In this document: one piece after another, positions 1-64,000 of the stretch | How positions within the stretch are numbered: position 1 is the first letter of the stretch | How the letters are laid out: each line of letters opens with the position of its first letter | Source of the DNA: Siphonodentalium dalli | Taxonomy: Eukaryota; Mollusca; Scaphopoda; Gadilida; Siphonodentaliidae | Length of the DNA: 64,000 nucleotides | Reading direction: 5' to 3' | Assembly: GCA_032622095.1 (NCBI GenBank) | Contig: CP136065.1 | Span: forward strand, 98,711,343 to 98,775,342 | The notes under the pieces: generated by a model | The model's input: the letters and a program-made list of their open reading frames with translations, nothing else | Databases searched by the model: none | What the model was told of the DNA's origin: nothing | Program-made: the position numbers and the translations under genes

Positions 1-524
1 TGACATATTCTTACAAATAGGCACTAATATTTTTGATGAATGAAAGTGTGAGAGATGTTGTGCATAAATTATTGCAAATTAAGAGATGCAACCACACCGG
101 CAGTGTCTATGTGTTCTGTTTTGTTTCAGCAGCCCTCTACAAACATAAGCAGAGAGCCCACCCCCATCAAATGGTGGCCGAGTTGAACTTACTCCAACAC
201 AGATTCCATAGACCTCCCCGGAATAATATTCAAACTGTAAAACCTACGTGATTATGAGAATAAAACCTATAAAAAACATTCGTGAATAATACAGAAAACT
301 ACAAAATGTAGCAAATTGGTGCCATGCTTCCAGATCAATGTGCATTCAACACAGAAACTACTCAGATGTCCCCCCTGATGTGCATACATGTATGCATCAC
401 AAAGGTGACACCCGAGCAATTCATGCAAAGCCAGAAGGTGTCTATGGGTTCTGTTTTATTTTCGCAGCCCTCTACAAAGACATTAAAAGCAAAGGGCTCA
501 CCGTTCAATGGTGGCCGAGTGAGC
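1..524. other. No gene seen
   Basis: I see no splice-supported exon here. Short reading frames on both strands lack family motifs. The words around 150-220 and 440-560 (cagccctctacaaa..., tggtggccgag..., cagacctcc...) recur about 320 bases apart, so this is a diverged tandem duplication of a non-coding repeat. Confidence 0.5.
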
Positions 525-854
525 TTACTCCAACACAAAATCCACAGACCTCCTCTGGGTGAATGCAATAAATGTGTATATGAGATAAAAACACTTCAGC
601 TGTCTGAAATACAGATGAAAATGGATACAGAGCACATGAAAAGGTGTTGATTTGCTGTAGAGTCTATGTCCACACAAAATTTCCTCTTCTTTATCTTTAA
701 GTTGGCTGTATAATTCCAGTCTGACACACTCTTTAAACCGGTTTGAGTCTTCGGTTGACTTGTATTCAATGTCTAAATCATTCCAAAGTTTAATTCCATT
801 GTAGGTGAATGTTTTGGCAATATGTGTGTAATTTGATGGTATAATGAAACTCAT
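525..854 (-). pseudogene. LINE (non-LTR retrotransposon) ORF2 C-terminal fragment
   Basis: The minus-strand frame carries YNGIKLWNDLDIEYKSTED followed by a FKECVRLEL-type segment. This matches the extreme C-terminus shared by Jockey/CR1-like reverse transcriptase ORFs, where a 'G.KLWN.LP....S...FK..L' block precedes the stop. Only about 100 residues remain, with no reverse transcriptase core or endonuclease. It is a 5'-truncated relic. The family call rests on this one block and the exact clade cannot be told. Confidence 0.55.
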
Positions 855-3800
855 CCGACTGTAGCGGGTATCATATGAAAGCAGGGTGCTAATTGGTATG
901 AAATTTGAACGTATTTTTTGCTATCAAATAAGCTCTATATAGGACTAAAATGGGACATTCAAAAATAAGCCCGTATTGTGCTGATTTTCACGATAACAGG
1001 CTGAATAATCAACTATAAGTTCACCCACGACTAACGTTCATGAATACCAATATAATATATGGTATAAAGCACTCACCTTTAACGACTGTCGGTATCTGGT
1101 AGATGCTGGTCTGATTTGTTTTGCGACGTATTTGTCGCATAATGCGAAGACTAAGATACTCCCCACTGCAGCGTGTTGTATACGATCCGGATTCGAACTA
1201 AAAGTTGCACAGGGATACGTGGCCAATTAGCAGATGATTAGTGGATATATAGGTATGAACAATCGATCATAAATAATGAAACCTGTTGATAGTTTGAAAG
1301 TTTGCTGAATTCCCCTTCGAGGATGTCCGCTTGGCGGACAGGATTTCCGGTCACATCCGCCCTTGGTTAATTGGAGCTGGTGCGTATATATCGACAGGAT
1401 GCAACACGCCCGTGCGTGGGACAGCTTGTAGTTGCCACCGGACTATTATTTACAAGTTTCGCTATAGACGTTGGCCGATATTTATAAGTGTGTATATTTG
1501 GCGCGGCAAAATTTCGTAACTTTTCCCGCCAAGTGCGTCTCCATAGCAATGCCATAGTAACATATGCTACAAGTTACATGTACTATATACAAAGTTTGCA
1601 GACGTAAACAATATATTTAAATGCAGCTTGATTATGAATTTAAATTGAATGAATACATCTGATTTCAATATACAGCTTAACTCACACTGGTGTTCCTCTA
1701 CTTCTACATGCACATACCTGCACATACATACATATATTTATTATTCATGATATGAGTGGGGAAGGGACACCCAGTCCTACAGCGATCGGTTACGGATATG
1801 ATCGTCGGTGCTTGCGTCACATTTAATTGATCAGTCGAGTCTATATCTTGATGTAATTTTCACAACAAGGAATTGACCAATAACAAGCATGTGGCTTGTC
1901 GCCAGATCCCAATTCCCTTTCCGTGTTGAGTTTATGAATACTATGGTCCACACTTATGATCATCATTGCATTGGTCATTGTCTTCTGCAATAGGCCCAGC
2001 CGTGGTTTGTAATTACATGTACCCCAATATTCTTTAGATGTCGGTGTTAAGCTCGACACGACGTCCGCAACATATTGCCATGCCAACACTATTATCCAGG
2101 TTTAGTGGCACGCATGTGTAACTTGTAACGTGTTGTGCTATTTATTACCATTGCCACGTTTTCCTACTCGTCGGGCCTATAACTATAAACGCGCGTAGGT
2201 TTGGCACTGTGGCGTTTTTCCCCGCCATGTGCATCTCCATATAGCTACATGTATATCATAGTGACACATTGCATTTTACAAGTTACGCATGATCGGCCTA
2301 AACCTGCCTATTATCTCATTACGGACATCGAGCTACCAGATATCCAGAGAATAAACGTTGCATTGGCGATGATAATTCCATTCAAGATGTTGTTGGTCGC
2401 ACTTGCGTAGGCTACGTGTACTTGTTGCTGCTTAACATGACAAGGAAACACACTTAATTTATTGCGATTTGCCAAACACATCAAAATTGTATCAGTCAGG
2501 TAGATCCTCGGAAGCTCCCATCAACAAAACGCATCGCATGCACAGCTTACATGTACTTCAACAATTTGCGTTTTCACTTGGGAGATATGATTTGGAAAAA
2601 GCTCACAAAGGACAAATAAGAGCATAAACCTTGAATTGGAAAAGAAACAACTGATATGTCATAGATATGTCTAAATGTCAAAGTGGAGTCGAAAGTCAAG
2701 ATTAATTACACTGTCCTGAGATGTTATCAGCTTAAAATGTATTACAGACAACACACATGTTCTTGCAAGGATAGGTGATAGCTCACTGGATATGTATAAT
2801 TTATAATTGTAAAATTGGTTGCATATACTTTATACTAGTGTTTTATGTGCACCTATCTAATTTCTGAATGGCTACTGTATTTGTCCACTACATCGATGCA
2901 TCAGAACTTTCTTCTTGCAGTATGGAATTTGAGCACCCATGTAGACCTGATAACTCCAATGCATGTATGTGGTAGACAGATGTATATTAGCCAGTAATTA
3001 AACAAAGTCTTCGTAATTGCCTGTATTAACCATTTCTTTTCAATTAAAACAGCTCTGAAACAGGTTAGACTGTCATTTGAACAAAATGAGATAATTTCCC
3101 AGTCATATGAATGATATCAGTAGGTTATTATGTGGGGGGGGGGGGGGGTAGCGAAAAAACGGCAAACATTCCTGCTAATTGTGTACTGCCCCACCTGGTT
3201 GTTTTGCTTTAATTCTGTTATATTGAAATTTGTTATTCGCCGTTCACATGTGATACAAATAAACTTATCGGCGCCTGGTCGCATCCCAACATCTCCTCCT
3301 GAAAATAGGCTCGTATTGGAGGTAAATATTCACATACTGTATGTTCATATTGGACTTAATTGTTTTTGAAGTAAGCTCATAGCGGACTTTTATCCGTTAT
3401 TCAGTTAGATGACGCACGCCACAATGAAAACACATTATAAAGAGCGTACATCTGGGAAGTCGTGAGATGGTTTTTCTATTCGTGTTATTTTCCAGTCTGT
3501 TCTCGTGACAATAAGCACAATTATCAAATAAGCCGATATTATGCTTATTTTCACGATAGCAAGCTGCGCATACACATAATACACGGGAATGTCGTCGTAG
3601 TACTTAGTTACCATGGATACACATGTAGATAGCCTACACTCCAAAAATCGCTAGAGGTGGGATCTCTCTAATGACGCCTACATGTAGACGACTTATCGGC
3701 GTGAACAGTCATATCTGACGGCAAATGAACGGATGTAAGATGGCACGAATCTAGAGTCCTATAGCAGTTGTTTACTTACGTCTGTGGTCTGTGGTTTAAC

Positions 3801-4260
3801 TATCCTTGGCTTACATGCGTATAAACGTAGTGCGATACCTCACTCACTCTCTTTCGTTTTGGCTAATGTATCATGTATCAATTGCTGTTCGACGGGCATT
3901 CTTTTTTCCCCGCACTATATCATCCTCTTATAGTACAGTATAATTTCCGATCTAACATATTATCCCCGTCTGGTAAATTTACCCCTGTGGTATCTATTCT
4001 GATAGCAAGTGTAACTTTCTTATTCCGAGGAAAAGTCTAAATAAAAATCTTAGGTTTGTTGACTTATCCCCGTTTTTGAATATGGATTATGTGTGCATTT
4101 GTTTGTTTATCACATAATTAGCCCCTAAGTCCGGTCTCGTGTTTTGGTAATACACACGTGTAGAGCTGAACGCGCGCAAAGATATCGATGTCAATGCCGG
4201 AACTTTAGTATTATGTTCATTAGAATGTAATTTTGACATTGATTTTATGTTGGGTTATTT
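855..4260. other. Non-coding stretch
   Basis: I find no supportable gene. The region is AT-rich with short chance frames. The only notable structure is a run of 15 G at 3134-3148, which makes a short low-complexity ORF downstream that I do not accept as coding. Confidence 0.5.
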
Positions 4261-4278
4261 AAAAAATGAATGTAATTT

Positions 4279-4374
4279 GTGTTATTGGGGGATACGGCGC
4301 TGTGGTCGTTGTGTATACGGTTTACACTAAATGTGCCCCTAACGACAACAGGACCCCGTATCCCCCAATAACAC
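4279..4374. repeat. Short foldback (inverted repeat)
   Basis: Arms of 19 bases at 4279-4297 and 4356-4374 (gtgttattgggggatacgg and its complement) pair perfectly. Shorter inner arms (tcgttgt / acgacaa) also pair. The unit is under 100 bp with no coding capacity, so it is best read as a solo foldback MITE remnant. Confidence 0.75.
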
Positions 4375-5505
4375 ACACCCACTACACTCATTTCTTATAT
4401 TTAAATAGCTTTTTGATGATTTATTGCCATAAAAAGCTGAGTGTATTATAATTTATTTTCACGTTTTGGTCGATAATTTGAGACTAGCCCATGCTGCACA
4501 CTAAGTCATCCCGATGGAGGATTTCCAAACTCTACGATAATATGATCGATATAAATAACTGGTCTCAGATGCAAATCGACTGAACTTTGAAAAGCAGGCC
4601 CATTGTTTCTGCTGGTCGCTTTTAGTGATTAGGTCAGATTAGGTCAACATTTTGTAACTTTCTGTTCGCGTTACACTCGAGAGATCTCTGCATTATTGGG
4701 ACTGTTGACTGATATAAACATGAATGGTAAGGGTCGTTGATCAATTTTGTCAACATTTAAAATTAAACTATATTTTTTCTTGGAGGTGTCTTTACCTCCA
4801 CTTTGGTTCGAAATAAATATTAATATTTTAACCCCAGCTGTTTCGAGATCGTTTTTCCTTGCTAAAATGTGATCATGTGATAAAATTGGATCTCAAAATC
4901 GTCGCAATTCCATACGAAATTTATTAACCTTGTCCACTAAATTTGATTCGAGCGTCACTAAAGCTCCGCTTAAATCGAGTTTAGTGCACCCGGTTAATAC
5001 ATTTCGTATTTCATTAGAGATCCTCTATATAAGTTGACTGGTATGTCTGGATATGTCCGAAAATAAAATAGTGTTTACGCTACTAGTCCAGTATATTCAT
5101 CAAAGAGGTTTGATACCCATGCAAAATGTGAAGAATGCCAGTTGATTTTATTTTAGGCCGGATGTTTGTTTTTATTTGCTCACCGATACTTACATTAACC
5201 GGCTGGTTTTTTGTTGTTGTTGTGAGGTATTATGTATCAAACCTTGTTCATAAATACATAAACTACTATACACTGCTTAAATATATGTACTTACATGATG
5301 TGTCTCATAAAACTCATACAATAACTGTCATGAAATTTCCGCAAATTTATGAACTAGGTTTTATCATGATCGAATCCCCAAATTTCCAACACACAGAGTA
5401 CACTTATCTATAATAAATATAGATAATTATGTACTTTTTTATGAACATTTAATTCGACAGCATAACTCTGATATGTATGCATGTTTTGAGCCATTTAAAT
5501 ACGTA
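4375..5505. other. Non-coding stretch
   Basis: I see no gene or recognised repeat. A partial palindrome near 4900-5030 (acgaaatttattaacc ... ggttaatacatttcgta) suggests another decayed foldback. Confidence 0.4.
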
Positions 5506-5745
5506 TTGTCACTGAGACGCGGTCATTTTGGATCCTTCCTGCCCCGGTTCGTGGTTTCAGATATATTCATTCAGTCCCGGTTCCGTGGTTTTAGTGCTAG
5601 AGGTCAAAGTTCTGAAGTAGCATTTCCATATATGGAAGTCATGAATATTCAAAAGGTCCATATACGGAAATGCTACTTTAGAACTTTGACCTGCAACAAT
5701 AAAACCACGGAACCGGGTCAATATGGCCGCGAGTTAGTGACAATG
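5506..5745. mobile_element. Foldback MITE, about 240 bp
   Basis: The outer ends are inverted (attgtcactgagacgcgg at the left, the complement of ccgcgagttagtgacaat at the right). A long inner stem at about 5576-5636 pairs with 5658-5716. The loop is only about 20 bases, so nearly the whole element is a hairpin. The 126-residue reading frame across it is a by-product of the palindrome and not a gene. Confidence 0.75.
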
Positions 5746-6703
5746 CGTGTATACATGTGCATATACATCTCTGTACAGTTATATAGTTTATTTTCGAACA
5801 TCAACGGTCACTTTATCATGATGGACAACAGCTTCGCAAACATACAACGTTAAGACAGTTGCAGATAAATAAAACACATGGGCATCATTTGAATAACATG
5901 GAATGGTATATATACAATACACAGTATCATGTATTCTCTTCATAATGCCCCCGTAAAACAGTTATCTTCCATGTTTTATTTGTCGTATTATGTCCAACCA
6001 ACATAGCATAGCATGTACGCGTACTCTCTCTGATCCAAAACTTGTCATGGAGTTTAAGGCGTATTTGTGCATAATAATCAGATTACCATACATTGTGCGT
6101 CTGTGGGTGATTGTAACTCAAACGTAACAGGTCACGTGTTTCTACACGTTTGTCTTTAAGTGACTGACTTGTGCGATACGACTTTCTCTACTTGTAAACA
6201 CGGGGTATAACTCTATTTTTGAAACATTTTGTTCTAACTCTATTATTCTACATAGATGGATTATTGATCAAAACCTCATTTGATAGTTCGACATGAACAT
6301 TGCATCCGAAAATTGGTTGAAAATTTTTGTTACTCTTGAAATCAACATACGCAAATTCTCCGCTCAAATAATCCAATTTGTAAGTTTATATAGAATAGAG
6401 CCCTGGATGCGTAAAACGGTTATTTAATAGTGTACTTGGGTATTCACAGGGCAATTAAATCTTATTTGTATGCATACACATACGAATATAGAGCAGCTTT
6501 ATAGAGTGCCATTTTCTTCTTCTGATGATACTTCAAAATTAAATCTGATTTTTATGCAAAATACGACTTTAGAGTGTTATTTTTTTTCTGATGATGCTGC
6601 AAATAGATGACGAAATAATGTATCTGCTTTAAACCACCAGAACAACTAGTAGTTCCCTGCGAGTCCTGGTTAATAACTTAACAAAATCCGTCTTTGTTAT
6701 AAT
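5746..6703. other. 3' flank / possible 3' UTR of the serine protease
   Basis: This stretch lies downstream of the protease stop codon, as read on the minus strand. A variant poly(A) signal ATTAAA occurs on the minus strand at 6423-6428, about 275 nt past the stop, and no canonical AATAAA lies closer. The 3' end is therefore unplaced. Nothing else is recognisable. Confidence 0.3.
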
Positions 6704-6877
6704 TCACCCTAAAGGCATGGCACCGGCGACCGCGATAGCAATCCAGTCGAGATAGTGTTGTACTTCTGTGTATGCTGATGGTCCGTCGCAGTTCGGGAAT
6801 CCGAATGACGTCACTCCAACTAACACGAAATTTGGAACCTGAGTACTCCGGCAAACAAGTGGGCCTCCGCTATCACC
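6704..6877 (-). CDS. Serine protease S1, terminal exon (catalytic Ser)
   Basis: This is the last coding exon of a chymotrypsin-like secreted protease. It opens directly after a good acceptor (ctctttctacag) with GDSGGPLVC, carrying catalytic Ser195 (chymotrypsin numbering) and the oxyanion-hole glycine. It continues through VGVTSFG (the S214-G216 substrate strand) and [12 protein letters not shown], and ends in the C-terminal helix YLDWIAIAV before TGA. It encodes 57 residues. A phase-0 intron immediately before GDSGGP is a classic S1-family boundary. Cys201 and Cys220 partners are present. Residue 226 reads Ser where chymotrypsin has Gly, which should alter the S1 pocket floor. The preceding exon is 12894-13023. 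Confidence 0.95.
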
Positions 6878-7089
6878 CTGTAGAAAGAGTAAAAAAAAAT
6901 AATGCTACCCACTGTCAACTCTAGTATAAAATTTACACTAATATATCATCATTTTGCTCATCGCAATTTGGTATTGAGAGTATGCCGATCGGCTCATTGA
7001 ATATTTTCTAAAATAAAGCCAGAGTATATTCACAAATTTATTGACGAGATATACGTCCCAATTTCATAACGGCCGTTGGTGTGCTGCTA

Positions 7090-7790
7090 ACATACTGTTC
7101 AATATATAGGTATCGATCTACACTTTCGAACACTAAAGTAAAAATATCACATAATGTACCCATGACCCACCTGCCTTGTCCGAATATCTATAACATTTTT
7201 GGATTTGTTTTCCTAAAGATAATTTAAAACGCATTTTGTCATCTCGGAATGCACAAAGAAAATAATGTAGTGTATGTGGATAGAGATAACTTGCCAGTAT
7301 GATCATTTCATACTGTTTTGGATAAATTTGTTTTAGCCTACCAGCCACAATATGGCTGCCGATAGGATGGCCAGTATATATGGTGGAAACGGTGAAATCT
7401 ATAAGAACGCATGCTTACTTTCCAGAAAATGTCACAACTTACACAACGGCTTATGCCAAACTACCAAACTATGTCCTAATATATAGGTCTCTCTTTACAG
7501 ACTCGAACATTAAAGAAGAAAAAAATTAACATAACGTACATCCTGTCCCGAACTTTTAAATGAGTTTTAGTGGGTTTTTTATTCAAAAAATAATCTTAAC
7601 ACGCATTTTGTAATCTTCTCGGATTGCATACAGAAAATAATGTAGTGTTGGTGGGGATAATTGGTATTTCCGATAATGTCATGCCGCTGGGGATTACAAC
7701 ATGACATACTAACCTCAAGATGGCTGCCGGTATATCGATAGACATTGTGAAATCCGTCTTGTATCAATATACACCACCATCACCGCCATG
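7090..7790. repeat. Two-copy tandem duplication, about 390 bp unit
   Basis: The segment around 7105-7330 (cactttcgaacactaaag ... aaaataatgtagtgt...) reappears around 7495-7680 with similar order and moderate divergence. It lies in the last protease intron and has no coding signal. Confidence 0.6.
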
Positions 7791-7933
7791 AAATGTCTCA
7801 TATAACCCATTGTCCTATTATAGTCATTCCAGTATGCCATACTAGGGCATAATGGTGATAAGTTCTAATCAGTTTGGCTACCATAATGGTCCCCGTGAGT
7901 GAGAGAATTGGCCAGTTTTGCATTCATTCGTGC

Positions 7934-9457
7934 TTAACCCTTTGAACCCTGGCGCCCCACAGTGATCGACACCCTGACCCGGGGCTCCCAGTGGTATGTC
8001 CGCTTAAATTAGATAGTTTCTAGTAGCATGATGTTGATTATGTTCAAATTGCGACACCGGTCTGAAACTTTACAGGTTTGTCCCCCATGGATCAGCGATC
8101 ATTATAAGATCGCGAGACTTTGCCTCGCGGCAACTCCTTGGTAACGGTTGCTAGGCAACTACCCGGAATTGACTGGAAAATGTAAATATAGCTTATAGCG
8201 TCGTAATTCAACTTCAGTGATTGCGTTTTTTGATGCAGGTACTACCCTAACGTGAAATTTGAGATATACCCGACCAGAATAGTGAACCAAATGTCCCATT
8301 TAAGGGTAGCAACGGTTGCTAAGCAAATACCACAACTGAACGAATGACATAATTGCACTAACCATTCAGTGGTATGTTTTGCCTTAATTTAGACAGTGTC
8401 TAGTCGCATGGTGTTGGTTATGTTGAAAGGGGACACCTACCTGAAACTGTGCAGGCATGATATATGCATGCACGGACCACTGATCATTGTCAGATCGGGA
8501 GACTTTGCCACCCGATCTCGCATTAGAAACGGTTACTAGGCAACTACCCGAAATTTGCAGGATAAACGAATTCTAGCTTATAACGTTGTAATTATACATC
8601 AGCGAATTGCGTTTCGATGCAACCAATATCCTAATGTGAAATTAAGATATACCTGACCATGCGCGAGTAAGTCAACTTGATATGCGATAGACTTTTTGCT
8701 GCATGTGGCACAACAGAGACTGATATTACAGAGACCAGAAACAACGTAATTTCCCGTAACATATCGTGGCCCCATTGTTCAAGTAAGCTGTCTACATGTA
8801 GATTGTGTCTACTATACTAACATGTGAAACATGCAACAAAATGTCATATATAGCGCCACATTTAACTTAAACGCATTTTAAAAAATGAATTTTCCTAGCC
8901 ATTTCTAGCGGGCAGCCAATCCATATAGACACCTTTGCCAGCGCTGACTTCAATAGGCCAATTTAAATATATATATTAGTGGGTATGTCGTGTATAAGTA
9001 CGTTATAAACCATTTATTTGTCATTGCGCTAGTCTGCGCATGCGCGAATAAATCAACTTCATATGCGATAGACCCTTCCACATATGTAGCAGAACACTGA
9101 CTAATATACGCGAGGGTAATTACGTCTGTTCTGTACACACACGGGGAACACGAAATTATATGCCGTATATAGCGGCATAGTTCGCTTAAAATATCGTATG
9201 TTTTTGTAGATTATATGCTATGCGCATGCGCATATATTTCTACCCGATACTAGCGGTCAACCATTCCATACGCACCATGGGCGCCGCTGACATATGTGGG
9301 GGCAATTTAAATATAAATCAGTGGGTCAGACGATCGTTATACTATATATAAATCTGCTACCGAATCATGTCGTCGCTGCACCGAAATATCGGTGTTACGG
9401 GATATAGTCACGGTTCGTTTGCACCTAAATATCGGTGTTACGGGTTCAAAGGGTTAA
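7934..9457. mobile_element. piggyBac-like non-autonomous element, copy B1
   Basis: The element is bounded by TTAA at 7934-7937 and 9454-9457. Its terminal inverted repeats are CCCTTTGAACCC at the left and GGGTTCAAAGGG at the right. The TTAA target plus CCC...GGG ends is the piggyBac-superfamily hallmark. Its 1.5 kb has no transposase, so it is non-autonomous. The interior holds two diverged copies of a block of about 450 bp, each with '(g)aaacggttgctaggcaact' near its middle. Two further full-length copies (21458-23026 and 58384-59887) are nearly identical, which points to recent activity. Confidence 0.9.
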
Positions 9458-12400
9458 ACACTACTTGCTCCTTAAGATCGGTGGAATGTCGCGCGAAGTA
9501 ATTCACAGTGAGCACGAATTTATAAAATCAAAATGGTAACACACTGGATGTCGGTTTGTTGTTTATGCCAGTCAGTATACATATCTAGCGAAACAAGCAA
9601 GTTAGTTGATTTGGGATGCGAACAGAGATGGCCTTCAGAAAGTTGGTCGACGTTGTTAGTTTATATCTGCCTTTGTGAAATGATAAAGGATAATTGTAGG
9701 TTATATAAAATCTAACACGGTATTTTGGCATATGTTGGCAGATCAGAGACATGGGCACTCTGATTTTTTGTATGAAAATACGACCAAAGAATAACACCAT
9801 TAACACTCTTGGGTATATATCTATCAAGGAAGCATAGTTACAAGAACGAAGCTACCGATGCACTGGCTCTTGTGATGTCGTTCGAGCAGTAATTTTAAGT
9901 GAATCGTATTGACCAATATATAGCTGCTCAAAGTCCACAAGAGAATATATCCAGTAAATTAGCAGGAAGCCGCAATCCCTAAGTTTCGTTAGAGTCACCA
10001 TACCACACAAACACTTGTTGAATTTTGTATGTGAACATTTACCGGATTAACGTCCAAGCAACGACGATGCCAGCGATGCGGTATGTCAGCTGAAGCTATG
10101 GCAAATAAAACTATGGTTCTCTAGCTTTCGTTTGTAGGTTACTGGAATGCCATGTGAGTAAATGTGACTTCGCGGTAACCATTACAATCAAGCCTTCGGA
10201 CTATTCTCGTAGCAGAGAACATCTAAATTCCCACTGACATCCTGTTTGTTTGATACCCACGTGACTCACCGAACTACCACGTGGATCTACTCGGATATGT
10301 TTATTTGGGCCACTATTATCTATATTAATGATTTCAGTAACCCTGCACATATCTGTCAGTATAGTTAGGTATGTAGGCTTTTTTTGGAAGCATGTATGCG
10401 CAGTTTTAGCTCATACTGACACCAAAATAAAAATGAAGACTATTGAAGTTATTTTTATACATGTCATATATGTTTGCACAAAGATAATTTGGCCAGGTAC
10501 CTTCTGATGCCAGTAGGTCGGGTGCCTGAAAACATACCATATTTTGATTATGGCCTGATATTATTGTGTGGTAGTGTTGGGTCTGAGTAAGTAAAACGGG
10601 AATCATGAGTATTGATGTGATGTGTCTTTGTATACATGCAGCAACTACCGTGTAAACCAAAAAGTGATATATGGATAACTCGTCCTTAACATTTGTGAAT
10701 ATTCTGGCCCTTCTGGTCGCATTAATTAAATATACAAAATAGCCGTAGTTGTGTTTTTATTGAATAGCAAGCACAGAGTGCATGTTGCTGTACACTCGGG
10801 ATGGTATGGGAACGAGGGATGATTCCCCATATTTATTCCGCCGGTGTTGTAAGTGGTATAAGAAGTATATTGTAAATATCCCAATTGATACATTGTTGAC
10901 ATGGCTCTTATGTTTTAAGCAACAGCAGTGCCAAGTCTCCTGTCTATATATGATTGTCCAACTGTAAGATAACGTAGAACAAAGTTAACTTATCCACCAA
11001 GATGGAACCAACATTTGTTTTTGTGTGTGGAGGTTTATCACGTGGAAATAGTACTAGTAAAACGGTCCTTTTCGGCGAAATTGTTTAATAGAAACTACTA
11101 CACGGGGGATTCTCATACAGGACATGAATATTCTTATATTTATCACTGATCAGATTTCGAGTTACAAAGTCCATGATCGAAACATATGGATTTGAACCAT
11201 ATGAACCAGTATACTAAAACATAATTTTAACAGTTTATATAATTGTATAATATTATAATTGGCAAGTAATCTAGCGTTCCTAAATAATTCACAATTTCCA
11301 CCCATACACCCGTCACTACATTGGCAGGCATATTGGAGTTAGTAGGCTAGTTTTTAATACACACCGCACGGAATTGCCGACACCTATGTCCAGTTTTGCC
11401 TGGTCAAACCTGGTAATGCCATTAAACCGGCAACTAAACCACATCATTCGACTGACTAACAAAACACGGTTCAGTGAGACTGGACCTGAGATAATGAAAC
11501 CGTCTTTTCTGCACCTCGGTCTCAGCTGTGAGAGCTTGGGGGTTACCAGGTCATATAACGAGAAATGTGCTAAGTGTGTATGTTTTCGCGTTAATTGGGG
11601 CGTGCCAGTAACCATTATACCGCCTGCTGTAACAGGGTAATTTGACTGCATGCTCGTCTCGCAGAACAAAATTGTCAATCAACTGGCAACGGAACGGCCA
11701 CAAACGCCAATTATACCCCATTTAAGCTGGTCCGTCAATGTAGATATACACCCGGTTTTAATCCGGCCATATTGCCGTAACATGACATTCGCCGATGAAA
11801 GCAGCTACGTGTACAAGTTCACTTTTCCAAATCCCCTTTAGAACACAAGATGATTGTTGCGATTTTTTAATATGGACATGCATTTGCGGTGTATATGCTT
11901 ATCCTTTTGACCAGAATACTAAATTATTTTTAAGTAGTGCATGTGCTCCTTTTTTGAATGTTGTTATTCGACACTAGGGCCGGGGACCTTTACGTCATAC
12001 TTCGCTCGACAATGGAGGCTCGATATTAACATTAATTTGTTCTCGATGTTCAAAAGATACCAGTAAGCCATTAGTCTAATGAGTTGTCACAACAAGTCAT
12101 CTCGGATACTGTAAAAACCGGATATCCAACAGATTTGATTTTAAGAACATTTTGGCATTCAATCTTGAAAAATGGTGACCGAAGTCATTTGGACATTTTC
12201 TCGACATTTAAACAATATTTATTTGCCCCAGTTAATATAACATTTTGATGATAGAAACATGAGTAGAACAGAAAAGAGGAAGAGGATTTAGCAGCAAGCA
12301 GATATCTGCTTTTGTTGAGCTATCTCCTCATACAAGTAGAAAGATTGTAGAAATCAAGAAAGCGTGAATGGCAAGTGGCCGAGTTCGAGAAACAATAGGT

Positions 12401-12893
12401 TTAAGAAATGGTGGTATATTAATATTATGATGTACAGACGAGTTTACAATATGTGTTGAAATGATAAATAAGCTTATTTGGGTAATAAGGAGAGGGGGTG
12501 TATTCACAAGGAATACGAGACAGAGAAAGGTATAGCGATAGAGATAAAGAGTGTGTATGTGAAAGAAAAGTAGGTACCACTGTTGTGAACAATTTGAAAC
12601 TAACTTAAATATGAAACGAACTATTTTAAAATGAGTTGTTTTGAATCTAAATGTGCAAGCTAAATATGGAAACTCCATGGGTTATCGTTGCTATGCCGTT
12701 GAATTTCTCGACATTCTTATTTATAAGGGGCGGGCTTCATAGTGAGCATGGATACATATATCATTCGCTATCTATTTTGTCTGATATATGTGAAGAAATT
12801 CCTGAATATTCATTCTGATATCTGGGAGATATCTGGCCGCCAATTTATAGCAAATTATGACGCAGGTTCCCAGCCATGGACACATGTACTTAC
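9458..12893. other. Intron of the serine protease
   Basis: This is intronic DNA without a supported gene. Around 11150-11205 there is a sequence (gagttacaaagtccat...) shared with 61795-61850, probably a dispersed repeat. Near 12846-12869 'agcaaattatgacgcaggttccc' matches the end of the TIR element at 50707-51001. The 88-120 residue frames on both strands at 11316-11678 carry no family motif. Confidence 0.5.
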
Positions 12894-13023
12894 GAAACAA
12901 GCTGAAACTTGAGGCTCGAAGACACAGAATAGCTTCTCATTAGTAACACCCGTCCGTTGTGCACATGCTGTATCGCTCAGTGGTGTCACTTCAGCCTGCT
13001 GCAAGATCTTCGTCTCAGGTGGT
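12894..13023 (-). CDS. Serine protease S1, exon with Cys168-Cys182 loop
   Basis: This exon encodes about 43 residues: PPETKILQQAEVTPLSDTAC, then AQRTGVTNEKLFCVFEPQ, then VSACF. This is the stretch between the G142 region and the active-site serine: the LQQAEV strand, Cys168 and Cys182 (which pair), and Cys191 just before GDSGG. Chymotrypsin position 189 reads Ser, so the S1 pocket is not trypsin-like. The donor is a perfect GTAAGT in phase 0, matching the next exon. The acceptor (tttatttcttcccaag) leaves one base, so the upstream exon must end with two bases. See the donor ambiguity at 19809-19813. Confidence 0.92.
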
Positions 13024-13554
13024 CTTGGGAAGAAATAAAACCACCACCATGGGTACCCTGTGGACGTAGGAAATGTATATACGTTAGAGGGGTTTGGTAA
13101 TCTCGCGTTTAGCAGTTACGACTACATTTATCTATTGGTCGTCGTAAATCTATATGTCGGGTCAAAAACAACGATGGATACGATTAGACACCTTTCGCAT
13201 AATGAACTACATGGACTACTGATACGAATTGCTAATATTATTCATATATATTTCGGATGGTCCAAAAACCTATTCGCAGAATTGACGACTACGAGTCTGT
13301 TTGTAAGAAATACCTGGCGTTCAATCTTCTTGCCACTCGCTGTAATGTGACATGGTAAAGTCGTAACCGTAAATAGTAATTACCGATATGGCAAAACGAC
13401 AACTGATATAAACAGCGCAAGTTCTAGTGACGTAGTACGATATTCGTAATGATTAACAGTACTGTAGCAGTTCATTATGCGAAATGTGTCTATTATTGAA
13501 CACGACAATATGTGAATATTGACGCGCAATGAGATGTTCGCTTTGCACGATTAA
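13024..13554. other. Intron, nothing recognised
   Basis: Intronic sequence of the serine protease. The 96-residue plus-strand frame at 13060-13350 lacks splice or family support. Confidence 0.45.
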
Positions 13555-13696
13555 CTACAATAATGCCATAAATAATCGACTCCTTAACCACATCATAATT
13601 ATGTGTAATTTTTCAGGATTAAGTCGGCTTAATCCTGAAAAATTACCCATAATTCTGCTGTGGTTAATGAGTCGATTATTTAGGGCATTACTGTAG
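13555..13696. mobile_element. Foldback MITE, copy C1
   Basis: This is a near-perfect palindrome of 142 bp with arms of about 67 bases and a loop of a few bases. The left end ctacaataatgcc pairs with ggcattactgtag at the right. Related, less perfect copies sit at 40467-40605 and 61905-62035, and they share 'aatcgactcc..aaccaca' and 'attatgggtaa'. Confidence 0.85.
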
Positions 13697-15022
13697 ATTA
13701 AGCACAGTGCGAGCAATAATCTTATATTCAATGACCAATCGAGGATAACTGTCAGATGATTGACAATTGAGCGATAGCTGTATGATACAACACACCACAT
13801 TGACTGAGTGTCTGTATAGGTGAAGTTGTTTGTGTACAAACCGAATAAATTGATACCCTATCCGTAGTGATGGTTAGGACACCACGACCACAGTTAGAAC
13901 GTGCGCATCGGATGACATAGTACCCTAACAATAGTCGCAATTCGGGAAGTTTGCGAAATCTCTATTGTATGAAACCGTATCCTCGATACACGTACTCCCC
14001 TTGTAAGGGACGTGTCTCCAATGTATCAAATGGGGATGTCCATCTTATAATTCCACAATGCAGCCATTGTAACCTGACCTGAATTCAATGCCCCCTTATT
14101 TTATTAAGTTAGAATTCTCGAACTGCTACATCAAACGTTCCAATTGTTGAGAATGCACCACATGACATCTCCACAATGGTCGAAAAGTCTCCGAGTGATG
14201 GCCGTTTCAGGTAAAGCAAGCTATTTTACAGAAAGTACGAATATCCAAACATTGACCATGTGGTCTAACAACAACTTAATAGCTATCATGAACTACTGGT
14301 TAGAAAATTTCTAACAGTTGAATATTTTTACCGAAGTTAGGGGCAACAAATGGGGGATGATCAGCTTTGAAACACGAGAACCGGTGGCTAAATACTCCAG
14401 TTTGCCCATAAAATACTATCAAATCCAGTAATTTCAAGTCGACAAAGGACTATGACTCATACACATATCCTTGCACCGCACCAATATTCAAACTTAAAAC
14501 AGACCCTTTGTTCTACCTTCTACATCTGTTTATGTTTAGTCACATGAAAATCTCGTAATCCACATGTACAATGCTTATGCACTGGGACCTGCCAGATAAC
14601 TATTATAGTGCCCTTCTGACAAATCGAATATCCACCCATAAATAAGAACATTTGTATGTTGGTTATGATCCGCATGCAATTCATTTCCTTGTCGATAGGA
14701 GCGTGCAGATCATTTGCAAATTAATATGTACCATAAGACGAAAGCATGAGAGCCTACAGTCATATAGTTACTATATAGTTCATATGTTGGTATAATGTGT
14801 TGAATGCGAGTTCGAGTCAAAAAATATTATTGTATTCATATGTGCTCCCAAAAATACAGATACGTGCTTCGACAGTATAAATTTCGTATGTATATAACTA
14901 TACAAGTGAACTGTAAACAGCGCAAATCTACAAGCTCCATTAACAGGAACAGTTTCAATGGACGTGGTTCTGTTATCAGTCTAGGACTATTGTTATAAAG
15001 AAAAAAAACGTTGGTGCATGTC
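13697..15022. other. Intron, nothing recognised
   Basis: No gene, tandem repeat or element ends were recognised here. Confidence 0.4.
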
Positions 15023-17136
15023 CAGGGTTGGCGCTGGACCAAAGTTTTTCTCTTGCCAAAAGTTTGCCAAATTAAATTATTTTTTGCCAATTAAAAAAAT
15101 ATTGGCCAAATTTAATTGCGCGTATAATTGGGGAAAATATCTTGTTTTCATCTTTGTTCTATACTGTAAAAACTAACCACAATGAGTTACTAGAAAAGCA
15201 AGTTAGTATTATTAACAAATATCAAAGTAGCAATAAATGTCTAAGCGACACCTGCCTAAAAACTACGATTAATATTGCTATTGCAATTCATCAAGCATAC
15301 ATATTATTGCTGAAATCAACGAGCCATATATTAGGGTACGTTCATACGCTGGCAATATTGCATTGCAAACTGCAAAAAATGCCAGCCGCAAAGGTTGTTT
15401 TGTTTTTGTTTTGTCAGCTGGCATTTTTGCCAGCTACCGACTTGCTCGTACTGGGTCGTGGCTGGTCATCAACAATCAACGGTGATATATGATAACGGCG
15501 AAAACCTCTCTGCCGGTGGCCACAACACAAGGCCACTAACAATAATTGATTGTGTCTGTACCGCCCTTGATACGATCGAATGGGATCGGGTGTGTTCTCT
15601 ATGATTCCCATACACACTTAAGTATACGTGTGTACGGATCTCCGTTATATGAGGATATGATGATATGGCGTGATACAAAGAGTACCAAAAGTGATGCTTC
15701 CCGAGTCATAAATGTTGGAGCTATAGGGGAGGTGGTGGCAGGACTCACTATGAGTATCCATGCATTGCTTCAAATGAGCTTACTTCAGTGAGCGTGTACA
15801 AATTCTCAATTGTTATCGAAATGGTCATGTATCGATCATAATGACACATTGAGATATCACTCAATTCAGATCAAGCTGTGGTTCGAATATGTGCCAACAC
15901 CATCTACCCGACTGCGATATCGATGTAATTGTAGTGGTTTAAAAGTGACTGCTTGTGTCGTGGTGGTGGGGCGGGGTCTAACAGTAGGAATAATGGGATG
16001 TTAGTCTTTGGCATTGATAAAGCATAATTATATGGGCCTATATAATTATTCATGCCATTTGAATAACAATATATTGTGTGCTTTTGATTAACTTGTGTTA
16101 CTATTCATTTGATTTCTTTGTTTTGTTTAACATCAACACCACCCCCCGTTTTTCTTAACTTATTGTTTTGCTTAACATGAAGACCAACGAGTTTGTGACT
16201 AAAATTATTGGAATGACAAGTTTGGAGTTTGAGATCATACCCGGGAAGATTTGAATTCGTCGGTTATCTTCGTTGAGCCAAGTGCGGACCCACCATCTCC
16301 TGTCCTGACGTTTATTGTACTCATATATGAGCAGCATCCCAGCGAGCTGGCCGTGGCGATATCACATTCCAACATGTCAAGTGACCTTATTTTTGACTGG
16401 CCTTAGAATACCAATACGCATCGTGATCTAATATATCGAAAACAGCTCATCAATCACGCAAAACGGCTGTCGTTCATTGATCACTACTAATTCTGATTTG
16501 TTGACAGCGGGCAGAAATTAATCCGTTTTGGCAATTTTGCAGCTGGAATTTTTGCAGTTTGCAGTGCAATATTGCCAGCGTATGAACGTACCCTTAATCT
16601 GTCGCCATTCACACTCGGCTGCTTAACCTATAGTCTTATACTCGCTGTTAATATAACACTGACATCATAAATACGTGCTATATAATGTTTCCATTAATAT
16701 TCATTGTTACAATGACTGCATGCGTCCATAATCTAACCGGACAAAGGGAGTATTAACTGTAAAAACAAATTCATAATTACCTTTTGTTGTATCTACATTG
16801 ATATCATGTTACAAATTACTTACAAAAGCCACAATGACAATTTTACAGAACATCGCCTTTTTACGACTCCCATTTTAACCATGATCGATTAGCTGTTTCG
16901 TGAAAGTTTTATTAAGACAGAAAGAAGGGATTACCTTTTTGTTAAAACCAAAGAAGATTACATATAATTTTCGACATAACACTGCTGACCGTGCTACATG
17001 TAAATTATTATATTTCTTGTTTTGTTTTCCATTGTATTGTATGCTGTAATTCGTCACATGTAATTAAAAACCCACTTGCCAAAACTTTTTCCAAATGAAA
17101 ATATGTTTTGCCATTTAATTTGGCAAGCGAACCCTG
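15023..17136. mobile_element. hAT-like element remnant carrying a nested insertion
   Basis: The left end is CAGGGTTGGCGCTGG and the right end, inverted, is CAGGGTTCGCTTGCC. Both continue into 'gccaaattaaa'-type sequence with many TTTGCCAAA words. CAGGGTTG-type ends are typical of hAT elements. I could not find a clear 8-bp target duplication. No transposase ORF is present. A related 5' end (cagggttggcgccgacc) occurs at about 56779. A Harbinger-like element is inserted inside (15334-16593). Confidence 0.5.
15334..16593. mobile_element. PIF/Harbinger-like non-autonomous element
   Basis: The 1,260-bp element is flanked by TTA on both sides (15331-15333 and 16594-16596). Its terminal inverted repeats of about 50 bp begin GGGTACGTTCATACGCTGG and are almost perfect. 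A 3-bp TWA target site and GGG ends fit PIF/Harbinger. The internal reading frames (60-80 residues) are not transposase-like. It is nested in the repeat at 15023-17136, so it is the younger insertion. Confidence 0.85.
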
Positions 17137-17212
17137 CATATATCTCATTTATCGAGATTTACCTGAATTTGTTATCTGTGTAAACGTTATATTCCTTCTT
17201 GTATATTTTAAA

Positions 17213-17745
17213 GCTTTAGAGATACGGGCGGTGTTGGAGGTGGCTATGCTGTTAAAATATTCACCTCCGTCAAAAACCACCATAAACAGAAATAATAGTA
17301 AAATATAGACAGACCCTGTTCTTATACCAATCAGAAATATGGCATAAACAGTATGTTATTGTCAAATGTTTTTCCTTTGTTATGTAAACAAAAGCAGAAA
17401 AACGTTACAGAACCTGGCTTTTATTTAGATCCGGATATGGTCAACATAAAGAGCGTTATTTGTTACTGTTTTCCTGATATGGAAATAATAAAGAGCGTTT
17501 ATATCATTTGATTGTGACTAACCAATAGAATTGCGCTGTGTTATATAAGCAGAAGTAAAACTTCTGTAACACGAGCAGAATCTTGTTTACGTACACCATT
17601 GTACGTCTTGACGACATTATACTATTTACGCGCTGATTATGTTTGGAATATGAACAAAACTATATATAGTTTAATATTCCTTCTGTTGATGGCGATTTGA
17701 ACAAATATGAATATTTCTGCAACGAACGCCGCCCGTGCCTTTTAG
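17213..17745. mobile_element. TTAA-type MITE, copy A1
   Basis: The approximately 530-bp element has inverted ends (gatacgggcggtgtt at the left, cgccgcccgtgcc at the right). It shares internal words such as 'ataaagagcgtt' with copies at 31451-31979, 40758-41259 and 57772-58274. This copy is the most worn at its ends: the left TTAA is degraded to tttaga. It has no coding capacity. Confidence 0.75.
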
Positions 17746-18199
17746 CCAGTTAACGGACTCGTGACTGGACATTCGGAACTAACAAATCTCGACCCTTCAT
17801 GTGCTCTACCTACTGATTCCTAGTGTACATTCATTAGCCCGTTAACACTGAAATTACCTGTATTATTGGCAGAATACACACATGTACCAACTTTAGTTAC
17901 GAGTAAATAACCCCATCTTTAGAAATCAGTCGGAAACCAAAATGCTAACCAATAGGTATTCTAAATCAATAGGGTCACAGCCCAAGAGACACTCGAACCG
18001 AACACATATTCGAACTCTCTGGTTCCGATGAAATTGACCAAACTTGAGTTATCAGTCGGAAACCAAAATGCCATCACAAAAGGTCGGACACCCAAAATAC
18101 TATCAAATAAGGGTTGTACACCAAAATGTTATCAGACGGACAGACAGTCAGACTGATAACATGATACGACCGTTTTGTTAAACGGGCGTAAACAAATTA
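17746..18199. other. Intron, nothing recognised
   Basis: Intronic sequence. The short repeat 'agtcggaaaccaaaatgc' occurs at about 17927 and 18055, which suggests a small degenerate tandem block. Confidence 0.4.
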
Positions 18200-19680
18200 A
18201 AGGCAATTTTTTTGTCAACATCGATTTGTCCACTAACATTATAGTCACATCAACAAAGCCCAGCAACATCATAACCAAATCAGCAGGACCACTGGCAGCA
18301 TGGATAAGTCAACAGCCACATGCACCAAAGCCATGGTTAAAATCAAGGTGACCCACAAACATAATAGCTAAAACAGGGTCTGTCAACATACCCAAATCAA
18401 CAGGAGCCACCAAGATTATAGACAAATCAACTTGGACCACCGACAGCATATATGACAACATTTGGAAACATACTGTTCACTAACACTGGTTTGCCCCACG
18501 AACGTCAGAGCATTTCAGTGGGACCACCAACGTCGCAGCAAATCGACAGATCCAACCAAGATCATATATAAATAACCAGGACCCACCAGCATGATAGCAA
18601 ATTAGAAGGAAACATCAAAGAAAATCAGCAGGGCCGACCAACATCATGGTAAATCAAAGGAACCCACCAATATCATGGCAAATCAGCAGAACCAACCAAA
18701 ATCATAGCAAATCATCAGTAGCACCAATGTAATAGCAAATCCGCAGAACCAACTAAGAGTATAGACATGATAGGAAATAAACAGGACCCGTCGACAATAT
18801 AGTAAATCAGCATAACCCACCAATATCATAGATAAATCATCATGGCCAACCAACATGCTAGCAAATCAGCAGGACCCATTAACATCATTTCAAATCAACA
18901 TGCGCCACCAACGTCATGGGGAATCAGCAGAACCCACCAACATAATATCAAATAAGCATGAGACGCAATATCAAAGACAATAAGCAGGACGCATCAATAT
19001 CGTGGAAATAAGCAGGACCCACCAACATCAATTCAGATCATCATGACTCACCATCATCATATCTGAGTCATCAGGACCCAAAAACATGATATCACAATAC
19101 CAATCATTATCATACGTAACCAACCAACACGATAGAAAATCAGTAGGACCCACCAACATATCATATCAGGACCTACGATCATATGCAAGGCAGCAAGACC
19201 CACCAACGTTGGAAATCAACAGGACTCATCGAGATGAAAGAAAATCAGAAGGACCAACCAACATCATGGCAAATCAGCAGGACCCACCAACGTCATAGCT
19301 AAATAATCATGACCCACCAACATTATTTGCTTATAAGTATCACCCACCGATATCACATCAAATCAAGATGACCCACAAATATCAGCAAATCCCACCAACA
19401 TGTCAATTCAGCAGGAGCAGCCAACATCATGGCAAATCAAAAGGTCACACCAGCATACTAGCAAATTAGCAGGACACACCAACACGACAGCAAATCATGT
19501 AGCAAATCAGCATGAACCAATAAGAGCATAGCTAAGTAATCAGGACCCGCCAACAAATAATAGCAAATCAGCAGGACTCAACAACATCATAGCAAATCAG
19601 CAGGTCCACAAACCTGGTGGTAAATCGCCAGGACCAAAAGACATCACGGCGAATCAACAGGCCCCATAACCATGGTTAAT
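18200..19680. repeat. Degenerate minisatellite, about 30-bp unit
   Basis: About 1.5 kb is built from diverged units of the form 'aaatcagcaggacccaccaa' plus 'catcatagc'. Unit length drifts by a few bases, so reading frames open and close at random. The array lies inside a protease intron and I see no function beyond bulk. Confidence 0.85.
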
Positions 19681-19683
19681 AAC

Positions 19684-19790
19684 ACGCCATACTATACAAA
19701 CCATCCACTGACTGTCATTTCTACTATACAACCCATCATCCACTGACTGTCATTTCTACTATACAATCCATCATCCACTGACTCATTTTT
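19684..19790. repeat. Short tandem repeat, about 44-bp unit
   Basis: Roughly two and a half copies of a unit containing 'catccactgactgtcattt' and 'ctactatacaa' lie next to each other. The array stops about 20 bases from the 5' splice site of the exon at 19813-19993. Confidence 0.8.
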
Positions 19791-19812
19791 ATTGTCTTGT
19801 TACTGTACTTAC

Positions 19813-19993
19813 TGGTCTGTTGTTTTTGGCCCGTTTCCCCGAATCCTGTTATGTAGCACTCAGCCTGTGGACCAAACACTGTCGCACTATCTATAAGGCG
19901 TATTGGTTGAACCCACTGGTTAACTTGTATATCCGCTGCGAGGATTAGAACGGCAATGTCGTTGAAAAGGGAAGCTGGGTCATATCCTTCATG
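19813..19993 (-). CDS. Serine protease S1, exon with catalytic Asp
   Basis: The exon begins after a textbook pyrimidine tract and acceptor (accgtttcttcacaccag) and encodes about 60 residues. HEGYDPASLFNDIAVLIL contains FNDIAVL with catalytic Asp102. It then has VNQWVQPIRLID and AECYITGFGETGQ with Cys136. The best donor (ACCA|GTAAGT) ends the exon in phase 1, but the next exon at 12894-13023 needs phase 2. Using a weaker donor four bases downstream (AGTAA|GTACAG, exon end 19809) restores the frame and reads QQTSKPPETK. So either the weak site is used, both are used, or this allele is frameshifted. Confidence 0.92.
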
Positions 19994-19999
19994 CTGGTG

Positions 20000-21040
20000 T
20001 GAAGAAACGGTGGAAAAGTTTCAATATAACGCTGCTCACTTCGGATTTCACATGTAAGGTCTAGACGCATGTTTTGCATGAATGCAGACAAGAACAACAA
20101 GCCATTATCAATAGAGATTTTCTGGGGATCGATCCGCATAAAACTCATGATTTCCACGTACCATAAACTTCATTGCACTTACATGTGTAAGCGTAATAGT
20201 TATTATCTGATTTGAGACCAAATTAGTGAAGATGTCCTAAGCAAATGTTTACCTTATGAAGCAAAAGAAAATGAAAAATACTTGCAATTAACATAATTCG
20301 TATCATTCCGAAACTTTGACTAAAAGAATCTCATCTCATATTCTCATTTAAAGCGACAACCACCCGTAAATATGTTTTATAGCTTAGAATGTTCATGTCA
20401 TGCCTGCAGATCAACAAAACATTGGGCTGAGATGAATGCAATGTCGTGAATACATGTAAATCAATAGACAAATATACAGCCGAACATGTATCTCTAATAC
20501 TGCGGCCTATCCAATTGATTTCTGCCTGCGTGAGCGAACTAGCCTGCATAAAATTTGTTTTCATTGGGCTGAAATATTTATGGCAGCTTCATTCTTCATT
20601 ATATCATATGGAGGTATAAAGTTATATCGTGCAAAACTTAACTCAACATTGTGACACAAATTGAAGATCCTCATTTACATCCTCAAATAATCAATTTGGT
20701 GATTGGATTGTGGTGTGATATTGTTGAGTGTTTTAGCAGTTACTTGCACAGTGTCAAAATAAAGAAAAAGATGTTTTCAATCTCTCAAATGTATTGAAAT
20801 CCATTGTTTTGTCTGAATCTCAGTACGATCTCAATATATGTGTCATAAAATCATGTTTTCTCATCAATTAAAAGATAATTTGAATATGATAGTGTATCTA
20901 TTATAACAACTGTGATATAAAGTGTTATTGCGTAAATTTATTGGTAGTTACCAATTATAGTTCCAGATATAAATAGTTGTGTGTGTCTCCTGAACAATTA
21001 GATTTTTCTTGAGGTACGACCTTAGATATGTGGTGGCAAC
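20000..21040. other. Intron, nothing recognised
   Basis: Intronic sequence between the two central protease exons. No repeat family or gene was recognised. Confidence 0.45.
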
Positions 21041-21044
21041 ATAA

Positions 21045-21172
21045 TGAGGTTACACAATATAACGTAATGATAACGAAATGATAATATAACGTAATGAGGT
21101 TACACAATATAACGTAATGATAACGTAATGATAATATAACGTAATGAGGTTACACAATATAACGTAAGCGGG
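21045..21172. repeat. Short tandem repeat beside a splice donor
   Basis: Words 'aatataacgtaatgaggtta' and 'cgtaatgataa' are repeated three times or so. The block ends about ten bases from the GTACGT donor of the protease exon at 21182-21272. Confidence 0.8.
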
Positions 21173-21181
21173 CACACGTAC

Positions 21182-21272
21182 CTCGATAATCTGAGCGACT
21201 TGTATTGTCTGTTCCATTCCTTCAATAGCGTAAAGATCATACTCTCCTGCTACAACTGTGAGTCCAGATACC
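21182..21272 (-). CDS. Serine protease S1, short exon after the catalytic His
   Basis: This 91-nt exon encodes VSGLTVVAGEYDLYAIEG and MEQTIQVAQIIE. This is the strand-loop region between catalytic His57 and Asp102, and 'VVAGEYDL' matches the usual 'V.LGE.DL' of S1 proteases. One base completes the split Ala codon from 27429-27576, and the exon ends in phase 0 on GAG|GTACGT. The polypyrimidine tract before the acceptor (attatctgaccattgaag) is only moderate. The fit of frame, length and sequence with both neighbours makes the call strong. Confidence 0.9.
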
Positions 21273-21457
21273 CTTCAATGGTCAGATAATAGAGTTCTAT
21301 TTACTATCGACGTGCTTAAATACATAGTTTCCGGCTTCTATAACATGCATGAAATTATTGAGCATCAAGCAGAAATATAGTGTTAGACGACAACATTGAA
21401 TGCGAAATTATTATAGGAACGCATGTATTACACACATATTGCCATATTTCGGTTGTA

Positions 21458-23026
21458 TTAACCCTTTGAACCCTGGCGCCCACAGTGATCGACACCCTGA
21501 CCCGGGGCTCCCAGTGGTATGTCCGCTTAAATTAGACAGTGTCTAGTAGCATGGTGTTGATTATGTTCAAATTGTGACACCGGTCTGAAACTTTACAGGT
21601 TTGTCCCCCATGGATCAGCGATCATTATAAGATCGCGAGACTTTGCCTCGCGGCAACCCCTTGGTAACGGTTGCTATGCAACTACCCGGAATTGACTGGA
21701 AAATGTAAATGTAGCATATAGCGTCGTAATTCAACCTCAGTGATTGCGTTTTTTGATGCAGGTACTACCCCAACGTGAAATTTGAGATATACCCGACCAG
21801 AATAGTGAACCAAATATCCCATTTAAGGGTAGCAACGGTTGGTAAGCAAATACCACAACTGATCGAATGACATAATTGCACTAACCATTCAGTGGTATGT
21901 TTTGCCTTAATTTAGACAGTGTCTAGTCGCATGGTGTTGGTTATGTTGAAAGGGGACACCTACCTGAAACTGTGCAGGCATGATACATGCATGCACGGAC
22001 CACTGATCATTGTAAGATCGGGAGACTTTGCCACCCGATCTCGCCTTAGAAACGGTTACTATACAACTACCCGAAATTTGCAGGATAAACGAATTCTAGC
22101 TTATAACGTTGTAATTATACATCAGCGAATTGCGTTTCGATGCAACCAATATCCTAATGTGAAATTAAGATATACCTGACCATGCGCGAGTAAGTCAACT
22201 TGATATGCGATAGACTTTTTACTACATGTGGCACAACAGAGACTGATATTACAGAGACCAGAAACAGCGTAATTTCCCGTAACATATCGTGGCCCCATTG
22301 TTCAAATAAGCTGTCTAGATTGTGTCTACTGTACTAACATGTGAAACATGCAACAAAATGTCATATATAGCGCCACATTTCACTTAAACGCATTTTTCAA
22401 AATGAATTATAGCCTGCGCCCATGCGCATATTTTCCTAGCCGTTTCTAGTGGGTAGCCAATCCATATATACACCTTTGCCAGTACTGACTTCAGTAGGCC
22501 AATTTAAATATATATATTAGTGGGTATGTCGTGTATAAGTACGTTATAAACCATTTATTTGTCATTGCGCTAGTCTGCGCATGCGCGAATAAATCAACTT
22601 CATATGCGATAGACCCTTCCCCATATGTAGCAGAACACTGGTTTAATATACGCGAGGGTAATTTAAACTGAAATTGTGTGTCTAAATTATGTCTGTTCTG
22701 TACACACACGGGGAACACGAAATTATATGCCGTAAATATAGCGGCACAGTTCGCTTAAAATATCGTATGTTTTTGTAGATTATATGCTATGCGCATGCGC
22801 ATATATTTCTACCCGATACTAGCGGTCAACCATTCCATACGCACCATGGGCGCCGCTGACATATGTGGGGGCAATTTAAATATAAATCAGTGGGTCTGAC
22901 GCTCGTTATACTATATATAAATTTGCTACCGAATCATGTCGTCGCTGCACCGAAATATCGGTGTTACGGGATATAGTCACGGTTCGTTTGCACCTAAATA
23001 TCGGTGTTACGGGTTCAAAGGGCTAA
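21458..23026. mobile_element. piggyBac-like non-autonomous element, copy B2
   Basis: This is a full-length relative of 7934-9457 with the same CCCTTTGAACCC / GGGTTCAAAGG ends. The left target TTAA is intact, while the right end reads ggctaa instead of gggttaa, so the terminus has mutated. It lies in the intron between the catalytic His exon and the exon at 21182-21272. Confidence 0.9.
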
Positions 23027-23190
23027 GCTCTTGTATAGTCACTAGACAGTGAGTGGCTTGAGTTTAAGCCCGTGTCAACATCATTTTGAACACGATCGTG
23101 TGTACGACGCGTTGCGCAATCCACTATCCGTCAATTAATCTGATTACTTCTTGTACACGGAAATTCGTAATATAATGTATGGCTTCAGTC

Positions 23191-24617
23191 AGGGGGGGGG
23201 CGTAAAAAGTTGCGAGACATGGGGGGTCTTTTTTTTACATTTCCATTTTTTTTACACCCACCCACCCTTTCTTGCATTTTTTTTTCATAAAATTTTAGAC
23301 ACCCACCCCAAAACATCAAAGCTTTATGTTGGTCCCCTCTGTAAAAACGACTAACCGCTCTATAGTGGTCCCTTCTTTCAAAGATCAAATTAAATGTTAC
23401 TTCCTGTTAACAAACATGTGCAAAATTGAACTCTAAGCAATCAACAAAGGTAGTATATGATGTGATTATATTGGTAAATTTATAACCCAGCCTATTCATC
23501 TGTGTGAGTACAGCTGGTAAGTAGATGAAAAATATGTTGAATCCCCTGGAATGACAACAAAACATAACTAGGGCCAGTGTTAGGGCCTATAGTAGAATAA
23601 AAAATTACACAAAATTAAATTCATCTTTTTTTCAGACATCAACCAGCATGACCTTTATGTGTGCCTTCAAACTAGACCACCTTGCATGCACATCATCTTA
23701 TAAATATACAATAATTAAGTAAATTACTTTTTTCTTCTTTAATAATTTTCAAATTAGCCTGAATTAGATATTAAGTGTCATTTACATTGTAGTATATGGA
23801 GGTAATTATAGGATATACATGTAATAATTACAATGTGAACAAAACTGTAATGTGTCCTGGCCCCTCTTCACATCTATTTAAATAATAGTTTTATACTTTT
23901 CAGAAGACTATCCATTGAGGAAGGTTATATTTTTTCTTCTTTCAATAAATGTTATTAAAACTTTATTTCATGTCTACTTATTTACTTACTGATGGTTGTC
24001 AACAACACTGAAACTAATAATTCGACAATTCAAATAATTATTTGACAAAAGTATATTTAAAAATCAATTTGGTATACAAACACTGATACAACTACTTATT
24101 TCATACATTACACTCATGCATCAACTAACTGTATGAGTAAAGAGACTGTCATGAACTATAATAATTATTGTAATATTCTGTCATGAGTTGTCAGCTGATA
24201 TTGTCAGACTGCATTAAGTTCACCCTAGAGCTATCTGAAGTATTTTTTTATTGATCTACACCGTGAACTAGACAAATTTCAATATAAAAACTGCCAAGCA
24301 AACTGAAACAGACACAATAAAACAAAATTTGCGCGCAAAAAAAAAAAATCAATGAACATTTTGGGACCCACCCCCACAATATTCACTATTTTTTCCATTG
24401 TATATCAACTTATGGGGGTAATTATAACAATATTGAATGTATTAGTGCTTCTCATATTGCAACAAGCCACAACATATAAACAAATATGTTTAAAACAGTT
24501 GAAAATATGTCAATGAAATAAAAATGCAAAAAAGGTGGTCAAAAACTGTTTCCGGCCTCGGGTACCCACCCACCCCCCACCTCATGTCTCGTAAAAACAA
24601 TTCGCCCCCCCCCCCTG
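23191..24617. mobile_element. hAT-like non-autonomous element with intact 8-bp target duplication
   Basis: The ends are inverted: a G-run, CG, then 'gagacatg' at the left, and 'catgtctcgt' with a C-run and CTG at the right. Both sides are flanked by the identical octamer CTTCAGTC (23183-23190 and 24618-24625). An 8-bp duplication and CAGGGG-type ends indicate the hAT superfamily. No transposase ORF was found in 1.4 kb. Confidence 0.88.
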
Positions 24618-24625
24618 CTTCAGTC

Positions 24626-26070
24626 ATAATTAAATTTATATCAAATTATTAACTTTGTTTACAGAATACATCATCGACTCAAGTTACTTATTTTTCTGTA
24701 TATTATCGAACAGTATCAATTTAATTCAGCATGTGTGGAAATTTCACACAAACGCATTAGTGCGATCCCTATATCTTGCTTGACGTATATTACGTAATGC
24801 ATGAAAACCCAACCGGTACTACAGTAATGATGCGACATCGTATTGTTTTCAGTAGATGACTAACTAGCATGGACACCAAACATAAAAGCTTGTTTGATAC
24901 TAAAGAATGTTGACTGTCGGTGTGTGATAAACACAGAATCACACAGACGTGTGAATGCGTTAAATTTATCGCACTCTTTTGATATGCCGCAAGTTACAAC
25001 TCGAGCCTGTCGGCTCTCGTTGTTACACGTACACCACAACCACACCCTATTCGGCTCTCTTCATGTTCATATACTGTCATCGGATGATGAATAGGAAAAC
25101 ACCAGGCTGCAAGGCACTAATCATGTTGAATTATCGTTCTTGGAAAAATACAGGGACATTATTCTTGAGGTTAAAAAATCCCTGGCAGCTGATTGGTGTA
25201 TTATCGTCAGAACACTAAATGCATACAATTTTCAAATATATATTTTCTGATCAGATCATGTAGATATTTAATATAAATTGTATTTATTATTGTGGGGAAT
25301 TTGGGATGAGAAATGGTATAGAGTAGTTGAAGATTTGTTTTCAAAATTTGCTGCTGAACTGACGGTAGTTATGGAAGCGGGAAATTTAAGTTGGAAGAAC
25401 TCCCGTACCTAGAATGTTTTTTCAATTGAAATTATGTCCCAGGTTTGGTTCCTCCAAAACTGAAGAGAAAACTGTACCAATTATTCGATTTGTTTGTTTG
25501 TTTGTTTAGTTAGGGTTTTACGTCGTTTTAGCCGTTAAGCGACATCACGACTGAGAGAAAATGAATCAGAATTAAGCAAAACAACTGTGTATAGACGTAA
25601 CCTGAATTAGACTCAAATAAAAACACCCAAAATCAGAGCGAGAGTGCTCGATTGGGGTCAGAACCATTAAGAAACTGACCATTGTGCAAACACATATAAA
25701 ACAGAATAACAAAACAGACAGCAATACTACTTTGAGAACAGCCAAGATATAAAACCTGCATAAAATTTATCAGCAAATATAAATACTTTAAATTAACAAG
25801 GCTCTGTATAATCATAATATTTGAAGTAGACGGCAAACAAGCCTCCTGAATCGTTAATAATATATTTATAATATATGTTGAATCTGGCGTGAATCTCATT
25901 CAATTAATCAAGTTGACAATCGGGTGGTTGACTCAGTTGGTTATCCCTCGCCCAACAGTCAGCCTCACTACACACAACATACATGGTGTCCCCTTCCATC
26001 CAAGTTAGCACTCGCTCTCGAAGCATACTATCGAACTTTGAAAACTCAAAGATCAACCTGTTTCCGAGAG
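24626..26070. other. Intron with a possible dispersed repeat tail
   Basis: No gene was seen. At about 25488-25550 a (TTTG)n run is followed by 'gttttacgtcgttttagc' and 'gacatcacgac'. This is a word order I associate with mollusc interspersed repeats, but only as inference from memory. Confidence 0.4.
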
Positions 26071-26690
26071 TCAAAAGATTTTGACAGATTTTGGAGATTT
26101 TGGTGTTGGATCAATGGGATCAAATTGCCTAGATTGTTTCGGAGGATCTGTCGCAACAGCGGAGACTGTATCCATTACCTGCGCGACATGTTCTGGAACA
26201 GGAATACTATCAGTATCCACCACTTGTGTTGCTAGTGATATACTAAATAGTTTAGTTTCACTGTGTCTGAGTTCTGGCATCAACAATCTTTTTGTAGACA
26301 CGATTGCTGAGTGTGTAACTTGTGAAATGGATGGCCGAGGACCAACTATATTCTTAGCATCTATATATGAAAGATGCTTCTCAGCTTTAAATCGTCGAAT
26401 ATTGAATTCGTAGTCACAACTGGGACATGGACGATCCATTGCAGCATGTCAACCTTGACAGTTTGAACATTTCTTAATTTTCGTACAATCCTTATGATCA
26501 AGACCAGAAAGAGAACATCGTGCATATATGCTTTACTTTTGCAATGTTCCAGACCATATGCCTGACATTCAAAACATAGCAATGGGGTTGGAACATATGT
26601 GCTTACATACATCTTCATATACCAACCTTCAATGCCGGTGGATGTTCGCACCGACTGAAGGTCAGACGATAACTATAATACCAAATATTC
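26071..26690 (-). pseudogene. LINE ORF1 (gag-like zinc knuckle) relic
   Basis: Minus-strand frames read STYVPTPLLCFECQAYG with LEHC, then after a shift CSNCQG-type sequence. MDRPCPSCDYEFNIRRFKAE and KHLSYIDAKNIVGP follow. Order and spacing match the CCHC zinc-knuckle tail of ORF1 in Jockey/CR1-like LINEs, where 'CP....E..I..FKAE..LSY.EA' follows the last knuckle. At least one frameshift splits it between two frames, so it is dead. It lies on the same strand as the protease, inside an intron. The plus-strand frame over it is a shadow. Confidence 0.7.
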
Positions 26691-27428
26691 GACGTCTGCA
26701 TGGATTGGGACATAGTGTTACCACTACGGTCTATGGAAAATAATTAGTTCCTTGTAACCTAACCAAGACATTAACAGACAATAATACTAACACATGTGAA
26801 GGAAATAAGTTCGACGTGATTAACTCGTTCTATACAAAATGATTTCACCCATTCAGCTATAAAGCTATGCAATGGAATGGCATATTATTCATCTGGGTGG
26901 GTGTTCATGCTAAATTATCAGAAAACAGACGAAAGGTTTATACAAGTGCTGAAGTCAAACGATCTTACCATCGACTGTTCAACTTAAATCGGAGGAACAT
27001 TTCATACGGGATAACTACTCATCAATTAGCAGTTGCCATAGAAAGGGTTACAGATATATAATCCGATTTAAATAGCGCCCTACAATTACTATTTATTAGG
27101 CTTCGGGGCTAAACTTAGTTAAATAGTTAAATTTAGTCCAGGAACCCACCCACCAAAGCTCAGGGTTATCAGATCTCGATTATTGAAATCTTATTTTTTA
27201 CCACCTGTGATATTTTACGGCCTCAGTTTGGCGGCCTGGCAAAAATTCCGCTGACGTCTTCCAGAAATAGTACAGACATGTGTGGACGCCGTTACCAGAG
27301 GTCACACTATACACACAAATGACAGTATCATTCAAATGATCAATGCGACCTGTCTGCACGAAACTGTAAAATCAATAAATTAGCGACAAGCCATCAAAGT
27401 AATATATCAATAAATAAAATATACTCAC
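26691..27428. other. Intron, nothing recognised
   Basis: Intronic sequence between the LINE relic and the catalytic His exon. No motif was recognised. Confidence 0.4.
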
Positions 27429-27576
27429 GCCCGTTGGTAAACGCAGTGGCCAGCAGTTAAGATGATTCGAGGACTCTCAATAATCGTTCCACCACAAATA
27501 AACGAACCATCGAACAAGAGTGCGACTTGATGGGGCCATTGTCCAATTGGTGAATCCACGCCATTAACAATCAATG
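27429..27576 (-). CDS. Serine protease S1, exon with activation site and catalytic His
   Basis: The exon follows a clean acceptor (aatttatgtttcag) and encodes 48 full codons: LIVNGVDSPIGQWPHQVALL, then FDGSFICGGTIIESPRIILT, then AGHCVYQR. IVNG is the new N-terminus formed on zymogen activation, ICGG holds Cys42, and LTAGHC holds catalytic His57 and Cys58. It ends in phase 2 on GTGAGT. Position P1 of the activation site reads Leu rather than the usual Arg/Lys. The exon starts in phase 1 (two bases of an 'xCA' codon), so an exon ending with one base must precede it. Its identity is open. An unspliced frame continues upstream to an ATG at 27691, but the acceptor and family gene structure argue against it. 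Confidence 0.95.
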
Positions 27577-28100
27577 CTGAAACATAAATTAGATTAGATT
27601 TTATTTGGCAAAAGATACAGGTATAATATTTCCAGGTATATAAAAGCAGGGATAGTACATTGTAATCAAAAATTGTGTCCATTATGGTCACTGAGCTGAA
27701 ATTAAATGTATTAATATTATAAACATATAACTGATAACAAATCTAAGATAACATATAGCTCTGTTTGGGATGAAGGAATGGATAACCAACAAATACAGTA
27801 TCTTACTTACATGCATGCCGTTCAAAAATAGTGACCTATCCATTGAAAAGAAAAAGAGAAAAAATGAAACCAAATCGTGTGACCCATCTCCATTCTCCAC
27901 ATAACTATCATACCCACAATGGACATATTATTATATATTAAAATAAAAACAAGTAAACTATTGAAAAACTAAATTTAATTTAAATGTTCTATTTTTATTT
28001 TTGTTTAATTCAAAATGTTCAAACAAACAAATGTTCGCCCAAAAATGGGCCGCTGTTGTCTATGATGTAAATGTTATGTCTAATTTGTAAATTCTCATAC
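27577..28100. other. Upstream intron or promoter region
   Basis: AT-rich sequence with no accepted exon. If the array upstream is unrelated to the protease, the first exon and promoter of the protease would have to lie in this region or slightly beyond. Confidence 0.3.
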
Positions 28101-28134
28101 CGGCCATATGGCCGACAAGCCCCCCTCCCCGACG
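28101..28134 (-). CDS. Weak candidate: 34-nt linking exon (phase 0 to 1)
   Basis: An acceptor (gagcctttatacag) and a GTATGA donor bound 34 nt reading RRGGGLVGHMA plus one base (G). That base would join 'CA' of the protease exon 27429-27576 to make Ala: ...HMA-A-LIVNG. This is the phase required to link a phase-0 micro-exon chain to the protease. The sequence is unusually G-rich and no homologue is recognisable. An alternative with the same phase is 29625-29655. Treat as a hypothesis. Confidence 0.2.
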
Positions 28135-28254
28135 CTGTATAAAGGCTCAAGTCCAGGCGCATGGTGTTGAAATACCGAAGAATTGTGCAAAAGGTGATAA
28201 AAGCATGAAATGTTACTTATACACTGCTGATTATTTGCAGATATGGAAGCAGTC

Positions 28255-28985
28255 ACGGGAGTCATTCCTTATCAATGGTTGCTAGGCAACTACCCAACAT
28301 TTAAGAATGATATATGACCGATATTATGGCAGTTTTAACAAATAAAGCTATGTCGTGAACCATTTTGTGGTGAAAACAATTATAATATTTGTTATTACAA
28401 AAAAATTTACTTAAAGGAGTGGTAACGTGATAGGGATATACCCATAATCGTAAAAATGCACATATGACTGATATTATTGAATTTTTAACAACTAAAATAC
28501 GCCGTGTAATCAATTTTATGGTGAAAACCATTATAATAGTTGTTGTTAGTATGAACCTGACTGGGAACTACCATAATTCTTATCCCTAGTAATGGTTGCT
28601 ACGGACATTAACCAAATCGAAGAAATGCACATTATAGCTGATAGTATGACCATTTTAACCAACTCAACTACCTCGTGTAGAATACTTATGATGAATACAA
28701 TTATACTAGTTGTAATTGTGAGTCTACACATAATTTGGCACACATTTAGTTTTCATTTCGGTACAACAGTTGATAGGCAACTACCCGAAATCTAAGAAAT
28801 TCACATACGGCTGATAGTATGACAATTTAAACCAACTGTCTCACATAGCATCTATTTTGTGAACGAATCCATAATAATTGCTGTTGTGGTAAGTCTGACC
28901 AGAATATATAGCACAGTCTAGTTTTATGTGGTAACAGTACCGGTTGTTAAGGAATGACCCACCATTTAAACAGTACTATATTAGT
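28255..28985. repeat. Tandem repeat, about 170-bp unit, four diverged copies
   Basis: The units share 'gctgatagtatgac', 'ttttaaccaac' and 'ggttgctaggcaactaccc'-like words and follow each other four times. The last word is also in the interior of the piggyBac-like B elements. This array is therefore probably an expanded or ancient relative of the B-element core. Confidence 0.7.
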
Positions 28986-29129
28986 CTAAATTTTTGTCAA
29001 TTTAAATATGGTAACTCTCTAATATACATACTAGTATATAATGTATCAATCGTGGTATTCACGAGTGTTACGATCTATAACACATATCATGTCACAAAAG
29101 TAATATAAGACATAGACCCACACATCTAG

Positions 29130-30680
29130 TAGATGTTTTGGTCACATGTCCATATATATGAAAAGCAGGGGCCTCTTTCATATTTTAGCCCAACGTCGTT
29201 TAGGCAAATACTCAGACACCTATATGTAGTCAAACGAACAATGCCCATATATATAGGTCATGAACCAGACCAGGTCAATATATTAATATTTGCCATGGAC
29301 TCATGTTGATATAGCCATGCATGAGCAGGTATCATTAGATGGGCATGGACTCGTGGCGTTGTTACATGGTGTAAATACCCAGGTGTCCATAGGTAGGCCA
29401 TGAACTCAGATGCTTATATATAGACCATGTACCCAGTCAGTAGACAGAGGGTCATACATGTAAGTCGTGGTCACAGGTGACATTGACATGACATTTTATC
29501 CAGGCATGAACAGGTGTCTGCCTCTATGCATATGTAGGGCACGGACTCCGCCCCTTATGTATGATATATCTACGCCATGGCCAAGAAAAGTAAGTTGTCG
29601 ATGCATTTGTGAAAAGAAACATACCTTTTAATATATACAGACGGTTGTTGGTAAACTGAACGTAATCTTGCCTATTATAGACACATCCACTGACCATGGA
29701 CACAGGCATATTTATGTAGTGCAAATACCCGGTCGATTATATGTATGCTGCGAATCCACGTGCCTATAGCTAGGGTATGGCCTCAGATCGCTAAATAGAT
29801 GTTACGGAACCGACCTCAATAGTATAGAATCGACCCAGTGTCAGCATTTAGTTTTGGTTTGAACAGGATTTTGAAGAAATCTTCCCGAATCTTGCGATTT
29901 ATTTTGCTCTTGTACATCTTGCAGGGGAAGAATGGAAACTCTTTCTGCCACAATCGTCCAGATGGGCACTCAATGGAATCTTCCTGTATTCTGGCTGCTT
30001 AATATTAACTAATGACGTAATAGCCCGAAGTGCATGGGAGAGTTATCTCCCTTGCGTCTATTACGTACGACAATAACAGTCTACTGAAGAGTGCAATGAT
30101 ACTAAGCACGAAAGGCCTCTAGACTTACAAATGTATTAAATGATCGCTTTATAAGTCATGTCTCCATTCTTTTGGATCATATATACAACTCTACGCTCAA
30201 GTACTATATAAACGATTATCTATATAGTGCATCTACATACACATATCTGCAGGTAGACCATCTATATAGTAGATGCATGGACTCAGGCCCCTACAGGTGT
30301 AATTCATGGACAAAAATACCCACATATACCATGACATGGTCCCATGTCACTATATGCAGTCAATGTACGTACACCCGTATACAGATAATTTATCAACGCC
30401 CTATATCATGGAGGTCCATATAAATAGGATGTGTGAAATCAGTATAACTTGGCCATGGACCCAGGCTCATGTAGGTAGAAAATGGATGCAGGCTACTGCG
30501 GTCAGGCCGTGGATACATGCCGATTTAGTTATGGCATTATTCAGACGTTATCACCAGCCACTTATATGTAGGACTAGGACTCAGACCCTTATTCAGTCTA
30601 CATATAGGTCATAAAACCAGTCATGCATACGCAATTGACCCATTGACCCAAGCAGGCCCCTATATGTAGTGCAAATTGCA
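29130..30680. repeat. Degenerate satellite, about 50-bp unit
   Basis: About 1.5 kb of diverged units contain 'tatatgtaggccatg', 'gactcagg' and 'ccta'. Drift is high, and spacers of unrelated sequence interrupt near 29820-30160. Minus-strand 29625-29655 inside it looks like a 31-nt phase 0-to-1 exon (FTNNRLYILK, donor AAAAG|GTATGT), but its acceptor tract is poor. Confidence 0.65.
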
Positions 30681-31450
30681 CTAGTAGTACATAAATCCAT
30701 GGAACCTGGTCTTCTCCAAAATTGAAGGAGTGATTCGCACGAATTGACGGACACAATGAGGCTTGATTCTCCACAAACCTCGATAAAGTAAAGATAATTC
30801 ATATGAATAAAATAAATCGCATGAAAATGAAAGATTTAAATGTAAAATCTTAAGTCCACTGGCGCAGTTTTTAATAGCCTCCACTGTCTTAAAGCTTCTG
30901 CTTAGCGAATATTAGTGAGATATTCTAATATATATCCTTGCGCCGTTCGCAACTCTTTCGGTAATCGATTCTTTATCAAGTTGCGCGTTGTGTTCTGTCT
31001 ATATAACAACCACGCTGTGTCAGCACAATTTAAATCTGCCATCACATACATGTAGAGTGTATGCATTGCGTCACTCAGTCACATATATAAATCTGGATTT
31101 CCACCGTGTCTCGTATATCGGCCCTCGGGTCACATTCCATGGCACAGTTTCACGAAACAAGGTCTTAAACTGATATTTAGATGGAATTTATTTAAGAGGT
31201 AAAGTGGATCTGATGATTTTTCTTTGCCGTTTCAGGAACGAGTTTCATAAAACAATTAATCGTATATCTTTCTGAGTCTTAATAGATTTAACTTTAAGAT
31301 CATTTTATGACTGTTTCGATTCTATGTGAAATTAAAGTGACACTCTGTGACTTTAACTTTAAAGAGTGTTCTCTGAATAGACCCAGAACAATAAATCATG
31401 AAACTAACATGCAGTTGTCGGCTGGATTTAAGCAACAATTGTGGCCAGGC
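30681..31450. other. Non-coding stretch
   Basis: No gene or recognised element was seen. Confidence 0.4.
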
Positions 31451-31979
31451 CTTAAAGGCACGGGCGGTGTTCGTTGTAGAAATATTCATATTTGTTCAAA
31501 TCGCCATCAACAGAAGGAATATTAATATATATATATAGGTTTGTTCATATGCCAAACATAATCAGCGCGGTAATAGTATATTGTCGTCAAGACCTACGAT
31601 GGTGTACGTAAACAAGAGCCTGCTCGCGTTACAGAAGTTGTGCTTCTGTTTACATAACACAGCGCAATTCTATTGGTTAATCACACAAAAATGATATAAA
31701 CGCTCTTTATTATTTCCATATCAGGAAAACAGTAACAAATAACGCTCTTTATGTTAACCATATCCGGATCTAAACAAAAGCCAGGTAACGTAACGTTTGT
31801 TTGCTTTTGTTTACATAACAAAGGGGAACAATTGACAATGACATACTGTTTAGGCCATATTCCTGATTGGCATAAGAACAGTCTGTCTATATCTAACTAT
31901 TCCTTCTGTTTATGGTGGTTTTTGATGGAGGTGAATATTTTAACAGCATACCCACTACAAACGCCGCCGTATCTTTAAG
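31451..31979. mobile_element. TTAA-type MITE, copy A2 (inverted orientation)
   Basis: The ends 'cttaaaggcacgggcgg' and 'ccgccgtatctttaag' are inverted repeats. The interior matches A1 in the opposite orientation. Flanking target bases have partly decayed. Confidence 0.8.
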
Positions 31980-33020
31980 CTAAGAGGAATCCACTTAAGA
32001 TTTAAGTGGAGTTTGAACGGCGAGATATTCACAAATTGTCTACAATATAATAGAGAGCATTACCGTTGGTAGGTGGGTTCATTCCTATTGATGACGGCAA
32101 CACTTAAATAAAAAAAAACATGGAGTCAAAATTAGTATTAACCACGAAATCAGTCATGTGAAGCGTAAATTTGCTAAATTCACAGCCTGAGCCCTGTACT
32201 ATAAAATTACAAATACCGTCATTTGAGTGCCGCAGAAGGTGTCGAGTGGAATAAACATCGATAATATAATATTGTAGGTGACTTCTTGTAAATCGCAAGA
32301 CATGCCAAATCGAGTACTATCGACATCAAAATATGTCAAATATAAAATATGGGACCTTCAGCCCACCCATAATCCCCCCATATGCAAAGAGTTTCCCTTT
32401 CAACTGAATCCCAGTAGCAAATGTTTCGCAGAAGAGATGATATAAATTATTTCTCGTTTATGTATGCTGTAAGTGAAGAGATATGAACATTGTACTGAAT
32501 CGCAATCAACATAGAATACACTGGTTGAAAAACAGTTGAATACTATAAAACACCAATTTTTTATTACAAAATTATTAAACGGACATGGCTTATTCCAGCT
32601 TCCAATTTTTTTCTAAGTAATTTGGAGGGAGGAGGTATAAAATAGGTTGAAACATACACACAATATTAATATATCGGCTTTATATGCTCTGAAAAATACT
32701 TGTCATGTTCACAGGCATTTTCCAGGTGTCTAAATGCTTCACACGTAATTAATCAAACGCTCTTTATTGAAACAATATTAGGAATGGACTAACACGGAAA
32801 GCTCTTGGCTGTGGTTAGTTTGGAACCCAAAACACCGTGTTCAAAGTTGTATTTTTATGACTTCAAGTCAACTTTATGCGACATATAATGTCAGCCGAAA
32901 GGTAGTTCAAGTATATATCCAACATATACTCGCGGAAATACGCACATAATCTACCCATAATGTGAAATTGGTAAATAATGTGATTATTTGATTCTGATAT
33001 AAGCAGATAGTGGACTCTTA
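31980..33020. other. Non-coding stretch
   Basis: No gene was seen. A-rich and T-rich runs only. Confidence 0.4.
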
Positions 33021-33138
33021 CCATTGTCCGCACGAAATCTGCTTAGAATCGCCTCATTATGAGTCGATGTGACTAAAATGTTCTAATTTTCAGCACATTA
33101 TCGAGTCAAAAAGAGACGATTCTGAGCAGATTATCTAC
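33021..33138. mobile_element. Foldback MITE, copy E1
   Basis: Arms containing 'aatctgcttagaatcg' and its complement 'cgattctgagcagatt' bracket a short loop, with 'attatgagtcga' and 'tcgagtc' inside. A sister copy at 57453-57573 shares the same arms and the outer word 'cattgtccgcac'. Confidence 0.75.
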
Positions 33139-34355
33139 CTAAAACAAGTTTATATCATAAGAAGATAATGTGGTTGTTTTTCGAGAGGCTGATATATCGA
33201 CCTATTTCGATACCAGGAAAAGTTCAAAAGCAAATATTATTGGGTATATTTGGAGCGCAAACCGCTAAGTGGCTACAAAGAAACGCTCGTATTGCTGGAA
33301 TTTTGTTTCATATAATATGAACCCGGAAGATCCAAGCCGTTAGCGTCACACCATTTACCGTCAATCAACCACAATAACGCATCTTAGGCCGTATCATGTT
33401 CGAAAGTATCAACAGGTCGAAGCGAGTGGTACCAGTTAGAAAGTTCCAACCCAAGGCGGGGTTGCCAATTTTCGCAGATAGTTTGGACAAATATTTTTTT
33501 TTTACTTTTTCATTAGACGGGAGCGGTATCCACATTAAAATTTTCAAGTGCACCAGATGTGATACGATGATATGAGGTATTGTAATGCGTAGAATGGGTG
33601 TGTGTGAATCCCCTAAACGTGCACAAATAACTCACCAGTCTGTCACCATTAACCCGTCACCAATGTTGTCTGAATTACCAATTCGATTTAGGCGGCAGTC
33701 CTTGGTTAATGTTACTGACACACAATCAGCATGGGAAAGTTACAATGCGTGCTATCATTTTGTGATTAGTGACAAAGAAAATATCGCCCATACTATGAAA
33801 TGATGATCTGACAAGTCACCATAAATTGAACAAAGATCAGCGATAGATGTATATAGATATCACACAGGTGACGGGTCGTTGGTGATCAATTTACAATAAA
33901 TTGTAACATGGCATGGCTAACATAAATACGGATTATAATTAAGAGGTTGATCACTTATCAGAGCTATCCAATCGGTATTTGTTTGTAGAGTTTGTGTGCG
34001 AGTACACATCGATGTCGTATCGAGTACAACCACTACTTTGATGTTTGTTTCCACAAATTGCAATCATTCTTTTTGTGAAAACAAACTATTAGTTTGAGGG
34101 TACCATATACAGTAACTATATACCACACTAATATTATTCGTGCGTCACTCGTCCCTCTTTTAAAAATATCGAGGCAAGTACGTGGTTATAGCGGCTCCGT
34201 GGGCCAAAATGTCTTACGTCGGTTTTCCAACTGGTTGTCCAACTGTTCAATTCCAACCTGACACCCCAATATGCCAGTTATAAGACTATCGGGCAGACAA
34301 GACACATTTCACACAAATAACTGGTTCGCAAATCAAGCATTTAATAATACTTTAA
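33139..34355. other. Non-coding stretch
   Basis: No accepted gene. About 34245-34310 aligns loosely with the micro-exon at 42286-42330 in the homologous place but has lost its splice sites. Confidence 0.4.
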
Positions 34356-34610
34356 TAACCCATTATTTACTGAATGCTCATCGACGAGTAGTTTCCTTAG
34401 GACATGTTCAGACAACAGATCGTTTGTTGAATTAGTATCAAAACATTTCCCTTCAATGAATGTGGATTCTCCTGAACTTCTACATTATCTTTTAGCTCGT
34501 GTTGAGTCTGTTCATTTTTCTAGAATACCCCTCCAAATGATTTATACACCATCCCGATGTATACAATTATAACTGGGTGGGAGAATGCGTTCAGTGCAGA
34601 AAGGGTTAAC
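34356..34610. repeat. Diverged third copy of the 42.4/49.3 kb segment
   Basis: Words such as 'gacgagtagtttcctta', 'cgtttgttgaa', 'tcaatgaatgtggattct' and 'gggagaatgcgttcagt' occur in the same order as in 42410-42670 and 49280-49530. The copy is much more diverged and represents an older duplication of the same unit, in the same orientation. Confidence 0.75.
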
Positions 34611-36329
34611 TTGAAAGATGATCTGGCCTACAATGACAAATGCATGTTGTGTTGAACATTCTTCATTCGAGTGTGGTTCATCGATGCACCAACGCTCATT
34701 CACATCAGATCGCAGATGACAAACATACAGGGGTGGACATATTTTGCACTTTAAGATTCATAACGTTAAAGGCAATGAATGGACAAGACGTGTTATATGC
34801 GAATATTGTTTCCATCGTGTTTCCCCATAGACAATCAAGTATGGCATATACACGATAACTGAGGTACGTAGATCCAATGATGGCACATATGCATTTGCAA
34901 TCTATATAAGGACCACATGTATGCTATGAATGAATGGACGAAACCTCTTCCGTTTGGATAACCATGTCCAATGTCAATTCATGGGTGTACCAAATATCAT
35001 TGAAACCCGACCGATGATGACTAAGTTAGTGCACTCAAAAGTGTGTACCGGGCGGACAGATCATGTTAGACTGTGGATGCCATCATCGCCGTCCGGGCTA
35101 GACGAGTTTGGCGCGGATTCTAACCCCAACGGGCGCGAACATTGGGACAGATGTTCAAGCTTGATATAATAATAATAATAATGTTCACATTCCCCGAATC
35201 AACCACATTGCGGGAATTAACTTTCGTACTAAGTCCATACCTCCATTAATCTGATATATTCCCGCCAAACTTCGATATATGTGATTGTCGATATTTATTC
35301 AAATATGCTAAAAATCGTAGTAGTTACATTTAGCTGGGGATTTTTTTCAATAAAACGTTTGCCCCATGCGGGCCCGGGATAGAATAGGCATAACGCCCCA
35401 TTGCCATGGGTAAGAATCCCCCAATTCAGCACCCTGTTTGTCGGCGGGGTGCACACGGTGCGATGTATGCGTCCTGTGGTATTAGTATGAAGGCATCACA
35501 AGAGGCTTCGAGATACTGGTACGGCTTAGTTCATGGTCCACGTCGGTCCTACATGTCTTCAATGCGGGTGGTTGATTTGAACCTGCTCAGTCAATCAACT
35601 AGTCACGCATCTTCGCCGTGTTTCTGATCAAATTTGTGTTATCTCTTGTGCTGTTTTTTTCTTCTGACTTTTAATTTTTATATCTGTTTATTCATGGATT
35701 GTCGTCTAATGTGTCTTTGAGTCGGAGTTTAAGGTTGGATACACGAAACGTCCGGGGACAGCTTGTATACCATCCCCTTTGTGGTGTTTTAAATATCAGA
35801 TGGCCATGATCAAGAGAATTGCAATAACAAAGAGATCGTGTGCACGGCGATCTTCTCCAGCCGATGAACACACACTCTTAAAACTGAAGTGTTATATACA
35901 GCACTTTCCAAGAATGTGTACAATGACGGCACTTTGATTGTACGAACAACACTCGTACAAGTTTAACACTAGGTGTTGGAAATGAATTGTAAACTTGAAG
36001 GTGTTGGGCTAAACACTTGAAGTTGTTGGCGTAACTACTTTAAAATGTCACTGTTGAATCTGACCAACACTCCACAGGTGTCGAGCACTAAACAACTGCA
36101 ATACATGTTAGCAACGTATGTTTTTTTCTCTTCCACATATCCTACATGAGTCATGACTCTTGGTCAGGGAGGACTCCCACCAATAGTGATCAATTGATCC
36201 ATTTTCATCGGATTCTAGACGTTTCGTATTATGGTCGATTCGTACCTGGACGTTTCGTACCATCTGGTCGTTTCGTACCATATTTGTTGGTCGTTTCATT
36301 TTGGAGAATAAGTGATAGATATAGGGTGG
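34611..36329. other. Non-coding stretch
   Basis: Short frames of 70-80 residues occur but I recognise no family. 35880-36080 contains several variants of 'acactt.aagt.tt', possibly a degenerate repeat. A TTTCGTA word is repeated around 36220-36275. Confidence 0.4.
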
Positions 36330-36690
36330 TGCTTACTAATTTTCATTTTAAGAAATTGCACCATTGTAATTCTTCTAATAGTTGTGAATCTTCAGGTGAA
36401 CAAGTGTCCCAAGCATGGCTAGCATATTCTAATAGGGGTCGAATGACTTGTGGACAGAACAAAGGCTTGCAGTATTTCTCAGGATTCTTCATATCATTCC
36501 ATCGTTTGTCCACGTGTCCACAATTCTTCCTTCTTTCTTCATTTTTCGAGCGGCTTTGAACAAACCTGCTCTGATGCGAGTGATATCCGCATTAATGCAC
36601 AAAGGTGTGTTAGAAATACCTTTAGCTTCACCACGTTTACTAGAAACCCTTTTTTTTCGGTAGGAGGGCATCCTGAATATCATCGTGATT
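36330..36690 (-). pseudogene. Chimeric LINE relic (ORF1 tail plus RT tail)
   Basis: Reading the minus strand from 36683, one frame gives NADITRIRAGLFKAARKMKK and EGRIVDTWTNDG. This matches the ORF1 C-terminal domain pattern 'NEDLTK.R..L...AR.LK......DCWT.DG' of LINEs. From about 36450 another frame gives VIRPLLEYASHAWDTCSPED and SQLLEELQ, matching the 'LVRP.LEYAS.VWDP.....I..LE..Q' block near the end of the LINE reverse transcriptase ORF. The two pieces lie 40 bases apart, so several kilobases between them are missing. Confidence 0.65.
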
Positions 36691-36899
36691 AGTATTCACA
36701 TAATAAGCACATCTCATAAGACCTTTCACCGCATTCCAAAACAAATTCCAAAATGTTCTACATATATCATTGTTTTAATCATATCCACTGTCTGCTTTTT
36801 ATTAACATATGCTTTGCAAGATTAATTGTGGCTACCTATTTATGTTCTTAGTGATATCCGCTGAAATGACAGTAAACTCTAATAAATTGATGAATTAAT
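36691..36899. other. Non-coding stretch
   Basis: Nothing recognised before the first copy of the triplicated micro-exon unit. Confidence 0.4.
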
Positions 36900-37265
36900 A
36901 TAACTTGTCTGATAATAGTACTATTATCAATAAAGCCGAAGCCAGGACCAGTCGTTCGATAAGAGACGCTTACCTCTGGGTAAACTCCGTGGTGGAATTC
37001 GGAATCCTGAAATTTATAAATAGCGGTTAGAATATATGAATGACCACTTTGTAGTTAATGTGGCTAAGAATTCCCCTTTTCCATTTGTTCTAGCAAAATG
37101 ACTATACCATAGTCTACATGTATGCAGCATACTGCCGATGAAACTACCAATGTAAATCCGAAAAAAAAGATGAAAGTTAATTCCACTTGAACAGGAATAT
37201 GTTATATGTTATAATTATGTCATTATATGCCATATATTGGCAGTTTTTGTGTTTTTTATTTGGAA
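36900..37265. repeat. Direct repeat unit M, copy 1
   Basis: Contains 'ggaccagtcgtt' before the exon, then 'taccatagt.taca', 'gatgaaactaccaat', 'agatgaaagtta' and 'catatattggcagtttttg'. The same series occurs at 38370-38725. The copy at 39415-39560 retains only the exon-proximal third. Confidence 0.85.
36974..37006 (-). CDS. Candidate 33-nt micro-exon (unit M1, copy 1)
   Basis: Minus strand: acceptor 'tttataaatttcag', 33 nt in phase 0, then GAG|GTAAGC. It reads DSEFHHGVYPE. The exon and at least 250 bases around it are a copy of the units at 38435 and 39489. Splice signals and length class are retained while the sequence differs. It is the last micro-exon before the protease. The product is unknown: hydrophilic and acidic with no family match. 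No transcript evidence is available. Confidence 0.6.
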
Positions 37266-37744
37266 GAGGTTGGCGTGTACCAACTTAAAGAGGAAGCATC
37301 TGCGCAGGTTAGAGAACACCGAAAATGTTTGTGACGTTGCTATGTAACTGAATCAGACGTTCTTCGTAATTTTAACAGAAACTATAGTAAGTTCGTTCTA
37401 CAAACCGCAGCGCACGATGCTACGACACAAATGACGTAATATTAAAAAAAAAGAAAGAAGCCTATTATTATTATTTTGTCTATATCTATTATCAATGTAC
37501 ATATCGACACAGCTGTAATATATTTAGAGCCGTGTGATCCCCTTGTTACTTGTGATGTAAGATAAATTATAGTTCTTATTATATAGCCACTTATTATTGT
37601 CAAAATATACATGAATAAGGACAAGTCTCACCTGTCGACGGAGGGGCATACACACACGCATGGGAATTACACTGTACCATGTAATAAATCATAACTGTTT
37701 TATACCATAATTGCCTGTTCTATTGTGTGTATAACGCCTATTTT

Positions 37745-37865
37745 GTAAACTTCACGTTTACACCCTACTATGGGTATACAGGATCCTACTATGGGTATAA
37801 ATTTCTACTGTGGTTGTAAATGTTCAAACGTAATTTCATGTGTTAAACGTGTATACCCATAGTAG
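37745..37865. repeat. Small inverted repeat
   Basis: 'cctactatgggtata' (twice) faces 'tatacccatagtag' about 80 bases on, making a foldback with a worn middle. Confidence 0.6.
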
Positions 37866-38174
37866 AACTACATCGTAGTTAGCAAAATAGTTCCTATGTC
37901 ACATTGATTTAAAATTGTAAGTTGTCATGATGTAAATTAGATATGAGGAAAATTGCTTGCATTTCAATCAAATGTAGTATTGTAGCTTGCCAGTGTTATA
38001 TAAACTAGGAAACATAATTATGAATGGTAATAATGTATGCATCACTACGCGTGACGCATATTCCTTGTAGCTTCGTGTTTGTGTATCTCGGTGTGGATAC
38101 ACATTCAAAGTAAACAGCGGAGTATTTGAATTGGATGAACAAATCAAAAATAATAATTATGGCATAAATAAAAT

Positions 38175-38280
38175 AAACGCATAGTAGCCGAGAGTACAAA
38201 ATTTTCACCACCTTTGGCGAGTGGTTAAAACAACAATTCCACTCGTGGTGAAAATTTGGTATTCTCGGCTACTATGGGTG
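38175..38280. mobile_element. Foldback MITE
   Basis: 'catagtagccgagagtacaa' and 'aattttcaccacc' pair with 'ggtggtgaaaatt'-like sequence and 'attctcggctactatg' at the right. The loop is short. It sits between two micro-exon copies. Confidence 0.75.
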
Positions 38281-38369
38281 TATTATATATATCACACACT
38301 CCAAATTAAGGAGAAATGGCTGAAACGACATTAATCGCTAATAAATAAATAAATCAATCAGTCATACAG

Positions 38370-38725
38370 CTGGTAGTAATACTATTACTGATAGTTCTCA
38401 AGTGAGGACCAGTCGTTTGACATAAGACACTTACCTCTTCTCGTTGTTGGCATTCTGAAACCTGAAATTTACAAACAGAGGTTAGTGTCTATGAATGACC
38501 CCAGGAGTCATTACGTCTAGGAATTTATATAGTGACCAATGTGTCTACGGATTGACCATACCATAGTATATGTAGCATACTTCCGATGAAACTAACAATT
38601 TAAAACCGAAAGAAAAGATGAAAGTTAAATAGGAACATGTTGTCTGTTATAATTATGTCATTATATTCCATATATTGGCAGTTTTTGCGCTTTTGATTTG
38701 GAAGGGGTTGACGAGTATACCGACA
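38370..38725. repeat. Direct repeat unit M, copy 2
   Basis: Second copy of the unit described at 36900-37265, in the same orientation, carrying the 27-nt exon version. Confidence 0.85.
38435..38461 (-). CDS. Candidate 27-nt micro-exon (unit M1, copy 2)
   Basis: Acceptor 'tttgtaaatttcag', 27 nt in phase 0, then GAG|GTAAGT. It reads VSECQQREE. Compared with its sister copies it has lost exactly six bases, so the frame is kept. It gains a cysteine. The donor here is the strongest of the three copies. Confidence 0.6.
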
Positions 38726-39199
38726 TAAAAACCAGTCTCATCTACCGAGAGGCATACACAAACTCATGTACAATTTATTTGTCCGACAACTGCCCGACGA
38801 AGGCATTGTCAGGAGTATTGGAGGAGGTGTCACCTTCACCCCAACTGTAGTATACGGCAACAGCACTTATTAAAAGTAATTAAATAGAGTTGTAAGTCAG
38901 TGTGACATCTCTCTATATACTATATCCAGTGACATATACCTATTTCCCGTTATCGAAATAGGTAGATAAATACACGAACTACCTTTCTACGAGCGTTATA
39001 TGTTCCAGAAACGTTGAATACGGTGTTTGTATCCCAAACAAAAACAGCCATATGCACAGCGTGGCACAGAAAGTGAGTTTGTTTCAGTATGTGCGAAAAC
39101 TTGAAAACAGCTGGAAAATATCTATGACCACAGGAAGTATTTTTCAGAGAATATGATGCCGGTATATCAATATTTCGTGTATTTGTCAACATATCTTAT

Positions 39200-39430
39200 A
39201 CATCCTTACAAATTACGTAGATATGACCCATCCATGTCCGTTTAAAAAAGTACAAAAAATTAAAGTTGAGAAACAACTCTCGCATCCAGAGTTTCAGGAT
39301 ATTGCTGGACCTCGACTGTCAGCTGAACATCGAATATTTCCTGTGGTTGTGTCCGCAAGGAAATGCGTTGATGCCAGCACCCAGACAGAGAGTCGAAACA
39401 ATGTAGTCAACCAACCATACATCTGTTAGT
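39200..39430 (+). pseudogene. LINE ORF1 fragment
   Basis: The plus-strand frame reads MTHPCPFKKVQKIKVEKQLS then HPEFQDIAGPRLS. This resembles the segment following the last zinc knuckle in LINE ORF1 and the relic at 26071-26690 (CP....F..E..LS....I.GPR.S). Only about 65 residues remain. Confidence 0.55.
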
Positions 39431-39600
39431 AATACTGTTACTAATAGTTACGAATCAAGGACCAGTCGTTTTTCTAAAAGACGCTTACCTCTGGGTAATC
39501 TCCGTGGTCGGGGCCTGAACCCTGAAATGTATAAACATCGGTTAGTGTCTACGAAAGACCACACGCGTCATTACATCTAGAGTGATCACTGCGGATACGA
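39415..39600. repeat. Direct repeat unit M, copy 3 (partial)
   Basis: Matches the exon-proximal part of the unit at 36900-37265 and 38370-38725 (ggaccagtcgtt..., cggttagtgtctac..., gtcattac.tctag). Confidence 0.8.
39489..39521 (-). CDS. Candidate 33-nt micro-exon (unit M1, copy 3)
   Basis: Acceptor 'tttatacatttcag', 33 nt in phase 0, then GAG|GTAAGC. It reads GSGPDHGDYPE. Against copy 1 there are eight base differences in 33, and seven fall in codons that change the residue. Its context (same strand, same phase, conserved splice sites) supports a real exon rather than chance. Confidence 0.6.
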
Positions 39601-39807
39601 ATCGTCTGTGCTATCCCAAAAAATTGCCTGTGACCATGGGAAGTATTTTTCAGTGCAAATGAAGCCGGTATATCAATATTTCGTGTATTTTGTCAACCTA
39701 CATTATTCCTCCTTCCAAAGCTCGAATGAACCATGTCCGTTGATATACTCTATCGAAAACATTGATTATATTTCAAAGAATTCGCTCTTCACTTTACCAA
39801 CCACGGA

Positions 39808-40428
39808 CGTCTGATCAGTGATTAAAGATACGGACGTCTGGTCAGTGCTCAAAGATACGGACGTCTGATCAGTGCTTAAAGATACGGACGTCTGATCAGT
39901 GCTTAAAGATACGGACGTCTGGTCAGTGCTTAAAGATACGGACGTCTGGTCAGTGCTTAAAGATACGGACGTCTGATCAGTACTTACAGATACGGACGTC
40001 TGATCAGCTCTTAAAGATACGGACGTCTGACCAGCGCTTAAAGATACGGACGTCTGGTCAGTGCTTAAAGATACGGACGTCTGGTCAGTGCTTAAAGATA
40101 CGGACGTCTGATCAGTACTTAAAGATACGGACGTCTGATCAGCGCTTAAAGGTATGGACGTCTGACCAGCGCTTAAAGATACGGACGTCTGATCAGTGCT
40201 TAAAGATACGGACGTCTGATCAGTGCTTAAAGATACGAACGTCTGATCAGCGCTTAAAGATACGGACGTCTGATCAGTGCTTAAAGATAAGGACGTCTGA
40301 TCAGTGCTTAAAGATACGGACGTCTGATCAGTGCTTAAAGATACGGACGTCTGGTCAGTGATTAAAGATACGGACGTCTGATCACTGCTTAAAGATACGG
40401 ACGTCTGGTCAGTGCTTAAGGGACTCAA
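39808..40428 (-). repeat. 27-bp minisatellite, about 23 copies, open on the minus strand
   Basis: The unit starts 'gatacggacgtctgatcag' and is 27 bp throughout, a multiple of three. The minus strand therefore has a 220-residue frame of a nine-residue repeat (STDQTSVSL) ending in VVGKVKSEFFEI. Openness alone is weak evidence, because one plus-strand frame of the unit is open too. Ser/Thr-rich repeats would suit a mucin-like segment. A possible donor (GGTTG|GTAAAG) follows the array, but the possible acceptor upstream (agtcccttaag) is weak. It lies between micro-exons on the same strand. Confidence 0.85.
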
Positions 40429-40466
40429 TGCCTTCCAAGTGGGTTCATGCGAAATGACACAATAGT

Positions 40467-40605
40467 TGCCTTAAGTAATCGACTCCTGAACCACATCAGA
40501 ATTATGGGTAACTTTTCAGGATTTAGTCGGAAATACGGCTTGTTGCCATTCATCGGAAAGTTCAATATTTTGCGTGGTTAAGGGGTCGATTACTTAGGGT
40601 GTATA
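40467..40605. mobile_element. Foldback MITE, copy C2 (diverged)
   Basis: 'taagtaatcgactcctgaacc' at the left faces 'ggttaaggggtcgattactta' at the right. The interior words 'attatgggtaacttttcagga' match C1 at 13555-13696. Confidence 0.75.
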
Positions 40606-40757
40606 AAACAATATAAAAAGGCACATGAAAATATAGATTGTTCTTATATCCATTAGTAATAATTATCCAATAGTGAAATTTCGCATATCAAAACTATTGT
40701 TATGTAAACAGTGGAATTATTTAAGCAAGTCCAATTAGTCCAATTAGACACCAAAGT

Positions 40758-41259
40758 TTAAAGGCACGTGCGGCCTTAGTTGTCGAAAATATTCATATTT
40801 GTTCCAATCACCGTAAACAGAAAAACATTAAAACGCATACAGTTTCGTTCATATATACCATGACCATCGCGTAAACAGCATGTTATCATAAAGACCTACT
40901 ATGTTTTACCTAAGCAAGAGCCTGCTTGTGTTATAGAAGACAGCACAATGCTACTGGCTAATCACACACAAATGGCAGAAACGCTCTTTATTAGATCCAT
41001 ATAAGGAATTCACCAACAAAGAACGCTCTTTATGTTTACCATCATAATATAAACAAACACCAGAAAAGTAACTTTTTAAGCTTTTGTTTACACAACACTG
41101 GTCAAACATATGACAATAAGATACTGTTTATGCGATATTTCTTATTTGTATACGGACAAAGTCTGTCTAAATTTTGATGTTCTTTCTGTTTGTGGCGGTT
41201 TTTGTCGGGTGGAAATATTTTCACAGCATACCCACCGCCAAGGCCAACCGTACCTTTAA
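40758..41259. mobile_element. TTAA-type MITE, copy A3, with preserved empty site
   Basis: 502 bp between TTAA (40758-40761) and TTAA (41256-41259). The ends are AGGCACGTGCGG and its partner CCGTACCT. The duplicated segment at 48.7 kb reads 'aaagtttaatcaaac' with a single TTAA at this point, so it shows the uninterrupted site. That proves a precise TTAA insertion after the segmental duplication. Confidence 0.92.
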
Positions 41260-41268
41260 TCAAACTTG

Positions 41269-41851
41269 TGTTGTTAAATATATATGTAAAAGTGTCGAAA
41301 AGCGGTGGTCGGTTGTTTAAACACTCCATCACCAGGTACATAACTGACGACGATTCCAGTGATATTTAGCATTTTACTGCAGACTTACACCTACACTTAC
41401 ATTCTACAACTGCTTACTCATGTACATAACTATAAATTTCAAAATTAACCCTTTCGAAAACTCGCGGCATATGCTTACGTTCCTAATTTCTAAATTTGTA
41501 ACACCTAACTATGTACCACACTCCCATCTTTTACTGAAACTACCGGTATGGGACAATCATGAAACTAAAAAATATTTTAATACTCTACGTATAACAAGTT
41601 CATTTATGATAGTGCGTGATTCTACGATACTGGTACGCATACTCTGTCATATGTATACCTATATTTTCCAAATTTCAAAACACCAGGCATACCTCTATTA
41701 TGCTCCTATTTTACTGACTATGGAATTGTCCAAGTTGCGCTTCGGAATGTGTACCTAGATAATGATCACCTTTGTCCATGTTACCGAAGACAGGTTTACC
41801 CTTGTATTATGTGGTGTTCCCAGCCCCCGCCGGATCTCTATATTTTATAAC
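41269..41851. mobile_element. Insertion of unknown class with 18-bp duplicated target
   Basis: Absent from the sister segment at 48.7 kb. Flanked at the right by 'caaagtttaatcaaacttg' (41851-41869). The same string is at the left but is split by MITE A3. An 18-19 bp target duplication is in the range of non-LTR retrotransposition, though I see neither poly(A) tail nor reverse transcriptase motifs. The 112-residue plus-strand frame inside has no recognised family. Confidence 0.65.
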
Positions 41852-42285
41852 AAAGTTTAATCAAACTTGATGGTAAATATCGGTAAAAGGTAAATATTCT
41901 GAAAATCATATTCATACTAAGCTATTTGAACTTACTACACGACTAGCGATGTTTGTTTAATAATCACTGTAATAATTTTGTTTGCATAACAATGGTTTCG
42001 ACACTCGACATTTCGTTATTGGAGAACTATCAATATTAAATATAAGAACACAGTTGATCGATTTCTCCATGTTCTTCTTGGTGTTGTGATGTTTTACATA
42101 TTTTTGTTATTTATGTACATTTGCCCACTGTGAGTGCCTTGGTTCCATTTAAGTGTTTTTTTTCGGAATCGGTTGATTGAATTTGAAACAGATTCATGCG
42201 CACGATATAAGTTCAATGCGATGACGTATGGTCACTAATAAAACGTCAATTATATGCGATATACGCGTAGATATGATAAACTTAC

Positions 42286-42330
42286 CTCCTGACATTGCTG
42301 AACGTATTGTGCCAAACGCAGGCGGGCGTC
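42286..42330 (-). CDS. Candidate 45-nt micro-exon (unit M2, copy 1)
   Basis: Acceptor 'tatcttttccag', 45 nt in phase 0, then GAG|GTAAGT. It reads DARLRLAQYVQQCQE, an amphipathic-looking, Gln-rich peptide with one cysteine. The sister exon at 49137-49181 keeps every splice base. The product function is unknown. Confidence 0.65.
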
Positions 42331-42924
42331 CTGGAAAAGATAAGATATGTAAGCAAGCAACAGGTTCGCGTATGTTCTCGGTCATTTACAAAATAACCCT
42401 TTCTATACTAAATACTCATTGACGAGTAGTTCCCTTAAGATATATTCAGAAAATAAGTTCAACAAACAACCAGGTCGTTTGTTGAACTTCTCATTTGAAT
42501 ATTCCCCATCAATGAATATGAATCCTTCTGCACTTGTATTATCTTTTCGTATGTACATGTATGTGGTCTGCTGTTTTCTTTTTCTGAACACCGCTCCAAA
42601 TTAGTTGATAGTCCAATCCAATGTATACTGTTATAGCTGAATGGGAGAATCCATTTAGTATAGAGCTGGTTAATTAATATTATAGCGTGAGCTTACGATT
42701 GTTTTCTCACTTAATAGCAACCACAAGCGCACGAAGCGCGCGTTGGTGTTCATACCTTAGGCGCAGGTGAATGATGACATCATATATTTGTTTCTATATT
42801 TTCCATAGCGATGAGCCAAATTCAGGAGGCGTGTACGTTTTATCGTAAAAAATGACACGTGACTTCCGGTTAGATACTGTCTGGAGACTGCCAATGCGCG
42901 TACCCGGCTATGAAATTGGCGACT

Positions 42925-43550
42925 TCGCGTCGGCGCAATGTCGCTCCACCACAGTGCAATTTCGCTTCTGTGCAGTGCAATGTCGCCGCTCCGCAGTGAA
43001 ATTGCGCTTTAGTGCAGCGCAAAGTCGCCGCACCTCAGTGCAATTACGCTTCAGTGCAGCGCGATGTCGCAGTGCAATTGTGCTTCAGTGCAGCACAAAG
43101 TCGCCGCACCGCAGTACAATTGCGCTTCATTGCAGCGCAAATTCGCCGCACCACAGTGCAATTGCGCTTTATTGCAGCGCAATTGCGCCGCACCACAGTG
43201 CAATTGCGCTTCAGTGCAAAGCAATGTCGTCGCAGTGCAGTTGCGCTTCAGTTCAGCGCAATTTCGCTGCAATACAGTGCGAATGCGCTTCAGTACATTC
43301 CAATGTCGCTGCAGTTTAATGTAATTGCACGTCATTGTAGCGCAATTTCGCTGCAACGCTGCGAAATTGGGATGCGTTGCTATTAAGTGCAATGCAGCGC
43401 AATAGTCAGAGTGTGTGCATTTGGCCGCCGAAACCACGCTGGTTCTTGTTCGTTACAGCGTGCTCGCTGGATCGCATATGCACAGCGCAATTTCGCTTAA
43501 TCTCAGCGCAATTCCGCTTGAGCACAGCGCAATTGCACTTGAGTGCAATC
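42925..43550. repeat. GC-richer minisatellite of 'gcgcaattgcgc'-type words
   Basis: Diverged units of roughly 40-48 bp carry 'cagtgcaattgcgcttcagt', 'gcagcgcaat' and 'gtcgccgcacc'. The repeat gives Cys/Arg-rich frames of 85-155 residues in several frames and on both strands at once. That is typical of a simple array and not evidence of coding. Confidence 0.85.
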
Positions 43551-45030
43551 GTTCTTAGGTTAGTAGTCAAATGTGTGTGCATGCATGGTGTGTAGGCATT
43601 ATGAATTATCATATATATAAATAAAATGATAACCGTTTTCGCAAAAGATATATGCGAAAAAAACACAACGCAAATGTGCCTACTTCACAATCAAATCAGC
43701 ACAGTGAAATAGCCAAGGGTGTACCCTTTCCAGTGATCCATAGCACTACCTCGTGTGTTAAGACTGCTTAGTTATTGCGTTTTGTAATAACGCACCCGCC
43801 TCTTTAATAGCGGCATTTAATTTCCCTCCAGACAAATGGCTTAACGTGATAGGCGAACACAGTTTCCATAAATTTCCGTCTCGCAAAGAATTGGCGGCAC
43901 AAAAGTTTCATCGGCATATCATTTCGCTCGAGATAAATAATTGAACCAATCTAGCCTAACACGGCGAAATGCTTCCACGGTTTCCGTCGCGCGAAAGGAA
44001 TTGGCCGCCTGCCAGCTACTCCAATCGAGATCGCTATGCAAGTTTTTTTTTAAATCTTTTGTCAGCGATGGTGTCAGCGATGAAGTACGATTCGATGTCA
44101 ATTTTAACATGGGTCGACATGGTGGGAGAAGTCGAGATCGGACCTCAACCAAATTTGTTGTCAAGTTGATGTGGGGGGCTTATATGACCTTGACACTAAA
44201 ATGACCTTGTCCTTTGTTAAAAGACATCGCACTGAAAGGGCTATTTTGCTAGATATGTGTTGCGATGTACGCGCTTATGTCAATATTCAGAGGCCTCGTA
44301 TAGCTATCCTTGATAAATATACCGGTATCAAGGAGGCTCCTACATACTTGAATCTGTATCTGACGAACAGACACATGGGATTACGATATCAAGTTGACCT
44401 TGACCTCCATAGAGATTAACATAGGAGACGAGTGGAATTGTGGGTAAAAATCGCGATTTGGAGATGCGCATATTAACGGGAGCTGTATATTGAATTTAAT
44501 GTCTTCTGTCCCGTGTCACACAGACCCGACCCAATGAACTAAATATCGGCAAAAAAAATACTTTTCAGGTATAGACCATTTTTTCAAGTAAAATGCAACT
44601 ATCATTGGTAAAATGTGTCTAGTGTTTTGGTCTATCTTAAATGTGTCACACTACGGTATATATAGACCGAATTGCTCAAGATGGCTTCAAAAATGGCAAC
44701 CAAATTTGTAAAAAGTTTTTTTTTACATATATCCTGAACATTATTCTCTGTGTTATCCGAAAAGGTAGTACATTGTGACTCACTTGGTTATTATACGTGT
44801 TAGTTAATTAACTGACAACTATATGTTCTATTCTGGTTGTCCCAGTTCCGTATGGGGCATGACAAATTCATTTTAAAGTATGGAATTTTGAATATATCCT
44901 CTTTTGTGATTCTGGCCATATTATTGAATGGAAATGGGCAGAACGTTGAGACGGAACCGATATGAACCATACTCTGTGGCTATTCTGGTCCATTATGGTA
45001 AAAGAAAATATCAACTGGATTTAGGGTGGA
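43551..45030. other. Non-coding stretch
   Basis: Frames of 80-87 residues at 43919-44419 on both strands have no recognisable motif. No element ends were seen. Confidence 0.4.
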
Positions 45031-45039
45031 TGCCAAGAT

Positions 45040-46690
45040 GGTAGTCAGGGAGTTACTCTATGATCACAGTTGAGGTGAATAGGTATACAGGGAGTTATTG
45101 TATGTCATGAATGATGTGAATAAGTATACAAGGAGTGACTATATGGTTATGTGTGGGTTGTCCATTGTAAGATGTATAGGTATACAGGGAGAGATCATGG
45201 TCATGTGTGAGGTGAATCGGTATGAATGGAGTGACTCTATGTTGTATGGTTGTGTATATCCAGTACGGGTGCACCCGATGTGCCTGAATGGACATTGATG
45301 TGGTGTATGGATATAGTTACATGGCCATCTATGTGTTGATTATGTAAGGTCATGGGTGGGATGTACATGTGTTGTCTGTATGATCATGGATGGGGTGTGT
45401 GGATACATAGGGAGTTATTTTATGGTTACGGGTAATGTGTATATGTATACATGGAATGACTGTACGGTCATGATTGACGTGTATATGCATACCTGGAGTA
45501 AGCTGGGTGGAGATTATGGAGCGTGTGGGTATATATGGAGTGTCCTTGTGGTATATATTTATATATCTCGTGGATGTATTATCATTGGTGGGTGTATAGG
45601 GATTAGCTATATGATCATCGATGGCGTGTATGATTATACAGTGAGTTGCTGAATTGTCATGTGTGAGTCTATATGCAAGTATGGAAGGTATGATTGGTCG
45701 TGTGTACAGGTTTTTTGTATATCTGGAAGGGCTGAATGGCCATTGGTGAGGTGTATATGTATCCCTGGAGTGACTCTGATCTAGGGTGGGCTGCATATGT
45801 ATATATCGAGTGGTTATATGACTATGTGTCGAATAGGTATACATGTAGTGACTGTATGGTCAATGGTGATATGAGTACATGTAGATATACACGGAGTGAC
45901 TATGATAATAAATGTAATGAATATCTATACAGGGAGTGACTAAATGGCCATGTGTCAGGTGTATGAGTATACCCGGTGTTCCTGCTTGGTGACTCGTGGC
46001 GGTATGGTCATGTGTATGGTATACGGGTTGCTATATGGTCATGGGCGAGGGTTATGTGTATATAGCGAGTGGCTATATGGCCATGGGTGAGGTGCATATG
46101 CATACATGGAGTGACTTTTCTGACATAGCTGGGGTGTATTAGTATATCTTGTGTCGCTATTCGGCTATGGTGCGACACATAGGGATACATGGAGTGACAT
46201 AGCCAATGGTGATGTGAATATGTATACAAGGATTGACCATGATCATGTATGGATGTTTTGAATAGGTACACACGGGGTGACTATATGGACATATGTCAGG
46301 TAAAGGAGTATACCAGGTGGCATGGGTGAGGGTATGTGTATGAAGCGAGTGGCTATATGGCCATTGGTGAGGTGCATATGTATACCTGGAGTGACTCTAT
46401 GGTCATTGTTGTGGTGTTGATGTATATATTGAATGTCTATTTGACCATCTGTGTGGAGAATAGGTATACAGGGGATTACCGTATGGCCAATCGTGAGGTG
46501 AATGCATGGGTATACACGGAGTGACTAGATGGTTATGGGTGATGTTTAGGAGTATACCCGGTGGGCCTCCATTGTGACTCATGGATGTATGGTCCTCCGT
46601 GGTAATGTGTCAGGTGTACGTATAAACATTGGGTCACTATATTGTTGTGTCTGTGGTGTTTATGTATATATGGAATGACTGTGTGATAAT
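45040..46690 (+). repeat. Satellite array, about 50-bp degenerate unit, forward orientation
   Basis: Units of the type 'ggagtgactatatggtcatg' plus 'tgtgaggtgtatatgtataca' follow each other for 1.6 kb with strong drift. Reading frames up to 164 residues here are artefacts of the repeat. Confidence 0.85.
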
Positions 46691-46699
46691 GGGTGGCTA

Positions 46700-47320
46700 A
46701 CGCTTTCCACGTTTAACGTTTCCCCCATGTACATAAACACCATCAAGATGGAGAACTCTATGACATGACCTCTCTATTGATTAACATATCCTTGAGTTAT
46801 TGTGGAAAGCGATAGCCACCCAAGGTACACATGTACAACCCACCCATTACCCCAAGCACTCCATATGTACATAAACACCACACAACTGACAATATAGTCA
46901 CCCACTTTATACACGTACACCTGACCACACAGCCATACTTGGTTATACCCGTACATACCACAAATGCCGATACAGCCACGATTCACCATGCATGAACACC
47001 AGGTGTATTCCTACACCTGGCACATGACCATATAGTCATTCTATGTATACATATGCACCACATTCACGATCATACATTCACTCAGTGCATACATATTCAT
47101 CTCACTATGGACCATACAGCCACTACATGTATACCTATTCGCCATACCCATGATCATAGGGTCAATCCAGGTATACATGTACACCTCACCAATGGTGAGC
47201 CCTTCCAGATATACGAATACCTACACTCACGACCACTTATACCTTCCGTACTTGCATATACATCTCACACGTGACAATTCAGCAACTCACTGTATAATGT
47301 ATTCATACACGCCGCTCCAA
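46700..47320 (-). repeat. Same satellite, inverted orientation
   Basis: From about 46700 the complement of the unit appears ('catatagtcatt', 'atacacatgtacacc', 'ctcaccaatgg'). The array therefore switches strand and forms a large imperfect head-to-head structure around 46690. Confidence 0.8.
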
Positions 47321-47329
47321 TGATCAGTT

Positions 47330-48153
47330 ATTATACAAAACACAAAATAAAGTCATGTTACTCAACCAGTTCCAAACAATATGAACTGATCTAGAAGATA
47401 TTTGTGAAAAAACGTCATATTTTCAACTTCCGGCGGCCATTTTGGTGGCCATCTTGGAGGGTGAGTTTCAATTTTGCGCCAAAAAAGTGTCATTATGGCT
47501 TAGCTTCACGAAAATATATACATTTGTATACATTTTACTAGATTTTCCCGCCATAATTTGCATAAAACTGACTTAGGGTCTGATCTGAAAAATGGCGGCC
47601 AGGATGGACGCCATCTTGTCTGAAGTCTACACGGCCACTTTTTTTTCTTATTAACATTGCTTAAAAGTTAAAGGACGTAATACGGAACAAAATGAGTGGG
47701 GTGAAGTTAAGTCCCATGGGGCGGGTGCAAGGATACCCCTATTGGCTCCCGGACTGAGAATTATTACGAGAATCGTCGATAAATATACAAAACAGCAATG
47801 TCTTACCGTAGGTACCTGATTAAAATGATGTTAATGTTTCAGAATTATTACTGTGATGATAGTATCATGATACAACGCGGCTTTGAACGTTCCGCGGGGA
47901 GTATATAAGTTTGATTATGTTCAAGGCCAGTTACGTGATTTCATATGACGTTGTACGGTGCCGTATCAACAACCCTCCAGCGAAGAAAACACGAATATTT
48001 TAAAAGCCTTTATTGAACCCTATGGTCATCCAATCGGGCGACAGGCAGTCTATTCGTGTTCGGCACCTTCGAATTATGGTAAAAAAATTGGTTTGACACT
48101 TTTCCGCGGAAATGCTTCTAGAAATGTCTTTTCTGAGAATTACGACTAGACTA
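47330..48153. other. Non-coding stretch
   Basis: No gene. Paired 'ggcggccattttggtggccatcttgg'-type words recur at about 47430 and 47590. Minus strand 47807-47815 looks like a 9-nt exon (VPT) between 'cattttaatcag' and GTAAGA, but it is too short to support. Confidence 0.4.
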
Positions 48154-48525
48154 TTCCGTGAACCGATTCACATCATGCGACCAGCAAAAGGACCGGAACA
48201 TAATGATGGATTTGAAAATTTGAACTTTTAGATTCTAAAAAGCGAAGATTCAAATATAAAATGAACTCTTCAAACTGGCTTAATGAAGATACATGCACAC
48301 TTAGGCCTGCCATTAAGTAGGTGTGTTCTCGTTTGTTCGACAACAAAACAGTTGTCACCCTTGTTTCCGTTTGTCACGGGGATTTGACGCCTGGCCCTCG
48401 GTGACATTCCAGGTCTCGAGCGGGCGACAATTTCCCGTGTCTCAATCAATCGCGGTCGACAACTGTATAATGTTGATTGTGTGTTACCATTGATGTGGCA
48501 ATTAGCTTGTGGTATAACAAGCCCG
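48154..48525. repeat. Direct repeat D, copy 1
   Basis: 372 bp starting 'ttccgtgaaccgattcaca' and ending 'ggtataacaagcccg', nearly identical to 50336-50707. The two copies bracket the segment that carries micro-exon 49137-49181. Confidence 0.92.
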
Positions 48526-49585
48526 ACTATTTAGGGTGTGTAAAACAATATAAAAAAGCACATGAAAACATAGATTGTTCTTATATACATTAGTAATAAT
48601 TATCCAATAGTGAAATTTCGCATATCAAAACTATTGTTATGTAAACAGTGGAATTAGTTAAGCAAGTCCAATTAGTCCAATTAGACACCAAAGTTTAATC
48701 AAACTTGATGGTAAATATCAGTAAAAGGTAAATATTCTGAAAATCATATTCATACTAAACTATTTGAACTTACTATATATATACACGACTAGCGATGTTT
48801 GTTTAATAATCACTGTAATAATTTTGTTTACATAACAATGGTTTCGACACTCGACATTTCGTTATTGGAGAACTATCAATATTAAATATAAGAACACAGT
48901 TGATCGATTTCTCCATGTTTTTCTTGGTGTGGTGATGTTTTACATATTTGTTTTATTTATGTACATGTACATTTGCCCACTGTGAGTGCCTTGGTTCCAT
49001 TTAAGTGTTTTTTTCGGAATCGGTTGATTGAATTTGAAACAGATTCATGCGCACGATATAAGGTCAATGCGATGACGTATGATCACTATGAAAACGTCAA
49101 TTATATGCGATATACGCGTATATATGATAAACTTACCTCCTGACATCCCTGAACTTCTTGTGCCAAACGCGGTCGGGCGTCCTGGAAAAAGTTAATGTAA
49201 GCAAGCATGCAAGCAAGCCAGCAAGCAAGCAACAGGTCCGCGTATTTTCTCAGTCATTTACAAAGTAACCCTTTCTATACTAAATATTCATTGACGAGTA
49301 GGTCCCTTAAGATATATTCAGAAAATAAGTTCAACAAACAACCAGGTCGTTTGTTGAACTTATCATCTGAATATTCCCCATCAATGAATATGAATCCTTC
49401 TGCACTTTTCGTATGTCAGTGGTCTGATGTTTTCTTTTTCTGAACACCCCTCCAAATTAGTTGATAGTCCATTCCAATATATACTGTTATAGCTGAATGG
49501 GAGAATCCATTTGGTATAGAAATGGTTAATGAATACTACAGCGTGAGCTTACGATTGATTGTTTTCTCACTTAATAGTTATTGCA
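48526..49585. repeat. Segmental duplication S, copy 2
   Basis: This is the uninterrupted counterpart of 40606-42720. By eye roughly a dozen substitutions separate the copies over the 460 intronic bases left of the exon, with a few small indels. Confidence 0.9.
49137..49181 (-). CDS. Candidate 45-nt micro-exon (unit M2, copy 2)
   Basis: Acceptor 'aactttttccag', 45 nt in phase 0, then GAG|GTAAGT. It reads DARPRLAQEVQGCQE. Versus 42286-42330 there are six base differences, five of them changing residues (L/P, Y/E, Q/G). The flanking intron differs by only a few percent. The splice signals are unchanged. Confidence 0.65.
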
Positions 49586-50111
49586 TAAATGATCATTGTC
49601 ATACATTGGAAAGATAATATATGTGCGCTGTAACTTAGTATATTCGTATACGTAGTATTTATTGTCGATGCAGTTATCTCTATTATGGACATACATGTAT
49701 ATGCATGTAAGACATATACTATGATTTGCATTGTTGCAGAAGTATAGTAGCTTTAAAGGTCTTTTCTCGGCCGTTGCATATTATAAGCATTTCACTATCG
49801 GCAGAATTTAAATTCGGTAGGGTTCATAAGCTTTATGCCAATGTTATTGTCTGTGGGCGGACTGTGTGCCAATGTTATTGTCTGTGGGATGTTTGCTCAT
49901 TTGCATAATTATTTTTTTTAATTTGCAATTAAAACGATTTGTGCGTAAATGGTGTTATGACTCAGATAAATCTGTTGTATGGAGTATACCGTTGGACAAA
50001 TAATTAAACATTATTATGCAGTGCATGTCTACTGCAGACAATTGCACACACGATGTGAATACGTTCCAAATACGTTTTTGTACTAAGCTCTAAACTTCAA
50101 ATAGCCACTGT
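49586..50111. other. Non-coding stretch
   Basis: Nothing recognised except a short duplicated phrase 'gccaatgttattgtctgtggg' at about 49836 and 49868. Confidence 0.4.
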
Positions 50112-50330
50112 TTACTCTATTGACAATTTCCTCTCGGCAATATGTTCCCCCAACTCCACTATCATATTCTTATGTGGCGTAACAGTCTGCATGTTGTCAA
50201 TTTCCTCTGCACGGCCAATGCTTGTTAGTTCATCATGCATGCTAATGTTCTTGAAATTAACACGTGTATACTCATTTAAAACAAAACCGAACATTTCACC
50301 CATGTCTGTACTATACTTCATAATTGCTTT
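50112..50330 (-). other. Unrecognised open reading frame
   Basis: The minus-strand frame reads MKYSTDMGEMFGFVLNEYTR, then VNFKNISMHDELTSIGRAEE, IDNMQTVTPHKNMIVELGEH and IAERKLSIE before a stop. Composition and codon texture look more protein-like than the surrounding chance frames. It has no motif I recognise and no clear upstream splice site. The upstream part of the frame runs into repeat D. It could be a fragment of a host exon or of an unknown transposon. Confidence 0.25.
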
Positions 50331-50335
50331 ACTCT

Positions 50336-50707
50336 TTCCGTGAACCGATTCACACCATGCGACCAGCAAAAGGACCGGAACATAATGATGGATTTGAAAA
50401 TTTTAACTTTTAGATTCTAAAAAGCGAAGATTCAAATATAAAATGAACTCTTCAAACTGGCTTAATGAATATACATGCACACTTAGGCCTGCCATTAAGT
50501 AGGTGTGTTCTCGTTTGTTCGATAACAAAACAGTTGTCACCCTTGTTTCCGTTTGTCACGGGGATTTGACGCCTCGCCCTCGGTGACATTCCAGGTCTCG
50601 AGCGGGCGACAATTTCCCCTGTCTCAATCAATCGCGATCGACAACTGTATAATGTTGATTGTGTGTTACCATTGATGTGGCAATTAGCTTGTGGTATAAC
50701 AAGCCCG
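50336..50707. repeat. Direct repeat D, copy 2
   Basis: See 48154-48525. This copy shows only scattered point differences. Confidence 0.92.
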
Positions 50708-51001
50708 GGAACCTACGCCCAAATACATCAAAGCAAGTACCCATAATTTACCTCAAGTATATAAATAACGCAAACAAAAAAAGTAGCAAATGAGCTATCC
50801 CATTGAGAGGATATAAGTGTTAAAGTAACATTCAGTTTCTTCATTATCCGGTGTTTGGAGTATCGCAGGTGGGTTGTTTGGATAACTCATTAGTATCATA
50901 GACTGCATATTGCTTTGGAAAATAGAGAAACACAACGAATGTTGCATTAAAAGGCGTAATAGCTTCCAGGCATTTCTGAGCAAATCATGACGTAGGTTCC
51001 C
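50707..51001. mobile_element. Short TIR element, 295 bp
   Basis: Ends GGGAACCTACG (50707-50717) and CGTAGGTTCCC (50991-51001) are perfectly inverted. Related single ends occur at about 12846-12869 and possibly at 55050. The 62-residue minus-strand frame inside is chance. Confidence 0.65.
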
Positions 51002-51939
51002 GTTTAGGTGTTATACGGTAGGCTTTTATTAAAGTTACGTTTTCAAATTCGTTTCCTTCGTTGACGTATATTCTGTCATCTCGATTATTCTTCTTCCAAA
51101 ATTCGTACACATGGCGCATTGTTTGCACCTAAAGGTATCGCCATTTTATTGGCCGTATAATAGTGTCAATCTCTCTATTATTATAGTATTTCTTTTGCTT
51201 CTATAAATATTTCATTATGTTAATTTTCCAATGCAATGGACAAAAATAGCAGTTGCTAAATCTACATGCAAGAAGACTGACCATGTGGACTTCGCCGCTT
51301 AGTATTATTGGGTCTGCTAATTCTCGGTGGGGAAATCACGTGGTTTCGATGTGTATTCAAAATGGCCGAGGCAAGTGCAAACACACATAAATATAATATA
51401 TGAGGAAGAGACACAAAACATAGCATTTTGACTGTTATGAGCATATGGTAGTTTATATTTAAAACAAGTTGATACCCTCAAATGTAAATGCTCAATAGTT
51501 TTCTATAAAATTCTGCATGACCAAAGTTGCCAGTCGGAGGTTCGTCAAATACAGCAGTCCATACATCTAGGAGAATCCTTCGACTGACAACTTTGGTCAG
51601 AATGTTATGGCAAACAACTGTAAGTTTTGATACAAGTGAGCAAATATCAGCTCCCTTGAAAAATAGTATAGCATATGCTCGTACATATAGCTGCCAAAAT
51701 AATATGTAATATAACATATCCTAGTTTATTGTCGTTGTCCTCGTTCTGGTCGCGTTTGCGATCGCCTCGGCCATTTTGATACTCATCAACTCGAAACCAC
51801 GTGATTTGCCACCCTGTAGTTCTATATTCAGAACCGCGATATCTTTTGTATTAAAGAACGAATTCGACATATCGTTGTTTAGGTGAGTGATTCCCAAAAC
51901 CGGCATTATAAAACCTGCATAATGATTAATCATACTAAC
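51002..51939. other. Non-coding stretch
   Basis: Short inverted words (ccaaagttgccagtcgg / ctgacaactttgg, about 51530-51600) form a small foldback. Nothing else was seen. Confidence 0.4.
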
Positions 51940-51993
51940 TGGCTGGAGTCCCTCCAGAAATGAAAGCAGCTGAAAAAGCAGAATGTATTGCAT
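51940..51993 (-). CDS. Candidate signal-peptide first exon
   Basis: From an ATG with A at -3, the minus strand reads MQYILLFQLLSFLEGLQP and meets CCA|GTTAGT, ending in phase 0. The hydrophobic core (YILLFQLLSFL) and length fit a secretory signal peptide, and the phase matches the micro-exons downstream. An in-frame ATG at 52011 would add six residues. Alternatively 'ctgctttttcag' inside could act as an acceptor, making 51940-51969 a 30-nt micro-exon (LLSFLEGLQP). The frame continues open past the donor to 51721, so an unspliced small protein is also possible. Confidence 0.35.
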
Positions 51994-52011
51994 GTTATTG
52001 TATGACGTCAT

Positions 52012-53600
52012 TTAAATGTAGATGTGGGTGTCTGTAAGGCTCCACCAATTTAGCCCATGTTTAAGGGACAGACGGTCGTTTTGCATAAATCCAGGCACCA
52101 AAAAATGAAAGAGATTTTCAAATAAGATTTTATCTGAATATATCATCATCTTTATTGTCTATATTATCTGCACAATTATTAAAGAAAGACGAAAACAATG
52201 GACTTTTAATACATTTAAGAGGTTTAAATTGTTTTTTTTTGTCCCTTTAGGTACAAAAACTGATAAAAGTATTAATAATTCCATACAACAATCAGATAAC
52301 AAAACAAGCTTTTTGTCATGGCTCTATGACATGAAGCCTCATTTGTGTCACAACGGGTGATATTATTAATTGCATGATAGGAGACCATACACCATATATT
52401 ACACTGGAGAATAAAGCAATAAAGCAAAAGCAGATGTTTAAGCACAATGAAAACAGATACTCTTGTGTTGGCTACTCCACTCAAGTAGGTACCAATAAAC
52501 TGGACATATGCCACAGTATTAGAGATAGCTGGTCAGTTGGGGATTTGGCTATGGACATATAACGTAAAACTCATCTCAGCCCAAATTTGTATTGATCAGC
52601 ATGCATGACATAACAACTCTCAGATAAAGTACATTTTTTATAGGCGGTTGTCTTTTCTAAAATAAAATAATTAAAAAATTTATTGAATTAAGAAACATTA
52701 AGTTTCCTCATGATCTTCAGATATGGTTCCATAGATATATGAACTGCGCTTTTGAAGATCTGCCTTACATACATTCTTGGCACCGGACAATAACGCAGTT
52801 TTACTTATTGTTCATGCCATAAATTTAGGGTAAATGGGGTTATAATTTGCAACCATTTGGCGGTTTTTAAATACTTTGTCAAAATAAAAAACCCCGCTTG
52901 TACCAAATTCAAAAACAAATTTCAGACATTTTTTTAAATAATTCCATTTTGAAATGTCAGGTAGTTTTGTCAAAAAAAAACGTGCTGCGGACCCTTACAA
53001 TTTGCACCAACGATAAGTTAGTTCTACGTATTGGGACCATATGCCATTGGTCTCAATCTGCGTAGACTGGTTTTGTAAGGTATTTCTTGATTGTTTGGTT
53101 TTGTATTTCTGACACCAACAGGCCATATCTGGTTCGATTTGACCGTACAATCCACACCGATTCCTCCCCAAGAACTAATGCATGCATCTACACTATTCCT
53201 ACGCACATACTTCCCATGTTATATAGGCGGGAAAGGACGATGTGCGTTGCAACAATGGATAGGCGATATTTTCAAAGCCAATCATATCTCTCTTTGCCAG
53301 GTGAAATATGTCACCGAACCAGTCAAAATATTGAAATCTAACTTTGAGCTTCCGGAAGATAAAACAAAGAAAAAAACATTGCAATCATTAATCATTCGTG
53401 TGACACAATTCCGAAAACCAACAAAATTATTACGAGTACTAAATCTAATTCAGCTATCAATGTAATATTTTTGTTGCAAAATAGACCAAAATTGATGTTA
53501 TAAAATCCAAAGGTAGTCAATTAAAGTAGCAATGGGCGCAACTCTTGTAGAACTGCAGTTTTACTACGACTGGGGTCTAAACCTGTGCGTTACACAGCAA
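52012..53600. other. Non-coding stretch
   Basis: The plus-strand frame at 53091-53465 (124 residues) is the longest non-repeat frame in the area. I recognise no domain in it and no splice or Kozak evidence. Otherwise AT-rich sequence. Confidence 0.35.
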
Positions 53601-53639
53601 TACGTATATTAACTATGTCTACATGTATATATTCTAATG

Positions 53640-54560
53640 TCTATCTTCTTTATCTATATATACGAATTTTTTATAGAAATTAAGGGGGACCGATAATCTA
53701 GATGGCACCATATGGGATCTAACATGGGTATTCTTTACAAGGAAGATAATGTTGCAGGTTAATCTTTTTTTCCAAAGTGACGCTGTTGGTGTCAGGGACA
53801 GAAACGGGGAATTGGCAACAAAATCGATACTGATTTGGCGCCGATTTCCACCAATCGTACACATAATCATATGCATGATATGCGTAGTCTAATTGTGGTT
53901 AAAGGTACAAAAAGTGGCGCCGTTCGAGTCAATGTTTTGGCAGGGGAGGGGGCACCAACATTGATAAACATATTTTTAGCGTCGATTTCCATCAAATTGA
54001 TTTATATTCTCCCCCGTGATACAGGGAAGCTAATCGTGTGGTTTAAAGACGTGCACATTGGGGCCGTTTGGGCCAGCGATTGGGACGGGAAAGGGGTACC
54101 AAAAATTGTTAAACAATATTTTTAGTGCCGATTTCCATAAAATGTATGCACATTCTTCTCCATGAACATTTTTAGCACCGATTTCCACAAAATTGATACA
54201 AATCTTCTCCTTAATGCGGGTAATCTCATTGTGTCGTCTACAAACGCCAATTTGGGTCCTTTGGATCAGGGATGGGGAGGCGAATGAATTTGATAAGAAT
54301 GTGTTTAGTCGCCGATATCCACCACAAACTTAAATATAGTCATTTCCGTGATAAGAGTTTAATTGTGGGTAAAATATGTCAAAGTGGCGCCGTTCGAGTC
54401 ATGGATGAGTGCCGATTTCCACCAAATTGATGCATATTATCCTCCATGGCAGGGATTCGCCGATTGCAACCAAAGTTATATATAGTCATCGTGGTAAATA
54501 CATATTCGAGTCAGTGACAGAGATGGGATGGGCACTACAATTATATGAACAAGGTTGAGT
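53640..54560. repeat. Diverged tandem repeat, unit roughly 170-190 bp
   Basis: The phrases 'gccgatttccaccaaattga', 'aagtggcgccgttcgagtc' and 'gataagaa/gataaaca' recur in this order about four to five times. A stray relative is at 56380-56620. Confidence 0.7.
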
Positions 54561-56708
54561 TGATAGTTTTCGCCATACTTAACTAATTATCATCTATTCA
54601 TGGCATTTAATGGTGTGTGCTTTTATAGGCGATGTCGTATGTGGCATGGGTTGTGAGCAGGAGCGCATCCTAATGCCGGGATAGAACTTCTTATTGCCAA
54701 TTATTACCAAAATTAGAAATACATGTTGGCATTCCAATGAGTCTGATGGTGAGATTCAAAGTTGGCAGACGTTCAGCCTCATTTATTTTTTTCTTCAATT
54801 TCAATCCAAGTTTACCAATTTGGATATCCACTTGCTTCTTGTTTAATTTTAAAATATTTATCAATGCAATGCACTTTGTCTGACCACTCATTCCAATGTC
54901 AAACTTGGTACGCTATTCTACAAATTGATAACCCTTTGGTTAATTCTACTTGCATCCAAAGTTAAATTGAAGCATGATTAAAACGTGTCTTTCTTTTCTG
55001 ATTAAAAAAAAATAAAACAAAAGTTGGCAGAGCGGTGTCAGGGCCAGGAACCTACATCAAAGTTCGCTCTAAATTTCGACATTCCTTGCTTCTATATTTT
55101 CCAAAGATATCAGCAATTTATTTATTGCAGCTCTCCCAATAACTCTTAAAATGAGCTCTCACAAACAACACATCGAGGATAAAACAGATCTTTTAACTCA
55201 ACTGCCATTTTGTTAGAGAATGGAATCATAGTGATCTAAAAAAAAACTGATACATGACTCATTATCTTTTTGGTTGAGTCTTGACTTGAAACGTATTTTA
55301 TTTGCAAATAATACAACAGGGACTGGGGCACAATTTTTTTCAACTTATGAAGCCCCTCTCCCACTATAGTCGATTTAGATACCACATGTTTACAAGATGA
55401 CAGCTGAACATATTTACATGCATGATTTTGTTATTTTATGGTGATGATGTAGTGCCTTCCAGGGCATATTGCTATATGGGTTATGGCTGGTTTGGTAGCT
55501 ATAAAATTTGGTGATGTTTGTAATTTGTGTTCGTTTTAATTAATGCTGGAGCAGGGTTTTGTGCAAAGGGGTATTTTCTTCATATATATATATATGTTAG
55601 TCAAGTGTTAGTCAGCTACTCTGGAAGACAGTCCATTCGGTAGATCAAGGTGATACAGAACTGGTGATTGAGTGCGAGAGTATGTCCATAAGTGGCGAGC
55701 CAGTAGATTACTAAACTGCGTAGTTGAGTTATTGATAAAGGTGAAGAAAACGGCCAGTATTCATGTCGATGTGAGACATCTTGCTGAAATTTTCGAGCAA
55801 TTGATGACCTAAGTTCCCGGATCTGAGTGCCGTTGGGGTGGGCAGATATGGACACCAAAATTGATAATACAGTCTGGAAATTTCCTCTAAATTTATATTT
55901 AAATTAATATCGTATACATGATACGAGGAATGTACTGGTGTTGTTTGAAGATGCCAAAGGGCACTCTGAGTTAAGGCCAGGTCACGGCACCAAACAGTTA
56001 TCAAACAGTGCCAATATAAACATTAAGCATAATAATACAATGTTTGGTTAATTTTTAAGTGCAAAGTGCGTGTCCATTTAGTGAATTAGCACAACCCACG
56101 TCCGCTATACAATTACAACAATCAGATACTGCAGAGTCTGAAGATACGCGCAGTTGTAAATAAATACTTCTAGTTAATCGCAATAAAAATGGCAATAATT
56201 CCGACCATTAAGATATAACATTGATGGGCGTAACACTTTGAATACCACTATTCTTTATTCCCACCAAATGTCCACAGCGGACATCACTTTAGCCTGGGCA
56301 ATGCCGAGCTACCATGTTAGTATTATATAACACATGACGTGCAACCATTTATATGATTCAAATGAGTCTAATAGGGGTAAGTCTTCACAAGGAAGGCAAT
56401 GATGTAGGTTAAACGTGTCAAAACTGACGCGATCGGAGTCGTTGGTAGAAAGTGGGAGAGGCACCAAAATCGAGGAGAATATTTTGTAGCCAATTTCCAT
56501 CAAACGTATATGGAATCGTCTCTATGCTACATGAACTCTAATTATATGGTTTAAAAATACCAAAGTTACACCAATTTGATAAAGAATACATAACTATTCA
56601 GCTAATTATTGTGTATAAATGCCAATAAAGTGAACACATATGAAGAGTGTTCGTTAAGTTTAACCCTATCAACACTGGTTAACCCAGCCACTAGTATTAT
56701 ATACTCAC
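54561..56708. other. Non-coding stretch with repeat traces
   Basis: No accepted gene. 56380-56620 resembles the 53.6-54.5 kb repeat. A (TA)n run is near 55580. Confidence 0.4.
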
Positions 56709-56747
56709 GCAATGGGTTGCCTGCACCAAATGATGACATCGCCCTTC
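56709..56747 (-). CDS. Candidate 39-nt micro-exon (unit M3)
   Basis: Acceptor 'atttacttttccag', 39 nt in phase 0, then TGC|GTGAGT. It reads EGRCHHLVQATHC with two cysteines. It is single copy in this window and has the same strand and phase as the other micro-exons. It lies upstream of the candidate signal exon at 51940, so it would belong to a longer isoform or a separate gene if that exon is a true start. Confidence 0.5.
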
Positions 56748-56819
56748 CTGGAAAAGTAAATATGTGTTATTAACAGGGTTGGCGCCGACCAACATTTTCT
56801 GTTGTCAAAATAGCAACAT

Positions 56820-57245
56820 TTGGTTTCCGTCGGATGTTTGTCTCTGAATCCCTTCCCGAATATATTAACAGTCTGATATATCCATACACTCCCCGGCGAA
56901 CACTTCGTTCTGGTGAATCGTCCCTTCTCTGTCCTCAAGGCGCAAATCTTTTGACCGTCGGCGACAGAGCTTTCTCTGTAGTCTGTCCCGACATTTGGAA
57001 CTCTCTACCAAATGAAATGCGACAATCTTGCTTGCTAACCGATTTTCGATCTGCTTTAAAAACTCACATATTCCGACGACGCTACCCCGACACAAAGAAA
57101 ACTAACAAAATCTGATTATATATAATTCCACATATCTATTGATTATTTTCCATGTGCATTTCTTGTGTATTTATATAATGTGTAAAGCGCTTAGGGCCCC
57201 TTGCGGGGGATAGGCGCTATATAAATATTATTATTATTATTATAT
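56820..57245 (+). pseudogene. CR1/L2-clade LINE 3' end
   Basis: The plus-strand frame reads PEYINSLIYPYTPRRTLRSG, then ANLLTVGDRAFSVVCPDIWN and SLPNEMRQ...FRSALKTHIF before a stop. This is the standard C-terminus of CR1/L2 reverse transcriptase ORFs ('GDRAFSV.AP.LWNSLP..IR......FK..LKT.LF'). It is followed by 'gtaaagcgcttagggcccc', 'ggcgctatataaat' and (ATT)n, the characteristic 3' tail. It is 5'-truncated. Confidence 0.9.
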
Positions 57246-57452
57246 TTGCCAAATGAACTTTTCTTTTGCCAAATTCCGAACTGACTTGCCAAATTGAATT
57301 GGTGGTCTAATATTTGACAATTTAGGTACAATTCTCATTTGCATATACAATTCATCCATTTGTACACAGAAAATACATGCTTTCGACAAGTTAGTATTCC
57401 GCCTGTTCTCCAGAAAACTCGCACATTATCTGCTTATAATAGAACTAGTTTT
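57246..57452. other. Non-coding stretch
   Basis: Contains 'tttgccaaa' words like those of the repeat at 15023-17136. The LINE tail may have inserted into such a repeat. Confidence 0.4.
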
Positions 57453-57573
57453 GGGTAGGTAATCTGCTTAGAATTCCCTAAAGTTGAGTCGATAATGTGC
57501 TGAAAATGAGAGGGTGTTGGTAGCATTATCGACTCATAATGAAGCAATTCTAAGCAGATTATGTGCGGACAAT
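57453..57573. mobile_element. Foldback MITE, copy E2
   Basis: Arms 'aatctgcttagaatt...gagtcgataatg' and 'cattatcgactcataatg' with 'aattctaagcagatt' form a hairpin related to 33021-33138. Confidence 0.8.
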
Positions 57574-57771
57574 GACACAAATAAGCCATCTCACGAATGT
57601 TCAGGTGTGCGCTCTTTAACATGTGTTTTCAATATGGCCCGCGCCATACAACGAAATAACGGATGTGACTCCATTACTCTGCTTATCTCGGAATCAAATA
57701 ATCACATTATGTACCTATTATACATTATAGGTCGATTATGTGCGTATCTGTGAAAGGATGTTGTACTATTA

Positions 57772-58274
57772 TTAAAGGTACGGTTGGCCTTGGCGGTGGG
57801 TATCCTGTGAAAATATTTCCAACCGTCAAAAAACGCCACAAACGGAAAGAAAATCAAAATGTAAACTGACTTTGTCCGTATACAAATAAGAAATATCGCA
57901 TAAACAGTATGTTATTGTCATATGGTTGACCATTGTTATGTAAACAAAAGCATAACAAGTTACTTTTCTGATGTTTGTTTATATTATGATGGTAAACATA
58001 AAGAGCGTTCTTTGTGGGTGAATTCCTGATATGGAACTAATAAAGAGCGTTTATGCCATTTGTGTGTGATTAGTCAGTAGCATTGTGCTGTCTTCTGTAA
58101 CACAATCAGGCTCTTGATTAGGTAAAATATAGTAGGTCTTTATGATAACATGCTGTTTACGCGATGGTCGTGGTATATATGAACGAAACTGTATGCGTTT
58201 TACTGTTTTTTCTGTTTACGGTGATTGGAACAAATATGAATATTTTCGACAACTAAGGCCTCACGTGCCTTTAA
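57772..58274. mobile_element. TTAA-type MITE, copy A4
   Basis: Bounded by TTAA at 57772-57775 and 58271-58274. Ends AGGTACGGTTGG and CACGTGCCT are inverted. Near identical in reverse orientation to A3 at 40758-41259. Confidence 0.9.
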
Positions 58275-58383
58275 TATATATCAAAGTAGCAATGTTACAA
58301 ATTACATATCTCTGTTACCAAAGAGTGCATCGCCGTCGGAGACAAAGACACTGATTAATACGTCGCCAGTCACATTCGCCTGA

Positions 58384-59887
58384 TTAACCCTTTGAACCCT
58401 GGCGCCCCACAGTGATCGACACCCTGACCCGGGCTCCCAGTGGTATGTCCGCTTAAATTAGATCGTTCCTAGTAGCATGGTGTTGATTATGTTCAAATTG
58501 CGACACCGGTCTGAAACTTTACAGGTTTGTCCCCCATGGATCAGCGATCATTATAAGATCGCGAGACTTTGCCTCGCGGCAACTCCTTGGTAACGGTTGC
58601 TAGGCAACTACCCGGAATTGACTGGAAAATGTAAATATAGCTTATAGCGTCGTAATTCAACCTCAGTGATTGCGTTTTTTGATGCAGGTACTACCCTAAC
58701 GTGAAATTTGAGATATACCCGACCAGAATAGTGAACCAAATATCCCATTTAAGGGTAGCAACGGTTGCTAAGCAAATACCACAACTGATCGAATGACATA
58801 ATTGCACTAACCATTCAGTGGTATGTTTTGCCTTAATTTAGACAGTGTCTAGTCGCATGGTGTTGGTTATGTTGAAAGGGGACACCTACCTGAAACTGTG
58901 AAGGCATGATATATGCATGCACGGACCACTGATCATTGTAAGATCGGGAGACTTTGCCACCCGATCTCGCCTTAGAAACGGTTACTAGGCAATTACCCGA
59001 AATTTGCAGGATAAACGAATTCTAGCTTATAACGTTGTAATTATACATCAGCGAATTGCGTTTCGATGCAACCAATATCCTAATGTGAAATTAAGATATA
59101 CCTGACCATGTGCGAGTAAGTCAACTTGATATGCGATAGACTTTTTGCTGCATGTGGCACAACAGAGACTGATATTACAGAGACCAGAAACAACGTAATT
59201 TCCCGTAAAATATCGTGGCCCCATTGTTCAAGTAAGCTGTCTAGATTGTGTCTACTATACTAACATGTGAAACATGCAACAAAATGTCATATATAGCGCC
59301 ACATTTAACTTAAACGCGGGCAGCCAATCCATATAGACACCTTTGCCAGCGCTGACTTCAATAGGCCAATTTAAATATATATATTAGTGGGTATGTCGTG
59401 TATCAGTACGTTATAAACCATTTATTTGTCATTGTGCTAGTCTGCGCATGCGCGAATAAATCAACTTCATATGCGATAGACCCTTCCCCATATGTAGCAG
59501 AACACTGGTTAATATACACGAGGGTAATTTAAACTGAAATTGTGTGTCTAAATTACGTCTGTTCTCTACACACACGGGGAACACGAAATTATATGCCGTA
59601 TATAGCGGCATAGTTCGCTTAAAATATCGTATGTTTTTGTAGATTATATGCTATGCGCATGCGCATATATTTCTACCCGATACTAGCGGTCAACCATTCC
59701 ATACGCACCATGGGCGCCGCTGACATATGTGGGGGCAATTTAAATATAAATCAGTGGGTCAGACGCTCGTTATACTATATATAAATTTGCTACCGAATCA
59801 TGTCGCTGCACCGAAATATCGGTGTTACGGGATATAGTCACGGTTCGTTTGCACCTAAATATCGGTGTTACGGGTTCAAAGGGTTAA
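58384..59887. mobile_element. piggyBac-like non-autonomous element, copy B3
   Basis: TTAA at both ends (58384-58387 and 59884-59887) with CCCTTTGAACCC / GGGTTCAAAGGG terminal repeats. Nearly identical to 7934-9457 apart from small indels, including loss of a short block near 59318. Confidence 0.92.
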
Positions 59888-60195
59888 CGGGAGTATTTTA
59901 CATCTGCCACGTTGGCGTCCGTAAGAAGTTAGGGTCAATATCAATATCAGTAAAAATAAATTTCGTCTCGGGCCTCGCATCGAGAATCCGCTTGGCTGCC
60001 GTAATCGGATGTTTTGATAAGAAGAAAACAGCATGGCGTCTAAATGCAAATATGCCACTGCAAAATTTAATAAATTGGCCGCAAAGTTGTAGAGTAGGGG
60101 TTCAATAAAACCTGACTTGAGAGCAATTTGTGGAGGTTCAAACATGGCTTGAGTTCGCACGACATCTTGCAACAAATTGCATTAAATAATTCAAG

Positions 60196-60286
60196 ATGTC
60201 CTGCCTGGATTTCTTGGACGAAGTGACTAGAATATTCAGAAGAAAACGCAAAGAGACAAAGAAAAGGCGAAGACTCTGCAAGAGAG
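60196..60286 (+). CDS. Weak candidate first exon on the plus strand
   Basis: An ATG in a fair context (aagATGt) opens MSCLDFLDEVTRIFRRKRKE then TKKRRRLCKR, and meets AGA|GTAAGT. The peptide is strongly basic. The frame also runs on past the donor for another 46 codons. I recognise no family and cannot find a following exon in the remaining 3.7 kb. Confidence 0.2.
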
Positions 60287-60426
60287 TAAGTTTTAACCAT
60301 GGGGCATGGGATGGCTACACTGGTAGATGTCCCCACTTTTCACCAATTATGGGTAGGTTCTGCGACTCGGCAACCCCAGACGAAATGCTCCTGCGCGGAA
60401 ACAACTTATACCTAGTTTACAGATAG

Positions 60427-60889
60427 CCCCACCCTATATGTTGAATAGACATGTATATGCCTATACAATAGTATCATACTACTCTCACGTTTGTACTCTA
60501 GTTCCCACCTTTTTTGACCGCCAATGTGAATCAAATTGAACCCATGGTTTGATGTGGGCGGGCGAGCTGGCTATTTGATGCCATTTTCACATTTATACAT
60601 TACTGGCGCTTCTTTCCAATCCAAAATTTGATTCAAATCAAAGGCTGTCCTACCCTATTTGCGAATTATGTTATTTATAAAAAAAAATGTACGCTTCCGT
60701 TCTCAGAGTCCACCTCACTCTGCCTTTAATTTCTAGTCAATATGATGAACTGCGTGTAAGCGCAAATAAATTAGTTGCAACGGACGTGTCTGTTCGTATG
60801 CACCTGTTTGTCCCATATTATCGTTACATCGTTTTTATGTGATGGCATTTTGCGGTTGATGTTGGTACCACTTGGCATTTACTTCAATA
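60427..60889. other. Non-coding stretch
   Basis: Nothing recognised. Confidence 0.4.
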
Positions 60890-61230
60890 TAATTATATTT
60901 GTACTGCGTCCAGTGGATGTTTGAGCTACATTAGTGTGCTTTGACGTATACTAGCTTCGAGCCAGAAGAGAAAAAGTTGACATGACGTGCTCGACTGTTT
61001 CTGGACGGGCATGGCAAACTCTACAATTTGGACCCACAAAGATGTCGATGAACTTATGTGTATAGTACCGGTAGTAATTTCTTGTTCTTGTGCCGCTATA
61101 ATAGCAGCTTCTGTTTCTGCTTTCAAGCCCAATTGCTGCAACCACCGGTATGATTCATCTTTATCTATATCTGAACTATTTATATACTTAGCATGCTGAC
61201 CATGCATGTTTTTATATCCACATGTCACTT
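60890..61230 (-). pseudogene. LINE ORF2 C-terminal fragment with Cys motif
   Basis: Minus-strand frames read SYRWLQQLGLKAETEAAIIA and AQEQEITT. After a frameshift the reading continues YYTHKFIDIFVGPN, then CRVCHARPETVEHVMS, then an in-frame stop and YTSKHTNVAQ. This matches 'W...GLK.ETE..I.AAQ.Q...TR.Y....' and 'C.C....ETVEHI.SGC..LA...Y..RH..VA' near the end of a non-LTR retrotransposon ORF. The frameshift and stop make it a pseudogene. Confidence 0.85.
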
Positions 61231-61904
61231 GTCTTTTCTAATTTATCTCTTTCTTACTGTCATTCTTAATACGTTTAGACTGTTCTGTTGGTTGACTATT
61301 TTTTTGATTATGTATTGCATTTGCACTGTAATCTTCTTTAAATTTAATGGCCTGTTTTGTGACGAAATGCTTTGTCTTACGATTGTGGTGGTATGCAACA
61401 CATTTTATGTTTTATCTGTATCAATTCTGCTATATTTATCAAGACGAACTAGTACATATTTGAATGATGATTTGATCTCAATTAGGTCCCGTCCTCCTGT
61501 ATTTCTATCCATGAGTGTCCTGTGGATGTTCTCGTTAGTATTGGAATATTGTATATGCCGCTGGTGGTGAGCTATTTTCGAGTTATTCTATCTATCTTGT
61601 TGACTTTTGATGTAAATATGTCAATGCTTGATTTATTGATTGATTGATTGGGGTTAATGTTGCTACATTGTCAGTTTTAGTGGTGGAGGAAATCCGCACA
61701 ATTACTGCTAATATAACAGTTATTTTAATGGCTGATAAACTCGTCTACCATGTGCGGTAAACCACCGGCCATCGGCGAGTAACTCCTCCAGATTACGATT
61801 TTGAGTTACAAAGTCCATCATGGAAACATGTGGATTTGAACCCTCATTGCCAGCGCTGGAGGGAAGATAAGAGGGAAAGAGAACGAGAGTGATAGAGTAC
61901 AGTA
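61231..61904. other. Non-coding stretch
   Basis: The plus-strand frame 61193-61570 (125 residues) is hydrophobic and T-rich, with no family match or splice support. About 61795-61850 shares a dispersed repeat with 11150-11205. Confidence 0.35.
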
Positions 61905-62035
61905 ATGCCCTAATTAATCGACTGCATAACCACAGCATAATTATGGGTAACTTTCTCCCCGAGAGCTTTAAGATGAATGGCAACAAGCCATATTTCCGAC
62001 TAAAGTTTAACAAACGTACGGTCGTTTCTTGATAA
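61905..62035. mobile_element. Foldback MITE, copy C3 (one arm plus loop)
   Basis: 'taatgccctaattaatcgact' and 'attatgggtaacttt' match the left arm of C1. The interior 'atggcaacaagccatatttccgac' matches C2. The right arm is lost. Confidence 0.7.
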
Positions 62036-62159
62036 CTTCTCATCACTGGTGAGTATTTGGTACTGAAGGGATAAAACTAATATCAAGATATCACTAGTTT
62101 CAGTTTCACTCTTGAATATTATAAGTCGTTTTAATGCTGAAATTGGTAATTGTGCTTAC

Positions 62160-62198
62160 CTCTCCTTCTAGCCGGACTCCCACCAGTGATAAATCGCG
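62160..62198 (-). CDS. Candidate 39-nt micro-exon (unit M4)
   Basis: Acceptor 'attgtctttttcag', 39 nt in phase 0, then GAG|GTAAGC. It reads RDLSLVGVRLEGE. It ends in the same GAG|GTAAG context as units M1 and M2, and strand and phase agree with the others. No family match. Confidence 0.55.
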
Positions 62199-62750
62199 CT
62201 GAAAAAGACAATAGTTAAAAAACTTACTCGCAACATTATCTCAGTGAAGCACGTGGGACGCACACAAACAGTTGCATCACATTACTACACGATTTGTAAT
62301 ACGTAAACGCAACGTGCTCGTGTCTCTGTTCAAGTCGTGAGACGAATCTCTTTACATGCTTCGTCCGTAGAAATCATTTCCGTCCGTTCAAAACGTGAGA
62401 ATTGTTAATGTTCTCACCTTTTCTGTCGGGAACTTTATAAAATGGATCAAAGCAGGGAATATATATGTTGTTAATACTTGCTAATACTTGTTATTTGATA
62501 ATTTATTTGAAAGTAGGATGTGGTCCTAGCTCGCGAGTGCATGCTTTTGTGAGCCGATATCGCGGAGAAATGCCACGATTGTAAGGGACCAAAATCGCCA
62601 CAACCACACACTCTCGACCTGGGACATTCACCGACATGTATTGTGAAATACATTATTAAAGAATAAGTATTAACTAAGACAGAGTCATTGGTGAAAACAT
62701 ATGGTTGGTATCATTCTGACATTGCTCATATAACTAAGCAAAACAAAAAT
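62199..62750. other. Non-coding stretch
   Basis: Nothing recognised. Confidence 0.4.
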
Positions 62751-62756
62751 ACCAGG

Positions 62757-63410
62757 TCTTCTTCTACTGTTGGACGTTGAGAAAGCTTTTGATTCTGTGT
62801 CATGGTCATTCATATTGTCCGTTCTTGGGTTCTTCAACTTTAGGTGAATATTCGTTGATTACATCCAAACTTTGTGCAAAAACATTTTTTCGAACGTGAA
62901 CATAAATGGAAATATATCTCTAAGACCCAACATTAAAATGGGTCGCCTTACATTTTCCTATTATGTGTCGAAATTCTTGAGATTGCATTAAGAACTAATA
63001 CAAATATAACCGGAATAAAAATGTGAGATAAAGGTGCAACATAACACAATATGCAGACGATACTACTTTCTTCTTGAGCGATGATCAGCAAGACCTTGAT
63101 GTCCAGTGCACTTGAATTATTAATCATTATTATTTGCTATCTGGTTTGAAAATCAATATGACAAGACACACGCGGTGTGGTTCGGCAGCAACACGGATTT
63201 TACGGAATCTATATGTGATTGACGGATACCTAACTGGCATCGAACTTCATTTAGATTATTAGGTATTACTTTTCACCCAAAAGCAGAAGAGGTCTGCCAG
63301 GGTAACTACGCAAAAATACACTCAGAAATAACAACAAATAATCAGCGATAACAAAATTGGTCTAAAAGAAGCCTGATTCTCCTCGGGAGGGTTACGGTAT
63401 TCAAAATATC
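62757..63410 (+). pseudogene. LINE reverse transcriptase fragment
   Basis: Plus-strand frames give LLLLDVEKAFDSVSWSFI (the 'D.EKAFDSV.W.FL' RT motif), later TQYADDTTFFLSDDQQDL (the catalytic YADD box at about 63050). Later still comes LGITFHPKAEE with NYAKIHSEI and NWSKRSLILLGRVTVFKI, the 'LGI.F......NY...L..I...L..W..R.L...G...V.K' stretch after the palm domain. Stops and frameshifts between the blocks show it is dead. The order is correct for an L1/Tx1-type ORF2. Confidence 0.9.
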
Positions 63411-63559
63411 AGCCCAATGGGGGGGGGGCTGGATGCAAATGAAATCTCTAGGACTTCGAAACTTTGGTCTATCCCAGGAGAGCATTTGAAAATTCGAGAC
63501 TGAGACCCATTATCGGCACGTTTTGACATTGCTAGCACAGACATGTTGTATAAACTTAC

Positions 63560-63586
63560 TTTGGCGTGGCCACCTCCCAATATTCC
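63560..63586 (-). CDS. Candidate 27-nt micro-exon (unit M5)
   Basis: Acceptor 'ctgctttccgttgcag', 27 nt in phase 0, then AAA|GTAAGT. It reads GILGGGHAK. 'ILGG' superficially resembles a protease activation site, but nine residues are too few to argue that. It is the most upstream micro-exon visible, and the chain may continue beyond the window. Confidence 0.5.
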
Positions 63587-64000
63587 CTGCAACGGAAAGC
63601 AGATAAAGCGTGTGATAAAGCGTGTGCTGTGTGGTAATGATAATAAAAGCGTTCAATAGGGGCTCATGGGCAGTATGCGGTTTGAATAAGTGCAATGCTA
63701 GTATAGAATGAAGATTGGGGTCACTCGGTTCAAAATGGTCCTCTATCATCGACATAGTGAGAAATAAAATTGTGTTATGTGGACATGACAAACATTATTG
63801 AATCAACGATTATGAAAGTTTCCTTTTGAAATTGTGTTTATTTGATTTTGTTTTGTGTTTCGTCACGTAACAATCCGGCGTACACATCGATAACGCTTGC
63901 ACATGGGGCTTCGTTGCAGCAGGTAATTTGCCATTCTCCGTGGGATATTCCACGAACACACTGGGATGTTCGAGAACTAATCCAGATAGGAAGCAGAGTA
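63587..64000. other. Non-coding stretch to window end
   Basis: No accepted exon. Any further upstream exon of the minus-strand gene would lie past this edge. Confidence 0.4.

What the first reader, a model, noticed from the sequence alone, without database searches (positions are those of the whole stretch)
36974..63586. An array of symmetric micro-exons on the protease strand
Eight candidate exons of 27, 39, 39, 45, 45, 33, 27 and 33 nt (63560, 62160, 56709, 49137, 42286, 39489, 38435, 36974) each have a pyrimidine-rich acceptor, a GTAAGY or GTGAGT donor, an open phase-0 frame and a length divisible by three. All lie on the minus strand. Counting duplicates once, five independent units all obey the rule of three. 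Symmetric micro-exons allow free skipping and combination without breaking the frame, as known for schistosome micro-exon genes. I know of no such array 5' of a serine protease. I chose these by eye, so some selection bias is possible. I did not scan the plus strand equally hard.
Basis: partly seen in the sequence, partly recalled or inferred. Interest (0 to 1): 0.88.

Follow-up and report, generated by a model that had tools for sequence, protein, structure and literature searches.

The report
Protease gene with small symmetric exons
An animal gene for a secreted digestive-type protease appears to carry a row of about nine to eleven tiny exons, each a multiple of three bases, that together spell an unusually arginine-rich lead-in segment whose pieces could be left out by splicing without breaking the protein.

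Summary
In detail: all eight mini-exons are at the stated coordinates, minus strand, lengths divisible by three. Seven of eight stand above background; 56709-56747 has a weak donor and does not. Read in phase 1, the exons join in frame to a complete five-exon S1 protease domain (27576 down to 6704) and to a signal-peptide exon 25 kb beyond the window (89447-89531), with three more candidate micro-exons between (72196, 77114, 84556). The predicted 418-aa protein has no stop and matches Pfam Trypsin 1-220/220. The phase-1 linker has 27 Arg, 0 Lys, 0 Asp, 1 Glu, 0 Cys in 140 residues; the catalytic domain has pI 4.4. Six other protease upstreams, four sampled only to 20 kb, show no such array. 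It resembles flatworm micro-exon genes but fails the schistosome coding-fraction criterion (33% against about 80%). Transcription, splicing and skipping are not shown; the species is not identified. New variant of a known kind.

The parts
63560..63586 (-). micro-exon, 27 nt, phase 1-1, NIGRWPRQ
   Evidence: acceptor 11.8, donor 8.0; 3n, open in all three phases
62160..62198 (-). micro-exon, 39 nt, phase 1-1, RFITGGSPARRR
   Evidence: acceptor 8.6, donor 11.0; stop in phase 2, phases 0 and 1 open; one place in the genome DNA search
56709..56747 (-). doubtful micro-exon, 39 nt, RAMSSFGAGNPL
   Evidence: acceptor 10.4, donor 4.4; not above background on summed score
49137..49181 (-). micro-exon B2, 45 nt, RPTAFGTRSSGMSG
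   Evidence: acceptor 10.7, donor 11.8; duplicate of B1
42286..42330 (-). micro-exon B1, 45 nt, RPPAFGTIRSAMSG
   Evidence: acceptor 12.4, donor 11.8; two places in the genome DNA search, B1 and B2
39489..39521 (-). micro-exon A3, 33 nt, FRPRPRRLPR
   Evidence: acceptor 7.0, donor 11.0; three places in the genome DNA search, A1-A3
38435..38461 (-). micro-exon A2, 27 nt, FRMPTTRR (6 nt shorter than A1 and A3)
   Evidence: acceptor 7.7, donor 11.8; alignment
36974..37006 (-). micro-exon A1, 33 nt, FRIPPRSLPR
   Evidence: acceptor 6.1, donor 11.0; alignment
27429..27576 (-). protease exon 1 (IVNG N-terminus, His57), enters in phase 1, leaves in phase 2
   Evidence: acceptor 4.9, donor 5.9
21182..21272 (-). 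protease exon 2, phase 2 to 0
   Evidence: acceptor 4.1, donor 9.3; aligned to solved proteases
19813..19993 (-). protease exon 3 (Asp102), phase 0 to 1
   Evidence: acceptor 7.9, donor 7.2
12894..13057 (-). protease exon 4 (ends VSACF before GDSGGP), phase 1 to 0
   Evidence: acceptor 9.2, donor 3.7
6704..6877 (-). protease exon 5 (GDSGGP, Ser195) with TGA stop at 6704-6706
   Evidence: acceptor 13.8

Best explanation
This is one gene on the minus strand, about 83 kb long. A signal-peptide exon (89447-89531, outside the window) is followed by 9 to 11 symmetric phase-1 small exons (27-57 nt) and then five exons of an S1 protease. The small exons encode a cysteine-free pro-region, extremely rich in Arg, Gly and Pro, whose last micro-exon stops two residues before IVNG (the Ala codon spans the junction, the Leu is in protease exon 1). 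Shown from sequence: sites, frames, phases, catalytic residues, composition, exon duplications. Inferred: the exons are spliced as drawn; the confidence below is for this gene model. Inferred with less certainty (about even odds): because every exon is 1-1 symmetric, different sets are included in different transcripts, giving pro-regions of different length, charge and number of Arg cleavage sites. The likeliest role, also inferred, is a cationic tether or shield (pI about 12 against 4.4 for the catalytic domain) that is cut off, at Arg sites and at the Leu before IVNG, when the protease is activated.
For: Exact sites. Strict pairs only on this strand, 6 of 6 3n, against 0.20 expected 3n. At summed score >=17 in the gene span 27577-89446: 12 sense pairs, 10 of them 3n, 9 of them 3n and phase-1 open; antisense 3, 1 and 0; Markov mean of the last class 0.56, maximum 3 in 300. 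One signal-peptide-like exon with donor >=9 in 114 kb, both strands, all phases: right strand, right phase, donor 12.7. All exon phases join; 418 aa, no stop. Pfam Trypsin 1-220/220, E 1.2e-47. Phase-1 composition, one exon per family (8 families, the two doubtful exons included): 18 Arg, no Lys or Asp in 95 codons; of 5000 random open samples from the gene span, 0 reach that Arg count, 11 the net charge, 5 the lack of Asp and Lys. Upstreams of six other protease first exons (147 kb in all) have 3 sense pairs that are 3n and open, of 9-18 nt.
Against: No transcript was available. The splice matrix is generic and the cuts were set after seeing the claimed exons. 56709 and 84556 have weak donors (4.4; 5.0). 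Protease exon 1 has a modest acceptor (4.9), exon 2 acceptor 4.1 and exon 4 donor 3.7. 9.4 kb separates the last micro-exon from exon 1. A second, weaker signal-peptide-like start in phase 1 (51282-51426 or -51444, donor 6.4) lies inside the array and could be an alternative first exon or noise. Markov sequences give 0.21 strong phase-1 signal-peptide-like exons per 61.9 kb, so the chosen one is only moderate evidence. Duplicate copies do not settle the phase: the B pair differs at 4 codons, all 4 amino-acid-changing in phase 1 (3 of 4 in phase 0); the A1/A3 pair at 4 codons, 3 changing (5 of 6 in phase 0). 8 of the 9 stronger exons are open in all three phases, so openness alone says little. 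For the three exons found outside the window phase 2, although it holds a stop, is more basic than phase 1 (11 Arg against 4). Alternative splicing is not shown at all.
Confidence: 0.78

Rival explanations
1. Same gene model, but the exons are all constitutively spliced; the array is simply how a low-complexity basic linker grew by exon duplication, with no switching function.
For: Two of the families arose by duplication; 1-1 symmetric exons are what any tolerated duplication or insertion between phase-1 introns must leave; another protease here has an 18-nt phase-1 candidate reading TTVPP.
Against: Nothing in the sequence speaks against it; strong sites fit constitutive use. The number of symmetric exons permits skipping but does not show it.
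Confidence: 0.45
2. Two genes: a secreted micro-exon gene (signal peptide plus array, with its own last exon not recognised by me) and a protease that starts separately.
For: 9.4 kb between 36974 and 27576 without a recognised exon; modest acceptor of protease exon 1.
Against: No signal-peptide-like exon with a phase-1 donor >=6 between 27.6 and 36.9 kb; protease exon 1 starts in phase 1, two codons before IVNG, and lacks the Cys-containing activation segment that 5 of 6 sampled protease first exons carry (my reading of the sequences printed; the sixth, at C5:46.44M, is short and reads PLIVNG), so it needs upstream coding exons.
Confidence: 0.1
3. Chance splice-like pairs picked by eye in a large intron.
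Against: Strict pairs are confined to this strand and to 3n; 0 of 300 Markov sets reach even 6 of the 9 seen; composition in the phase that fits the gene is far from random.
Confidence: 0.05

Closest known systems
Micro-exon genes (MEGs) of schistosomes and tapeworms
   Same: Signal-peptide exon followed by a run of short exons divisible by three that can be skipped in frame (PMC5825161, PMC7653826, passages read).
   Different: Here the array feeds a complete S1 protease. Micro-exons are 33% of coding length (414 of 1254 nt), against about 80% in schistosome MEGs (PMC5825161, passage). Exons are 27-57 nt; 5 of 11 fall within 6-36. Flatworm origin not established.
S1 (trypsin/chymotrypsin) secreted proteases with a pro-region or stalk
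   Same: Signal peptide, pro-region, IVNG N-terminus, His-Asp-Ser triad.
   Different: The pro-region is split over up to 11 tiny exons, has no cysteine and is strongly Arg-rich. 5 of 6 other protease first exons sampled here carry a Cys-containing activation segment within the exon (my reading of sequences).

Membership tests
Micro-exon gene (MEG) | Operational rule of PMC7653826: at least 7 exons, at least half of them under 70 nt and divisible by 3, run of at least 4 consecutive | tested here: met
   On the predicted model only: 17 exons, 11 micro, run of 11; without the two weak ones 15, 9 and 9 (rule read)
Micro-exon gene (MEG) | About 80% of the coding region in short symmetric exons of 6-36 bp (PMC5825161) | tested here: not met
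   414 of 1254 nt, 33%, even counting exons up to 57 nt (criterion read)
Micro-exon gene (MEG) | Encodes a signal peptide | tested here: met
   By a hydrophobicity scan, not SignalP: MELLLVFGVILITASTCYS at 89531
Micro-exon gene (MEG) | Protein variants by differential splicing | not testable with these tools
   No RNA data
Micro-exon gene (MEG) | Flatworm gene | tested here: inconclusive
   Trematode eggshell family and schistosome spliced leader not found; neither shows absence
S1 serine protease (PF00089) | Full domain over the curated cut-off | tested here: met
   163 bits against 20.6, profile 1-220/220
S1 serine protease (PF00089) | His57, Asp102, Ser195 present | tested here: met
   LTAGHC, NDIAVL, GDSGGP aligned to solved proteases 2f91_A and 1dlk_B; the numbering is recalled
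Chymotrypsin-type S1 specificity | Ser, not Asp, at position 189 (recalled rule) | tested here: inconclusive
   The query has VSACFGDSGGP against VSSCMGDSGGP in 1dlk_B, which the table names thrombin heavy chain; the best match, a trypsin (2f91_A), has Asp there. One residue only; specificity not tested

The most novel reading that the evidence does not exclude
A zymogen whose activation and charge are set by splicing. The micro-exon array is the pro-region, and the last exon included decides what stands before AL-IVNG: LPR or TTRR from the A exons, MSG from the B exons. Choosing exons would then set whether a trypsin-like activator can cut there and how strongly a basic pro-region pairs with the acidic catalytic domain or with polyanions outside the cell.
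Probability: 0.2. Interest if true: 0.72.

Novelty: new variant of a known kind. Interest (0 to 1): 0.52.

Why it matters
Micro-exon arrays are best known from flatworm genes whose roles are described as poorly understood (PMC7653826). An array attached to an enzyme of well understood activation would let the effect of exon choice be assayed directly, as change in zymogen activation or binding. It also shows why annotation may miss such pro-regions: the exons are tiny, and the three units searched were found only at this locus, far from the catalytic exons.

Tried and rejected
Phase 0 reading: set aside because it fits neither flanking exon. Transposon origin of the units: A, B and 62160 units were found only at this locus (the tool warns that its DNA search skips very common words); 63560, 56709 and the three outside exons were not searched. 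Signal-peptide exon as member of a multigene family: its own place and one hit at E 9.09. Diverged further copies of A or B units in 114 kb: nhmmer's next best hit had E 0.99, at 56739-56769, over the acceptor of the doubtful exon 56709; the A model's next best was 1.1; taken as chance. Diversifying selection: the B exon differs at 6 of 45 sites against 37 of 761 aligned intron sites, Fisher p 0.027; suggestive only, one pair, not corrected, and the upstream intron (6.9%) differs more than the downstream one (2.8%). A coding exon in the 27-bp minisatellite (39803-40419): open in the sense frame, but I saw no good acceptor in the right phase by eye. Organism: trematode eggshell, mollusc haemocyanin and annelid linker families and a schistosome spliced leader gave no match, and the tool says that for the three families nothing rang in its control genomes either; TTAGGG-type telomere repeat at one of seven contig ends looked at. 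Not identified. Literature: eight searches listed no paper that by its title or the start of its abstract describes such an array in a serine protease. Only (12 of 12; 5 of 5) listed every match; one search listed 9 of 11 and the other five lists were capped (20 of 37, 12 of 48, 12 of 1,143, 10 of 50, 10 of 4,772). Only PMC5825161 (passages), PMC7653826 (passages and one section) and PMC4398949 (one passage) were opened.
Full report
What was checked. The window is a 64-kb stretch of contig C5 of a 2.23-Gb genome in 9 contigs, by its genes and introns an animal's (inference). Searches confirm that 36974, 38435 and 39489 are one unit in three copies, and 42286 and 49137 another in two.

More than chance. 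I scored acceptors and donors with a generic animal matrix whose frequencies I recalled. Third-order Markov sequences of the 36.4-kb region give 0.20 3n pairs on average and none of 300 gave four. On the summed score (>=17) over the gene span 27577-89446 there are 12 sense pairs, of which 10 are 3n and 9 both 3n and open in phase 1; the antisense strand has 3, 1 and 0; Markov mean of the last class 0.56, maximum 3 in 300 runs. The nine come from six independent families. I chose these cuts after scoring the claimed exons; at loose cuts the strands differ little (35 minus and 29 plus pairs at acceptor >=6, donor >=5). 56709 (summed 14.8) does not pass and should be treated as doubtful.

Comparison loci. 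Upstreams of six other S1 protease first exons of the same genome (147 kb after leaving out 11.8 kb, mostly satellite, in one) hold 25 sense pairs at the same cut, 10 of them 3n and 3 of these phase-1 open, and 6 antisense pairs, 2 of them 3n and 1 open. The three open sense ones are 9-18 nt; one, reading TTVPP, may be a real small stalk exon, and a 36-nt candidate in the same locus falls just below the cut. Four of the six were sampled to 19.85 kb only; in the first 19.85 kb upstream of protease exon 1 the window gene has four of its nine. So a dense array is not seen at the loci sampled, but an array lying further out would have been missed at four of them.

The gene. The protease was completed exon by exon: 27429-27576, 21182-21272, 19813-19993, 12894-13057 and 6704-6877, with phases 1-2, 2-0, 0-1, 1-0 and 0-stop. 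Some of their sites score low (exon 1 acceptor 4.9, exon 2 acceptor 4.1, exon 4 donor 3.7). The joined domain matches Pfam Trypsin end to end and has the triad. Its best solved match is a trypsin (2f91_A); at the position that I recall as 189 it has Ser, as in 1dlk_B, not Asp as in that trypsin, so chymotrypsin-like specificity is a guess from one residue. Its first exon needs a phase-1 upstream exon. Scanning on both strands, one signal-peptide-like exon with donor >=9 was found in 114 kb: 89447-89531 (genome C5:98800789-98800873), minus strand, phase 1, donor 12.7. A weaker one, donor 6.4, ends at 51282 inside the array. Markov sequences give about 0.21 strong ones in phase 1 per 61.9 kb, so on its own the exon is moderate evidence. 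Further candidate micro-exons between it and the window are 84556-84612 (donor 5.0), 77114-77140 and 72196-72237.

Reading phase. All 11 exons are open in phases 0 and 1; two are closed in phase 2. Phase 0 joins neither flank. Phase 1 joins both, and gives a 140-residue linker with 27 Arg, 28 Gly, 15 Pro, no Lys, Asp or Cys and one Glu, pI 12.0, before a catalytic domain of pI 4.4. One exon per family gives 18 Arg and no Asp or Lys in 95 codons; in 5000 random open samples none had as many Arg, 11 as high a net charge, and 5 as few Asp plus Lys. Against this, phase 2 is also basic over all 11 (net +14), and the three exons found outside the window are Gly-rich rather than Arg-rich in phase 1 (4 Arg and 11 Gly in 41 codons; phase 2 has 11 Arg but a stop). 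The glycine at most junctions follows from the splice consensus and is no evidence.

How it most likely works. Shown: sites, frames, catalytic residues, composition, duplications. Inferred: transcription and splicing as one gene. Every combination tried (11, 9, 8 or no micro-exons) stays open, so skipping is allowed, but nothing here shows that it happens. A constitutive array is about as likely. The pro-region ends LPR-AL-IVNG after exon A1, so a cut after Arg would leave two residues before the mature N-terminus, and a chymotrypsin-like enzyme might cut after that Leu itself; this is inference.

Known relatives. PMC7653826 (passages and one section read) defines micro-exon genes operationally, and the predicted model meets that rule; PMC5825161 (passages read) gives about 80% of coding length in 6-36-bp exons for MEGs, which this gene fails. 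PMC4398949 (one passage) lists micro-exon gene organisation among proposed gains in parasitic flatworms. I therefore say that it works like a micro-exon gene in layout and do not file it as one. None of my eight literature searches listed, by title or start of abstract, a serine protease with such an array; most lists were capped and the library lacks most subscription journals.

Changes on checking. 

Noticed in passing
window 39803-40419: 27-bp minisatellite, 22.9 copies, inside the intron before A3; on the gene's strand it is open as a Ser/Thr-rich nine-residue repeat (LSTDQTSVS) in a 234-aa frame. No good acceptor in phase seen.
   Followed up: partly
window 40821-41260 and 57771-58210: Inverted repeat, 440-nt arms, 94% complementary, bracketing exons 42286, 49137 and 56709; could favour looping out of these exons.
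   Followed up: no
window about 7956-9462, 21479-23031, 58405-59895: Three copies of a dispersed repeat, 73-98% alike by piece, all within introns of the predicted gene.
   Followed up: no
window 51282-51444: Weaker signal-peptide-like exon in phase 1 (donor 6.4) on the gene's strand inside the array; possible alternative first exon.
   Followed up: no
G000 C1:249229931-249449566: Ten copies of a protease last exon with the same score, at regular spacing (9,690 or about 6,690 bases in places), a recent tandem array.
   Followed up: no
L013-L016 (G000 C9, upstream of a protease exon): About 360-bp tandem repeat whose units carry 34- and 42-nt splice-like pairs; a caution for scans of this kind.
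   Followed up: partly
L020 (G000 C5:46.44M): A protease first exon that, like the window's, is short before the mature end and reads PLIVNG, with no Cys (sequence); 48% identical over 2-46. Its 39.8-kb upstream shows one pair over the cut.
   Followed up: partly
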